From positions 40,578 through 104,577 of the forward strand of contig BDDD01000081.1 of NCBI GenBank assembly GCA_001972305.1: DNA of 64,000 bases, given 5' to 3'. This DNA comes from Cephalotus follicularis. Taxonomy: Eukaryota > Streptophyta > Magnoliopsida > Oxalidales > Cephalotaceae. The notes under the pieces are model-generated. The model was not told the origin of the DNA and ran no database searches. It worked only from the letters and a program-made list of their open reading frames with translations. Position numbers and translations under genes: made by a program. Below are positions 1 to 64,000 of the stretch, one piece after another; within the stretch, counting starts at the first letter, position 1, and the number at the start of each line of letters is the position of its first letter.

Positions 1-43
1 TCCATTCAGTCAATCGATTAAAACATGTCTACACTTACTGTTC

Positions 44-196
44 TAAAGCGTCAACAGTTTCTGTGTAAGCGCCGACGCTTGTTGTCTAAGCGTTGACACT
101 ACACGCATGATCAATGCTTAAGCGTCGACATTATAAGCCTTAACAGGCGTTTTCCACACCAAAGCGTCGACGGTCTTAAATTAAGCGTCGGTGCTT
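44..196. repeat. Palindrome array, type 1 (AAGCGTCGACGCTT), cluster 2 of LTR-W
   Basis: About six or seven sites spaced roughly 15-35 bp apart, for example AAAGCGTCAACAG, TAAGCGCCGACGCTTG, TAAGCGTTGACAC, AAAGCGTCGACGGTC and TAAGCGTCGGTGCTT. The spacers differ from each other. Most departures from the ideal palindrome are C-to-T or G-to-A changes at CpG positions. Confidence 0.8.
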
Positions 197-1126
197 CTGG
201 CGTTCTTACGAATTTCAGGAGCAATATCAAAACAGGGGATGCATAAATTCAACTCAATCTCAGTCCATTTCAACATGCAATCAAATATTAACCATCACTA
301 CACATTATACATTTTATATGTTCAAAAACATGTCAAAACTCCTACCTTTAAAGCAATCCCGAAATCAAATCAAATTGATTTCTCTGTCTATGTCCAAATG
401 TTCTTCACTCTCCTTCAATCTTCCAAAATTACAGAATTAATCTACACAATTGCATGTTTACCGGTTTTAGGTACGAATCCAGTATGTTAGACTAGTTATC
501 TAACCATGACAACATCAAGGAATTGAATCAGAAGCTTATAATTAACTTTTAAGTTCAACTTTCTAATTTCTAACTAATACAACATTCAATCTCCTCTTCC
601 ATGTTTTATCCTTCATAATCATGTTAACAGTGGGTGTGTGGTGCTAACATCAGGGTGTTACAATATTAACGACCTTAACAACATCAAGAAATTTTGGATT
701 ACTTACCAATTCCAGGTGATGCTCCAAGTTCCTCTTTGAACTTCAAGTCCCTTCTACATGCAATCTCAGCCACTGTCCAATTGCTCTCCCTATTACTCAG
801 TGTTTTCTAACACCTATCAGCTCATATATCAGTTGATATAAGTGCTCAATCTCGTGTCTTTCATTCCTAAGTTGGTTTAACTTTTAATGTATATTTCTCT
901 CTCCCTCATGCATGCATTCTCTCTTTGTTTTCTCTTACCCTTTTCTGCTGTGTTTTGCAGGTTGCAGGTTTTTAGGTCACATGCAAGGCTTTATCCTTGC
1001 ATGTTACCCAGCTGGTGAAGGTTTTGGTGTGCATTGACATGTTTACAGGTCACTTAGCTCGCATGGAATCCATTTGGCACCACTGCTCTATTCTAACAGG
1101 CGTGTATCACATTTCTGACACCGCGC

Positions 1127-1251
1127 AAAGCGTCGACGGTTTTCTCTCTGGCGTCGGCGGTTTGTGCGTCATAACTCAGCCTTCAACTGCGCGTTTGTAC
1201 CTGTGTCAGGGCTCAAAGCGTCGACGGTAAGGTGTTAGGCGTCGGCGGTTT
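1127..1251. repeat. Palindrome array, type 1, cluster 1 of LTR-W
   Basis: Four sites: two AAAGCGTCGACGGT and two GGCGTCGGCGGTTT, alternating. The first-second and third-fourth pairs have about the same internal spacing, so the unit is a pair of two half-different palindromes. It lies 150-275 bp from the inferred LTR start. Confidence 0.8.
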
Positions 1252-1400
1252 GGCACCAGAAATTATTTCTTTAGTTTTCCATCTAAGAATTTTATTCCAA
1301 CTTCGTTCTATTCAAAAGGGTAACCAGCATAACATCTCAAAAAGTATATTTTATTCATAGTTGGGTACAAAATACATGAATTGAAATTGTGGTTATTACA

Positions 1401-2501
1401 TATAAAATCAAGCAGGACCCGAAAGTCTGGATGAGTTCCGGTACGACGATATGCTTCCCAGAAATCCCGTGATCCTGGTACGACTATCCTGATAGTCCTA
1501 GACTATCCTATAGCCCTGGTGTGATATCCAATCACCCCAGGATTCATGTACAACACGTCTATCGCCAGTTAGCCAGACCATCTAGTACTTTATCATTGTC
1601 TTCGGCTTATGTGTCTCGTATCCCTCATCATGCTTAGCTCCGACCGTCCACGATAACTATAAATCCATAAACGTATTAAGACTCTCAGAAGACTCCCAAT
1701 GAAACCTAGTTTCAATCTCCCTAAGTGCCTAGCCAGGACCTCAAGTCTTAATCATCATAGATACTATAGAGCCGATCACCGTCAATACAAGTGTGATGAT
1801 TCTCAATTGCAAGCCTGCCCATACATCGCAATGCAGCTTCCACAAGGCCCAAACACAACCCTTTTGCCAGCACATGGCTAATGCTGGGGAAGGCGAAAAT
1901 CAAAGCCAAGCAGTCACCACACGACGCATGCCAGCTGCTCAAGTCTAAGGATATGACACGAGTATTAAATTACCCACTTGTCACCTTTGACTAAACACTG
2001 CCGAGACAATAGGAACCCTATTGACAAAGGTATTGACTATCCAAATAGGTTTTCTATATTGGGTCAGTTTCGTGTCATGCTCTCAGCATGCACCCGCATC
2101 AGCTTTAGGGTAAACCCAAATGGCTATGAGATGATCCATCCCGCACACATAAGAGGGCAAGCATAATATGGTAAGTTTTTGCGGTTCATCAATTTCCCTA
2201 TGAGAGTGAACCTATGACTTGGAACGTTTTGCAGAAGGGAGTATGGATCTCATTCTCATAACCTCAGGCACGAGATCCAACCCATTATCGACAGAGCACT
2301 ATATGTGTATTCAGTTGACATGGTGATCAACTGATCCAATTCAATGGTTTTGGATAATACATATAGCATATGCCAAGTTGTACTAAAATATGCACGTTGA
2401 ACATGAATGGAATTCAGAATGTACAATTAAAGAGTTTTTCATATGTACAGAACATATGCTTGCATCCACCTCGTGGATTGCAGGGACACCCTAATCTAAC
2501 A
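1401..2501 (-). mobile_element. Copia element C2, 3' LTR fragment
   Basis: Read on the minus strand it starts TGTTAGATTAGGG directly after a polypurine tract. It is a clear inverted relative of the first ~1.1 kb of the C1 copia LTR (8506 onwards): shared features include the GTGTCCCTGC start, the 'ATAGTCGTACCAG' block and the 'CTTTCGGGTCC' block near 1410. The rest of the LTR is missing, replaced at about 1400 by gypsy LTR-W. It is noncoding. Confidence 0.75.
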
Positions 2502-2519
2502 ATCTCCCACTTGGCCCTC
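2502..2519 (-). other. Polypurine tract of copia C2
   Basis: On the minus strand the sequence GGGCCAAGTGGGAGAT runs straight into the LTR start TGTTAG. This is the usual plus-strand priming site of plant Ty1/copia elements and is nearly the same as the C1 tract at 23195-23210. Confidence 0.8.
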
Positions 2520-4255
2520 AAGCCACGAAGACCTTCAGCCCAAGCATATGTACTCCTTTGCCTCTCGTATACTGCTTATGGCTTTGGTCAGTAAGTCTGC
2601 TAAGATCACTTCCAACGCGACTCTCTCTGGTATGACATCACTCTTTGATGTCAATTATATTTCATCTATTCGTCTCAATTAAGACATATCAATGATCTCC
2701 CAATCATGTGATACCATCGCTATATATGTTTCATGCAATAATGAGACCCAGGTTCCAAGGATAGTGCAAAGGCCTCCATCGAAGTCACTGTCACCACAAT
2801 TAGACAAGTGATGGTTGGAATCCCTATAAAAGTTCATTAATGAACTATTGCATCAAAACTAGCTTCTAACTTCGGTATCATAGGTTTTATGTGTATACTC
2901 AAATTCATTGAGGAGATTTAGTTCTCAGTTATCTCAAACTCCTCTAACTCATGGTACATCCTTTTCATGTCACACACAATTCCTGAAATAGATATAGATG
3001 AAACTAGAGTTGTTACAACTCTTTTATTTTTACATGACTCCCACTTAATCCTGCAATTATTTTTTTCCTTCACTAGGAACGATGCAGTAATGTGAAACAA
3101 ACATCTTTTGTTCATTGGGATGACATAAATAATATCCTATGTTTTTCCTTTAGGATATTCCATAAATCGGCATTGTCACAATTATGCCTCCAGCTTAGAA
3201 AGTTTCCTGTTTTCTAATACATGCTGGACAACCTTAAGCCTTCCTTTTGTTTAGGCTGGATTACCTTCTTTTTAATATCTCACTAGATATGGAGGGGACA
3301 TATTTCAACATAATCTGATTTAGGATGTATGTTGCCAACTGCAGCGTATAACCATAGAATGCTATTGACAGAGGTATAAAAAGACAATATGGATCGGATC
3401 ATACTCACATTTAGGATCCGATTCCATCATTTAGAATCATCCTTCACTATGGTGTTCCTGAATATATCTCTCAGATAATTCATAATTGTGTTTCACCTGA
3501 AACATAAATCGAAACTATTAGAAGTCATAGGTATAGGTTATGAAATAGTGATAACCTTCACATGCATTGATTTGACATTAAATCACAAATGTCAATGTGG
3601 ACTAACCTCATTTATGTCCACTACATTTTCTCTTTTTAAGGAGAAATGAGATTTAGTCATTATACCAAACAAACATGGTATACAGGTTGGTAAAGACTCC
3701 TTGTCCTGGATGTACCAATGTGCATCCCTAACCAAGCGCGTTTATCTAGATTCTCTAGATATGACTTAATCTACAATGCATAAAATTTTGGAGGATTTAT
3801 ATCACTTTGTCTTTTAGGTCTTTTATTTGAAGTTCCTTTTAATATAGCCACTGCTATAATTTGATTAGTATTAACATGTATCACATTTTCTAGTTGTTCA
3901 GCAAACTCTAAAACTTTACTAGAAATTAATAAAATCCAAATGCAAATAGACAAAAGGGCTATCAGCCTTGCAAAATATATAATGGATTTACATATATTGT
4001 TTAGAACAACCGTCCATAACAAAACACGGGATTAGTACATTTACATAGCTATCCGGCTATTTGATATGATACATCTCAAAAGTTGTGTGAATCTCTCATT
4101 CAACACTTTGATATGTGTCCTTAGCATTTAACAGCCTCCCGCCGTTCTAACTTTTCTTCGCTCCTGCAAAGAATCACAAATGTCAGTCTCATAATCTGAG
4201 TCATATACTCAAATTGAACTTACATTTTAAGTTAGATAAATAAAATACCTAATGT
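2520..4255 (-). pseudogene. Copia C2 pol remnant, heavily decayed
   Basis: About 1.7 kb lies between the gag zinc knuckle and the polypurine tract, well under the roughly 3.5-4 kb expected for a full copia pol, so a large part has been deleted. No open frame longer than about 80 codons is seen and no integrase or RT active-site motif could be read with confidence. The last ~100 bp before the polypurine tract align with the end of C1. I call it pol only from position and from this relation to C1. Confidence 0.45.
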
Positions 4256-4852
4256 TGAGCTAATCACTACTTGGGACATTTAGAACTTTCTACAATCACT
4301 CTTCCAGTGGCCTGGTTTTCCACAATAATAACAGGCATGGTCCATTATGCACTTTTTCCACAGATCATTCCGAATGGTTTTATCTTGCACTTCTTCCTTT
4401 TATAAAAGGGCTTTACCCTTAGAAGTGGAACCAGATGTTCCATCATGAGTAGGATGAGATACAATAGATGATGACCCAGACTGGCCAGAATCCAACATTA
4501 CAGTCCTCGACTGTATGCCATAGATTTTCTCTAACCGATCGAGCATGGCATATAAATTCTGTAAGTGCAAGACTTGCTTAAGCAAAGGTGGTGGCATGCC
4601 AACAGTTGCTATGCTATGAGCTAGACAATCATCCTCCCACCATTTGACCACACAGGCCATATAGTAGTCAGATACATCATTCATTAGCTCTGGTGGTTTC
4701 TCAATCATAACATATGCAATGTTTAGACTCATGAGAATATTGCGTAGAGTACGCTTCCATTCAGTAAATAGAGGATCTTCAAGCTCAGGAGCATTTTGTG
4801 TGTGTGATTTCATTTTTCTGTCTGCCATTTTGAGTGAGTATATATCTAGCAA
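4256..4852 (-). pseudogene. gag: Copia C2 gag pseudogene with zinc knuckle
   Basis: The minus-strand reading starts at about 4828-4852 and runs 150 codons to a stop at 4400. It resembles the N-terminal Gag domain of copia elements: a W-K-R-T-L-R segment near residue 33, 'VVKWWEDDCLAHSIA' near residue 68, and 'LEKIYGIQSRTVM' near residue 107. After the stop a perfect CCHC zinc knuckle remains at about 4287-4337: C-YY-C-GKPG-H-WKSD-C. Gag forms the particle shell and packages element RNA. The C1 copy at 12543-13170 has the same 'AKWWDD' segment but more stops. The stop at 4400 and the lost linkage to pol make it non-functional. Confidence 0.7.
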
Positions 4853-6951
4853 CCTATAAGAGGAAAACAGAGAAAGAATATTAACAGATTATTCCAATAA
4901 TGTTATTACCATAACCCTTGGTCTTTTGTAATTATGGCTTATTCTCTACTATTCTAATCGTATCTCATACTTCCATATGGAATTCGGGAAGCACCCACCT
5001 TCTAGAGGGGATCAAAATCTATCCCGCATATCATGGTCCCGACTATCGCCGTGCAAACCATAATACTGAATAGGTAGGCATTTAGCATCAATTTGCATTA
5101 GGGCCTCGCCCTTGATATGCAAGATCTGATACAAGTTCGGCCTCACGGACCATACAATCCACAACGGTGGGTTGTGCAAATAGTATGCACCCGGTATAAG
5201 TCATACCCACAATCCTCAAAGAAATAAACTTGTTTTGATCCCCCACAAGTGTGCTTGTTATAGTGCCAAAGCATGGTCATTTCCTTTCAGTGTACCTCAC
5301 ACTGAATTAAACAGTAATGGTCACACGGGGGACCTCTGCAGTTGGCAGTTGTTGTCCCCAATATGTCCACACCCTTCAACAAAGATTATGGAAGGCTAAC
5401 GATGGGACAACCTTATGTCCTACCGCTTATAGACTTATTATTTCATTTTGGAGGAATTTTTGTCTCATACACTTTTATGAATTTTAATTTTAATCATAGC
5501 CGTTAATAAAATTCCATTTTATCTTCCAATCCATTTGGAAACGGCTTAGCATGCTTGGACGTGTTTGAAAAAATTAAAATTAATTCATCCATCTTATGCA
5601 TCCTAAAAGAAAATTTGTCTGACTTGGGACTTTAACTATTAAAGTGACACGTGAGCCAAACGTGATCACTCGGTCTCCTAAGTGTACTTTATTTAATAAC
5701 TATTTTATTACATAATTTTCACCATGCATACATGGCCTTCGCTTGGTCTCGTATTCTTCTTAATCCTCTCTTCAAGCTCCATTGCAAGTCTTCTTAAAAT
5801 TACATTTGTAATAAAAAGAATAAGAATACAATATATTGAGGGAGAAGAGAAATAAAAAATAATAATGGATAAGAAAAATAATGGCGCGTACAGGCAGCTT
5901 TATTACAGAAAAATGAATTCTATAGTAATAAAGAAAATTAAATAACATTCATGTAAGAAACCAAAAATCTAGGTCGAGTCTCAAGTCTACCAGCATGCAC
6001 AAGAAATCCAAAAAATATATTCACTATATATTTAATGAATAAACACGTTAAAATTTAATATTTAATGGCTCGTTGATTTATTTAGCAGCCAAAACGAGAA
6101 ACCACTCCCACTAGATAAATTAAAATCTAGTCACCCTATTTGTAGTTCCATACTACATTCATAGATTAATCCTTCACGTGGATTTATTTGAGTGAAAACT
6201 ATGCAATTAAATATTAGCTACAACTAATATTAATATTCCTCTTTGAATAAAATTGCATAATAAGAAAGAGCTTTGTGTATAAGTGAATTAAATCTCTATC
6301 CGAACACTCTAGTATGTACCTGACCATCCATACAGTGTTGCTGCCAGTAACTGTGCGAAGAATGCACAAAAACTGCAAAAAAAAGCTCGCCAGAAGCTTG
6401 TAGGAAACTTGCCGGTAACTAGCATTAATTGTGCTGAAAATTGTTAGTAAGTGTGCAGAAACTGTCAGTAACTTAGCAGAAACTGCCAGAAACTATGCAA
6501 ACACTTTCTACACTCAAATTGTCATTAACTAGTCCAACTTTCTGTATAAGTTAATTGCCAGAAAATCTGCCCTTAATAGTGCAAAAAATCTGAACAGAAA
6601 GTGTTGCACAAAACCAGTTTTCAAACATAATTTTACGACACTTTCAAACATCCGTTTAATGACTTTTTAAGGTCCGTTCAAAGATCCTAAATCATACATA
6701 CGGATGTTAGAATGTCCCATGCATCATCAACACCCAATGTATTAATCTTTGGATCATCAAACTATCCAATTAATCAATCAATTACACAAGTTCTATCCAT
6801 TGGCAAAATGACCCAAAAAATGTGAGATTCCAAATCACATAATTTTGCCAAATTCACTCTAGGGTTTTGGGACTTAAAATTTCGGCCAAGGTATGGGGTA
6901 CCAAAACAAGCCACTATAAATTGAATTAAGGTCCAATTGAAGTTAATTAGA
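4853..6951 (-). other. Long untranslated leader of copia C2
   Basis: This 2.1-kb region sits between the primer-binding site and gag and has no coding capacity. Its part at about 4950-5800 is an inverted, well-conserved copy of the C1 leader (about 11590-12420), including 'ATGCAAATTGATGCTAAATG' on the minus strand and a CATGCATACATGGCC block. The remainder is AT-rich and C2-specific and includes the CAGAAACT repeats at 6340-6625. Confidence 0.6.
6340..6625. repeat. Degenerate short repeats based on CAGAAACT / CAGTAACT
   Basis: About a dozen loose copies of CAGAAACTG, CAGTAACTT, CCGGTAACT and similar words within 290 bp of the C2 leader, at irregular spacing. They are absent from the C1 leader, so they were gained in C2 or lost in C1. 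Confidence 0.5.
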
Positions 6952-6964
6952 GTCTCTGATACCA
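6952..6964 (-). other. Primer-binding site of copia C2
   Basis: The minus strand reads TGGTATCAGAGAC, complementary to the 3' end of initiator tRNA-Met. It sits next to the inferred LTR end at about 6966, marking the start of minus-strand DNA synthesis for C2. Confidence 0.8.
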
Positions 6965-6965
6965 C

Positions 6966-7655
6966 TTTTTGGAAATGCTCTAAAGGCATTGAGTCAATTT
7001 TGGCATATTAGGGTTTAAGGTTACATTTTAAAATTTTGTGTTTCTCTAAGTCTCCAGACATTGAGACTACTTAAACCTTAGGTCCAAGATTCATTCAATT
7101 ATTCCAAGGATTACTAATGTAACTATCAATTGAACCATTATCACATTCCAAGCAAGATTAGAGTTTGGGTTATGCTAGGGATTCATTAACCCTAGCTTTG
7201 GGTTCCCCAATTTTTAGGGTTAACATTTGCAGATCTAAACCCTATCTCTATGGCCATAAAACCAGAACCTAAAGCACCCAAACCCTAAGAGTTTTCTAGG
7301 GTTCCAATCAAGGAACACATGGGCTTGGTTAGGGTACAAAAACCCTAGCCAAATATGAACCTAATATGCCCCAAAAAACAACTACATAAAGAGAGAAAGT
7401 TTAGATCCATTACGCAAACCTTTCATTCCTTCCTTCAATTGCTCCCTCTACACTTTGATCCAAGCTTTGCCCCTTCACCAAAGATGATGTTCAAGCCCTT
7501 AGCATGAACATATATGGAGGCTTAAGTGTTTAACCTATTCTAGAGATCATAACATGTATAGATAGAATCAATGAGTAACTATCTCCACCTTATGATTATG
7601 GAGGGTAAGAGAAGGTTATTTTGTTCTTCTTCTCTAGGTGAGATCACTAGCTCTT
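6966..7655 (-). mobile_element. Copia C2 5' LTR, partial
   Basis: This is inferred from its position directly outside the C2 primer-binding site. On the minus strand the end reads CATTTCCAAAAAG, then TGGTATCAGAG. The sequence is AT-rich, with several copies of the word 'CCCTA'. It does not look like the last 700 bp of the C1 LTR, although the C2 3' LTR does match the first part of the C1 LTR. It is cut on the right by E1 at about 7655. No genes seen. Confidence 0.45.
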
Positions 7656-8255
7656 GGTGTGTTCAATATAATACAGACCCTTAGGTCGTGGCAATAAACA
7701 TATATATATTCAGCTTATGCAATTTACGAAAAATTTAAAACTTTTCAACACATAATATCATTGTAGAAGCATTTAACCATAAGCCGAAACCAACAAGTAA
7801 CATGCATCCTATACTACATGTTACAGCAATACAACATCATTGTTAATCACCCTCAAATAGAGCATGAAATGATTTAGTCAATACATAAATTTATTTAATA
7901 CAGTAATCCATGTTAACATTTCCTAAAAGAAATACAATTTAATTCCTCTTCATTTTCCCCAAGCTCCAGCGATGTCAATCCGCTGCATCAATATGGAATT
8001 GATAGGGTTAGCCGAATCCACTGGCTAAGTAGATAAAATATAAATACATTTGGGGTCAATGATAATGAATGTCATGCAATGAATGAATTCTGATGCAATA
8101 CGTATTATATCATAATACATAAATATATATGCATATGTGCCAATAGGTACGCAACCATGCCAAGTGGCTGTAATCATACAATCCATCAATCATGTCACAA
8201 AGGACTAATCCGATAAATCCATTGTTACTTGCACGAAGGCTAAGTAACCAGGGTT

Positions 8256-8455
8256 TGTGGGTGTCCCTAGCCATCTCCTGGCTCCTAAGTGCACAATACC
8301 GCCCCTAGCCCTCAATGACATCTCCATCACGTGGCTAGCGCGACATCAATTCAATCACTGTGGGTGTCCTTAGCCATCTCCTAGCCCCTATGAGCACAAT
8401 CCCGCCCCCAACCCTTAATGACAACTCTGTCACGGGGCTGGCGCCACATCAATCC
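8256..8455. repeat. Two-copy ~103-bp tandem repeat in E1 LTR
   Basis: Two copies (8256-8358 and 8359-8455) of a unit that begins TGTGGGTGTCC, then AGCCATCTCCT and CACGTGGCTAGCG-like words. The sister LTR at 35150-35291 and 38200-38260 has the same tandem, split by solo LTR-D. Confidence 0.75.
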
Positions 8456-8500
8456 AATCACAACCATCAATCAATCCAAAGTCAATCCATTTTCCAAGTA

Positions 8501-8505
8501 GTTAT
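8501..8505. other. Target-site duplication of C1 (GTTAT), left
   Basis: GTTAT directly precedes the LTR start TGTTAGAG and is repeated at 25748-25752 after the 3' LTR end. The empty site AAGTAGTTATAAG survives at about 38310 in the sister E1 LTR. Confidence 0.95.
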
Positions 8506-11087
8506 TGTTAGAGTATGGGTGTCCCTGCATGCCACGAGATGTCTCTGCATAAATATATATGTATGTATGAGATGCACTCCCTAACTGGAGATATTTCTTT
8601 AAGCCGCGGGGCGGTTGCATGTGTGTATATTACACTCTCTATTTATATAATCTAAATTCCTTTTCGTGTTTTAATAGTGCATATTCAATCAACAATGCCA
8701 ACCCGCTATATGTATATCCCAAACCATCTTAAATGGATCGGGTGATCTCCCTGTCATCCGAGTACACATATAGTGCCCTGTCATTCGAGGGGTTAGATCT
8801 CATGCCTGAGAGATTATGAGAATGAGATGCTTACTCCCTTCTGACCGAACGTTCCAAGCCACAGGTTCACTTTCTTAGGGCAATAGATGAACCGCAAAGA
8901 CTTGCGTATTATGCTTGCTCCCGGGTTTACTGGAGGATGGATTATCTCGTTACCATTTGGATTTATCATAAATCATAATGCGGGATTCGTGCTAAGGAGT
9001 ATGAGACTGAACAGACCCACCATAGGAAACCTATTTGGAAAGTCATACCTATGTCAATAGGAATCCTATAGTCTATGGTGACTAGTAGACCATTCGTGGA
9101 GCTACATTGTATCGTTAGACCTGAGTGGCTGGCATGCATTGCGTTGTAACTGTTGGCTTTGATTTTCGCCTTCCCCAGCACTAGCCACGTGCTGGCAAAA
9201 GGGTTGTCTTTGGGCCGTGTGGGAGCTTCATTGAGATGTATGGCCGAGTTCGCAATAAGGGATCGTCACGCCCGTATGAAGGGTGATCATCTCTATATTA
9301 TTTATGACCGTTAAGACTCGTAAAACCCTGATCAGGTATAGGCAGACTGGAAACGGGGGTTTTCGGGGAGGTTTGCCGAAAGTCTCAATGCATACGTAAA
9401 TTTATAGTTATCGCGACTTTACCTAGGGGTGACATTATTCCGAACCCTAGGTCACGGTCGGAGCTAAGTGTGACGTGGGATACATGACACATATACCGTT
9501 GACTGGATAAAGTACTGGTTTAACAGGATGTCGACTGATAGACGTAGTTAATTCTACGGATTCGGGGGTGATGGGATTCACACCGGGGCTGTTTTAATAG
9601 TCGGAGACAATTGGGATAGTCGTACCAGAACTCATGGGTTGTTCTGAGAAATTTATAGTCGTACCAGATTCAAACCGGGCTTTCGGGTCCCACATAATTA
9701 TTGGAAAAGTGATCCATGCTACACACATGCTAGCTTGGCGGGAAATCTAGTTTTAACTAGTATATATTAATTATGCTACACACATGCTAGCTTGGCGAGA
9801 AATCTAGTTTTAACTAGTATATATTAATTTGGCATTAGTGGTTTATTTATTAATTTAAATTTACCACCATATTATCAAATTGATATATTAAGAGAAACCA
9901 CAGTGGGAGTATTTTAAACATACGATGTGTGGGGCACCAAATTAAAACAAGAGAGAAACATTTCTTAATGTAATATTAAAAAGATATAAAACACATGGAA
10001 ATTTGCACTTTGGCATTTTGTGTTTGGCGTCCCGTGTACGCCTTGTGCGCGCTTGGTACGAGCAAATGGCGAGAGAGACGCGTTGTGCATCTGGCGACGC
10101 GTTCTGGTCGGAGAAGATGACTTGCGATGGCGTCAGTGGCCAGAGAAGAGGTGCACCTTCATCCACGGTACTCTCCTCTTCTCTCTCTCCCCGTTTTCTC
10201 TTCTCTCTCTCTCTCTGTTTTGCACGACGCGTTTAGCGCGTCTCCCACTGCTGGCCTTCGCTTCCACCGCCGGTGGTCTTGGTAGGTGCAGCCATGCTTG
10301 GCTCTGCCTATTTTGGCCTTAGACTAGGTTTCACCGGTGTTGTTTGGCCGGGTTTGTGCGCACAAAGTCGACCCTGGTGACTCAGTGCGTTTTGCGCCGT
10401 GACTTGGCGTTTCGCGCTGATTCACAGCAAGTCTTGCATTGGGTTGTGTTGGTCGTGCTTTGTAGGTGCCGGTTGTGGTGGTGCGGTGTCACGACCATCC
10501 CATTTTCTCCAGGCGGGTTGACTCGCCACCGTCTGTTCGCCACGTTCCAGGCCGAGTCTCGCCGAGTCTCGGCCACCAGTGGCTTTATCGGGTGTTTTTG
10601 GTCCACATATGTTGTGGCCGATCAATGATGAGTTGACCGAAACTCAGTGAGTCGTCGCCACTGTTCACCGCTGTCTGGGGTACTTCTCGCCCTGTCTCCA
10701 CCAGAAACGAGTAGATCAAAGCTTCACGAGTCCGTTGGTGTCTTGGTTGTTTTTTTCGTGGAATGGCCAGAAACCGGCAGTGGAGCCGGTAACCGGCAGT
10801 TGCTTCGGCAAGCGTGTAGCGGAAAAGTGACGGAGCCGCCAACGTTAGTATGGTTCCTAATCTTATCTTTTTAATGTTTACCGAATTGGTTTCGGTTAAG
10901 TGGATGTATGCTTGACTTTTCGTTTTGATCGATTGAATATTTAACGGAGATCCTGGGTGGATAGATTTTGATAGTAAGATGTAAGTGTGACCTTGACTTC
11001 GTGTCTTGGTGGTTTTTGAAAAATTTATATTATACACACTTGCATCCTAGACCCAAAATCGACCAGAACCTCTCCCGGGTTCCAACA
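8506..11087 (+). mobile_element. Copia C1, 5' LTR (2582 bp)
   Basis: It runs from TGTTAGAGTATG to GGGTTCCAACA and matches the 3' LTR at 23211-25747 along its length, with scattered substitutions. It is unusually long for a copia LTR. A GC-rich segment at about 10000-10860 with a CT-rich tract near 10170-10220 may hold the promoter-proximal leader. Open frames in both directions here, up to 150 codons, are present only as shifted versions in the other LTR and resemble no protein I know, so I do not call them genes. Confidence 0.93.
9716..9829. repeat. 57-bp exact-length tandem duplication in C1 5' LTR only
   Basis: Units at 9716-9772 and 9773-9829 differ at one or two bases. The 3' LTR has a single unit near 24437-24492. 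The copy therefore arose in one LTR after insertion, or during the last round of reverse transcription. Confidence 0.93.
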
Positions 11088-11089
11088 AG

Positions 11090-11101
11090 TGGTATCAGAG
11101 C
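11090..11101 (+). other. Primer-binding site of copia C1
   Basis: TGGTATCAGAGC, 2 bp after the LTR end, complementary to initiator tRNA-Met. Confidence 0.93.
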
Positions 11102-12542
11102 GATCCTTTTTAATCTCAATTGGACTGTAATTTCAGTTTTTTCTGACTATTTTGGAATGATTAAAGTAGCTGGGATTCTAATTTAATTCCCTTCCCATTG
11201 TTGTTTTATAAAATTAAGTTTTTCTTAAACCGAGGGAAACTAGATTTTAAATAATTTAGTGGGAGTTTTATTGGAATATCGGAGATCTTGGGATTATTTT
11301 GATTCATCATCGAAAATTGAAATTGCTTGTGTTTATTTATTTCTATTGTGGATATAGATTTAAATGTCTTATGCATGATGGTAGGCAATGGGATTGAACC
11401 TAGCTTTTGGTTTTTCTTTTGTGGATGGTTTAAATTTGCTTTATTTTCATGTACTTTATTTGGTCTGTAATATGGTTGCCTACGAGCACCATTTTTCCTT
11501 TTTTGTGTAATTTTCTCTCTCCCTCCATTTGTATTCTATTCTTTATTTTTAAATGTATTTATGTAAATTTCATTTTTGTAAATAAAAGAAGAGAAGAATA
11601 GCGAAGGAGCTTGAAGAGGGAGATCAAGGAAATTGCAAGACCAAGTGAAGGCCATGTATGCATGGTGCATTTTGTAATAAAGTAGTTTTAAATAGTTCGC
11701 CTAGGAGACCGAGGGATCGCATACGCTCGTGTGATCTCTCATAGATTTAATCCATAGCCAGGCCATTTTTATTTCTATGTGGATCATAGGATGCATGAGA
11801 TGGATGTTTACTTTTTGCAAACAATCCAAACACGTCAAGCATAATAAACCGTTCCAAATGGATTGGAAGATTAAAATTGATTTAATAAACGGCTTTGGAA
11901 ATTTAAAATTTGATGAGACGTCAAATTCCTCCAATTGTGAAATAATAAGTCCATAAGCAGTGGGACACAAGGGTGTCCTGTCGTTGGCCTTCCACGCCTT
12001 CGTTTACTAGTACGGATATATTGGGGATAGCGCTGCCAAAGCAGAGGTCCCCCGTATGACCATTTCAATTAAATATCAGTACTGGGTAGTACTGGAAGGA
12101 AGTAGCCAGGTTTCGCTACCGATGGCACGCAAACGGGCGAGTATCATAACGGGCTTATTTCTTTGAGGGTAGTGGGTCTGACTTATACCGAGTTCATACT
12201 ATTGGCAGCGCCAAAGTGTTGGATTGTATGGGTCGTGAGGCCGAGCTTGTATCGGATCTTGCATTTCATGGGCGAGGCCCTAATGCAAATTGATGCTAAA
12301 TGCCTACCTATTTGGTATGATGGTTTGGCTAGCCAAAGCGGAGACCATGATATTACGAGATAGATTTCGATCCCCACTTGGAAGCGGGAGCTTCCCGAAT
12401 TCCACATGGAGGTGTGGTATACGATTAGAATAGTGGGAGGATCCATAATTACTATAGACCAAGAATTATGGTAATAACATGAAATTGAATAATCTGCTAA
12501 ATTACTCTATTGTTTCTTCTAATAGGTTGTTCGATAACATAT
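11102..12542 (+). other. Long untranslated leader of copia C1
   Basis: About 1.4 kb between the primer-binding site and gag with no credible coding frame. From roughly 11590 to 12420 it is conserved with the inverted C2 leader (about 5800 down to 4950), more than expected for neutral sequence of this age. It may contain packaging or translation-control elements. That role is inference. Confidence 0.6.
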
Positions 12543-13170
12543 TCGATATACTCAAATGGAAGACAGCACCGTTATTTGGCATGTTTCATTTTTTCTTAAG
12601 CGACATAATCCACGTTTTTTGAATGGTTGCGCATAGTACTCACGAGCATGAGAGTTGCTCGTGTTATGACTGAGATATCCCCACTTTAGAGTTCAATGGA
12701 TCTGACCATCATAAGGCCAGGGTGGCTAAGTGGTGGGACGACAATCATAGACCTCAATACATGGCGAGTGTTGCCTTTATGCCAAACTGGCAAACGCTAT
12801 GTATTTCTTCACAGACCTTATGTGCCCAGTTGATACAACTTTAGGAGTTGTTTAGCACACGGTAAAGGACTGATAAGGTAGTTTTGGACCAGTTTGGATC
12901 AAAACAATCTGTGATACCTATTCATTCTTTTGGAACAACCTCAGGTAGAGGTGGATCAAGAGGATCCAGTTCCAAGGGCAAGGAGCTCATTAGGAAGAAA
13001 GAAAAGGAACCACTTCACGTGGTTTAGGGATACCATTCATTAGAGGATTAAATAGCTTATTAAGGAGATATCTTACTTCTGTGTGGGAAGTTAGGATACT
13101 GGAAGAGAAATTGCACACAATTTCTTGCTTCCATTGCAGATGGTGCCTCGGGGTAGGTACCGTCATATTT
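12543..13170 (+). pseudogene. gag: Copia C1 gag pseudogene
   Basis: Reading frames switch several times and contain many stops. Recognisable pieces are 'ARVAKWWDD' near 12715-12750, matching 'CVVKWWEDD' of the C2 gag, a serine/glycine-rich 'GRGGSRGSSSKGKEL' stretch near 12945, and a damaged zinc knuckle near 13080-13120 (LCGKLGYWKRNC, where the histidine has become tyrosine). Gag would form the virus-like particle. The mutated histidine and the frame breaks make it dead. Confidence 0.65.
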
Positions 13171-14579
13171 TTCATATTCCACTTAGCGTAAAATGTAAGT
13201 TCAATTTGGGTTGTGTACTCAAGTTGTGAGACTAACATTTGTAACTCTTTGCAGGATGCTAAAAGGAGCTGAGGATGCAATGGACCTATGACATGAAGAT
13301 CGGGGATCTACTTTAATGTTGTAGGATATTTTGATTTGTAAATATATGTAAAGCAATGTGGCTTTTGTATATAGACTAAACTCTTGTATACATTGTAAAG
13401 AACTTTTGTTCTAAACTTTGATTAGCATATCCAATGTATATTTTGTAAAGCTGAGAGCTTTTTGTTTATTACAAATGGATAGTGGCTATTATTTATATGG
13501 TTGTGTATCAGTCGGCACTGATTAACTAGATAATGGGTTTTAAGTCTTAAAAACTAATCAAACAATAGCACCAGCTATTGAGCAAGGAATTAATAATAAA
13601 AGACTATGAAAGATATGATATAAACCCTTCACAACCTTTTTGCATTGTTGATTAGGTCATTCTAACAAGGCTAGATAAACACGTTTGGTTAAGGATGGAC
13701 TTTTGGACATCAAGGACGGGGAGTCCCTTCCAACGTGTACATCATGTTTGATTGGTGTAATGACCAAATCTTCTTTTCTCCAAGGATGGAGATAAGAAAG
13801 TGGACATATTGTAATATATCCGCACTGACATTTGTGGTATAATATATCCGAACTGACATTACCTTCACCTGTGATTCGTCACGGTTTCGGTAAGCGTTTC
13901 GGGTGAAACACCAATCTGAATCTTTTGAAAGAGTTAAGAGATTTAGATATGAAGTAGAAATGCAAATGGGTAAACCCATTAAAGCATTACGCTCTGATTG
14001 GGGAAGCAAATACCTGTCTGCTGAATTCTTGGGTTATCTGAGAGATAACGGAATTCTCTCTCAATGGATCCTTTCTGGAACACCATACAGTGATGATGTA
14101 TCCAAATGGAGGGAATTGACATTCGTGAATATGTCAAATTCATTTTGTCTTTTATTCATCTTCTTAACTCCTTTTGGGATTTTGCGTTGCAGCGGCAGCG
14201 TATATCCTAATTCGGATTCCTATGAAATCCGTCCCCTCCATATCTTTCAAGATATTAAATAGGAGGAAACCCAGCCTAAACCAAGAGTGTTAATGGCTAT
14301 CCAGTTTTTGTAAGAAGGCGAAAACCTTCTAAGCTGGAGGAGCGAGCGGATCGTTGCCGGTTTTGTGGGATATTCTAAGAAGTGCATAGGATTTCATTTC
14401 AACCATCCTAGTGAACAAATGATATTTGTTTCGCGTACTACAAAATTCTTCGAAAGGGGAATACCTGTTTACAGGAAGCAGTAGGAGTAAGGTGTAATTA
14501 AGTGAGTTACTACTAGGTGAAAGCCCACAGGATGATGAGGAATTAGAGGTGGAACCCTCTAAAGACAAGATTTGGGAAA
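13171..14579 (+). pseudogene. pol: Copia C1 pol remnant, integrase part
   Basis: Most of this is unreadable pol sequence. The clearest part, 13903-14110, encodes 'KALRSDWGSKYLS', matching the copia integrase core motif around the second catalytic Asp (usual form ALRSDRGGEY). It is followed by 'GILSQWILSGTPYSDDVSKW', the degenerate form of the segment leading to the catalytic Glu. Before it, 'FERVKRFRYEVEMQ' fits the integrase core. No intact protease was found. The frame is broken at 14579 by insertion of element G2, and pol resumes at 21595. Confidence 0.7.
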
Positions 14580-14584
14580 GGATC
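14580..14584. other. Target-site duplication of G2 (GGATC), left
   Basis: GGATC precedes TGTCACACCCC and is repeated at 21590-21594 after GGCGTTACA. It marks insertion of G2 into the C1 pol. Confidence 0.95.
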
Positions 14585-15339
14585 TGTCACACCCCGTTTT
14601 ACAAACAACACTTAAAGTGGTGGCAATTAACATATAAATCCGGCTTATGCAAAACACCATGAAATTAAAACATTTCATATCCATTAACAACTCGCGGAAG
14701 CAGATAAAATAAGCTGAAATATAACGTAACATGCATCCCATACTACATGCTACAACAGTAAACATCATCACGGTTAACTGCCCTCAAATGGTGTGTGAAA
14801 AAAATATTCATTATTACTACCATTCATTTATTACAATGATCCATAAACATTCCTCAAAAGTAAACAACATAAAACTTCACGTTGCTCCTCGGAGCCCAAT
14901 GGTAACAACCGGCTGCATCAACCTGAAACAGACTGAAGTTGTAGGGGGTTAGCCTTTGTCCTCACTCGGCAAAACCATAAAAGCGATCCAGGGTCAAGTA
15001 TAAAACATGTCATGACATGAATGCACAATGATGCAGTACATACTATATCTTGATGCGTATATATATATATATACATATGCCACGACCACAAGGTCGCAGC
15101 CCATGATGTCACCAGAACACATCATCACACTACACGGTCCCCAATATCACAACAGCACAAGTAGCCAACTATGTCTCAGGTCTCTAAGGACCCATCACTC
15201 CACAATAACGATCAGTCACGTCCCAAAGGACAACACTATACTCAATCAGGCATGTCATGGCAGACAATCAATACACTCAATGCAAACAATTGTTCCCGTC
15301 ACTGACACGACGGCGAGGACAACACTCAGAACACACTAC

Positions 15340-15545
15340 GATACAAGCACGACGGCAAGTACCAACACTTCCCCGCTAACGGCAACACTCACGATACTAG
15401 CACGGCGGCTAAGTACCAACATTACCCCGCTAGCGGCAACACTCAATCACAATCAAGACAATAACATCCACGTTACTAGCACGGCGGCTAAGTAACAACA
15501 ATCAATTCACAGTAAATGATACTAGCATGGCAGCTAAGTACCAAC
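15340..15545. repeat. Short repeats GATACTAGCACGGCGGCTAAG and CCGCTAGCGG
   Basis: Four or five copies of a TACTAGCACGGCGGCTAAGTA-like word alternate with CCCCGCTAACGGC / CCCCGCTAGCGGC. The last contains the perfect 10-bp palindrome CCGCTAGCGG. The sister LTR at 19560-19640 keeps only two of the units. Confidence 0.7.
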
Positions 15546-16221
15546 ACTCAACACAATCACGATAACAGTGCAATCACAGCACACACGCAAAACCACTCAA
15601 GTAGTTTATAAAATAAATACTTGATCAAAATATCTCGTTAATGTTTAAAGTATAAATACTTACAACATATTTATATTTGTCAAAATATATATATAGCACT
15701 CCATTTCTCAAGTAAATTATGCTTCATAAAATACTTGCAACAATACATTTTCCTTCAAACATTTCAAGTAATTTATAGATATAAATACTTGCAACATATA
15801 CCTTTCCCGAAAACTCAAGTATCAAAGTAGTTGGAATCATACACTTTCCGTAAAACCCGGTTATTTGAACTATATTCAAATACCTCAAAAATACATATTT
15901 CGTATAACAGTTTCGTAATCTCTTGAAAGCCATTTCGCAATCCTTTTGGAAAATATACTTTTCCAAACAACAATGATTTTAGTAAACCATTCAATTAACC
16001 AAACACATTTTCACATGGTTGTGGAAACCATTTTCACAATCTTTCGAGAATATATATATATATATCTCAAAACGTACATTTCACATAAAGTAATGATTTA
16101 TAGAAATCATGTTTGCACCTCCAAAAGGGGTAAAACGTTTAACAATCATCAATAACCAATTCGAAATACAGTTTATCACAATACGAGATGCACACATATG
16201 CTCACAATGCAAAACAGTCCC

Positions 16222-16655
16222 AACCAGTCGGTTGTTTCTCACTTGGCAGTCGGCTGTCCTTGACCAACAGTCGGCTGCCCTCCTTGGCAGTCAACTGGTC
16301 CCTCACTTAGCAGTCGGTTGCCCTCTCCAGGCAGTCGGCTGGTCCATACACATTCCTTTGTCGCCACTTGTCCCAACATGCCACCTCAGCAAGCCCGGGT
16401 AGAGTGACACGTGGACAGTTGGATGTTACCCAAAATAGTCGGCTGCCCCACCCACAGTCGGCTGCCTTCCTCTGGCAGTCAGCTACTCAATCAACAGGAA
16501 GCAACCTGCAATTCCAGGCACGAATAGTCGACTGACTCCAATGCACAGTCGGCTGGTTTCCATGGGCAGTCGACTGTTCCTCACGAACAGTCGACTGCTG
16601 GCCTCGGACAGTCGGCTGTCCTCCCTGGACAGTCGACTACCCCTGCGGGCAGTGC
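16222..16655. repeat. Palindrome array, type 2 (CAGTCGACTG), cluster 2 of G2 left LTR
   Basis: About 17 sites of CAGTCGACTG or CAGTCGGCTG and variants (CAGTCAACTG, CAGTCGGTTG, TAGTCGGCTG), mostly 20-26 bp apart with unrelated spacers rich in CC, TCC and TGG. It lies 770-1205 bp from the LTR start on the minus strand. Confidence 0.92.
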
Positions 16656-17169
16656 CCCAAAATAGCAGAATTCGACATTCCAATCCACATTTAAACCAAA
16701 CAAACCACAAAGCACTATCACCACAATACCCATTCATGCTTTTATCACAATATAACACATGCATTTCACTCATGATCATCATTATAAATGACTTTGAATC
16801 ACAATCATAGCTTTCCCCTACCTTAGAACTCCAAGTTAAGAGTTGCAATCCACCTCTTTAAGTCCCGGATCCGAGGTCCTTGTACTCCCAAATCCGTCCA
16901 GCATCCTCCACTGGTCCGATTCCTCTACTGGTCCAGGCCTCCAAGTCCACGGTTCAACACCAAGCTCCGTATATCCACAACACACACACTTTCACTCCAT
17001 TTTCTCAACTCCCAAACACTCTTGAATCCACTGAGAAAGATGGAGATTGGAGAAGGGAAGCTTGTGTTTTTATGGAGAAAACCCGGCCCCTCTCCTGCCT
17101 TATGCTCAAATAAACCAAAACTCCCACTTTTGTCACTTTAAGGCTGACAGCACGTGGGCTGTCTGGCGC

Positions 17170-17285
17170 CTGGCAGTCGACTACCATGACTTGGCAGTCG
17201 ACTGTTTCTGCCGACACTCCCACCAGCTGGCTACTTCCTCACGGCAGCTGGCTGCCGCCTTCACCAGGGGAGTCCAGTCGGCTGC
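17170..17285. repeat. Palindrome array, type 2, cluster 1 of G2 left LTR
   Basis: Sites GGCAGTCGACTACC, GGCAGTCGACTGTT and CCAGTCGGCTGCC, with two related CAGCTGGCTG words between them. It lies 143-258 bp from the LTR start. Confidence 0.85.
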
Positions 17286-17428
17286 CCCCTGTACAAAAAC
17301 ACACTAACACACTTTTTCTTGCAACTTTCAACACACCAAAGGGGAAAAACACGATCCTCATTAATTCCACGTGTAAAATTACATTAGAAATGCAACATTA
17401 CACCTTAACGAAAACCCCAGGCGTTACA

Positions 17429-17446
17429 TTCACCCCTCCTTCAAGG
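17429..17446 (-). other. Polypurine tract of G2
   Basis: On the minus strand the sequence CTTGAAGGAGGGGTGAA runs directly into the LTR start TGTAACGCC. Confidence 0.85.
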
Positions 17447-17692
17447 AATTTCGTCCTCGAAATTAAAACAACACCAGGGCAAGTGAGAACAACGCTCTCG
17501 CATTTTCTCTTTCGCCATCCCCCATCTGTCCACGGCCCATAGCCGCGTATGGTTCATTTTTGCTTACAAACTTACAATTCAGACGGTCCGTAAACCCAGA
17601 ACAACTCTGATTGGTAACAACAAGTCACTTACAAAAGCAAAAGAAATCAAACTCATGCTTAAAACAAAAGTAAGGACTTTTACCTCACATGA
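17447..17692 (-). other. G2 spacer between gag and polypurine tract
   Basis: About 250 bp with no coding signal. Protease, RT, RNase H and integrase are absent, so almost the whole pol has been lost or was never present. Confidence 0.7.
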
Positions 17693-18896
17693 TGCCCTTG
17701 CCGGTGTCCCTTCGCTACGAAGGCCCAGCTGCAGCGCCACTATCACCCGCAGATCTTGTGGGTACTGCCATAGAAATCTCTGGACAATCCCTCACCAAGT
17801 GACCAGATGCTCCACATTTCAGACACAACCCTTTCTTTACCCGACAATCTTTCACTTGATGACCAGTACGACCACAGTGGAAACAAACCCCAGACCATAC
17901 ATTACTCACCTGACTAGGAGTTCCTTGGGTGGCAGTCTGCTGAGGTTGATCCTCAGATGATCTGGGCGGGAAATCACTGCGTTGCCATTGTGATAACGCT
18001 GGCCTGAACTGAGTAGGGCCCTGTTGGCTCCGCTGCTTACGAGCCCTTTCAGCACGGTCTTCATTCGAGATGCTCTCTAACAACCTTGCCTTCTGAGCGA
18101 CCTCCACAAAGGTCCCCAGTTCCATAGCCCTGATCCTTGACCAAAGATCCGATCGCAGACCTTTCAAAAACCTCCGTATCTTTTTACCATCATCAGCTAC
18201 CAGATAGGGGGAATGCCTGGCTAGCTCCATAAACCTTGTTGTATACTCCACCACAGTCATTTCTCCTTGACGTAGCTCCAGGAGCTCTGTCTCCCTTCTT
18301 TCTTGCTCAAGTCGGGGCACATAAGCATCGAGGAACTCCTTCCGGAACCCCTCCCAAGTACAACCGAGTCCAGTCGACTCCCACTTTGCCTTGACCATCT
18401 CCCACCAGTGGATGGCCTCACCCTATAGATGGTAGACAACAAACTTTAGTTTCTGGTTATCTGTACAGTTCATCACATCAAAGATCTTTTCTAGATCCTG
18501 CAACCACCTTTCAGCAATGGTAGCATCCAACTCTCCTCTGAAACTGGGTGGACTCTGTCTCATGAACCTTTCAAGGTCCCTCCCAAACTGATTACCGTCA
18601 TCATATGCACCCTGAGCAGGAGCCATGTACTGAGGCTGAGCTTGGGCGTACAGTCGCCGCATCTCCTCCATATTCGCTGCATTAGCAGCCATCTGTTGCT
18701 GATAGGCAGCCATCTGCTGCTGAAAGAAATCAGCGATGCGGTCCAACGGATCTCTCACTCCGGGCGCTGCCCCCGGCACATTCACATTAGCAGCTCCCTG
18801 TGGAACATCATCCATAGGGTCTCCTCCAACATTTATTCCCTCGGGAACATTCTCGTTAACAAACCCACGCATTCCGCGTCTTCTCCGACCGTCCAT
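17693..18896 (-). pseudogene. gag: G2 Gag (capsid plus two zinc knuckles), one internal stop
   Basis: The start Met at 18896 begins MDGRRRRGMRGF. This start is chosen because E1 gag (34419) begins MDGRRRR too. A retrotransposon Gag domain follows, with 'WLQDLEKIFDVMNCTD' near residue 130, 'WEMVKAKWE' and 'GEMTVVEYTTRFMEL'. Then comes a Q/S-rich linker and two CCHC knuckles: C-FHC-GRTGH-QVKDC and C-LKC-GASGH-LVRDC. There is a TAG at 18423-18425 (codon 158) between HL and GEA, and a second TAG just after 'AAAGPS' at about 17715, both explained by CAG to TAG. The E1 gag has TAG at the same internal codon. Gag packages element RNA. As the only coding region in G2, it marks a gag-only, pol-dependent element. 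Confidence 0.9.
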
Positions 18897-19096
18897 CTTG
18901 TTCCTATATGGAAAAGATGTCATTAGTAGTCATCTCAAGGAAACAATTCGTTAATTGCCAAGGAAAATATCAGCTTGGATAAGTTCCTTATTCAATTCAA
19001 GCATACATGGAATATGCTCTATTACCACTATTGTAGTATCAATCATTTTGGTTGCCAAGGATAGTATCCCAGCGATAGCTTATAAAAGGAATATAA
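18897..19096 (-). other. G2 leader between primer-binding site and gag
   Basis: A 200-bp untranslated leader that resembles the E1 leader at 34420-34517 ('ATTAATCGCCAAGGAA' style wording on the plus strand in both). Confidence 0.7.
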
Positions 19097-19108
19097 GCTC
19101 TGATACCA
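19097..19108 (-). other. Primer-binding site of G2
   Basis: The minus strand reads TGGTATCAGAGC, four bases inside the LTR that starts at 19113, complementary to initiator tRNA-Met. Confidence 0.93.
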
Positions 19109-20344
19109 CTGTTGTCACACCCCATTTTACAAACAACACATAAAGTGGTGGCAATTAACATATAAATATGGCTTATGCAAAACACCATGAAATTAAAACT
19201 TTTCATATCCATTAACAACTCGCGGAAGCAGATAAAATAAGCCGAAATATAAAGTAACATGCGTCCCATACTACATGCTACAACAGTAAACATCATCACG
19301 GTTAACTGCCCTCAAATGGTGCGTGAAAAAAATATTTATTATTACAACCATTCATTTATTACAATGATCCATAAACATTCCTCAAAAGTAAACAACATAA
19401 AACTTCACTTTGCTCCTCGGAGCCCAACAGTAACCAACGGCTGCGTCAACTTGAAACACACTGAAGTTGTAGGGGGTTAGCCTTTGTCCTCACTCGGCAA
19501 AACCATAAAAGTGATCCAGGGTCAAGCAACACTCAATCACAATCAATACAATAAAATCCACGTTACTAGCATGGCGGCTAAGTAACAACAATCAATTCAC
19601 AGTAAACGATACTAGCACGACGACTAAGTACCAACACTCAACACAATCACGATAACAGTGCAATCACAGCACACACGCAAAACCACTCAAGTAGTTTATA
19701 AAATAAATACTTGATCAAAACATCTCGTTTCCAAAACGTTTAAAGTATAAATACTTACAACATATATATATTTGTCAAAATATATATATAACACTCCATT
19801 TCCCAAGTAAATTATGCTTCATAAAATACTTGCAACAATACATTTTCCTTCAAATATTTCAAGTAATTTATTGATATAAATACTTGCAACATATATATTT
19901 GTCAAAATATATATAACAATACCTTTCCCGAAAACTCAAGTATCAAAGTACTTGGAATCATACACTTTTCGTAAAACCCGGTTATTTGAACTACATTCAA
20001 ATACCTCAAAAATACGTATTTCGTATAACAGTTTCGCAATCTCTTGAAAGCCATTTCGCAATCCCTTTGGAAAACATACTTTTCCAAACAACAATGATTT
20101 TTAGTAAACCATTCAATTAACCAAACACATTTTCACAAGGTTGTGGAAGCCATTTTCACAATCTTTCGAGAATATATATATATATCTCAAAACGTACATT
20201 TCACATAAAGTAATTATTTATAGAAATCATGTTTGCACCTCCAAAAGGGGTAAAACGTTTCACAATCATCAATAACCAATTCGAAATACAGTTTATCACA
20301 ATACGAGATGCACACATAAGCTCACAATGCAAAACAGTCCCAAC

Positions 20345-20795
20345 CAGTCGGCTGCCCTTAACCTACAGTTGACTGCCCTCCTTGGCAGTCGGGTGTCCTT
20401 GACCAACAGTCGGCTGCCCTCCTTGGCAGTCGACTGGTCCCTCACTTAGCAGTCGGCTGCCCTCTCCAGGCAGTCGGCTGGTCCATACACATTCCTTTGT
20501 CGCCACTTGTCCCAACATGCCACCTCAGCAAGCCCGGGTAGAGTGACACGTGGACGGTCGGCTGTTACCCAAAACAGTCGACTGCCCCACCCACAGTCGG
20601 CTGCCTTCCTCTGGCAGTCGGCTACTCAATCAACAGGAAGCAACCTGCAATTCCAGGCACGAACAGTCGACTGGCTCCAATGCACAGTCGACTGGTTTCC
20701 ATGGGCAATCAGTTGTTCCTCATGAACAGTCGACTGCTGGCCTCGGACAGTCGGCTGTCCTCCCTGGACAGTCGACTGCCCCTGTGGGCAGTGCC
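20345..20795. repeat. Palindrome array, type 2, cluster 2 of G2 right LTR
   Basis: About 18-19 CAGTCGACTG/CAGTCGGCTG sites. Compared with the left LTR several sites differ by A/G at the central position or by C/T at the CpG (CAGTCGACTG here, CAGTCGGCTG there, and the reverse), so the two states interchange by point mutation. Confidence 0.92.
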
Positions 20796-21312
20796 CAAAA
20801 ACAACAGAAATCACACATTCCAATCCACATTTAAACCAAACAAACCACAAAGCACTATCACCACAATACCCATTCATGCTTTTATCACAATATAACACAT
20901 GCATTCCACTCATGAACATCATTATAAATAACTTTGAATCGCAATCATAGCTTTCCCCTACCTTAGAACTCCAAGTTAGGAGTTGCAATCCACCTCTTTA
21001 AGTCCCGGATCCGAGGTCCTTGCACTCCCAAATCCGTCCAGCAGCCTCCACTGGTCTGATTCCTCCACTGGTCCAGGCCTCCAAGTCCACGGTTCAACAC
21101 CAAGCTCCGTATATCCATAACACACACACTTTCACTCCATTTTCTCAACTCCCAAACACTCTTGAATCCACTGAGAAAGATGGATATTGGAGAAGGGAAG
21201 CTTGTGTTTTTATGGAGAAAACCCGGCCCCTCTCCTCCCTTATGCTCAAATAAACCAAAACTCCCACTTTTGTCACTTTAAGGCTAACAGCACATGGGCT
21301 GTCTGGCGCCTG

Positions 21313-21447
21313 GCAGTCGGCTGCCATGACTTGGCAGTCGACTGTTTCTGCCGACACTCCAACCAGCCAGCTGCTTCCTCACAGCAGCTGGCTGCCGCCT
21401 TCACCAGGGGAGTCTAGTCGGCTGCCTCCCTGTGGCAGTCGGCTGCC
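21313..21447. repeat. Palindrome array, type 2, cluster 1 of G2 right LTR
   Basis: Sites GGCAGTCGGCTGCC, GGCAGTCGACTGTT, CTAGTCGGCTGCC and GGCAGTCGGCTGCC, plus CAGCTGGCTG-like words. It lies 142-276 bp from the LTR start. Confidence 0.87.
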
Positions 21448-21589
21448 CCCTGTACAAAAACACACTAACACACTTTTTCTTGCAACTTTCAACACACCAA
21501 AGGGGAAAAACATGATCCTCATTAATTGCACGTGTAAAATTACATTAGAAATGCAACGTTACACCTTAACAAAAACCCGGGGCGTTACA

Positions 21590-21594
21590 GGATC
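21590..21594. other. Target-site duplication of G2 (GGATC), right
   Basis: GGATC follows GGCGTTACA and matches 14580-14584. Confidence 0.95.
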
Positions 21595-23194
21595 CCAACT
21601 TGAGAAGGGATCTCCATAAGGCACTCCTCGTGAGAGGAGATCAGGCAAGATTTTAACAGCGTCTAAGAAATGTGGTTTTCTCGCAAAAGGCACTGATAAA
21701 TCTAATGACATCAATGATGACGAGCCTGCCATCTACAAAGGAAACAATGAAGAGCACTATTTTCTAGGCATGTGTGGGAGTCATGAAATATGAAATGGAC
21801 ACCATATACGTCAACCGAGTATGGAACTTGGTTAATGCTCCCATAGGCGGGTTGCCCAATGGTTGCATATATATCTTTAAGAGGAAGATAAGCGTAAATG
21901 GAAAAGGTTCAAACCTTTAAATCGTAATGATTAAGTCCATTCGGATAATGCTTGTAATTACCACTCGTTATGGATATAACAAATGGCATAAGGATGTCAA
22001 GATAACCTTGAAAAAGGACTATCTTGAAGTGGACATCTTAATGTCCCAAACCCGAGGGGTTTACATCCAAGGAACATTAGCACAAAGTGTGTGCAAGATC
22101 CTAAGGTTTGTGTATGACCCTATACAAGCATCCCGTAGCTGAAACATCTATTTTTGATTTTATCAAAAACGATGTTGTGCCTTAAGTCTACCAGAAATAT
22201 GATATCCCAGATATCACTTTCTTGGTACTGTACATGGATAACATTCTACACATTGGTAATGTTGTAGGTATGGTATAGTACAATTAACCAAGAACTTCTC
22301 CAAAAGGATTTGGGAGAGACTTCCTACGTTTTGAGAATGAAGATCTTAAGAGTAGATCAAGTAGGTTGTTTGGACTTTCCCAAAGCCAGTACATCAGCAG
22401 GGTGCTGATATGGTATGGACTTCTGAATTCCACGTTTGGCTTACTACCAATTAGCCAAGGAATTCATCTTTCCAAGAGGATGTTGAAAGAGACGCCAGAG
22501 GAAAGTGTTACATGAGTAGGCTACCTTATGCTACGACTAAAGGCTACATCATGAAATATCATACTTTGTACTAGGCCTGACATCATACAAGCCTAAGGGT
22601 CTGGCTAGTCAATTATCAGTTCAATCCATGTGAGAGGCATTAGGAATTGTCAAAGAGATTTGAGAGTGACTCGGGATTTCTTCTTGACATCTGGAGAAGA
22701 TAGTGAATTGAATAAGAGTTTTGCTGACTCTGATTTCATCTGTGATCTAGATGATCACGACATCGTATCAGGATATATGATTGTCTTGAACGAAGGTGTT
22801 GTGTGAGTTGGAGGAGTCTACAACAGTGGGATACTGTTGACTCAACCATGAATAAGAGTATGTTATAACCTATGATACCGAAAAGTTGCTGTTTGGTAGC
22901 TGAAGTTCACTGTGGAACTTTATATAGTTTCATCTATCGTTCGTCTAGTTGTGTAGAGTGACGACGATAGGGGGCCTTTGAATAGGCCATGGATCTCATC
23001 ACCGCTCTAAACTTAAGCAACGATATCATTATATTATATGATTCATGAGATCGTATATAGAGGAAACATTATCCTAGAGAGATTTGCGACGATAGAAAAT
23101 TTTGGCAGACCCACTGACCAATGCCATGAACCTTAGTAGTACTTGAGCACAGCAGAAGTGCGATTGGCTTAGGCTAAAGGTCTTCATGGCTTGA
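21595..23194 (+). pseudogene. pol: Copia C1 pol remnant, reverse transcriptase and RNase H
   Basis: Translated fragments in changing frames match copia RT in order. They are 'NLVNAPIGGLPNGCIYIFKR' near 21825 (usual form W-x-L-V-x-P, then K-W-V-F-K-x-K), 'VCKILRFVYD' near 22090, and 'FLVLYMDNILHIGN' near 22220. The last is the catalytic YVDD box changed to YMDN. Further on are 'YISRVLIWYGL', 'LCTRPDI' and an RNase H piece 'SWRSLQQWDTVDSTM' near 22810. Stops and frameshifts are frequent, and the altered YxDD box alone would abolish polymerase activity. C1 would have needed another element's enzymes before decay. Confidence 0.8.
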
Positions 23195-23210
23195 GGGCCA
23201 ACTGGGAGAT
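23195..23210 (+). other. Polypurine tract of copia C1
   Basis: GGGCCAACTGGGAGAT directly precedes the 3' LTR start TGTTAG. Confidence 0.85.
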
Positions 23211-25747
23211 TGTTAGAGTAGGGGTGTCCCTGCATGCCACGAGGTGGCTCTGCATAAATATATATGTATGTATGAGATACACTCTTTAACTAGAGATATC
23301 TCTTTAAGCCGCAGGGTGGCTGCATATGTGTATATTACACTCTCTATTTATATAATATAAATTCCTTTTCATGTTTTAATAGTGCATATTCAATCAACAA
23401 TGGCAACCCGCTATATGTATATCCCAAACCATCTTAAATGGATCGGGTGATCACCATGTCATCCGAGTACACATATAGTGCCCTGTCGTTCGAGGGGTTG
23501 GATCTCATGCCTGAGAGGTTATGAGAATGAGATCCTTACTCCCTTCTGACAGAACGTTCCAAGTCATAGGTTCACTTTCTTAGGGCAATAGATGAACCGC
23601 AAAGACTTGTCGTATTATGCTTGCTCCCGGGTTTAGTGGAGGATGGATTATTTCGTTACCATTTGGATTTATCCTAAAGCATAATGCGGGGTTCGTGCTA
23701 AGGAACATGAGACTGAACAGACCCACCATAGGAAACCTATTTGGAAAGTCATACCTACGTCAATAGGATTCCTATAGTCTCGGTACTGTATAGTCTATGG
23801 TGCCTAGTAGACCATTCGTGGAGCTACGTTGTATCGTTAGACCTGAGCAGCTGGCATGCATTGTGTTGTAACTGCTTGGCTTTGATTTCTGCCTTCCCCA
23901 GCACTAGCCACGTGCTGGAAAAAGGGTTGTCTTTGGGCCTTGTGGGAGCTTCATTGAGATGTATGGGCAAGTTCGCATTAAGGGATCGTCACACCCGTAT
24001 GAAAGGTGATCGGCTCTATATTATTTGTGTCGGTTGTGACTCATAAAACCCTAATCAGGTATAGGCAGACTGGAAACGGGGCTTTCGGGGAGGTTTGCCG
24101 AAAGTCACAATGCGTACGTAAATTTATAGTTATCGCGACTTTACCCGGGGGTGACATTATTCCGAACCCTAGGTCACGGTCGGAAGTGAGTATGACGCAG
24201 GATACATGACACATATGCCGTTGACTGGATAAAGTACTGGTTTAACCGATGTCGACATATAGACGTAGTTAATTCTACAAATCCGGGGGTGATGGGATTC
24301 ACACTGGGGCTGTTTTAAAAGTCGGGGACTATTGGGATAGTCGTACCAGAACTCATGGGATGTTCTGAGAAATTTATAGTCGTACCGGATTCAAACTTGG
24401 CTTTCGGGTTCCACCTGATTATTGGAAAAGTGATGCATGCTACACACATGCTAGCTTGGCAGGAAATCTAGTTTTAACTAGTATATATTAATTTGGCATT
24501 AGTGGTTTATTTATTAATTTAAATTTACCACCGTATTGTCAAATTGATATATTAAGAGAAACCATAGTGGGAATATGTTTAACATACGATGTGCGGGGCA
24601 CATATTTAAAACAAGAGAGAAACATTTCTTAATGTAATATTAAAAATACAAAAAACACATGGCAATTTGCACTTTGGCATTTTGTGTTTGGCATCCCGTG
24701 TACGCCTTGTGCGCGCCTGATACGCGCAAATGGCGAGAGAGACACGATGTGCGTCTGGCGCCGCGTTCTGGCCGGAGAAGACGATGCGTGGTGGTGTCGG
24801 TTGCCGGGGAAGAGGTGCACCTTCATCCACGGTACTCTCCTCTTCTCTCTATCCCCATTTTCTCTTCTCTCTCTCTATTTTGCACGACGCGTTTAGTGCA
24901 TCTCCCACTACTGGCCTTCTCTTCCACCGCCGGTGGTCTTGGTAGGTGGAGCCATGATTGGCTCTGCCTATTTTGGCCTTAGACTAGGTTTGACCGGTGT
25001 TGTTTGGCCAGGTTTGTGCGCACAGAGTCGACCCTGGAAACTTAGTGCGTTTTGTGACATCACTCGTCGTTTTGCGCCTATTCACGGTGAGTCTTGCGTT
25101 GAGTTGTGTTGGCCGTGCTTTGTAGGTGCCAGTTGTGGCGGTGCGGTGTCACGGCGATCCTGTTTTCTCCGGGTGGGTTAACTCGCCGCCGTCTGTTGGC
25201 CACATTCCAAGCCGAGTCTCGCCAAGTCTCGGCCACCAGTGGCTTTATAAGGTGTTTTTGGTCCACATTTGTCGCGGCCGGTCAATGACGAGTTGACCGA
25301 AACTCAGTGAGTCACCGTCACTATTCACCGCCATCTGGGGCGCTTCTCGCCCTGTCTCCACCAGAAACGAGTAGATCGGAGCTTCACGAGTCTGTTGGTG
25401 TCTTGGTTGTTTTTTTCGTGGACTGGCCGGAAACTGGCAGTGCAGCCGGTAACCGACAGTTGCTTCGGCAAGCGTGTAGCGGGAAAGTGACGGAGCTGCC
25501 AACGTTGGTATGGTTCCTAATCTTATGTTTTTATTGTTTACCGAATTGGTTTCGGTTAAGTGGATGTATGCTTGACTTTTCATTTTGTTCGATTGAATAT
25601 TTAACAGAGATCCTAGGTGCATAGATTTTTGTAGCAAGATGTAAATGTGACCTTGACTTCATGTCTTGGCGGTTTTTGAAAAATTTAAATTATACACACT
25701 TGCATCCTAGACCCAAAATCGACCGGGACCCCTCCCGGGTTCCAACA
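23211..25747 (+). mobile_element. Copia C1, 3' LTR (2537 bp)
   Basis: It runs from TGTTAGAGTAGGGG to CGGGTTCCAACA and is followed by the GTTAT duplication. Compared with the 5' LTR it lacks the 57-bp duplication and has scattered substitutions. The GC-rich part at 24650-25540, with its CT-rich tract, corresponds to 10000-10860. Confidence 0.93.
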
Positions 25748-26008
25748 GTTATAAGTTATAAATTACTTGAAACAATACGTTTTCAAATGTATAACAAACC
25801 TTAAAACAGTTTTCAATCTTTTGGAAACCATTTTTCAATCCTTTGAAAACTTACCTTTCGTGTAAAATAATCATTTCATTTTTGAATCATGAATGCACTT
25901 ACAAAATGGTAAAACATTTTAGAAATCATATACAATCGAATTCTCAGTTCAATCCATAACAATTATGCAATGCAAACATATGCTCAAATGCATCTAGACT
26001 CATTTCAA

Positions 26009-26346
26009 GGTCGACGTATCCCATCTAAGTGAAATCGTTCAAAACAGTGGTTTAAGCGTCGACGTTTAACACTTGGCATCGACACTTATGTCCTTTAAGT
26101 GTTGACGCTTTTCCCTTAGCGTCAGCGCTTAGTCCAGAAGCCTTATGCTTCAGTACTTGTCTTTGGCGTCGACACTCAAGGCATTGACAACCTCACGCGT
26201 CAACGCCTAAAATCATTCATTCCCTCGTTCAAAGCCCAAGGCGTCGACACTTTTCCATTGAGCATCGACGGTTTTTGACGAAACCAGTATCCATTTCCGG
26301 CATAACAATCCGTAGCATCGACGCTTTCCTTTAATCGTCGACTGTT
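26009..26346. repeat. Palindrome array, type 1, cluster 2 of E1 left LTR
   Basis: About 15 sites such as TTAAGCGTCGACGTTTAA, TTGGCATCGACACTTA, TTAAGTGTTGACGCTTTT, TTAGCGTCAGCGCTTA, TTGGCGTCGACACTCAA and AAGGCGTCGACACTTTT. It lies 1040-1377 bp from the LTR start. Confidence 0.88.
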
Positions 26347-27095
26347 AAAGAAGACCAGGAACATCGTCTTCTTCAACGGATCTCAACACCAGGAAATCAA
26401 CATGCAAAATACATACAATCCAGTCCATGTTCAGCTCATAATACAACATGCATGGCAGGTTTACAAATATTAGCAACCATGATATCAATCCCGAAATCCA
26501 CAGTCCATAAACCCATGCATTTCATCAATGAACAATCATTATTTTTGAACTCAAATCGCATGTATAAATTCCCTACATTAGATTCCAAGTTAGCAATCGA
26601 AGTCCACCTCTTTAAGTTCCTATTCATTGGCGTTTTTGAGCTCCCAGTACCTCCAAAAACTGGTCCAGCAGCTGCAAGCTTCCAAGCTTTGCCCTGGTTC
26701 AACAATGGAGAAATGTCATCTCCTTTCTCTCACTTTTTCCTATGGTTTCTCATTGTTTCTCTCTCCATTTATTTCTGGTTCTTTCTTTGTCTTTCCCTCT
26801 TAGTGGCGGTTGAAGAAAGATATGAGAGTGCGTTTTATGCACGTTTTCCTCTCCTCTCCCTCCTTTCCTGCACAAGCAAGCACCAGGCGCCTTCCTCTCT
26901 ATCTCTCTCTTTCCCACTTGCCGCATGACACCCATGTGTCACTCTCTTCCTTTCATTTTAGTCACTGCAGGTCCAGGAATAACAGGCATGTGTCTAACAC
27001 GCCATCTCTGGCCCCATAATGCACCGAACAGTGGCCAAACTTGCCCCCATCACGTTCTCCTGGCAACATTTTAAACGTGTCTGATGTTCATCTTT

Positions 27096-27231
27096 AAGCG
27101 TCGACGCTTCCTTCTAAGCGTCAGTGCTTATATCGTTTTACTCATAATCGTTGATTTTGAGTGTGAGTTTTACGCGCGCATTTGTATTCCTTGGCATCGA
27201 CACTTTGCTCTCAGGCATCGACGCTTAAGGC
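27096..27231. repeat. Palindrome array, type 1, cluster 1 of E1 left LTR
   Basis: Four sites: TAAGCGTCGACGCTTC (intact palindrome), TAAGCGTCAGTGCTTA, TTGGCATCGACACTTT and AGGCATCGACGCTTAA. It lies 155-290 bp from the LTR start. Confidence 0.88.
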
Positions 27232-27386
27232 TGTTTTCAGCCCTTTATAATTCACATAACACCTTTAACACTCCTTACTCAAATTGGCAACATTATCAAA
27301 TTGGAAAACCTGTCATTTCTCATTAATTCATGATAAATGACATTGAGAATTTCAAAATACATCAAATAGATATTCGGGACATTACA

Positions 27387-27404
27387 ATCCTCTCCCCTTC
27401 AAGA
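27387..27404 (-). other. Polypurine tract of E1
   Basis: On the minus strand the sequence CTTGAAGGGGAGAGGAT runs into TGTAATGTCCCG. Confidence 0.88.
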
Positions 27405-27430
27405 AAATGTGTCCTCGAATTTTAAACATT

Positions 27431-28690
27431 ATTAGAACAAATGAGGGTAACGCTCCCAAATATCACCTTCGTGTTCCCATGTCGCTTCATCAGGTCGGTG
27501 GAACTGCCACTAAACCTTTACCATAGGAATGGTCTGGTTCCTCAATACTTGTGTCTTCCAATCCAGAATCCTCGCAGGTAATTCCTCTCAAGAAAGATCA
27601 TCTCGCACCAAAATTGAGCCATAATCCAAGACATGTGATGGGTCTCAGATATATCCTCTCAACATAGATACATGGAAGACATCATTAACATTTGACAGTG
27701 CAAGAGGTATGGCGAGCTGATATGCCACCTCCCCAACTCTCTCAAGTATCTCAAAGGGACCAATGTAGCGTGAAGTTAACTTGCCCTTCTTCCCAAATCT
27801 ATGTACACCTTTCCAGGGAGAAACTTTCAAAAACACATGATCTCCAACATCAAAAGTCAAAGGTTTCCTTTTCACACTATCAACGTAGCTCTGTTGCTTA
27901 CTTTGAGCTGTAAGCAATCTCTCCTTGATAACCTTGACTTTCTCTGAAGTCTCCTCAACCAGGTCTGATCCAGGCAACAATCGTTCGCCAACCTCATCCC
28001 AACAGATGGGTGATCTACACTTCCTTTCATAAATAGCCTCGTAAGGAGCCATACCAATACTTGAATGATAGCTATTGTTGTACGAAAACTCTATCAAGGG
28101 AATATGATCCTCCCAAGTACCAACGAAGTCAATCACACAAGCTCGGAGCATATCTTCCAAAGTCTGGATAGTATGCTCTGACTGTCCATTTGTCTGTGGA
28201 TGAAAAGTTGTGCTAAGGTTCAGCTTTGTCCCAAAGGTCTCGTCCAAAAGTTGGAAGTAAAGATCGAATCTCTATCACATACAATGCTCACTGGAACACC
28301 ATGTAGTCTCACAATTTCCTTTATATAGAACCGAGCCAACTTGCTCATTGAATCGGTGACATGTGTAGGCAGAAAGTGTGCTGATTTTGTGAGTCTATCA
28401 ACGATAACCCACACTGCATTGTAATGATTTCGAGTCAGAGGAAAACCCAAAACAAAATCTATGGTCACGTGTTCCCATTTCCATTCCGCAATTGGTAATG
28501 GCTGTAACAATCCTGCCGGCCTTTGGTGTTTGGCCTTGACTTTCTGGCAAGTCAGACATCTAGCAACATACTCAGCAATTTCCCAATTCATGCCGGGCCA
28601 CCAATAATTTCGTTTCATATCCTGATACATTTTGGTGCTACCAGGATGAATAATGTACTGAGATTTTTGAGCCTCATACAATAGCTTACT
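27431..28690 (-). pseudogene. pol: E1 integrase with chromodomain tail, broken
   Basis: The N-terminal zinc-binding region reads '[20 protein letters not shown]' and 'CLTCQKVK': both Cys are kept but the first His position is altered. Catalytic core: Asp in 'TIDFVLGFP', Asp in 'CDRDSIFTS', Glu in '[14 protein letters not shown]'. The GPY/F-like module 'YIGPFEILERVGEVAYQL' follows. The last ~60 residues end 'EATWEHEGDIWERYPHLF', the chromodomain-type C terminus of Tekay/Del-like chromoviruses, which in that family directs integration to particular chromatin. There is a frameshift at about 28235 and a TAG in the tail (VKV-stop-W). Confidence 0.9.
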
Positions 28691-28756
28691 CTTCGATCCC
28701 TCATCACTTGGGAGACAAACCCATCCCCGATATCTCAGTATGCCATCAGGGTGTAC

Positions 28757-30333
28757 CTAGAAATCACGCCTCAAACCAAAATCCTCTCGAATCTTCTGCA
28801 ATTCAGGATCATACACTTGAGCGCTCTTTATCTCGTCAAGTAATGCGGGCTGCGCTCGAATACTAGCAACAAAGATCCCCGGTGATTGTCCAAACGGAGT
28901 CCATCTCTGGAAATCTTCCAACATCCTCCACTGCGACACCATCGTACTAGCTATCATAGCTTTATGACTCAAGGCATCAGTGACAACATTCACTTTCCCA
29001 GGATAGTACTAGATGTTACAATCATAGTCGTTGAAGAACTCTACCCACCTATATTGCCTCATGTTCAGTTCATCTTGGCAGAACAAGTACTTCAAACTTT
29101 TATGATCAGTAAATATCTCGAATTAGGCTCCATGTCTCCATTTTTGTAGGGCGAACACAATAGCAGCTACTTGAGGATCATGCATCGGGTAATTCTCTTC
29201 ATATGGCTTCAGCTTCCTCAAAACATAAGCAATCACTCTACCGCATTACATCAATACGCAACCCAATCCTTTACCCGAAGCATCGCTAAAAACTGCAAAA
29301 TCCTCATTACCCTCGGGTAATGCCAAAATAGGAGCGGAAATCAACCGATCCTTCAATTCCCGAAAACTAGCTTCACACTCCTCATCCCAGATGAACAAGG
29401 TCTTCTTATGGGTCAGCTTAGTCAATGGCGTGGCAATTCTCGAAAAATTCTGAATGAATCTTCGATAATAACCCGCCAATTCAAGAAAACTGCGCACATC
29501 AGTTACATTCTTCGGTTGTGGCCAATCCTGGACAACCTCAGTCTTCGACGGATCCACCTCCAAGCCTTCTCCAGACACTATGTGACCAAGGAAGATCACA
29601 TGATCAAGCCAAAATTCATACTTGCCGAATTTGGCATACAACGGCTATTTTTTGAGAATCTGCAAGACTAATCCCAGGTGGTACGCATGCTCCTCCTCAC
29701 TCCCTGAATACACCAATATATCGTCAATGAATAAAACAACAAACTTGTCCAGGTATGGTCAGAACACATCATTCATCAATGACATGAAGGCTGTCGATGC
29801 ATTGGTGACACCAAACGGCATTACCAGAAGCTCATAATGACCATACCATGTTCGGAAGGCACTGTTCTCAATATCTCCCTCCCGTACCCTCAACTGGTGA
29901 TAACCCGATCTCAAATCGAGTTTAGAGAACACCCTCAACCCTTGTAACTGATCGAACAATTCCTCAATGTGGGGAAGAGGATATTTGTTCTTAACCGTTG
30001 CCTTATTTAGCATCTGATAGTCAATGCAAAGTCTCATCGACCCATCTTTCTTTTTCACAAATAAGATTGGTGCACCCAAGGGGAAACACTGGGTCAAACG
30101 GAGCCCTTATCAATCAAGTCTTGTAGCTACAACTTCCACTCTCTCAATTCTGTAAGAGCCAGTCTATACGGTGCATTAGAGATAGGAGCTGTACCTGGTA
30201 CAAGATCAATAACAAACTCCATACTACTTTTCAGTGGCAAAGACACCAGATATGCAGGAAACACATTAGGAAATTCATTTACAATGGGAATTTCCTCAAT
30301 ACTCACTTTTGTCTCCTTTCTACTATCAATCAC
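28757..30333 (-). pseudogene. pol: E1 reverse transcriptase and RNase H, broken
   Basis: In minus-strand order: 'EIPIVNEFPNVFPAYLVSLP' and 'FVIDLVPGTAPISNAPYRLA' lead into RT motifs '[18 protein letters not shown]', '[15 protein letters not shown]' and '[18 protein letters not shown]'. The catalytic '[11 protein letters not shown]' (near 29720) follows. RNase H begins with '[17 protein letters not shown]' and later has '[12 protein letters not shown]', with 'VNVVTDALSHKA' at the end. The frame is broken at about 30097-30127, 29758, 29640 and 29246. The order PR-RT-RNaseH-IN is Ty3/gypsy. It would copy element RNA into DNA; the breaks make it inactive. Confidence 0.93.
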
Positions 30334-31126
30334 GTAGGCAAGATATCCTTCGCATCCCTTTTCAAGATACCTCGATCACGAGTGAAAGACATAATCGACG
30401 TAGAAAATCCCTTGTCCCCCGTGAATTGGAAGGTAGTACCATCGGGCATACAAAAATCCACTATCTTGCTGTAACAGTCCATATGGGTAATACAATCAAA
30501 TCTGCATACAACGGAATACCTTCCATAGAAATCTCGCAACTCTTGTACACAGAATCTATGCACATGAAATCTCCAGTAGGTGTACTCACATCAAGTACAT
30601 ACAGCATACAATCAGGTGTCACATCCAAGCATGATACAAATCGTGAAGCGATAAATGAGTGTGCTGCTCTAGGATCCATCAATACTCTAGCAGAAAAACC
30701 ATAAACACACAATGTACCTTCGATAATAGAAGTAGACTCCGGAACTTCTGTCTGAGTAAGAGTGAAGACTCTACCTTTCATGATGCTTTTGCCAGCATCC
30801 CTTCGCTGTGAAGGTCCAGCTGCAGCACCGGTACCACTCGTAAGTCTAGTAGGCACTATCGCTTGACCCTTCGGACAATCCTTCGCTAAATGACCAGATG
30901 CCCTACACTCAAACACAATCCATTCTTCTTCCAACAATCCCCTGGCTAATGGCCTAGACGACCATAAAAAGAACAAGTTCCAGATCTAGCATTACTCCCC
31001 TAACTAGGAGTACCCTGACTAGCAGACTGGTAAGACCTATTCTTCGACGATTTTGTTAGGGAACCACTACTTTGCCGTTTTGATGATGTTGACCTGGACT
31101 GAGTAGAGCTTTGCTTTCTCTGCTAT
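30334..31126 (-). pseudogene. gag-pol: E1 Gag C terminus and protease, broken
   Basis: A degenerate zinc-knuckle segment 'ECRASGHLAKDCPKGQAIVP' is followed by 'TGAAAGPSQRRDAGKSIMKG', the same linker as in G2. Then comes the aspartic protease region 'ARVLMDPRAAHSFIASRF'. Related elements have D-[ST/P]-G here; the glycine is replaced by arginine, so the protease would be dead. The part after 31126 continues at 33637 because solo LTR-C is inserted in gag. Confidence 0.85.
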
Positions 31127-31131
31127 GTAAC
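31127..31131. other. Target-site duplication of solo LTR-C (GTAAC), left
   Basis: GTAAC precedes TGTAACGCT. GTAAG follows the other end at 33632-33636, one mismatch. Confidence 0.7.
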
Positions 31132-31323
31132 TGTAACGCTCGAGACTTTTTGTAGTTGTAATATTTCAATTTGAAATGTAACCTTATCGTGCAATTAATG
31201 AGAATAATAAAATTCCCGACCTTGATAATGTTTTCCAAACTCTAATGATGTTGAGTTTGGAGTATGAATGTTAAAGAAATGTTAAAAGTGTAATTTGGAG
31301 TCAAAACAGCACAGTTTTGAGGC

Positions 31324-31409
31324 TAAAGCGTCGATGCCTAAGTAGTTAAAATGCGCGCTTAATTCAAACACATAAGCGTCGACGCCTGCATGTAAACGTC
31401 GACGCTTTG
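31324..31409. repeat. Palindrome array, type 1, cluster 1 of LTR-C
   Basis: Three sites: AAAGCGTCGATGCCTAA, TAAGCGTCGACGCCTG and AAACGTCGACGCTTTG. It lies 192-277 bp from the LTR start. Confidence 0.87.
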
Positions 31410-32187
31410 CAGCGTGTTCTGCATACACACAAACAGCAGATGGACGTGTCGCATGGAGGTGAGTTGTGCCGCTTAACCGGCACTTGGGCAGGCTCTCTAG
31501 AAATTTGGCATGCATGCTCTTGATGCCAGACTTACCTGCAACAAAAAGGCATTGAACAGAGAGATAATCTCTGAATGCATGGCCTGTGGAGTAGAAGAAT
31601 GCAGCACCTATTGCACTTGGCTTGCATGAAGGAGAGGGGCTGAACTAGTGGGTTTTGGCAGAGAGAAACAAAAACGTTCCTGCATAAAACTCAGTCCTCA
31701 CCTCTTACCTTTGGTTGTTACTGATAAAGAAAGTACCTGAGACTTGAGAGAAACACAGAGAGTGAAAGAAGGCAGAGGGTTAAGAGAGGAAGCTCAAACT
31801 ACCATTATTGAGCAAGTGGAAGTTGGAGCTTGGACAGCAACTATTGGAACGAACCTGAGAGCTTCAAGCAGTATCTGGGAGCTCAAAGTAACCTGTTGGA
31901 TACTAAAAGAGGTAGACTTTCGGCTTCTAACTTGAGGCCAGAGGTAGGGGAAGCCATACTTGTATTTTGTGTTCAATATTTGTGTTTGTCCAGTGATACT
32001 TATGCATAAATTGCATGGCCTGTTGAACTATTTTTAATCACTGAAATGATGTTATGTTGTACTGGATGTGTAATGTGATGTTTCATGTCGGTCTTCTGGG
32101 CTTTATACATGTTGGATTACATGTTATTATGGTGAAATTGTTACTGTTTGGTCACGTCATGAGGAAGAAGACGACTGCTGCTTGAAA

Positions 32188-32294
32188 CCATCAACGCCTT
32201 TGGTAAGCGTCGACGCTTTGTGCGATGAACTGCGTTTTATTTACTAAATGCGTTCGAAATGTCGACGCCTAAGTAAAAAACGTCGATGCTTTAG
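32188..32294. repeat. Palindrome array, type 1, cluster 2 of LTR-C
   Basis: Four sites: CATCAACGCCTTT, TAAGCGTCGACGCTTTG (intact palindrome), AATGTCGACGCCTAAG and AACGTCGATGCTTTA. It lies 1056-1162 bp from the LTR start. Confidence 0.87.
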
Positions 32295-33636
32295 AGACCT
32301 GTTTGGACAGTTTTTACGATTTTGACACCCGACAACCCCGATTTCGCTTAGGATGCATTCGAGCATTTTTATGCATTGCATATGTAATGTTTACTGCCTG
32401 TTTATTAACTGATTATAAACTGTTTATGATTTCTAGATTACTATGTTAATTTAGAAATGCATATGCAAAACTGAAAATGACTATTTTGAGTACAAAATAG
32501 ATATTTGATAATAACATGTTTTCGAACAAACTGGGAAAGTGATTTCCACCTACTGAACTGTTTAAAAGTATTTTTCGTTACTGAAAATACATATTTCAAA
32601 TGTTTATGACTTTTAAAAACAGTTTGAAATAAACTGCCTGATATTGATCTAACGATCATTACTGTACTATTTACTGAGACAATTCACTATTTGCTCTGTG
32701 AATTCTATGTGTTTGTGCTTGAGCCACTAGTTGCATGGTGGAGGCTGCCAGCGTTGGCTAGTGGTAGGGTTGACCTAGGAGCCAGGAGTTGGCTGGGTAA
32801 CTCACTGTACTGTACTGTACTGTTGTCTCGCTCGGTTGCCTGGAGAATGGACCGAAGTGGGAGTGTAACGTGGGGCCAGGAGTTGGCGGCGTTACACTTA
32901 TTGCCTGCCTGTTGTGGTCCCTTTGCGGACTTACTGTACTGTTACTGGTCATATTCGGACACTACTGTGCCTATTTGATGTAGCCCTGGCCGGGCTACCA
33001 CTGTACTGTTGTATACATATATTTTTCATATATGTTCCCACTGATATTTTACCATAGTGTTAAATTATATATTTTTTCATATATATATATATGTAAACTG
33101 GTATTTCTACTGTACTACATCATTTATGCATACATCACATGACATGCATGTCATTTTGGTCCCAAAATACTTTTATGACTTAGTCGAGTGAGGACAAAGG
33201 CTAACCCCCTACTTTACAGGTTGATGTAGTGGACCGGTTGCACTAGCTTGGACGAAGAACAAGCCTTTTTGTTATTGTTGTTGGTTTTATATTCTTCTGG
33301 ATTGTAATAAACTGGTTTTGTTATAAGGATTACTGATGTACTGTACTGATGGTTATTTGTTGTACCGTACTTTTGGCTTTGTTTAACGATGGGTTTTATT
33401 AATGTATTGTGGATCACGCTCCGTCTTGTGGGCTTTTAACGTTGACAGACTTGTGTTGAGTAGCGTGCAGTATGGGATGCACGTTACGTGTTTTCAGCTT
33501 ATGAGTTTAATGCTTCCGCAACTGATATTTGTTTAAAAAGTTTAAATTTTTATTGTTTTACATGAGCTGAATCTTAATGTTAATTGTCTTTACCACTTTT
33601 ATGTGTGTCTACCTGAAACTGGGGCATGATAGTAAG

Positions 33637-34419
33637 AGCCTACTCAGTATGGTCTTCATTTGATATGCTCTTGAACAATCTCGCTTTCTGAGCAACCTGT
33701 ACAAAAGTCCCCAACTCCATAGCTCTAATCCTCGACAGAAGATCCGGTCATAGACCTCTCAAGAACCTCCGAATTTTCTTCTCTTTATCAGCTACCAGAT
33801 AGGCTGAGTGTCTAGCTAGCTTCATAAATATAGCCTGATATTAGGCTACGGTCATCTCGCCTTGACATAACTCCAAGAGTTTCATCTCTCTCCGTTCACG
33901 TTCAATCCGCGGTACAAAAGTATCAAGGAATTCTTTTTGGAACCTCCCCCAAGTGCTATCAAGCCCCTCGGACTCCCATTTTGCCTTAACCATCACCCAC
34001 CAGTGAGTGGCCTTGCCCTATAGTTGGTAAACAGCAAACTTCAGTTTTTGATCATCTGTACAATCCATCACCTCAAAGATCTTCTCTAGATCTTGTAACC
34101 ATCTCTCAGAAATCGTCACATCAAGCTCACCTTTGAAACTATAAGTATTCTGCCTCATAAATCTTTCAAGATTTCTTCCAAACTGATTTTCGTCATGATG
34201 TGCACCATGGTCAAGGGCCATGTGTTATGGCTGAGCTTGAGCATAGTATCAGCACATCTCCTCCATATGAGCCGCATTGGCAGCCATCTACTGCTGGAAA
34301 TAGTCAGCAATACGATCCATCGGATCTCTCCTTTCATTTGCATTTTGTGGAACATTTGCTTCTTGAGGAACATTCTCCTCTACAGCTCTAGCCCTTTCAC
34401 GTCTCCTTCTTCCATCCAT
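33637..34419 (-). pseudogene. gag: E1 Gag N-terminal part, multiple stops
   Basis: The start Met at 34419 reads MDGRRRR as in G2. The Gag domain segments 'WLQDLEKIFEVMDCTDDQKL' and 'VMVKAKWESEGLD' are clear, with 'GEMTVA' and 'RIRAMELGTFVQVAQKARL' later. Stops are mostly single C-to-T changes: CAG to TAG after 'DYFQQ', CGA to TGA, CAA to TAA before 'HMALDHG', and TAG at 34018-34020, the same codon as the G2 stop at 18423-18425. Solo LTR-C splits the gene at 33631. Confidence 0.88.
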
Positions 34420-34517
34420 TTTGTTTCCTATAAGGAAATATGTCACAAATCATCTCAAGGAAACAATTCATTAATCGCCAAGGAACTTATCCAAGCTAAG
34501 CATATAATAACATATAT
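34420..34517 (-). other. E1 leader between primer-binding site and gag
   Basis: A short untranslated leader related to the G2 leader. Confidence 0.7.
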
Positions 34518-34529
34518 GCTCTGATACCA
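34518..34529 (-). other. Primer-binding site of E1
   Basis: The minus strand reads TGGTATCAGAGC, four bases from the LTR boundary at 34534. Confidence 0.92.
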
Positions 34530-34533
34530 CTGC

Positions 34534-35291
34534 TGCCACACCCTGTTCTCTTAACAACATAATACAGACCCTTAGGTCATGAAAATCAACATATATATAT
34601 TCAGCTTATTCAATTTATGGCAAATTTAAAACTTTTCAACCCATAATATCATTACGGAAGCATTTAACCATAAGCTAAAACCAACAAGTAACATGCATCA
34701 CATACTACACGTTACAGCAATATAACATCATTGTTAATCGCCCACAAATGGAGCATGAACTGATTTAGTCAATACATAAATTTATTTATTACAATAATCC
34801 ATGTTAACATTTCTTAAAAGAAATACAACTTAATTCCTTTTCATTTTCCCCAAGCTCCAGCGATGTCATCCGTTGCATCAATCAGGAATTGATAGGGCTA
34901 GCCGAATCCACTGGCAAAGTAGAGAAAATATAAATACATTTGGGGTCAATGATAATGAATATCATGTAATGAATGCATTCGTGATGCAATACGTAGTATA
35001 TCACAATACATAAATATATATGTATATGTGCCAATAGGTACGCAACCATGCCAAGTGGCTACAACCATACAATCCATCAATCATATCACAAAGGACCAAT
35101 CCAATCAATCCCATCAATCCACTGTTACTTGCACGAAGGCTAAGTAACCAGGGTGTGTTGCTATCCCTAGGCATCTCCTGGATCCTAGGCGCACAATCCC
35201 TCCCCTAGCACTCAATGACGACTCCATCACGTGGCTAGTGCAGCATCAATCCAATCACTGTGGGTGCCCCTAGCCATCTCCGGGGCCCTTG
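34534..35291 (-). mobile_element. E1 gypsy element, 5' LTR, first piece
   Basis: On the plus strand it starts TGCCACACCCTG (a decayed TGTCACACCC). It matches 7656-8380 and is interrupted at 35291 by solo LTR-D. Confidence 0.9.
35287..35291. other. Target-site duplication of solo LTR-D, left
   Basis: CCTTG here and CCTAG at 38200-38204, one mismatch. Confidence 0.65.
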
Positions 35292-38199
35292 TGTGACATC
35301 CGTATCCTAGTACGGTCTGTGTCTGTGGAGCCTATGTGGCCATCTGTCTGTCTATCTAGCTGTTAATCTGTTTTTCTAGCTCTCATGACATATGCATCAC
35401 GGCATTAATAAAATTTTTGCTGGTGCGATTTCTTTCTGATGATTTTTTTTGCATAACAAATTTTTTTTTCTTTATTGTAAATTGAATGATGTTTTACTGA
35501 AATGACTGCTGATTTCGGAAAATAAGCCAAGTGGTATGTCCTAAACATCAAATTTCTGTCCGTATTGTTTAAATTCTGGATAAAACCCAGTTCATTTTGA
35601 TTATATATATTTGAGAAAATGCCATTTTTTATTTCATTTTTGGACTTTTCTCTCGCTCCCCCCATTTCTCTCTCCTCTCTCCTATTCTCTCTCTCTCCTT
35701 TCTCTCTACCACCGGCGTCATTGCTAATATGGCACCGGCGTGACCGCCGTCACCTCTCGAGCACACCGAACCCCACCACCGCGTCGGTAACGGCCCCCGT
35801 GAGCGCAATCAGCCTTTTTTCTCTCCCCACCTGTTTTATGTCGAATCTCCGTCTCCGATGATCGTCACGGTAAGGCGAGCTTAGATCCGGCATCCTGGCA
35901 TTGCGGGTAGTCGAACGGTACCAGCCTCGACATGTGACAACGTCGGCAGCGTAGATCGGCAGTGAAGGCAGCAGCGGTCAACGCACCTGTTCCGGCCAGA
36001 TGCGGCGGTGCCATGATCAACGCGCACCATATTCGTGACCTCCATCCTCCGATGCACCAGACCTAGCTTTCTCTGCTGCTGACCAGGGATCGCGTATAGC
36101 TGACAAGAGCCGGCCAGCAGCGGCGCATGGGCCCACGCTTCAGCAGCCTCTGATAATGCGTTCAGACGTGTCCAGCTTTTTGGCTCCGTTTTCCGCATGG
36201 AGGTGATCCGTTCCAGTTCCATTAGGAGATTCTGGCTCTGTGCTCCGTTTCATCTGCTTTCGGTAAACGCTGAACTCCATTCCGTTAATTCTGTTTTCTA
36301 TTGAATATGTATTTCTGTATCTGTATCTGTTTATGTTATATAATGAACTTGAACCATGTAATCGATTCGAATTGGATAACCTGGACAACCACTTGGACTG
36401 GTTTTAAATGATTTCGAAAGAGTGTTTAATAAGAGGTTTAAACGATGTTTTGAACTATCAAAGTTCTGCTACTGTTGATCGTTTTGGACGGTTATAGTTT
36501 TCTAACATCTAACGCATTTCAATTCATAAAGCTTTTCACGTCTTAGTACGTGTTTAAGTCTGATAGTCTGTTGTATGTTTGTTGGTCTATCTATTGGCAG
36601 AGGATCCTGCCTTTGAGGTCGACCATGGAGGCGACCAGTCATGGGACTTGCTCGTCTGTTCTGTGAGCGGAACGCTTTCTTTAACCTTTTTACTCTGAAG
36701 TTTCTTTTGATTGGTTTGAATGTTTGAACATTTTCGCTTAAGTATTTCTGTATCTGAGAGATTTTGGACTACTCTGTTTCTGAAAGATGTTTAATTTTAA
36801 ATATCTGAAACTTTCTTTTAATGTTTCAAATGCTCACAAGATGATAGTCATAGTATGACGCAATTTTCAGATATATCTGTATTTGATAAGAAAATGATTT
36901 ATGGATCTGTTTGAAATCTATTTTAAGTATGTTTTGAAACATTGATGAAGTCTGTATCTGTCTGTATCTGTTTAACATTTGTTTTAACTCTGTTTTGACG
37001 GCTCTACTGATTTCTGTATCTGTTTAAATGTGTTTAAAGTCTGTTTTGATGAAATGAGATTCTGTATTCTGAAATGTGTTAAATAGGTTTAGATGCATGG
37101 TGATCTCGGTATTGTATTGGTTACATATCTGATGCCCATGAAAGGCTTTGTCTACACGTGTATGACCTTCTGTTATGATGCTTTAACACGACCATGTCAT
37201 TGCCACTATTTCTATTGGACGTTTGGCCCAACGGGGCCCAGGCGTCAACCTTGCCTAGTAGACCCATTGCATCTTTATATATTTTTTCTGTTTAAATTTG
37301 TTAAATGCAACATATATTTAAGTTTCTGAGGAATTAAATATGTTCTGAGAAATGATCTGATCTGCTGATTCTGGAAATTTCTGTTTTAGAAATTGGTTTT
37401 TGGATTTATATTCTATTTAAGATGTCTTAAATTGTTTTGTAAATCAGATTCTGGATTTTGATTCTGTTTCTGAAACTCTGTTTCAGTTGTTTTGCAGTTT
37501 TATTATATCTCTTCTGCAAAGTTATTTATACGCAAGCAAAACTCTACGGAGTCTTTTTGTTCCATCTCACTAGTCCTGTGGATTAACCCCGTCCTCTGTT
37601 TTCTATTTTTAGTTCTGACAAGTTGGTCTGCTGAGCTCTGTCAGCTAGAGTCAGTCAGTCTGCTGAGGTGAGATCAAAAGGGCATGCCTACCAGAGTCAA
37701 CATATGCATACTATCACTGTATTAAATTGTGCATTATTTATGTTTTTATATAAATGTTTGATTTAATTTAAAAGTGTTGAGTCCTATTCAGGTTTTAAGT
37801 TTTGACAATATAGTTGAGGCAGAGCACAACCCATACTAGTTTTCTGCTTTTAAATTGTGGTCTACTGAGAGTTGAGCCCAATTTATAAACTGTTTCCTCC
37901 TTCAGGAGTGTGATTGCTGAGGGTTGAGCCCATTTTATAAATTGTGTTTTTCTTTACAGGGGGCATAGTCCGATATAGGAATACTACATGCCCAATTTTT
38001 GTAAAAATTTAAGAGTTAGAATTATTTTCAAATTTTTCAAGAAACTTTCTATTTTTCTTTATCTTTTGAAGAATTCTTCGGTTTAAAAATGTATTTCTAA
38101 AACTCTGATCTGCTGAACCTACGAGGTGAGTCTCTGATGGGAGGCTTGGCCTCGTAGCGGGCACGGCGGATCCCAACTGGGTTGGGTCCGGGCGTGTCA
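35292..38199 (+). mobile_element. Solo LTR-D, gypsy-type (2908 bp)
   Basis: It runs from TGTGACATCCGTATCC to GGGCGTGTCA inside the E1 LTR, with an approximate 5-bp duplication. There is no internal region. A CT-rich tract at 35640-35720 and a GC-rich stretch at 35730-36160 suggest a promoter and start of transcription. TCTGTATCTGT words recur at 36300-37050. No GTCGAC palindrome array was seen, in contrast to the other gypsy LTRs. The 113-codon minus-strand open frame at 35881-36222 matches nothing I recognise and is taken as chance. Confidence 0.82.
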
Positions 38200-38761
38200 C
38201 CTAGGCGCACAATCCCGCCCCCAACGCTCAATGACAACTCCGTCGCGGGGCCAACGCAGCATCAATCCAATCACAACCATTAATCAATCCAAAGTCAATC
38301 CATTTTCCAAGTAGTTATAAGTTATAAATTACTTGAAACAATACATTTTCAAATGTATAACAATCCTTAAAACAGTTTTCAATATTTTGGAAACCATTTT
38401 TCAATCGTTCAAAAACATACATTTCGTGGAAAATAATAATTTCATTTTTAAATCATGAATGCACTTCCAAAATGATAAAACATTTTAGAAATCATATACA
38501 ATCCAATTCTCAGTTCAATCCATAACAATTATACAACGCAAACATATGCTCAAATGCATCTAAACTCATTTCGAGGTTAACGTATCCCATCTAAGCGAAA
38601 TCGTTCAAAACAATGGTTTAAGCGTCGACGTTTAAGACTTGGCGTTAACACTTATGTGCTTTAAGCATCGACGATTTTCCCTTAGCGTCATCGCTTAGAT
38701 CAGAAGCCTTATGCTTTAGTACTTGTCTTTGGCGTCAACGCCTAAGGCATGGACCCTTAAG
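38200..38761 (-). mobile_element. E1 gypsy element, 5' LTR, second piece
   Basis: It continues the LTR after solo LTR-D and matches 8395-8505 joined to 25748-26200. This is the uninterrupted form of the C1 target site. It is cut at 38761 by element A. The far part of the LTR, including cluster 1, is missing. Confidence 0.9.
38617..38756. repeat. Palindrome array, type 1, cluster 2 of E1 right LTR (partial)
   Basis: Sites such as TTAAGCGTCGACGTTTAA, TTAAGCATCGACGATTTT, TTAGCGTCATCGCTTA and TTGGCGTCAACGCCTAA. They pair one to one with sites at 26053-26190 and differ by CpG transitions. Confidence 0.87.
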
Positions 38762-38897
38762 TGTAATATCCCGATTCATTGCGTATGTGTCTATCTAATT
38801 GTGATTTTTGTTTGTTGAGGATTGTTATATGTTATGCATTATTTCGTTAGACCGTTTGATTTTTTTTGTTAACTTTTTTATTTTTATGTTATGTGTG

Positions 38898-38984
38898 ATA
38901 AGCGTTGACACTTTTGCCATGAACATCGACGCTTTGTATGAAAGGAGTTAAGCGTCGCTGCTTTCTCGTGACCTTCGATGCTTT
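38898..38984. repeat. Palindrome array, type 1, cluster 1 of LTR-A
   Basis: Four sites: TAAGCGTTGACACTTTT, GAACATCGACGCTTTG, TTAAGCGTCGCTGCTTTC and ACCTTCGATGCTTTAA. Confidence 0.87.
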
Positions 38985-39539
38985 AAACCATTTTCCTTAT
39001 TTGTCTGTGGAGGGTGCGGTCGGTGGCTTAGTTAGGAAAGTGGGATTCTTGCTATAATACGAATATTTGTTTCCCTATTGTGTTAGTCGAGTTATCTGTA
39101 TGTAAGGAAAGCTTTTAATCAACGCATTTTGCCATAAAAAATCTACATTTTTCATCCTTTTAAAACACTGTCACCTGCATTCTTTACAAACCAACAGAAG
39201 CCATTCATTTGTCATTCTTCTCAGCATATTTTCACATCATCTAAAGGTATGTTATGATAATGATTTTAATTCCGTTTTAGATTATTGTTTTGTTGAATAG
39301 AAAGTTATTAGATTGTTCAAAACTCTGTTGTTAATCCATGAAAACTATTCTAAATCATGTAATCTTAGAAACCATATTTTGAAAAGTTCTTTTGTTATAT
39401 TCAACATGAAATCCATATGTCTATGCGTTTGAATTATTATACTGATGTTTTCAAAAAGAGAAGTCATGTTTTAGAACCTATATACCACTGTTTTATGATT
39501 TACATATAGAAACTGGATTTTTGTTCATGATTACAACTG

Positions 39540-39842
39540 ATACATCGACGCGTTTTTCATGTTTTTAACCCAAAGCGCCGACGCCTATGTCGTATACGTC
39601 GACGCCTATGCATAGAAAAATTATTTTTATCGTCTTGCATGTATTTAAGCGTCGACTGTCTTTGTTTCTTGTCGACGCCTTAGTCAAAACCGTCAACGCT
39701 TTGTTGTGAGCGTCGACGCTTATGTCGTGAAACATCATGTTTTTGTCGACGCTTTGTCATGCGCTTTTGTCTACGATTTGTTTTAAACGTCAACGCCATG
39801 TCTTAAGCGTAGACGCTTTTGTCGTGACTGTTGACGCTTTCC
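39540..39842. repeat. Palindrome array, type 1, cluster 2 of LTR-A
   Basis: About 12 sites in 300 bp, including AAAGCGCCGACGCCTATG, TACGTCGACGCCTATG, TAAGCGTCGACTGTC, GAGCGTCGACGCTTATG and TAAGCGTAGACGCTTTT. The sibling LTR-B has CAGTCGACTG-type sites at the matching place. Confidence 0.9.
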
Positions 39843-41115
39843 CCTGGAATTTTGTAATCATCGCCTGTTAAGTTGTAACACGAATTGATTTGTCTGTTTA
39901 GGGTTTCATAACACCTGTGGTGGAGATTATGGTGATTCTGTTTGTGCTTTGAGTAATTCTTGGGATTGTTTAGGTTTGAACGGTTAAGGTACGGATTCTT
40001 CGTCTTTGATTATCATCCTTTGATATGGTTTGAATAAAATTAAGTTTTTTATTTTTACGAAGAAAGTTGAATATTTTTTACTTTACAAATGCAGTTTTAA
40101 TTTGTATAAATGAAATACTGATTTCACTATTATCATCACTTTTAATTAATTGTGAAATTAAATGAGTTTGATTTTTGATTATGAAAGTATGTGTGACTTT
40201 TATCTATGCAAATATGAATTTACTACTATCCTTTGATAACGATTTTGGATTGGTTCGGAAAACCATATAAATGTTTTGAATTAATTTTTGAATGAAATTA
40301 TATTTTGAAATTTTGACATACTGAGTTGTACCCACCTATGGAAGGTTCCATAGGCATGTCCTTTAGCACGGAGGCATGACACTATCCGTGGTGGTGTGAT
40401 CAGTCCACGGCATCTCTTATGTTATGATATCCTTTGTGGAGGATTATGGATCCGATATGTGGTCACCTAAGTGTGACGTTTATGATAGAGGCGTATGGGT
40501 CGGCCCTAGGAAAATTATTTTATGTTATGAGAATTGATTGTGTAGTGCCGTACACGTCATTCTATCTGGCATGTGGACGTCGCGAATCCCTTGCATATGT
40601 GTTTCTGATATGTTTAGCTATATATATATTTCTGATGCTCAGTATGGAACATTATGTTTTGAAAGGTATTGATTGATTTTATACGAAAATTTTGATGTAC
40701 TTTATAAAAGAGTATTTAACCGTTTATGTCATGAGATTTCTATTTTGAATTTTTTAATTTTAATATTTTTTAAATTAACGTTTACCGCTTTTATATTCTA
40801 TATCCGTACTAAGATTTGCTTAACCACGTTTTTGTTTTCCATGCAGTAGATTATCAGGAGCATCCGGGGCAAGTGTGATTAGAGATCTACCCTTATGTCT
40901 GAGGATCACTTAGGACTTGGTCCCGTGAATTTTAGTTGTTTTATGGTCGTATGTAGACCGGTGTTATTGACAATAATATATTTGAACTTATGTTAATTAT
41001 TATGTGATTTCAGTTTTCGAACCACCACGTTATTGAATAAAAGATGGTTTATGTTTTGATAAGTTTGTAAGTTTGTCCTGTGAACACTCCCAACCAATAG
41101 GGGTGTTACAGATTA

Positions 41116-41126
41116 TGGTATCAGAG
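41116..41126 (+). other. Primer-binding site of element A
   Basis: TGGTATCAGAG, five bases after the LTR end, complementary to initiator tRNA-Met. Confidence 0.9.
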
Positions 41127-41286
41127 AATAGGTTTTTCCCTTCCTTAGAAGACCTATCTAAGTTTGACCTGTGAGATTGGGTAAAAATTTGGGTTAGGGC
41201 TATTTCATCATAGTCGTTTCGATATGTCATTTGTTTCAGCTTTCTGTTTCTTTTCGTTTTACCATGTCCCGGTTTCTGTTTCGTAG

Positions 41287-42110
41287 ATGGCGTTTAGAAG
41301 CTGACGACCAACGAATACCCCCAGGAACCCGAACCAACTGTGGTGCGGGAAGAGGCATGAAATAAGCCTACCGTGGACAAATTGGTGAGACAGACAGTTG
41401 CACAGGCTGTACCACAAGTGGTGAATCAAGTGATTCACGCTATGCATTAGCAAAATTCGGGTCGGGATCATCGAGAACATGTAGTTGAGGAAAATGCATA
41501 GGATAATGTTCAGGCTGATGAGGGAGTTGAGGACCGGCCTGACACTCCTGTATATGTCTGGCTTGAGAGGTTTCAGAAATGAAGGCCTCAGTTATTCAGT
41601 TCAGCACCGACACCTGTAGAGGCTGAACACTGGATTGCCCACATGGAGAAATATTGGATGTGCTGGGGTGTAGTGATGATCAGAAGGTGAAGTTGGCTGC
41701 TTATAAGTTGGAAGGCGATGCTCAAAGATGGTGGAAGACTTTGAGGATAGCTAAGGGTGGACGTTTTATTGATGCTTTATCATGGTACGGGTTTTGTGAA
41801 GTCTTTTATCAGCAGTATTTTCCCACTTCTGGTAAAGAGGCTTATGCTCGGAAGTTTGTGACCACAAGGCAGAAAGATGGTGAATCAGTCACAAAGTTCT
41901 TGGTCGAGTTTACCAGGTTGGCTGGTTTTGCTGAACATGCGGCGAGGACTGCAGTGGACCAAGCGGAGAAGTTTAAGTGGAAACTGCATTATCAGCTCAG
42001 GGGAAAATTGATGAATACAATATTTGCTGACGTATCTGAGGTTGCAAATGCTGCCAAGAATATTGAGATGGAGAGATTGGACTTTCAGGCAGTCCGACAA
42101 GAAAGGGAAA
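41287..42110 (+). pseudogene. gag: Element A gag pseudogene, truncated
   Basis: The start is set by homology to the element B gag at 59455. The first ~120 codons have stops and a frameshift. From 41654 a readable frame follows the B Gag closely: 'KLAAYKLEGDAQRWWKTLR', 'FCEVFYQQYFPTSGKEAYAR', 'DGESVTKFLVEFTRLAGFAE' and 'LHYQLRGKLMNTIFADVSEV'. Homology stops near 42110, where a different LTR begins, so zinc knuckles and pol are lost. It is useful as the uninterrupted reference for the insertion in B at 60109. Confidence 0.88.
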
Positions 42111-42289
42111 TGACCCTTATTCCCTAAGGTCTCAACCATAACAAACAACAGCCATAACCGTGCCCCACCCATAATCCATAACCATACCCATTTAAAAGAT
42201 AGGGACCTACCATAAAGGACCACATAGGATCCATCCGTCTTTCCATAACCATAAACCATTTCCGTTTTATTGGTCCCTATCGGAGTTGA

Positions 42290-42470
42290 AAAACAATTGA
42301 GAGGAAGTCAAATTAGGGTATCCGCGTCCAGATGTCCCAACTGAGCTATCGTAACCATTTATTGAAAACCCTTTCAAAATCCATAAAACAATGGAGAGGA
42401 AGTCAAATTAGGATATCCACGTCCAGATGTCCCAAATGAGCTATCCTAACCATTTATGAAAACCATTTGT
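42290..42470. repeat. Two-copy ~95-bp tandem repeat in LTR-F
   Basis: Units at about 42290-42384 and 42385-42470 share GAGAGGAAGTCAAATTAGG and GTCCAGATGTCCCAA, with a handful of differences. Confidence 0.85.
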
Positions 42471-42657
42471 ATAAAAGCCCTCTTTTGATAAAACTTCTTT
42501 AAATATTGATTTTAAAGAGTAATCCATAGTTTAAAAGTGTTAAAATAGGATTTCCATAGGCTTCAAGGCCTTAGGGAGACTTCCTATGGAATCAATATGT
42601 AGAGAAAATCATTTGGGTTAAAAACCATAAATTTTGGCTAAACAAAACAGGGGCTTT

Positions 42658-42977
42658 TGGCGTTGATGCGTACAGTTTAGGCGTTGACGCGTAAAGTCTT
42701 AGCATTGACACTTTGCGCTAGGTGTCGACAGTGAAGGCTTTGTGCCTTAGGCGTTGACGCATGCGCTAAGCATCAACTACTCATAACACATAAGGCGTCA
42801 ACGATTAAGCCGAAAGCGTTGACGCTTATGCCCCTTTTTCCCTTACTCCGTTAACGCATCATGCTAGTTAGCACGTGAATGCAAAGAAACATATATGGCG
42901 TCAATGCATAGCCAAGGCGTCGACGCTCTGGGCACTCAAGAACACATCAACACGCACGAAGAACACGTTGACGCCCT
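42658..42977. repeat. Palindrome array, type 1, of LTR-F
   Basis: About 13 sites: GGCGTTGATGCGTA, GGCGTTGACGCGTAA, TAGCATTGACACTTTG, GGTGTCGACAGTG, AAGCGTTGACGCTTATG, AAGGCGTCGACGCTCTG and others. Nearly all differ from AAGCGTCGACGCTT or GGCGTCGACGCC by CpG transitions, so this array is more decayed. One lone GCCGTTGACGCTTTG lies at about 43950. Confidence 0.88.
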
Positions 42978-44398
42978 AGGCCGCTATCAACTATAAAAAT
43001 CGATCAAAACTGATTTAAATCTGTTTAAAATTCAAATCAATGGAAACTATAAGCTTTCACCATCCATTAAAACTCAAACCAGTTTAAAAACCATTTAAAA
43101 CCATATCCATAACCCTCAGATTCAGAGAAAATGGAGAATGGGTAAAAATGACCCAACTCACAATTTCCTCTCAAATCTCCATTTCCCTCTGTTATAAATC
43201 ATACCCTGTACCGTAAACCCTCCATCTAGCATGTATACAACTATCCATTTAGCACACAATCATCAATCAACAGTCATGCCCATAGAATCCATTCAAAATG
43301 CATGAATATAAGCAAAATAGTATAACCTACCCCTTAGCAATTGAGCTTGGAAACCTCCTATCCTTGGTCACTTCCTTCACACTGCATATACAATACATTT
43401 CTGTTACATTCTCTGCATGGAATCAAACACTGTCATCACCGGAGCTCCGGCCAGATTTTGTCCAACACCTTGGACTTCCGGCCATGCCATAAATAGGCTC
43501 CAAATTGGCTGATCTATACAATGCTGTCGGAGACTCGTCGTGACTCGCTGCGAATCTCGCTGTCACAGCCGATAGTGAGTTCGACTCACTAAGTCGACTC
43601 GCCAGACCTCGACTCCTCCAGTCACCACCCAAAAATACCACAAAACCATCAGTTCTATGCGTCACTACCCAAGACTCGCCGAGACTCGGCGCCAAACACC
43701 GTGTCACAGGTGGCAGTGAGCTAGAACGGCTGAGTTGACTCAGTCGACAGATTCAGGCCTAGAAACACCTCAACCACCATCAAAATGGGCAGAGCTGACC
43801 TTCTAGACGAAGACGGCTCCATCCGTGACGTAAACGGTAGTGAAATCACACGACCGAGATGGCACAGCGTCGGGGAGAGAAAGAGAAAAGAAGAGAAGAA
43901 GAAGAAGAGGAGATTACCATCGACTAAGGGCTCGCACCGCACATCCTCGGGCCGTTGACGCTTTGCCTGGCGCCATTCCTTCTTCACCGGTGCATATAGC
44001 TCTCACTTTCTCTCTCTCGCGCTCTCGTCTCTCTTCTTTCACACAGGCGCACTATGCGCATGTGCTCCCTCTCTCTCTCTTTTGTTTCTCCCCCTTTTCT
44101 TTCTTAATTCTTTGCCTTTGTTCTTGGTATTTACCAGCAAAATATTAAGTCCTGGGTCCCGTTTATTCCGTGCATTGAGATGTTAATTAACCCATCCACC
44201 CACTAAAATAACCATGATAATAATGCGAACATTTGGCCTCACAGGCGCGCATTAAAAATAGGCTTTATTAGTAATTTTGGACTTCATAATTGCGGGCTTC
44301 AATGCGCAATGCCTTTTATTGATTCGGGTCTCCATCGGCTTACGGCCATACACTGTGCCAATATCACAATAATTATTTATGAAATTTCGGGCATTACA

Positions 44399-45171
44399 AT
44401 GATGAGATCCTACTGTGAGACGTAGCAGATCAGTAAGCTTTTTTCTAGAACCCTCATAATTGTAGGATAACATACTTGGACATATGTTATCCGGATAGAG
44501 TAGCACATTGCATGCTAACTCGTTGAAGAAGTTGATTGTTCTCACAAGTCATCAAGTAGTGACTATATGGCATACACATGAGTGCTTATTATTTTATGAG
44601 TCCATTGAAGTGGCTCGCTATAGGAAGACCTGTATGGAGTTTTATATACATGTCAGATAGACTTCCTATATTGCAGTAGTGTGTGTGGTCCTTAAACCTG
44701 AACCACCACTAAATGTCTTGTGTATAAGATATCATACTTTGATGATACTTAAATACATCTTCTAGCCATGAGGAGTATATAGGTATTAGTTGGGTATGGT
44801 AGATTATGCTTGGAGATATGTGAATGAGCAAGACGGAATCTACCGCTCCCAATTAAGGGAGTTTTGCTTAGGGTTATTAGCTATAAAATTTCCTGGCCAT
44901 GATGAAAAGGTATTGGAATGTTGATTCCAATATCATAGATCAGTTAGTTAGAAAGGGTTTCTAATTTGATCATGATAGCTGATTACCTATGATGTTATTT
45001 TAATGAATGAACTGTTAGGGCTTGACATATTTATTACCCCAGGTTTAATTCGAGCATTTTCGGTAGCACGATTATATATGCACGTAACTATAGTTTGAGG
45101 TTCAAGATTATATTCACATTATCGGGGGTCAATATGCATTGCTAGATGTCGATGTCGATCATTGGGATAAC
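44399..45171. other. AT-rich repeat-like DNA, no gene found
   Basis: No coding frame of note and no recognisable motif. The wording (short clauses of mixed AT-rich sequence) resembles an old retrotransposon LTR or leader, but I cannot name a family. It is contiguous with 46827 onward once solo LTR-H is ignored. The last five bases, ATAAC (45167-45171), are the left target-site duplication of LTR-H. Confidence 0.4.
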
Positions 45172-45529
45172 TGATAAGCATAAAAATGTGTTTGTTTTAA
45201 TGATTTAATTATTGTATTTTTATGCTTATGATAGACTATTGTGGTGGTATTTATTTGATTTTCAGGTATTATGATTATTATTGCGGAATAAGAGAAAATT
45301 GAGCTAAAATGTTACTTTTCGAGTTAAAGCGGTTTGAAGTCAACAATCGGTTAAAGAGTGCACCCACTTAAGCGAGAGAAGTCAAAATTTAAGACTCAAA
45401 AGATATTGAATATTGGGCTCATTTTGTTCATAAAATTATTTGGAGCACTTTTAGTTGTTGGATCAATTCATTCTGAAGCTCCGATGAAGAGATATTGTGA
45501 GAAAACAAACGTTTAAGCATTTGAAGCTA

Positions 45530-45870
45530 TGCACCACATGTTACCATGCAACACGCACATCATTCTTCAATTTCACGCATGAAGCCCATGCAAAACATGC
45601 AACCATCAAGCTGCAGTAACACATGCAAGGAATCAGATCCCATGCATGCACAATTCAACGCCACATACATCAAGCCTCAATTCAGCAATTGATGGCTCAT
45701 GTAATACGCATCAATGCATATAGCCGAGCCCAGCATCCATGCATTCATTCAGCCTGCGTCAGTCTTCAATAAGCCCATGCATCATTCAATTCAAAGCTCC
45801 ATGCAACACGCCTAGTAATCTGCCGAGCCCATGCACACATCAGCCACGCCTCACATGCCTACATTAGGTT
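45530..45870. promoter_or_regulatory. CATGCA (RY-like) motif cluster in LTR-H
   Basis: At least ten CATGCA or CATGC words in 340 bp, for example ACCATGCAACACG, GCCCATGCAAAACATGCAACC, CCCATGCATGCAC, CCATGCATTC, CCCATGCATC and CTCCATGCAACACG. CATGCA is the RY element bound by B3-domain factors in plant seeds. Whether these sites are used here is unknown. Confidence 0.45.
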
Positions 45871-46300
45871 TTTTTTTGGTTTAGTCGGCTACATATATAT
45901 ATATATATGGCATAAAACGCAAGAAGCAGGGAGACGATGTAGAGAAGTAATAAAAGGAGAAAAACAAAGTAAGGGGGCGCACAAAGGAACGAAGAAACAG
46001 TGAAGAGAACGGTTGGTCGCTAGGATGGAGAATTCATTGAAGGAAATTGCTATTATCATCATCATGTTCAGCTAAGTATTTTTAATCCCTAGATGTAGAT
46101 GAACCCATGTTATATATATATATATATATTTCAGTTTTGGTTTCAAGTTTAATTGCATGTTTGTAAGACACTTTTTCTTATTAATGTAGTGACAACATTG
46201 ATGACAAGAATTTTTAATATATAAAATCTGTTTTGATGATTTATTGTTAGTAGCTTTATTTCATCTATATCATGCAATATCTTTCTATGTGATTGAACCA

Positions 46301-46470
46301 GTGACAACCTTTAACCAATCAACCTTTTGAGAGTATTAAAGAGTGATAGGATAGGTTGTAACTAGGCTAAATCACTAGTTTGTTGTGTTGACCAAAGACA
46401 CCCTTTAACCAATCAACCTTTTGAGAGTATCAAGGTTAGACAAGATAGGTTGTATCTAGGTTAATTCGGT
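46301..46470. repeat. Direct repeat in LTR-H
   Basis: Units at about 46301-46372 and 46397-46470 share CTTTAACCAATCAACCTTTT, GAGAGTAT and ATAGGTTGTA. Confidence 0.85.
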
Positions 46471-46826
46471 AATTTTATGCGCTAAACTGAAACTTGTGCC
46501 ATGAATATGAATATATATATATACATGCGGGGATTCTCACATCTACGGGATTGCTTTGTCATATCACTTTTCTTATTTATTTATTTTGTTAGTTTACATT
46601 AAATATTTGTTTTGAAATATTTAATTTCTCATTTCCATAGTTTAATCCAACCAATCATCTTTTTCCAAGTTATTTTTATTGTTCATTTATTTTATGTTTT
46701 AGTACATCCTAAGTTTATTTTTATCGCATCTCCTTTCAGCTCTTCGTGGGAACGATCCCTACTTCCACTTGCTAAATTGTTAGATTAGGGTAATTTTGAT
46801 TCGGCCTAACGACACCCATCAATAAC

Positions 46827-48340
46827 CGAGATTAATTGATTATTAATCACGTATAATAAAGAATTAAAATAAGAGTTTAATTATTTTATTTTGATTATAA
46901 ATTTCTAATGCGATTAGGAATGAATAATTGGACAATCAGAAGCGTTATGATTAATCCTATGTCCAGCATAATTATGAACCCATAGAGTCAGACACAATAC
47001 AAGTGTAAGAATGCAAAAGAATTGGAGAGAGATAATTAATTAGAGAATTAATTAATTATACTAATGCGATTAGTTTAATTGAATAAACTTTTGAGATAAG
47101 GTTATGTAATTAATTACATATGACATTCACATAAGTTATCTACCTTTGACTTGATCTAGTCAAAAGTAGTAATTCACTTAAGGGCTTAGTATATATACTA
47201 AGTTGGATGGGTGAATGACTAAGGCTTGTCATTTGCAAAGAGCATAATAGAAACTAAGTTAGAGAATAGCATCTCCAAGCTTGTTTCTAAGATCCTCTTT
47301 GGCCAAAAATTTTGAGTCTCTCTCCCATACACTCTCTTGCTTCTCTCTTGGTGTGGATCCTTTTGAAGATAGCATACCCTTTGCTATTCAAGTGCCTTGC
47401 AATAAGATAGGTTTTGAAAAGATTTAGAATGAGTTAAAGAACTAAGAGTAAGTGTTACTTTAATCTTTGTCTTCCCTTCATTTCTTTTGTTTTGGCATAT
47501 TAAAGTGTTGATCAAAGTGATCTCAGCATTATATTTTGTTTATAGCAAATTCATTCCGTTTTAGGGTTTTCTAGGTTGGGTTAGATTAAGTGTTAATCTG
47601 ATAACTTTGTAATAAAACAAACAATAAAGTACAAATAAACGCATGCAACGTCGTTCCAAGAAAATAGTTAAATAGTATTTGACAAAAAAGTGGGGCGGTT
47701 AAGGTTTTTTTAGAGAGAGTTGTCTAAGGTTTTGAGGTTTTGATCGTGGGAAAAAGAGAGATAAAAACAGGAAAAAGATAGAGAGAAAGAAATGAAAACA
47801 GATAAAGAAAAGGAAAAAAGACATTATTGGATTTATTATAAAATAAGTCAACATGGGAGGTGTATCAATAAATATTTTTTAAAATTTTGACTAACAAAGG
47901 AAGTTAAGTGTTCTGAGTTTATAAAAGCGAAGTCTATTTGAAAATACAAGGGTTAATTATTAAGGCTTTAAATACCATCGAAGTTTTTATATATGGGGAA
48001 AGTGAATATCTTTATCATAGGATATAACTTATATCTTTTTTACTTTAATTACCAGATCCACGGATCATATTTCATAAATCCAAACGTTGGATTATATGTT
48101 CTACTTATATAAGGTATGCATGTAAATTTTTAAGACATTCGGATATCTCTAGATCATTCATCGAATAAGTTATTATTTTACACTAAATGAGAAAATTATA
48201 AAACGATGAAGTTTTTCAATAAAAGATGAAATAGTTAGAGATTTTCAATTAATTTGAAATTTGGTATGCTAGATCTATACATATAAAAAATTTAATTTAA
48301 TAGTTAGATTTATAAAATATGATGCATAGGTCTAGTTATA
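46827..48340. other. AT-rich repeat-like DNA, no gene found
   Basis: About 1.5 kb with many TAATTAATTA runs. Near 47300-47410 a 'CTCTCTCCCATACACTC' stretch is followed by 'GGTGTGGATCCTTTTGAAG'. This resembles the transcribed part of a copia-type LTR, but I found no primer-binding site, terminal pair or duplication to define an element. No coding frame. Confidence 0.35.
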
Positions 48341-48349
48341 GATTACATG

Positions 48350-49240
48350 GGCCGGTTCGGACAGTGGGACCGGACTGGCCAACATTTTGTTAATTCCAGC
48401 CGGATTGTCGGACTAAACGGTGGTCCGAGCTGGAATTGGACTTGTGTTTGGTCCCAAGGATCGAATCATTACGTGTCCAAACTGTGGTCCCGTAACATCG
48501 GTCCTAGATGAACTTTTAAAAAAATAAATAAGAAAAAGTGGTGCAATGGCTACAAATAAGAAAATGTAGCCGTTGCGCCACGTGTGCTGATGCCAACACT
48601 TAAATTACGGCAACAATAGCACAATTTTGTGTTGTTGCTGCCTTTTTTTAATTTTTTTTTAAATCAGATTTGACACTATAAATACCCTTCCAAATTACTT
48701 TTTCAATCACAATTTTCTCTCAACTCTCAACTCTCTGTTGCTCTCTTAATTTATGTGCTATTCTGCCTAATTACTTAGTTATACATACTGTAAAAATATG
48801 GACCTCAATAGAGCTGGAGGCCAAGAATCAAGCTCAGGCTTTGACGAAAGAAGACGTCGTCTGTTGTCCTGTGTGTTTACTGGTCCAAGCATGCTATTTT
48901 TTTATTTGAAGGACGTAAAATTCTGTCAACCATGCCATATCTGACTGCATACGATGATTTCACTCAACCTCCTGACGATTTGGATTTCAATCCCTTTGAG
49001 AACGTGATCCTATAGATCACCATTTCTCCAATGAAGAAGAACATGAAACACCATCAGATACAACAACCCCTAGGAACCAAGCCTCCCAGCACACTTAACA
49101 GCTCAAACCAACGATTATGCCATCCAGTGCCAGTAAGCGAAAAGCATCTGTAGTTTTTTAGTACATGGAGGTACATGTCGTAAATGTGTATAATGCGTCT
49201 TCTGCAAGGTGTGTAATGTGAAAAACTATGCTTTCAAGAA
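48350..49240 (+). pseudogene. Probable hAT transposon 5' end with decayed transposase start
   Basis: The left part has GGNCC-rich wording (GGGCCGGTTCGGAC, GTCCGAGCTGGAATTGG, GGTCCTAGATG) like the subterminal repeats of plant hAT elements. A short AT-rich stretch with ATAAATACCC and a CAACTCTCAACTCTCTGTTG leader follows. From ATG 48798 fragments read 'MDLNRAGGQESSSGF', then 'QPPDDLDFNPFEN', 'NEEEHETPSDTT' and 'SASKRKASVV', like the acidic N terminus and BED zinc-finger entry of hAT transposases. Frames shift and no catalytic domain is present. It could also be another repeat; I hold this moderately. Confidence 0.45.
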
Positions 49241-49369
49241 AGGTTCCGAGATTCCAAGTGACGCGTCTTGGTCTTCATACGCCTAGGAAGCGCTCCTCCG
49301 CCATGCGCAGAGCATATGTCCTACCCCGTATATGATAGGGATGCGCCATAACCACCCATTTGTACCTTG

Positions 49370-49530
49370 TGCTGAGGACACCATGCACCCAAGGACACAA
49401 GGAGCCGGGGACACCATGAGCCGGAGGACACAAGGCACCGGGGACACCATGTGCCCGGGGACACCATGCACCCGAGGACACAAGGTGCAGAGGACACCAT
49501 GCGTCCGAGGATACCAGGAGCAGAGCTCCT
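49370..49530. repeat. GC-rich minisatellite, GGACACCATG / GGACACAAGG units
   Basis: About ten units of 14-18 bp alternate between GGGGACACCATG and GAGGACACAAGG, with GCCCGG, GCACCG or GCCGG linkers. Related GAGCGTTCCCCTGCC words continue to about 49700. Confidence 0.85.
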
Positions 49531-50069
49531 CATTGTCCATTGCATGCTTCCTATGCATGCTAAGGCGCTGAGCGTTCCCCTGCCACGAGCATTCCCCTAC
49601 TGTGCTTCCTAGCATGCAACGCACGCTGAGCGTTCCTCTGCCATGAGCATCGTCCTCTATTCTGCGTCCGAGAAAGCAGTGGCGAACATGCAATGGCGCC
49701 AAGCTCTCCTCTGCATGCTCCATGGCCATACAAGACGCTCAATTATTACCATGCAGCGCACCTGAGCTCTCCACCAAGACGCCTGAGCTCTCCTCGCACG
49801 CATCTGAGGACGTGTATTGAGGGCACGCCAATATAGGGTATGACATCATGCGCATCATGCATGCGCTCCTGTGTTGGAATGGTGCGTTTTATGCATGTGT
49901 TATATGCCAATTTGAGATGCTAGAAATGATTTGTGGGGTTCTGAAAGAAGAATGGTTAAGTTAACTATGTAGTATAGTATAAAGTAATAAAGGCAAACCT
50001 CACCGTAAATGTTAATGTAGTGTTAGTGTACTGTTAATGTTAGTGAATGTAATGTAATGTACTGCACTG

Positions 50070-50235
50070 GATCACCACTGAGATGAGCTCTATGGGGATC
50101 ACCGATCGAGATGAACCAGTAAGGCTATTTCTGAGATGACCTAATGGGTCACCAAATTGAGCTGAACCAGGTGGGTCACCGAGATAGCCCAATGGATCAC
50201 CGACCGAGATGAGCCAATGGATCACCGACCGAGAT
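50070..50235. repeat. Minisatellite, GGATCACCGACCGAGATGAG units
   Basis: About six units of 24-30 bp: the last two are almost identical (ATGGATCACCGACCGAGATG), earlier ones more diverged (GGGTCACCAAATTGAGCTGA, GGGATCACCGATCGAGATGA). It lies 740-905 bp before the LTR end. CCGATCGAG has the palindrome CGATCG at its centre. Confidence 0.85.
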
Positions 50236-50979
50236 GAGCTACACTGACTGAATGATTGTTACTGCATAATGAATGTTTATATTCCTCTCCTCTGTCTATA
50301 ACGCCTAGAGCGCGTATATTTCTCTTCCTAAAGCCGAGGACTTGAGGGATTGGCCTGCCTAAATTGTAATGTTTATTCCTCTCAGCTTCTCTGCCTTCAA
50401 CATCTAGTGTGCGTTACCGCTCCTCTTTAAGTAGGGAATGCCGCGAAATGATTTATAATGAATGTTAGTGACTACTAAGAATTGTGTAATGATTGTTAAT
50501 AACCGTTATGGAATGAATAAATGTACTGAATGTATTGTACTGTTCTTACTGCATCTCTCATAGCATACATATTTATATCTGTTGTATTGCACTCCACATA
50601 TGCATGGGTAGGGGTTCCTACACAACCAGTGGTTGCTGACCCATTGCATTATAATGTAATGGGTCGTGTACATGTGGAGCTTCGTAGCAAGCAGAAGACT
50701 GAACAGGGGTAATTCTCCTCCTTCCAGTTGCAGCCCGATGACCTAGGAGTTTTATGATGTGATTGTATTATGACCTGTCAGTTTGTGGCAGAGCCACCGT
50801 TTAAATAATGTTGTATAAACTGGGTTTTATCCATGAATATTATTGTTATTGAATTCCTGCCTACATTATTATATTGATTAAATGTTTTTTTTTTAATTTT
50901 CCATAATTTATTGAATGATACTGTTGGTAGCGCGTCAAACCTTGGGGGTTGACCCTTGGGGTTTGGGGCATTACAGTTT

Positions 50980-50992
50980 TGGTATCTGAGCC
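50980..50992 (+). other. Primer-binding site of G3
   Basis: TGGTATCTGAGCC, differing from the usual TGGTATCAGAGC at one central base, five bases after the LTR end. Confidence 0.8.
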
Positions 50993-51102
50993 ACGGTTAT
51001 CCTATGATGAGTATAATAGTCAGGAATCCTTGGCTCCTAAAGCGAATTGCATGCGGGAAAGATAAGTGGATATTAACCCTTTCCTGTTATACAGAAGTGG
51101 AA

Positions 51103-52505
51103 ATGGACGGTCGTTGAAGCAGAACTGCACGAGGAGCAAGTGTCGAGTCATCGACTAGACGTACTCAAGCAAGTAGAGATGCAGAAGAAACGAATGCAGC
51201 TCAAGAGATAGAAGCTGCAGCCCCTACTCGACAGGAATCTAGGGGTCCTATGAGAAGAATGTGGGCAATGATGGCTGAGATCAACGAGTTTATGCCGTGA
51301 CATGAGACTGCATCAGAATAAACCTCAGCTGCCAGAACTGATAGATGTGCGGCTGAAGCACTTGAACAACCTCCGGCGACGAGACCCCTTAGGCACTCAA
51401 TGACAACAAGGAGATCAGTCGATCATCCAGCACGCCTAGAGGAACCCTTAGTCAGGTTCTTAAGATTGAATCCCCCAGTGTTCACCAGAGATACAGATGC
51501 TATAGCAGCTAAGATATGGATAATGCAAATTGAAAAGATCTTCATAGTGTTGGAGTGTTCTGACTCTCATAAAATACTCTTCGCCACATATATGCTGCAG
51601 GGCGAAGCAGATCATTGGTGGAAAATGATTGTTGATTCATGGGAACGATCTGAGATGGTCAGATTGTGGGACAAATTCAAAGAGGAATTTAATGAACAGT
51701 ACTATCCTGAAGCAGAAGTGGACAAAAGAAAAGCTGAGTTCCTTAACCTGGCTCAAGGTGATATGATAGTAGGCTAGTATGAGGCCAAATTTGTTGAATT
51801 GTCAAGAGTAGCTCCCCATATGTTCGACACTGAAACCAGAAAGGCCAAGAAGTTCCTTATTGGCCTCAAACCTGAGATCAGACAGCGGCTGGTACCTCTC
51901 CGATTGAGATATCTTTTTGAGGTGTCTAGCAGAGCTAGAGACATTGAAATCGTGACCAATGAGATACAGAGATTGAGGATCCTGACGGGAGATAAATGAT
52001 CAGTATCTCCAACCGGACAATCTGGTAGGAGTTCTGGAGGTAGTAATAAGTCCCAGAGATCGAGGTGCAGTAGTAGCCCTAGTCAGAGTGGATCCTCACG
52101 CAGTATTGGCAGTCCATCTGGTCCTCACAGATTTGGGAGACAACAAAGAAGGAGAGGTCATAGCTCTAGACGAAGAGATCGAGGCTTACTGTCGCCACAG
52201 AAAAGTCAATCCAGAATTGCCGAATCCAGCAGTCAGGCCTCTTATGAACCATGTATACATTGTCAGCATACGAACCATGCCTCTGATGATTGCTGGTGGA
52301 AGGCTGGAAATTGTATGGTATGCGGAGCTACAGATCATAATGTTGCAGAATGTCCTTACGTTATGGTAATCAGTCGGGACAGAGTGCGGCTCCTTCACAG
52401 TGAGGTCCCCAATAAAATCGTAATACTGGATAGCAACGACAGGGCCGTCCTAGCACCAACTTAGGACGAAGAGACCATGGGAAACAACCAATGGGATCAA
52501 CACCT
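51103..52505 (+). pseudogene. gag: G3 gag pseudogene with two zinc knuckles
   Basis: The frame from ATG 51103 is open apart from stops that look like single C-to-T changes: CGA to TGA at codon 5, CAG to TAG at 51775-51777 (VG-stop-YEAKF), TGG to TGA near 51999. Gag-domain segments: 'TRDTDAIAAKIWIMQIEKIF', 'MLQGEADHWWKMI', 'FKEEFNEQYYPEAEVDKRKA' and 'KAKKFLIGLKPEIRQRLVPL'. A serine/arginine-rich linker leads to two CCHC-type knuckles at about 52246-52362: C-IHC-QHTNH-ASDDC and C-MVC-GATDH-NVAEC. Gag would assemble particles and bind RNA. It is non-functional now. Confidence 0.9.
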
Positions 52506-54412
52506 ACCGTGCAAGGTAGAGAGTATGCTTTGGACATGCAAACTACAGCAGGATCTAGCTCAGTCATTGGAGGTACTGTTTACTTATTTCATTGTGAAGC
52601 CCAGGCCCTCATAGACTCTGGTTCATCTCACTCTTATATTGCATTGCATTTCATATAATGACTGAATGTGGAACCGAAGCCTTTACCATCTGTTATGGGA
52701 GTTAGCACACCAGTAAGAGAGTCTGTAACCTCTGAATGGGTGTGTAAGTCTTGTGCTATTGGTATCGATGGACACATTCTATTAGCAGATCTGGTACTGT
52801 TACTGATGGACGAAATTAACGTAATATTGGGAATGGATTGGTTAGCGGCACACTATGCTTACATGGATTGTAACCGGAATGTCGTAACCTTCCACATACC
52901 AGAACAATCTACTTTCCAGTTTACTAGAACCTTGGAACATCAGCCGATTCAAATGATATCTGCTATGCAGGCTGGCCGACTCTTGAAGCAAGGTTGTGAT
53001 GCTTATCTGGCACATATTATGGACAATAACAGATGGGTGCCCAATTTCAATGATGTTCTGGTGGTGTGTGAATACCCGGATGTGTTTCTGGAAGAGTTAA
53101 CGTCCTTACCTCCCGACAGAGACGTGGAATTCACTATAGACCTGCTACCTGGAACAGCACCTATATCGAGAGCTCCTTATCGAATGGCTCCCCTTGAATT
53201 GAAAGAATTGAAGACACAGTTACAGGAGTTACTCGATAAAGGCTTCATCCGACCGAGTGTGTCTCCATTGGGAGCACTAGTTTTATTTGTAAAAAAGAAA
53301 GATGGATCGCTGAGAATGTGTATTGATTATCGGCAGCTAAATAAAGTGACTATCAAGAACAAATATCCGATGCCGCATATTGATGAGTTGTTTGATCAAC
53401 TAAAGGGATCGACGGTGTTCTCTAAACTGGATTTGAGATCCGGATATCATCAGCTCAAGGTCAGAGAGGAATACATCCCGAAGACCGCTTTTAGATCACG
53501 GTATGGATACTAGAATTTGTGGTTATGCCGTTTGGGGTGACCAATGCCCCTGCTGAATTTATGAGTTTGATGAATCGAGTGTTTTGTCTGTATCTTGATC
53601 ACTTTATTGTAGTCTTCATTGATGATATTCTGGTGTACTCTAAAACAATGGAGGAACATGGAGAACACATGCACTTGGCATTGCAAACTCTCAAGGATCA
53701 TCGGTTATATGCCAAGTTCAACAAATGTGAATTCTGGTTGTCAGAGGTAGCTTTTCTTGGTCATATCATATCCAGTGCCGGGTTAAAGGTGGATCCTTCA
53801 AAGATTGAAGCGGTTAAAGGCTGGAAACGACCTATGAATGTGACTGAAGTCCAAAGCTTCTTAGGCTTGGCAGGGTACTACCATCGTTTTGTTGAAGGAT
53901 TCTCACGTATAGCTACTCCTCTGACCCGATTGACGCAGAAGAATGTAGCTTTCGAATGGAATGAACAGTATGAACGGAGCTTCCAAGAGCTCAAACATCG
54001 TTTGACTTTTGCGCCAATCTTGGCTTTACCAGAAGGTAGTGAAGCTTTTGTAGAATACAGTGATGCATCAGGCAGTGGCTTGGGATGTGTCTTGATGCAG
54101 AATGGAAGGGTGATCGCATACGCCTCAAGGAAATTGAATCTCCATGAAGAAAATTATCTGACTCCCGACCTGGAGTTGGTAGCAGTAGTTTTCGCTCTAT
54201 GAAAATGGAGGCATTATCTTTATGGAACGAAGTTCGAGGTGTATACCGATCACAAAAGCCTAAAGTAACTGTTTTCACAAAAAGACTTGAATATGAGACA
54301 GAGAAGATAGATGGAGTTGCTCAATGACTACAATTGTGAAATTCAATACCATCCAAGCAAAGCTAACGTTGTGGCAGACGCACTAAGTCCCCAGTTAGCA
54401 TGCCTAATGATC
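52506..54412 (+). pseudogene. pol: G3 protease, reverse transcriptase and RNase H, broken
   Basis: The protease motif 'ALIDSGSSHSYIA' (D-S-G) lies near 52605, in a different frame from gag, followed by '[17 protein letters not shown]'. RT motifs: '[20 protein letters not shown]', '[15 protein letters not shown]', '[20 protein letters not shown]' and the catalytic '[12 protein letters not shown]' near 53615. RNase H: '[20 protein letters not shown]', 'FEVYTDHKSLK', and 'ANVVADAL' near 54366. Breaks: stop just before 52668, a small frameshift at 53510-53518, stops at 54200 and 54267. Many motifs are intact, so decay is moderate. It would make element DNA from RNA. Confidence 0.93.
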
Positions 54413-55853
54413 TCTCACATACAGGTACGTCAATTGTTGTTTGAAAGAATCTGAGAAGCACAGGGTGCGGACGGATTGTTACTTAAGGCTACAATGAATG
54501 ATCAATGAGGCTTAAAGCCAGACTTTTCAATGCAAAGTGACAGACTGATCAGATATCGAGAAAGAATTTGTGTTCCCGATGATAAGGAATTAAAAGATAA
54601 GTTGTTCTCTCAAGCTCACTACTCTAGATTTTCGGTGCATCGGGGGAGTACCAAGATGTATCGAGATCTGATGCTTAGCTTTTCGTGGAATGGTATGAAA
54701 AGGGAGATTGCTGAGTATGTCACCTTCTATCTGACGTGTCAGCAAATTAAAACAGAACATCAAAGTCCAGCAGGGTTACTTCAACCTTTACCCGTGGCAC
54801 AATGGAAATGGGAACACATCACCATGGACTTTGTGATCGGTCTGCCAAGAACAAGAACCAACGTAACGCTATATGGGTGATCGTTGATCGCTTTTCTAAA
54901 TCTGCTCACTTCTTGGCAATCAAGGCCAACTACTCCCTCAAACGGTTGGCAACTTTGTACATTGCTAAGATTGTAAAGCTCCATGGTGTACCAGTCAGTG
55001 CGGTTTCTGACAGAGACCCTCATTTTACATCATGATTCTGAAAGAGACTGCAAGTAGCTCTTGGTACCCAACTCTTCCTCAGTACCGCTTTTCACCCTCA
55101 GACTGATGGGCAATCTGAGCGGACCATCCAAACTTTGGAAGACATGCTTAGCATGCGTATTGGATTAGGGTGGCAGTTGGGATGTACATTTACCGTTAGT
55201 GGAATTCTCATATAATAACAGCTTCCATGCCAGTATTGGAATGGCACCTTTCAAAGCTCTATACGAACGGAAGTGACCGCCAATCTGTTGGTTCGAAGTT
55301 GGAGAAGCAAGTCTTTTGGGACCAGAGTTAGTGCAAGAAACCATGGAAAAGGCCAAAATGATTAGAGAAAGACTGTTAACGACTCAAAGCAGACAAAAAA
55401 GTTATGCAGACCGCCGTAGAAGAGAACTGGAATTTGCAGTGGGAGAACATGTTTTTCTTAAGGTCTCACCCTTCAAGGGTATTATGAGGTTCTGCAAGAA
55501 AGGGAAGTTATCTCCTCGCTTTATAGGACCCTTTGAGATCCTTGAGAGGATAGGCGTGACTGCCTACCGACTTGCCTTACCTCCTGCTTTATCGAATGTA
55601 CATGATGTCTTCCACATTTCAATGTTATGAAAATACCAGCCCAACTCTTCTCATGTGCTTCACTGGGAAATCTTACAGTTGTAGCCGAACATGAGCTATG
55701 TTGAGACTCCTGTCTGCATCCTTGACCGACGGATTAAGCAGCTAAGGAGTAAAACTATTCCGTTAGTGAAGGTACTATGGCAATGTCATGGAATTGAAGA
55801 AGCTACATGGGAACGGGAATATGATATGAAAGTGGCCTATCCTCATCTATTTT
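54413..55853 (+). pseudogene. pol: G3 integrase with chromodomain tail, broken
   Basis: The zinc-binding region 'FSVHRGSTKMYRDLM', then 'YVTFYLTCQQIK', where the first Cys of the C-x2-C pair is replaced by Tyr. Catalytic core: Asp in 'TMDFVIGLPR', Asp in 'SDRDPHFTS', Glu in '[14 protein letters not shown]'. The C-terminal module has 'GEHVFLKVSPFKGIMRFCKK' and 'FIGPFEILERIGVTAYRLAL'. The tail 'VKVLWQCHGIEEATWERE' and 'VAYPHLF' is the chromodomain-type ending of Tekay/Del-like chromoviruses. Frameshifts near 54850 and 55150 and a few stops. Its order after RNase H confirms Ty3/gypsy. Confidence 0.92.
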
Positions 55854-55879
55854 GACCCCAGAATCTCAGGACGAGATTC

Positions 55880-55897
55880 TTTTAAGAGTGAGAGGAT
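55880..55897 (+). other. Polypurine tract of G3
   Basis: TTAAGAGTGAGAGGAT runs directly into TGTAATACCC. Confidence 0.85.
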
Positions 55898-56542
55898 TGT
55901 AATACCCAGAATTTTTGTAAATAAAAATATACGTATAAATGTACAGTATTTTAAGGAATGATATTTCGGGCCAAAAATGTATTGTTATTGGACTGGAAGT
56001 GAATTAATAAAGAAATGGCTTTTATTTGGGCTTTAAATGTGTTACTATTATTGGGCCCAAAATGTGACAATTGGAGGATGAATAAGGAGACCTTGGGCCT
56101 CCTTTCTCACGTCACCCGACCTAAGAAAGGGAACTTCTCTTGTATTTATAAAAGAAAAGGGAAAGAGTGAGGACGACCGTTGTTGGAAAAAGGGAGAGAA
56201 AATAGACAAAAAAGGGGCTACTATCTGGAGACTTCTTGTTTTTCTCTTTCTCACTCCCATTAAATCCCCCTCATTCCCATCTTCGAAGAGGATTTTCCTG
56301 AGAGCAAGGAAAGAACCAGTGGAGAAAGGAGCCCAGTGCTAACAAGGTGCAATTAAAGAAATTATACCGGGCAAAGGGAGGAGAAGCGCTGTAAATCTTG
56401 CCAATTTAAGGTAGGATCTCCTACCAGTACTCCTAGTAATCTGAATTTATATGCCATGCTACTTTTATCATGGGATGAATGTAAAAATGTGTATAAATGT
56501 CCCCTAGTACATTATGCTAAGCGTTAGTACATTATGCATCCT
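55898..56542 (+). mobile_element. G3 gypsy element, 3' LTR, first 645 bp
   Basis: It starts TGTAATACCCAGAATT after the polypurine tract and is cut at 56542 by element B. The rest is not seen in the window. It includes a GAGAGAAAA-rich part near 56190-56330. No coding. Confidence 0.85.
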
Positions 56543-59282
56543 TGTAATACCCTGATTACCTGTACGTATTTTTCTTACGGGTTTTATCTGTTTCGTTTAA
56601 GTATTTGTATGTTTTACGTTGGGTTTATGTTTTTGGGCTGACTGATACCAGCCTTAGTTTTGGGCATGTTAGTATGGGCATTTTGTTGGGTAAATTTAGT
56701 CACATTATTATTATTACTACAAACCAATTTATAGATACATAATTATTATCTTATATTTACAATTGATTTTATTAATTGTATTTTCAAAATTTGTTTTTTT
56801 TTTAAATAAAATCTTTTATCTTAATTACTTTCCTTCTCCCTCTCAAACACTCTCTCCCCGTATCCCTCTCTTTCCAATCTCCCTCTCCCGCACAACTCTA
56901 TCTCTTTCCTTCTTCTCACCCTGAAAATCTGCCTACATTCCTTATCTAACAGATTGGTTTTTCCTTTTCTTTCTATCCTTTCCCGTTTTGGTTTCTTTTG
57001 CTATATATGTGAGATAATGCCATTGAATTGGCCATCTCTTTCTGTGTGTTGCAACTGGCGAATTTGCTGAGCAATTGGGGCTGTGATTTCTGTGTTTACA
57101 TACTCCATTGATATGTTAGTTTCATCAAGGTTCAATTCGGTAAATGTTTCATTGATATTGCATGGCACTGTCAAAACTTTGAGTGTGTATTTCTCTCTTT
57201 TGATTATGTCGAACATCTGTGTTCTTCTTCAATTTGTGTCGCCATTGCAGGTTAGTTTGTTTCCCTACTGTGATGGTTATGTGTTTGTGTTCTCAAGGAA
57301 TTGTTTTGTATAAGTTGCTAGAGAAGGAGTAGTTTTGATTTCTACCTTCCTGTTTTTCTGTCAAAAATAAATCCTGTGTTTGTGGCAATCTGTAGACACC
57401 TAGGGAGTGTTATATATTCTGGTTTTGATGCATGTGATCATCATAAACGGACAGAATTGGAGCTATGCAATTGTATGTCATGGTTTAAGTTTTTCTGTCA
57501 CATTAAATAATTTTCTGTCAATAGGTCTCTGTCAAATTCAGTGTTATAACATGGTTTTACATGCCATACAAAGTTGTTTTTAATGTTGGTAATCTTCTAG
57601 TATTGAAAAATCCGAGTTTTGGCAACTAGATTGCACAAAACTGCATTAAACTACTGTTTTGTCACTAAGAACAGTCGACTGCCCATATGAACAGTCGGCT
57701 GTCTAGTTTAAGTAGTCGTCTGTCTTATACAAACAGTCGACTATCTTGTGTTGAGTAGTCGGCTGGACCCCTGATTCAGTCGACCGCTTGCATGTCCAGG
57801 TTGCGTAGTCGACTGGCCCTGTTGTGTAGTCGACTGCCACCCCTTGATTAGTCGACTGGATTCTTGAAACAGTCGGCTGGTTTGTCCTGTAACTTTTTGT
57901 TTTCATCCATTTGTTCTTCCAATGATCCGGGTCTATTTTAAATATCAATATGAATCTGTTTTATGCCCAAAAAGAATTTTAGACCCTTATTTGAATATTG
58001 TTATGTTGAATAGATTATTGTGCTACGTGAAGCAAATTAAATTTACCGGATATTCGTAAGTTAGTCTGTGATCGCATAAGGTACGGATCTTCGTTCCTTG
58101 ATACACTCTTACTGATTCAGTTCAGTTTTGAGAATAAATACGGATTCTTTGTTTTGGTTATTATTCAGTTTTATGAATATGTCCCTTCCAGATTATGAAC
58201 TCCGTTATATTTGGATTTTGAAATAAAGTCAGTTAATATTTTATTGAATATATTTTCTGGCTTAATGAACTCCGCTATGTTATGTTTACGAAATGCTATG
58301 CAAATGTCTCTTTATTGTGAAAATAAAAGAGTTGCATTTTGATTATGAAAGTATATGTGAAAATATATCGTTTGAGAATGATTTATGATTATGTTTTGGG
58401 AAACCTTCTACGTGATTTAATTGATTTGATGAAATCAAAGCTTTTTGAAATGGTGAAATACTGAGCTTTTATAACCACCTATGGGGGTACCATAGACATG
58501 CTGTGAGCCTGGCACGGGGGCATGAAACTTTCCGTAACGGTGTGATTAGTTTACGGTGTCTCTCTGGGATATCCTTGGATAGGATTTGTGATAGAGGTGT
58601 ATGGATCGATCCTAGTTATATGTTTTGGGATATGTTATGTTATAGGAATTGTATGTATAGTGCCGTATACTGCACTTCTTATGGCAATGTGGATGTCGCG
58701 AATCCCTTGCTATTATGTGATTCTGATATGTTATGGGTTTTGGTGCTCAGTTATGGAACCTATGTTTTGGGAAGGTATGCTTTATGGTTTCAAGTTATGA
58801 ACTTGGTTTATATGTTTTACCGTGGGCATTTATAAAGTATGTTTAAACTATTTTACTGCCTAAGATTTCTGCTTTAAATTACTTTTGAAATCTTCTTGCT
58901 TTAAAATATCGTTTACTGTTTTACATTCTATATTCATACTGAGGTTTGCTCAGCCGCGTTTTTGTTTCCATGCGGCAGGTTATCAGGAGCGACGGGGCCA
59001 TGTGTGATGAGAGTGACTCCCATATGTTTGAGGATCATCTAGGAGCTGATCCCTTTGTGTTTATGTGGTCATAGTGGGACCCGTTTGATAAACAATATGT
59101 TAATTTCTTTTTTTTGACTTTTGGATTATGAATAAGTTTCAGTTATTATCAGTTTCAGTATGTTTTGGATATGCTTTAAACCATCACGTTTTTAATAAAG
59201 ATGAACTTTTCTAGTAAGATATGTTATGCTAAGTTTCTTTATTATGCACCTGTGGCGACTCCCATAGCTCGGGGGTGTTACA
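56543..59282 (+). mobile_element. Element B, gypsy 5' LTR (2740 bp)
   Basis: It runs from TGTAATACCCTGATT to CGGGGGTGTTACA, inserted in the G3 LTR. It is homologous to LTR-A, with the same block order. It carries a CAGTCGACTG-type array at 57669-57882 (1127-1340 bp from the start), where LTR-A has AAGCGTCGACGCTT sites. I see no cluster 1 near 140-290 bp. A CTATATATG TATA-like word lies near 57001. Confidence 0.92.
57669..57882. repeat. Palindrome array, type 2, of LTR-B
   Basis: Ten sites about 20-25 bp apart: ACAGTCGACTGCC, ACAGTCGGCTGTC, GTAGTCGTCTGTC, ACAGTCGACTATC, GTAGTCGGCTGG, TCAGTCGACCGC, GTAGTCGACTGGCC, GTAGTCGACTGCC, TTAGTCGACTGG and ACAGTCGGCTGG. Confidence 0.92.
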
Positions 59283-59287
59283 GTTTA

Positions 59288-59298
59288 TGGTATCAGAG
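59288..59298 (+). other. Primer-binding site of element B
   Basis: TGGTATCAGAG, five bases after the LTR end, the same layout as in element A. Confidence 0.92.
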
Positions 59299-59454
59299 AA
59301 ATAGGTTTTTGTTCCTTAGAAGACCTAACTAGGTTTGACCTGTGAGCTTGGGTAGACTTGGGTTAGGACTGCTATGTTTCGGCCTTTCTGATATGCTTTC
59401 TGTTTTGATTTTTGTATTTCGGTTTGATATCTCATGTTTCTGTTTCCTTCGTAG

Positions 59455-60108
59455 ATGGTACGCACAAGAAACACTCCTCAAAGAACTGCACCAGCTGGGG
59501 CTCGAAATGAAGTCAGAAATGAGCCTTCTGTGGAAGAGTTGGTTCGTCAGGCAATTGCTTAGGAAGTGAATCGTGTGATGCAACAACAGAATCGGGAACA
59601 AGTTGCTGAGGAGAATGCTCCGGCAGATGTTCAGGTGGGTATGGAAATTGGGGATAGGCATGGCACACCTACTCATGTTTGGCTTGAGCAGTTTCAGAAA
59701 CAGAGGCCGCAGTCTTTCAGTTCGGCTGCGACACCTATGGAAGCTGAACACTGGATAGCACACATGGAGAAGATCTTTAGTGTACTGAGGTGTGATGATC
59801 AGCAGAAAGTAAGGTTGGCGGCTTACAAACTCGAAGGGGATGCCCATAAATGGTGGAATACTCTGAATTCGGCTAAGGGTGAAGGTTATGCAGATGCTCT
59901 GTTGTGGTCTGAATTCTGGAAAGTCTTCTATCAGCAGTATTTCCCTACTGCTGATAAGGAGGCCTATGCTAGAGAGTTCGTTAACACCAGGCAGAAGGAT
60001 GGAGAAATAGTTTCGGAGTTCTTGGCCCGTTTCACTAGATTGGCTGGGTTTGCTGGATCCGCGGCAGGGTTAGTATCGGAACAAGCTGAAAAGTTCAACT
60101 GGAAGCTG
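59455..60108 (+). pseudogene. gag: Element B Gag, N-terminal part with one nonsense codon
   Basis: ATG at 59455 follows the leader and opens 'MVRTRNTPQRTAPAGARNEV'. A TAG at 59560-59562 (codon 36, in 'QAIA-stop-EVNRVM') is best read as CAG to TAG. The frame then stays open through the Gag domain: 'THVWLEQFQKQRPQSFSSAA', 'AEHWIAHMEKIFSVLRCDDQ', 'KVRLAAYKLEGDAHKWWNTL', 'YQQYFPTADKEAYAREFVNT' and 'SEFLARFTRLAGFAGSAAGL'. It is broken at 60108 by the 1308-bp insertion and continues at 61424. The reading frames on the two sides agree once the insertion and one copy of its 7-bp duplication are set aside. Confidence 0.93.
60102..60108. other. 7-bp duplication GAAGCTG flanking the insertion, left
   Basis: GAAGCTG is repeated at 61417-61423. 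Element A has the uninterrupted form (GGAAACTGCATTATCAG near 41978). Confidence 0.85.
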
Positions 60109-61416
60109 AAATAAGCACTCTTGCAATATACAAGAGGGGGGGCGAATTGAATATTGATGTAAATATCGGAAAATTAAAAACTTTAAAAGTAAAGAGTGAA
60201 AGGAAATAAAAACTTCTCCGATTTAGAGTGGTTCGGCTAACTCTTGCCTACGTCCACTTTTCCCAAGGGAGCTCCTTGAGTTTCCACTATCTCGAATTGA
60301 TTACGGTAGCAATTCGTTACACCTTACAACTTCGTGATTGAACTCAATCACAAGACCTTGACCTCAATACCTTAGAGGATTCTCCTTTTTTACAAGTGTT
60401 TGTGAATGTGTTTACAAGATAACCTCTCAATAGGTTTGATTTGGCTTATACAGAACACAATATGAATTACAAAGAAAAACTCAAAGGATAGAGCTTTGAA
60501 GCTTTTTGAGAACACTATAGAGCACTTGAGCTTTTTGACACTAGAATGCTTGAATTTGATTTCTCTCTTGATGTTGTGTAATTCTTGTTGAATTGTTGTG
60601 TAATTCCCCATCTTCTGAAGGTTTTGAATCTTCCTTTTATAGACAAAAAAGTCTTTGTAGCCGTTGCATAAATCTTGGGAATTGAGATATAAAAATGTGT
60701 TGATGCAACTCTGTTTTTGTGTCTGCTGAGATAAAGACGTCGATGTCTTTTGAAAGGCGTCGATGTCTTTGACTGTTACTAGCCGTTACAAGTCGGTTAC
60801 TAGCCGTCGCTTAATTCCCGGGTCAAACAATTTGAAAAGATGTCGATGTCTTTTATAGGTGTCGATGTCTTTGCTGGGAATGTGTCTAGGCATTTGAAGT
60901 TATGAGCATCACATCGACTTCTTCTTCAAGGGTCGATGTTTTTTCTGGCTTTTACATATTAGTCTAGAAAGACGTCGATGTCTTAGGAAAGGGATCGATG
61001 TCTTTTGTTGGACGTCGATGTCTTCTGAAACAAGGATCGATGTCTTCACTCAAATTCGACCTGTAACTTTGCTAGCTTAAGACGTCGATGTCTTCTTGAA
61101 AGGGATCGATGTCTTTCCTTTGGACGTCGATGTCTTTTCTTGTAAGGATCGATGTCTTTGCTCATATTTGACCTGTAACTTTGGTGCACTAAAACGTCGA
61201 TGTCTTTCTTGAAAGGGATCGATGTCTTTGTCCAGAAGTGGCCTGTAACTTTCGTAGCTTTAAGACGTCAATGTCTTTTGCAATAGGGATCGATGTCTTT
61301 TCCTTGCAGCAGTCTTTTGCCTTTTGTACATCTTTCTAATAACTTGCACATTAAGTAAACTTGTTAAATGCAAATATGTTATCATCAACACTAGGAGTGA
61401 GACTAAATCGTCAACA
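60109..61416. mobile_element. 1308-bp insertion in element B gag, family unknown
   Basis: The start reads AAATAAGCACTCTTGCAATA and GAGGGGGGGCGAATTG; the end reads CATCAACACTAGGAGTGAG and ATCGTCAACAG. I see no terminal inverted repeats, LTR pair, poly-A tail or coding frame. Wording such as GAGTGGTTCGGCTAACTC and TGCCTACGTCCAC recurs in plant repeats I have seen but cannot name. The second half is an array of AAGACGTCGATGTCTT palindromes. A 7-bp duplication would fit a non-LTR or DNA-transposon insertion; an LTR element is unlikely. Confidence 0.7.
60734..61301. repeat. Palindrome array, type 3 (GACGTCGATGTCTT / GGATCGATGTCTT)
   Basis: About 19 sites. From 60970 on, two forms alternate: AAGACGTCGATGTCTT and AAGGGATCGATGTCTT, about 20-28 bp apart. 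The phrase CTGTAACTTT recurs at 61061, 61173 and 61243, giving a loose higher-order unit. Unlike types 1 and 2, the third CpG is TG in almost every copy, so this is the fixed form of the motif and not random decay. Confidence 0.92.
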
Positions 61417-61423
61417 GAAGCTG

Positions 61424-63574
61424 CATTACCAGTTTAGGGGAAAGCTGATAAACTCCAGGTTTGCGGATGTAGCTGAAGTTGCAAATGCCGCGAAAAACAT
61501 TGAATTGGAGAGATTGGACTTCCAAGCAGCACGTCAGGAGGGGGATAAAAAGTGGTATAGGAATGAACAAGGTTCTGGACAGCAGACCAAGGATCAAGGC
61601 TGTTCGTGGAATAGGGGCAGAGGAGGTAAACAACATAAGAAAGATCACAAGCAGAATAGAGATGGTAATCAACAGCGTCAGCAAGGAAATGATCAGAAGA
61701 ATGCACAGGGAGCTGATGGGGGTAACCCCGATGTTCAGATTGCTAGATGTGATGCTTGTGGTAGGTATCATCCAGTCGGTACCTGTTATAAAGTCAGTGC
61801 GGCCTGTTTTGTATGTGGACAGATGGGACACTTCGCGAAGGATTGTCAGGATCCTCGTGCTAAGGAAAGGAAGAGTAATGGTGCGAATGCTGGGCAGCGC
61901 AGCGTGGGAGGCCGAGTCTTTGTAATTACGACTCATCAGGCAGCTAATGCTCCAGGTACGGTTTCGGGTTTTATTTCTGTTGGTAATCGTAGAGCTTATG
62001 TGTTATATGATACTGGATCGACGCACTCGGTTGTAGCGAGATCTTTTGTTCGGCATCTTGGAATGCCTTCACAGTTGTTTGATCCAGCTTTGGTTCTTTC
62101 TACCCCTATGGGGACATCTGTTGTGATATCTGAGTATTTTTATGCTTGTCCTATTGTTTTTGATGATCGGGTTCATGATGCGGATCTTCTTCCTCTTGAT
62201 ATGTATGGTTTCGATATGATTCTGGGAATGGATTGGTTGGAGCTCCATCGGGCTACGATTGATTGTCATGCTCGGAGGATTCTGTTCGGAGAAGTGGATC
62301 GACCTGATTTTATTTATCAGGGTTCACAGCCTATGAAAGATGTTAAGATTATATCTGTTATGAAAGCTCAGAAGTTAGTAGCTAAGGGCGCCGAAGGGTT
62401 TCTAGCTGTTGTGAAGGATTTCTCAAAGGTTGAGACTCGCCTTGAAGATTATCCTGTGGTTAGAGTGTTTTCTGATGTGTTTCCGGAGGAGTTACCGGGT
62501 TCGCCACCGCAACGGGAAGTGGAGTTTACCATTGAACTCATTCCTGGGGCGGCACCTATATCTAAAGCACCTTATAGGATGGCACCACTGGAGTTGCAAG
62601 AGCTGAAAGAGCAGTTGCAAGAGTTGTTAGATCGGGGTTTTATCCGGCCGAGTGTTTCGCCGTGGGGAGCTCCGGTTTTGTTTGTGAAGAAGAAAGACGG
62701 ATCTATGAGACTTTGTATTGACTACAGAGAACTAAATCGGATCACTGTTCGTAATAAATACCCTTTGCCTAAGATTGATGACCTATTTGATCAACTCCAA
62801 GGTGCACGGTATTTTTCTAAGATCGATTTGAGATCTGGATATCATCAGTCGCAGATAAAAGATGAGGATGTGTCTAAGACCGCTTTCCGCACACTGTATG
62901 GGCATTATGAATTTCTGGTGATGCCGCTTGGGCTTACGAATGCACCGGCAGTTTTCATGGACCTAATGAATCGGGTTTTTCATGAGTTTTTGGATCGGTT
63001 CGTGATTGTGTTCATCGATGATATCCTTGTGTATTCGAAATCGAAGGAAGAACATGAAGATCAACTTCGTATAGTGCTTGGTATTCTGAGGAAGAATCAG
63101 CTATACGTAAAGTTCTCAAAATGTGAGTTCTGGTTGGAACAGATGGCGTTTTTAGGCCATGTGATTACAGCGGAAGGGATTACTGTGGATCCTGCTAAGG
63201 TTGAAACTATTACTAAATGGCCGAGACCTACTACAGTATCGGAGGTTAGGAGCTTTTTGGGTTTAGCTGGTTACTATAGGCGATTCGTGGAAGGCTTCTC
63301 CTCCATAGCCTTGCCAATCAGCTATACGTCAAAATGTGAGTTCTGGTTGGAACAGATGGCGTTTTTAGGCCATGTGATTACAGCGGAAGGGATTACTGTG
63401 GATCCTGCTAAGGTTGAAACTATTACTAAATGGCCGAGACCTACTACACTACGATTCTTCGTTTACCATCTGGGTCGGGAGGATACCAGATTTATAGTGA
63501 TGCTTCTAAAAAGGGTTTGGGTTGTGTTCTGATGCAACATGGTCATGTGATAGCATATGCTTCGAGACAGTTGA
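61424..63574 (+). pseudogene. gag-pol: Element B Gag C terminus and Pol, open until a template-switch scar
   Basis: It continues Gag ('[20 protein letters not shown]'), a basic Q/N/G-rich linker, and a zinc knuckle [14 protein letters not shown]. The protease '[17 protein letters not shown]' has an intact D-T-G, and '[20 protein letters not shown]' follows. RT: '[20 protein letters not shown]', '[20 protein letters not shown]', '[20 protein letters not shown]' and the catalytic '[17 protein letters not shown]'. The frame is open from 61424 to 63532. At 63316-63448 a copy of an upstream segment replaces the RT/RNase H connection and shifts the frame. The RNase H start '[20 protein letters not shown]' is in another frame. 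Pol ends at 63574, where another LTR is inserted, so RNase H and integrase are cut off. Confidence 0.93.
63095..63448. repeat. Displaced duplication within element B RT (63095-63235 copied to 63316-63448)
   Basis: The second copy is identical by eye except that it lacks 8 bp (AAAGTTCT) near its start. Both begin AATCAGCTATACGT and end CCTACTACA. The second copy stands where ~100 bp of normal RT-RNase H connecting sequence would be. Confidence 0.93.
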
Positions 63575-64000
63575 TGTAACACCCCCGGACGGCAGGAGTC
63601 GTCACAGGACATAATACCAAACTTATCAAAACATAACATAACTAATCATAACATAACATTACTTTATTAGCCAAAAGCGTGGCGGTCTAATCATAATTGA
63701 AACATTAAAAACTTAGCAATTAATCATTTCCGGAAAAACTTAAACATATCCAAGTTCCAAAATTAAATCATAAAACTTAAGTTTCATAGTTTATGACCAC
63801 TAAACATAACATAGGGATCACTCTCCTAGGGATCCAAACACATAGGGTGGTCATCTCTCGTTCACACATTCCCCTGCTGCTCCCGATAACCTGCCGCATG
63901 GAAACAAAAACGTGGCTGAGCAAACCTCAGTACGGATAAGGGAAATAAAACAGTAAACAATAAGTTTAAAAACAGTAAGATTCATAACAGAAATCTTAAG
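63575..64000 (-). mobile_element. Inverted gypsy LTR of A/B type, running off the window
   Basis: On the plus strand it starts TGTAACACCCCCGG, the inverse of an LTR end such as GGGGGTGTTACA in B. The next bases mirror the end of LTR-B: GGAGTCGTCACAGG against the B sequence CCTGTGGCGACTCCC, then CCTGCCGCATGGAAACAAAA and CAAACCTCAGTACGGATA. It is therefore the 3' end of an A/B-type LTR in reverse orientation, inserted in the RNase H of element B. Confidence 0.88.

Follow-up and report, generated by a model that had tools for sequence, protein, structure and literature searches.

LTR retrotransposons of the window and their arrays

Here we report an analysis of palindromic word arrays in one window of one genome, a stretch of 64,000 nucleotides of contig BDDD01000081.1 from Cephalotus follicularis. 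Arrays of GTCGAC-centred palindromic words were confirmed in seven gypsy or gypsy-like LTR types, designated W, E, G, C, A, B and F, where E3/E5 and G3/G5 denote the 3'/5' LTR copies of E and G. Pfam recognises protease, RT-like pieces, Integrase_H2C2 and SH3_Tf2-1 in gypsy order in E, gag, RVP_2 and RVT_1 in B, and gag only in G and A; C is grouped with gypsy through LTR similarity, and W and F are provisionally counted as gypsy-like. The SH3_Tf2-1 match of E comes from one ORF at the end of pol, in which Pfam recognises no chromodomain. The gypsy elements here may belong to the Tekay/Del lineage, and element D, used as a control, is tentatively labelled copia; 10 ORF pieces around D-type sequence had no Pfam match. 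The G insertion (14585-21589) is complete and flanked on both sides by the TSD GGATC, and among those of its longer ORFs that were given to Pfam, gag alone is recognised. The features are as follows.

46..196, minus strand: LTR-W cluster 2, 6 type-A sites (1205-1355 in LTR sense)
1128..1250, minus strand: LTR-W cluster 1, 4 type-A sites (151-273 in LTR sense; LTR start 1400)
16225..16639, minus strand: LTR-G 3' copy cluster 2, 14 type-B sites
17174..17284, minus strand: LTR-G 3' copy cluster 1, 3 type-B sites; the 5' copy has one more 21-bp unit
17429..19112, minus strand: G internal region, gag with CCHC zinc knuckles; PBS at 19108
20345..20778, minus strand: LTR-G 5' copy cluster 2, 16 type-B sites
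21314..21445, minus strand: LTR-G 5' copy cluster 1, 4 type-B sites (LTR 21589-19113)
26054..26346, minus strand: LTR-E 3' copy cluster 2, 10 type-A sites
27096..27226, minus strand: LTR-E 3' copy (called E1 earlier) cluster 1, 4 type-A sites (LTR start 27386)
31326..31407, plus strand: solo LTR-C cluster 1, 3 type-A sites (LTR 31132-33631)
32186..32291, plus strand: solo LTR-C cluster 2, 4 type-A sites
38620..38758, minus strand: LTR-E 5' copy, remnant of cluster 2, 5 sites at 10/14 or better; LTR-A, inserted at 38762, cuts the cluster
38900..38983, plus strand: LTR-A cluster 1, 4 type-A sites (LTR 38762-41110)
39540..39839, plus strand: LTR-A cluster 2, 10 type-A sites
42660..42969, minus strand: LTR-F cluster, 6 scored type-A sites (42679-42928) and weaker ones (LTR start 44398)
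57672..57879, plus strand: LTR-B cluster 2, 10 type-B sites, 19-23 bp in 8/9 gaps (LTR 56543-59282)
60107..61416, minus strand: solo LTR of Sirevirus-like build within gag of element B; TG..CA, TSD GAAGC, C-rich 3' end
60734..61299, minus strand: third array, 18 sites scored against AAGACGTCGACGTCTT

A bipartite layout recurs at matching positions in five LTRs (W, E3, G5, C and A): counted from the LTR start, cluster 1 falls within 139-291 and cluster 2 within 779-1355. These figures agree with those of an earlier note on this DNA, which had placed the clusters at about 135-290 and 770-1377, and its descriptions of LTR-B as having cluster 2 only (1130-1337) and of LTR-F as shifted (a single weak site at 436, then a cluster at 1471-1720) are borne out; several sites of the LTR-F cluster have the form GTTGAC/GTCAAC. 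The overall site numbers given earlier also hold, except that cluster 1 has 3-4 sites rather than about four. TATA-like CATAAAA words, read by eye only, lie in four LTRs, with cluster 2 downstream of them. In the third array, the commonest full form, AAGACATCGACGTCTT, alternates with a one-sided form, and 11/17 gaps measure 19-23 bp. About 90 bp separate the end of this array from a TATA box near 60641 (LTR position 778), and a second TATAAA lies inside the array at LTR position 562.

Enrichment, motif types and spacing of the sites

The whole window contains 26 matches of AAGCGTCGACGCTT with at most two mismatches and 40 matches of CAGTCGACTG with at most one, for which 10 first-order Markov shuffles gave means of 0.0 and 0.9. 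Comparison with shuffled sequence had been set beforehand as a check, and in the array LTRs the sites, scored at 11/14 or better for type A and 8/10 or better for type B, lie far above the mean of 100 dinucleotide shuffles. The observed count and shuffle mean are 9/0.02 in W, 12/0.05 in E3, 3/0.01 in E5, 6/0.08 in C, 9/0.02 in A and 5/0.03 in F for type A, and 20/0.59 in G5, 17/0.69 in G3 and 10/0.47 in B for type B. The control D LTR has 0 type-A and 2 type-B sites (0.70 expected), and there are no sites in the control LTR H3 (645 bp, 5' part only) of the gypsy element H or in Zend, an uninformative 426-bp fragment holding only an LTR 3' end.

Each LTR uses one of two main types, with consensus centres GCGTCGACGC and CAGTCGACTG, and the opposite type never rises above the maximum of 100 dinucleotide shuffles (type A, 0 in G5, G3 and B; type B, 0-2 in W, E3, E5, C, A and F). 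The exclusivity of two motif types claimed earlier is thus upheld against shuffles, but a third type had been missed, and two sites (E3 1041 and A 886) are hybrids with half of each type. The third-type word has 1-2 matches in W, E3, C, A and F, exceeding the shuffle maximum of 1 in C and F, as expected because the TCGA core is common to the types; all three have this TCGA centre and a palindromic consensus. Nearest relatives differ in type: the LTRs of E (type A) and G (type B) align before and after cluster 2, those of A (type A) and B (type B) only downstream of it. Each of the two gypsy lineages contains both main types.

A generic palindrome count that assumes no motif was rejected as the main test, being weak in A and B, where it showed no rise over 200 shuffles, and raised in the 12-mers of control D (27 near-palindromic against 11.6 expected, an assortment of partly AT-rich words, a few of them duplicated, that form no array). 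The observed count was reached by 0/200 shuffles only for G5, G3 and C, and was raised weakly or on one of two measures in W, E3, E5 and F. Perfect 10-bp palindromes are absent from the third array (1.33 expected), which has 11 near-palindromic 12-mers (6.4 expected), and control H3 has 3 perfect palindromes (0.71 expected). The signal therefore lies in the recurrence of a word whose consensus is palindromic; the individual sites need not be exact palindromes.

Adjacent gaps of 19-23 bp make up 45 of the 69 counted (random mean 11.3, maximum 24 in 5000 placements), and their distribution has a sharp mode at 20-21 bp, which the earlier range of 15-30 bp, itself correct, had overlooked. The second copies E5 and G3 were excluded from spacing and identity counts; the E3 match at 698 (AAGCTTGGAAGCTT) was dropped before both, and the singleton of F at 436 and the late matches of the solo LTR at 764, 1052 and 1195 before the gap count. 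Helical phasing was rejected as a proven rule: Rayleigh R is 0.69 at 10.5 bp, yet 0.61 at 15 bp and 0.67 at 25 bp, because a single gap size dominates, and the 23 gaps above 24 bp are not significantly phased at 10.5 bp (R 0.30, p about 0.13). The claim is restricted to the excess of 19-23 bp gaps, a spacing mode without proof of helical phasing.

Within arrays, the identity of sites is 0.67-0.90 and that of the 6-nt flanks 0.24-0.41, against 0.26-0.40 expected from composition. A slight residual similarity remains in the left flanks of A and B (0.41 in each, expected 0.31 and 0.30); the spacers, whose alignment would have spoken for one ancestral tandem repeat, are thus at most slightly similar beyond composition, in keeping with the earlier description of them as unrelated. 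Between the two LTRs of an insertion, with G and E pooled, differences affect 37/275 positions in sites, 14/249 in spacers and 197/3185 in the rest, so that decay after insertion was faster in sites than in spacers. Sites that are mutation-prone, and yet alone clearly conserved between units, point to selection having kept them in active copies. Half-site mismatches are unequal between left and right in W (19 vs 5) and G5 (14 vs 3); orientation asymmetry is present in W, G5 and A, and units keep their orientation in W and G5. The left/right asymmetry in W and G5 indicates that units multiplied by duplication, and hence that the sites are not all independent. TRF reports periods in the arrays of, for example, 20-22, 41 and 70 bp, and the G copies differ by gain or loss of one 21-bp unit.

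Comparison with known systems

The closest known system is the RM boxes of Sireviruses (Bousios et al. 2010, PMC2829016), nearer than VANC and unnamed in the earlier note. Sirevirus (Ty1/copia) LTRs carry palindromic RM boxes that precede the TATA box and have flanks that diverge; according to the same text, RM is absent from classic copia, and Tnd-1 is without the CGG-CCG signature (PMC2829016). The arrays described here resemble RM boxes as high-copy palindromic LTR words with divergent flanks, single sites often not being palindromic, and share the TCGA centre with the RM motifs of Vitis (CGGTCGACCG) and Tnd-1 (ACAATCGATTGT) (PMC2829016). They differ in being carried by Ty3/gypsy elements, which sets them outside RM by carrier, in mostly adding a cluster on the downstream side of the presumed promoter, and in the centres GCGTCGACGC and CAGTCGACTG, without the CGG-CCG signature. 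The spacing mode of the gypsy arrays is 21 bp, and the available text of PMC2829016 gives no RM spacing figure for comparison and makes no mention of RM boxes in gypsy elements. The solo LTR at 60107-61416 has the Sirevirus features of an RM-like array followed by a TATA box and a run of C near the 3' end; the CGG-CCG signature is absent from it.

In Arabidopsis VANDAL transposons, VANC targets are dense motifs of the same orientation in noncoding DNA including introns; these motifs evolve as tandem repeats form and are not the same in related VANDALs (Hosaka et al. 2017, PMC5735166, available text). The arrays here are similarly noncoding, tandem-duplicating and of changing type between relatives (PMC5735166); they differ in that VANDAL elements encode the binder, none being recognised here, and in that the VANC21 motif YAGTATTAY is non-palindromic (PMC5735166). 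Del/Tekay elements are alike in having gypsy LTRs, many 2-3 kb long, whose variable 5' region has been proposed to have a link with silencing by the host (Cruz et al. 2014, PMC4029996). They differ in that the study found no CpG islands in eudicot Del elements; words in 'palindrom-' are absent from the available text (PMC4029996). Other TE families with palindromic or repeated cis-regulatory arrays are summarised in PMC10760457, and excerpts of further sources describe a weak insertion preference for palindromes (PMC6911290), tandem repeats and antisense ORFs in Retand elements (PMC11963269), and VANC and RdDM (PMC10398659). Among the titles and abstract beginnings listed from the open PMC subset, none reported palindrome arrays in the LTRs of plant gypsy elements. 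A pattern search of viral contigs gave 2 pattern stretches and no relative, a search of plasmids found no arrays, and two array patterns searched matched 4 and 0 records.

Candidate explanations of the arrays

Our best explanation, to which we give about an even chance, is that the arrays are cis-regulatory platforms for a dimeric factor acting in trans. A dimeric, sequence-specific factor would dock on each palindromic word, and the spacing of about 21 bp would put neighbouring dimers on the same helix face, where they could cooperate. As read from the sequence, cluster 1 would lie upstream within the LTR, before the presumed core promoter, and cluster 2 downstream, past a donor-like GTAGG/GTATG word, a position suggesting that cluster 2 may be part of a leader intron. 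The factor would be supplied in trans, most likely by the host, and its effect would most likely be activation or protection of the LTR promoter. Since types A and B are each found in the two gypsy lineages, a shared host factor is at least as likely as an element-encoded one. Selection for binding by a dimeric factor, as proposed earlier, remains the best reading, the palindromes exceeding shuffles and the spacers not aligning; the element-encoded factor suggested alongside it was not recognised among the ORFs given to Pfam.

It is unlikely, in our estimate, that the arrays serve a VANC-like anti-silencing system, in which a protein encoded by an autonomous relative would bind that relative's array, remove silencing marks and mobilise only family members, the motif type marking which factor an element answers to. 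The orientation, tandem growth and type change of VANC motifs in VANDALs (PMC5735166, available text) find parallels in the orientation kept in W and G5 and the differing types of nearest relatives, and the earlier analogy with VANC is apt for the array architecture. It is weaker on the binder, which the earlier note did not see in the window: 30 ORF slots (29 distinct ORFs, 4400-4888 entering twice) gave in Pfam only families of retroelement type (gag, capsid, PNMA, zinc knuckle, protease, RT, RNase H, integrase and SH3_Tf2-1) or nothing, with gag only in G, so that no element-encoded binder was recognised among them. This search compared the larger ORFs with Pfam families rather than with VANC itself, and several elements are incomplete. 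Both types in both lineages would also require two element factors, shared or arisen twice. Improbable too is a function in RNA, whereby sites pair with one another in the transcript and the resulting hairpins serve RNA dimerisation, packaging or the production of small RNAs. Ten of 13 arrays fold at z about -2.9 to -7.4 against 60 shuffles (four control stretches, -1.3 to +1.0), and palindrome regions of maize Sireviruses are reported small-RNA hotspots in the available text of PMC5311732 and PMC10760457. However, cluster 1 of W, C and A does not fold (z -0.2 to -1.4), part of the folding follows from the palindromic words themselves, and the mismatches run against pairing: G-U would be expected over C-A, and 69 C-A stand against 44 G-U (p 0.024), or 52 against 35 with G5 and B left out.

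A neutral minisatellite, in which 21-bp units expanded by slippage and are now decaying, their palindromic form being accidental, would account for the 21-bp unit gained or lost between G copies, the orientation asymmetry in W, G5 and A and the TRF periods. We disfavour it as quite improbable: the sites decay faster than the spacers and yet are the clearly conserved part, the TCGA centre and palindromic consensus recur in three types, and the positions recur in five LTRs. Very improbable, finally, are host silencer sites, words at which the host targets methylation and which elements keep through overlap with a needed function. CG and CHG cytosines are abundant in the type-B sites, and the per-context rates of C/T differences in the type-B sites of G are indistinguishable from the rest of the LTR; a purely harmful site, however, should be lost by selection, and arrays are kept in seven LTR types.

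Beyond the dimeric-factor reading lies a bolder and unlikely proposal, that two superfamilies converged on the code of one dimeric-factor family, in which the TCGA centre is constant, the arms vary and specify the address, and sites are spaced two helical turns apart. Elements would switch address when they rewrite their arrays, a view suggested by the pairs E/G and A/B. If so, the types would represent a host-factor or anti-silencing 'frequency' among which elements hop, and the palindromic cis-arrays of copia Sireviruses would be common to more than one superfamily. The two types at matching places in near relatives would then be a natural test of factor switching, which may bring escape from silencing or gain of activation. 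The motif strings together with the spacing rule make a candidate binder directly searchable.

Two-cluster arrays in the gypsy LTRs

The window holds 49 GTCGAC words, and the counts of the two main palindromic words, type A (AAGCGTCGACGCTT) and type B (CAGTCGACTG), lie far over shuffled expectation, both window-wide and per named LTR. Scored against shuffles, each named gypsy LTR carries one of the two types. The LTRs, from elements whose lineage we take to be Tekay/Del, have limits set by self-comparison, by their end words and primer sites, and by reading the sequence:

From 1400, minus strand: LTR-W
27386 to 25740, then beyond a nested element to ~7664 by similarity (7643 in the scripts), minus strand: LTR-E, 3' copy (E3)
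38761 to 38200 and 35289 to 34534, minus strand: LTR-E, 5' copy
21589-19113 and 17428-14585, minus strand: the LTR-G copies
31132-33631, plus strand: solo LTR-C
38762-41110, plus strand: LTR-A
56543-59282, plus strand: LTR-B
From 44398, far end uncertain, minus strand: LTR-F

In W, E, G, C and A, a first cluster of 3-4 sites lies 139-291 bp from the LTR start and a second of 4-16 sites at 779-1355 bp; LTR-B has cluster 2 only, and LTR-F has one cluster at a shifted position. An earlier note had described this layout with its two exceptions and the single motif type per LTR, and all of these hold.

Between the clusters, reading by eye revealed CATAAAA-like words near 550 in E3 and C and near 372 in G5 (the 5' copy of LTR-G) and A, with none clear in W, as well as donor-like GTAGG or GTATG words (G5 ~628, E3 810, C 811, W 1056, A 485, F ~1066). 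These words would place cluster 1 in promoter DNA upstream and cluster 2 in the leader, perhaps in an intron. A leader intron within the LTR is possible, with the donor-like word (~485-1066 in LTR sense) ahead of cluster 2 and acceptor-like words downstream. Acceptor-like words were seen close to the LTR end when W, E, G, C, A and F were considered, e.g. TTTCCATGCAG in A.

Spacing and a third array

Adjacent gaps in the gypsy clusters measure 19-23 bp in 45 of 69 cases, while random placement within the same extents gave 11.3 such gaps on average and at most 24 (5000 trials). The commonest gap is exactly 21 bp, at 27 of the 68 that do not exceed 100 bp. This spacing would correspond to two helical turns, which a periodogram of the gypsy gaps cannot by itself single out. 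Another LTR element has a degenerate 21-bp repeat around GCAGAAACTGYCAGTAACT at 6345-6500, which lies upstream of a PBS-like minus-strand site at 6964.

A third word, likewise centred on TCGA, is arrayed in a further LTR:

60107-61416, minus strand: solo LTR of Sirevirus-like build, 1310 bp, TG..CA, TSD GAAGC, interrupting the gag of gypsy element B

Against AAGACGTCGACGTCTT, 18 sites score 10 of 16 or higher and 14 of them 12 or higher; the common form AAGACATCGACGTCTT alternates with a one-sided AAGACATCGATCCCTT, and no third-array site is a perfect 10-bp palindrome. Gaps of 19-23 bp make up 11 of 17. A TATA box follows ~90 bp past the array and the 3' end is C-rich, a build that PMC2829016 gives for Sirevirus LTRs; on its LTR features this is a candidate Sirevirus. 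The gypsy and Sirevirus-like arrays have the TCGA centre in common with each other and with two published eudicot Sirevirus motifs, those of Vitis and Tnd-1 (PMC2829016).

The pol ORF of element B contains a 144-bp direct duplication (94%) at 63095-63451. Element D is presumably copia.

Selection, duplication and the level of recognition

If the arrays were one ancestral tandem repeat, spacers should align as sites do. Sites within an array are 0.67-0.90 identical. For the 6-nt flanks on each side identity is 0.24-0.41, where their composition predicts 0.26-0.40, and the excess is biggest on the left in A (0.41 vs 0.31) and B (0.41 vs 0.30). The claim of non-conserved spacers is thus borne out, with this slight excess. 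The two LTRs of one insertion, assumed identical at insertion, differ more in sites than in spacers (G: sites 19/190, spacers 7/192, rest 78/2022; E: 18/85, 7/57, 119/1163; sites vs spacers pooled, p 0.003). In G, rates per cytosine context inside and outside sites do not differ significantly (CG 5/39 vs 23/111, CHG 12/83 vs 9/119, CHH 0/4 vs 25/678), so the site excess fits cytosine-rich composition; in E, the CHH rate is raised in sites (7/26 vs 38/346, p 0.026), with CG at 6/21 vs 21/55 and CHG at 0/1 vs 11/50. Since the faster-decaying part is the part conserved between units, maintenance of the sites calls for selection acting on the multiplying copies. Array units multiply through duplication as well: the left and right half-sites carry unequal numbers of mismatches in W (19/5), G5 (14/3) and A (25/14), and the G copies differ by one 21-bp unit. 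In E3 (16/20), C (6/7), F (6/10) and B (5/6) the imbalance is smaller or absent.

The arrays could instead act as RNA, with sites pairing in the transcript, and for 10 of 13 arrays the predicted RNA fold beats that of shuffles (z of -2.9 or below). Within sites, however, C-A mismatches outnumber G-U (69 vs 44), the opposite of selection for RNA pairs. Recognition of the words at the DNA level is the reading that we prefer.

Motif types among relatives and the source of a putative factor

Nearest relatives carry different types. E and G share two gag pieces at 72% identity and two further at 45% and 52%, and their LTRs align both ahead of cluster 2 (E3 767-877 with G5 584-696) and past it (E3 1401-1541 with G5 1266-1401); the cluster in between is type A in E and type B in G. 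In the second pair, with type A in A and type B in B, gag pieces are 67% and 83% identical. Apart from one out-of-order match of 39 bp, the alignment of these LTRs is confined to the region past cluster 2 (A 1385-2163 with B 1769-2511), which makes for a looser positional match. Between the pairs, gag pieces reach 40-55% over 20-50 residues, and pol pieces of B and E 29-70%. The gag of element H is 32-46% identical to both pairs, and the part of its LTR that is present has no array.

Recombination, or an ancestor carrying both types, may lie behind these differences. The sole match between LTR-B and G5 is 65 bp, weak and over sites (67.7%, E 3e-4), so array transfer together with flanks was not seen in this comparison. 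Hybrid sites, with a type-A-like and a type-B-like half, occur at 26333-26346 (AACAGTCGACGATT, E sense) and 39647-39660 (AAGCGTCGACTGTC, A sense) and could be chance or type-switch intermediates.

One short gypsy insertion is complete:

14585-21589, minus strand: G insertion, with TSD GGATC, both LTRs and PBS

Its 1.7-kb interior has six ORFs of 61-118 aa besides those given to Pfam; among the latter, a gag with CCHC knuckles and nothing else was recognised. A second ORF is a similar gag start, and one antisense ORF has no Pfam match. G thus resembles a gag-bearing, non-autonomous element. Since gag is its sole recognised product, the dimeric factor proposed in the earlier note would most likely be supplied in trans. 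Such a factor may be encoded by elements; in the one window to which the array results apply, a host origin would be attractive because two gypsy lineages have both motif types.
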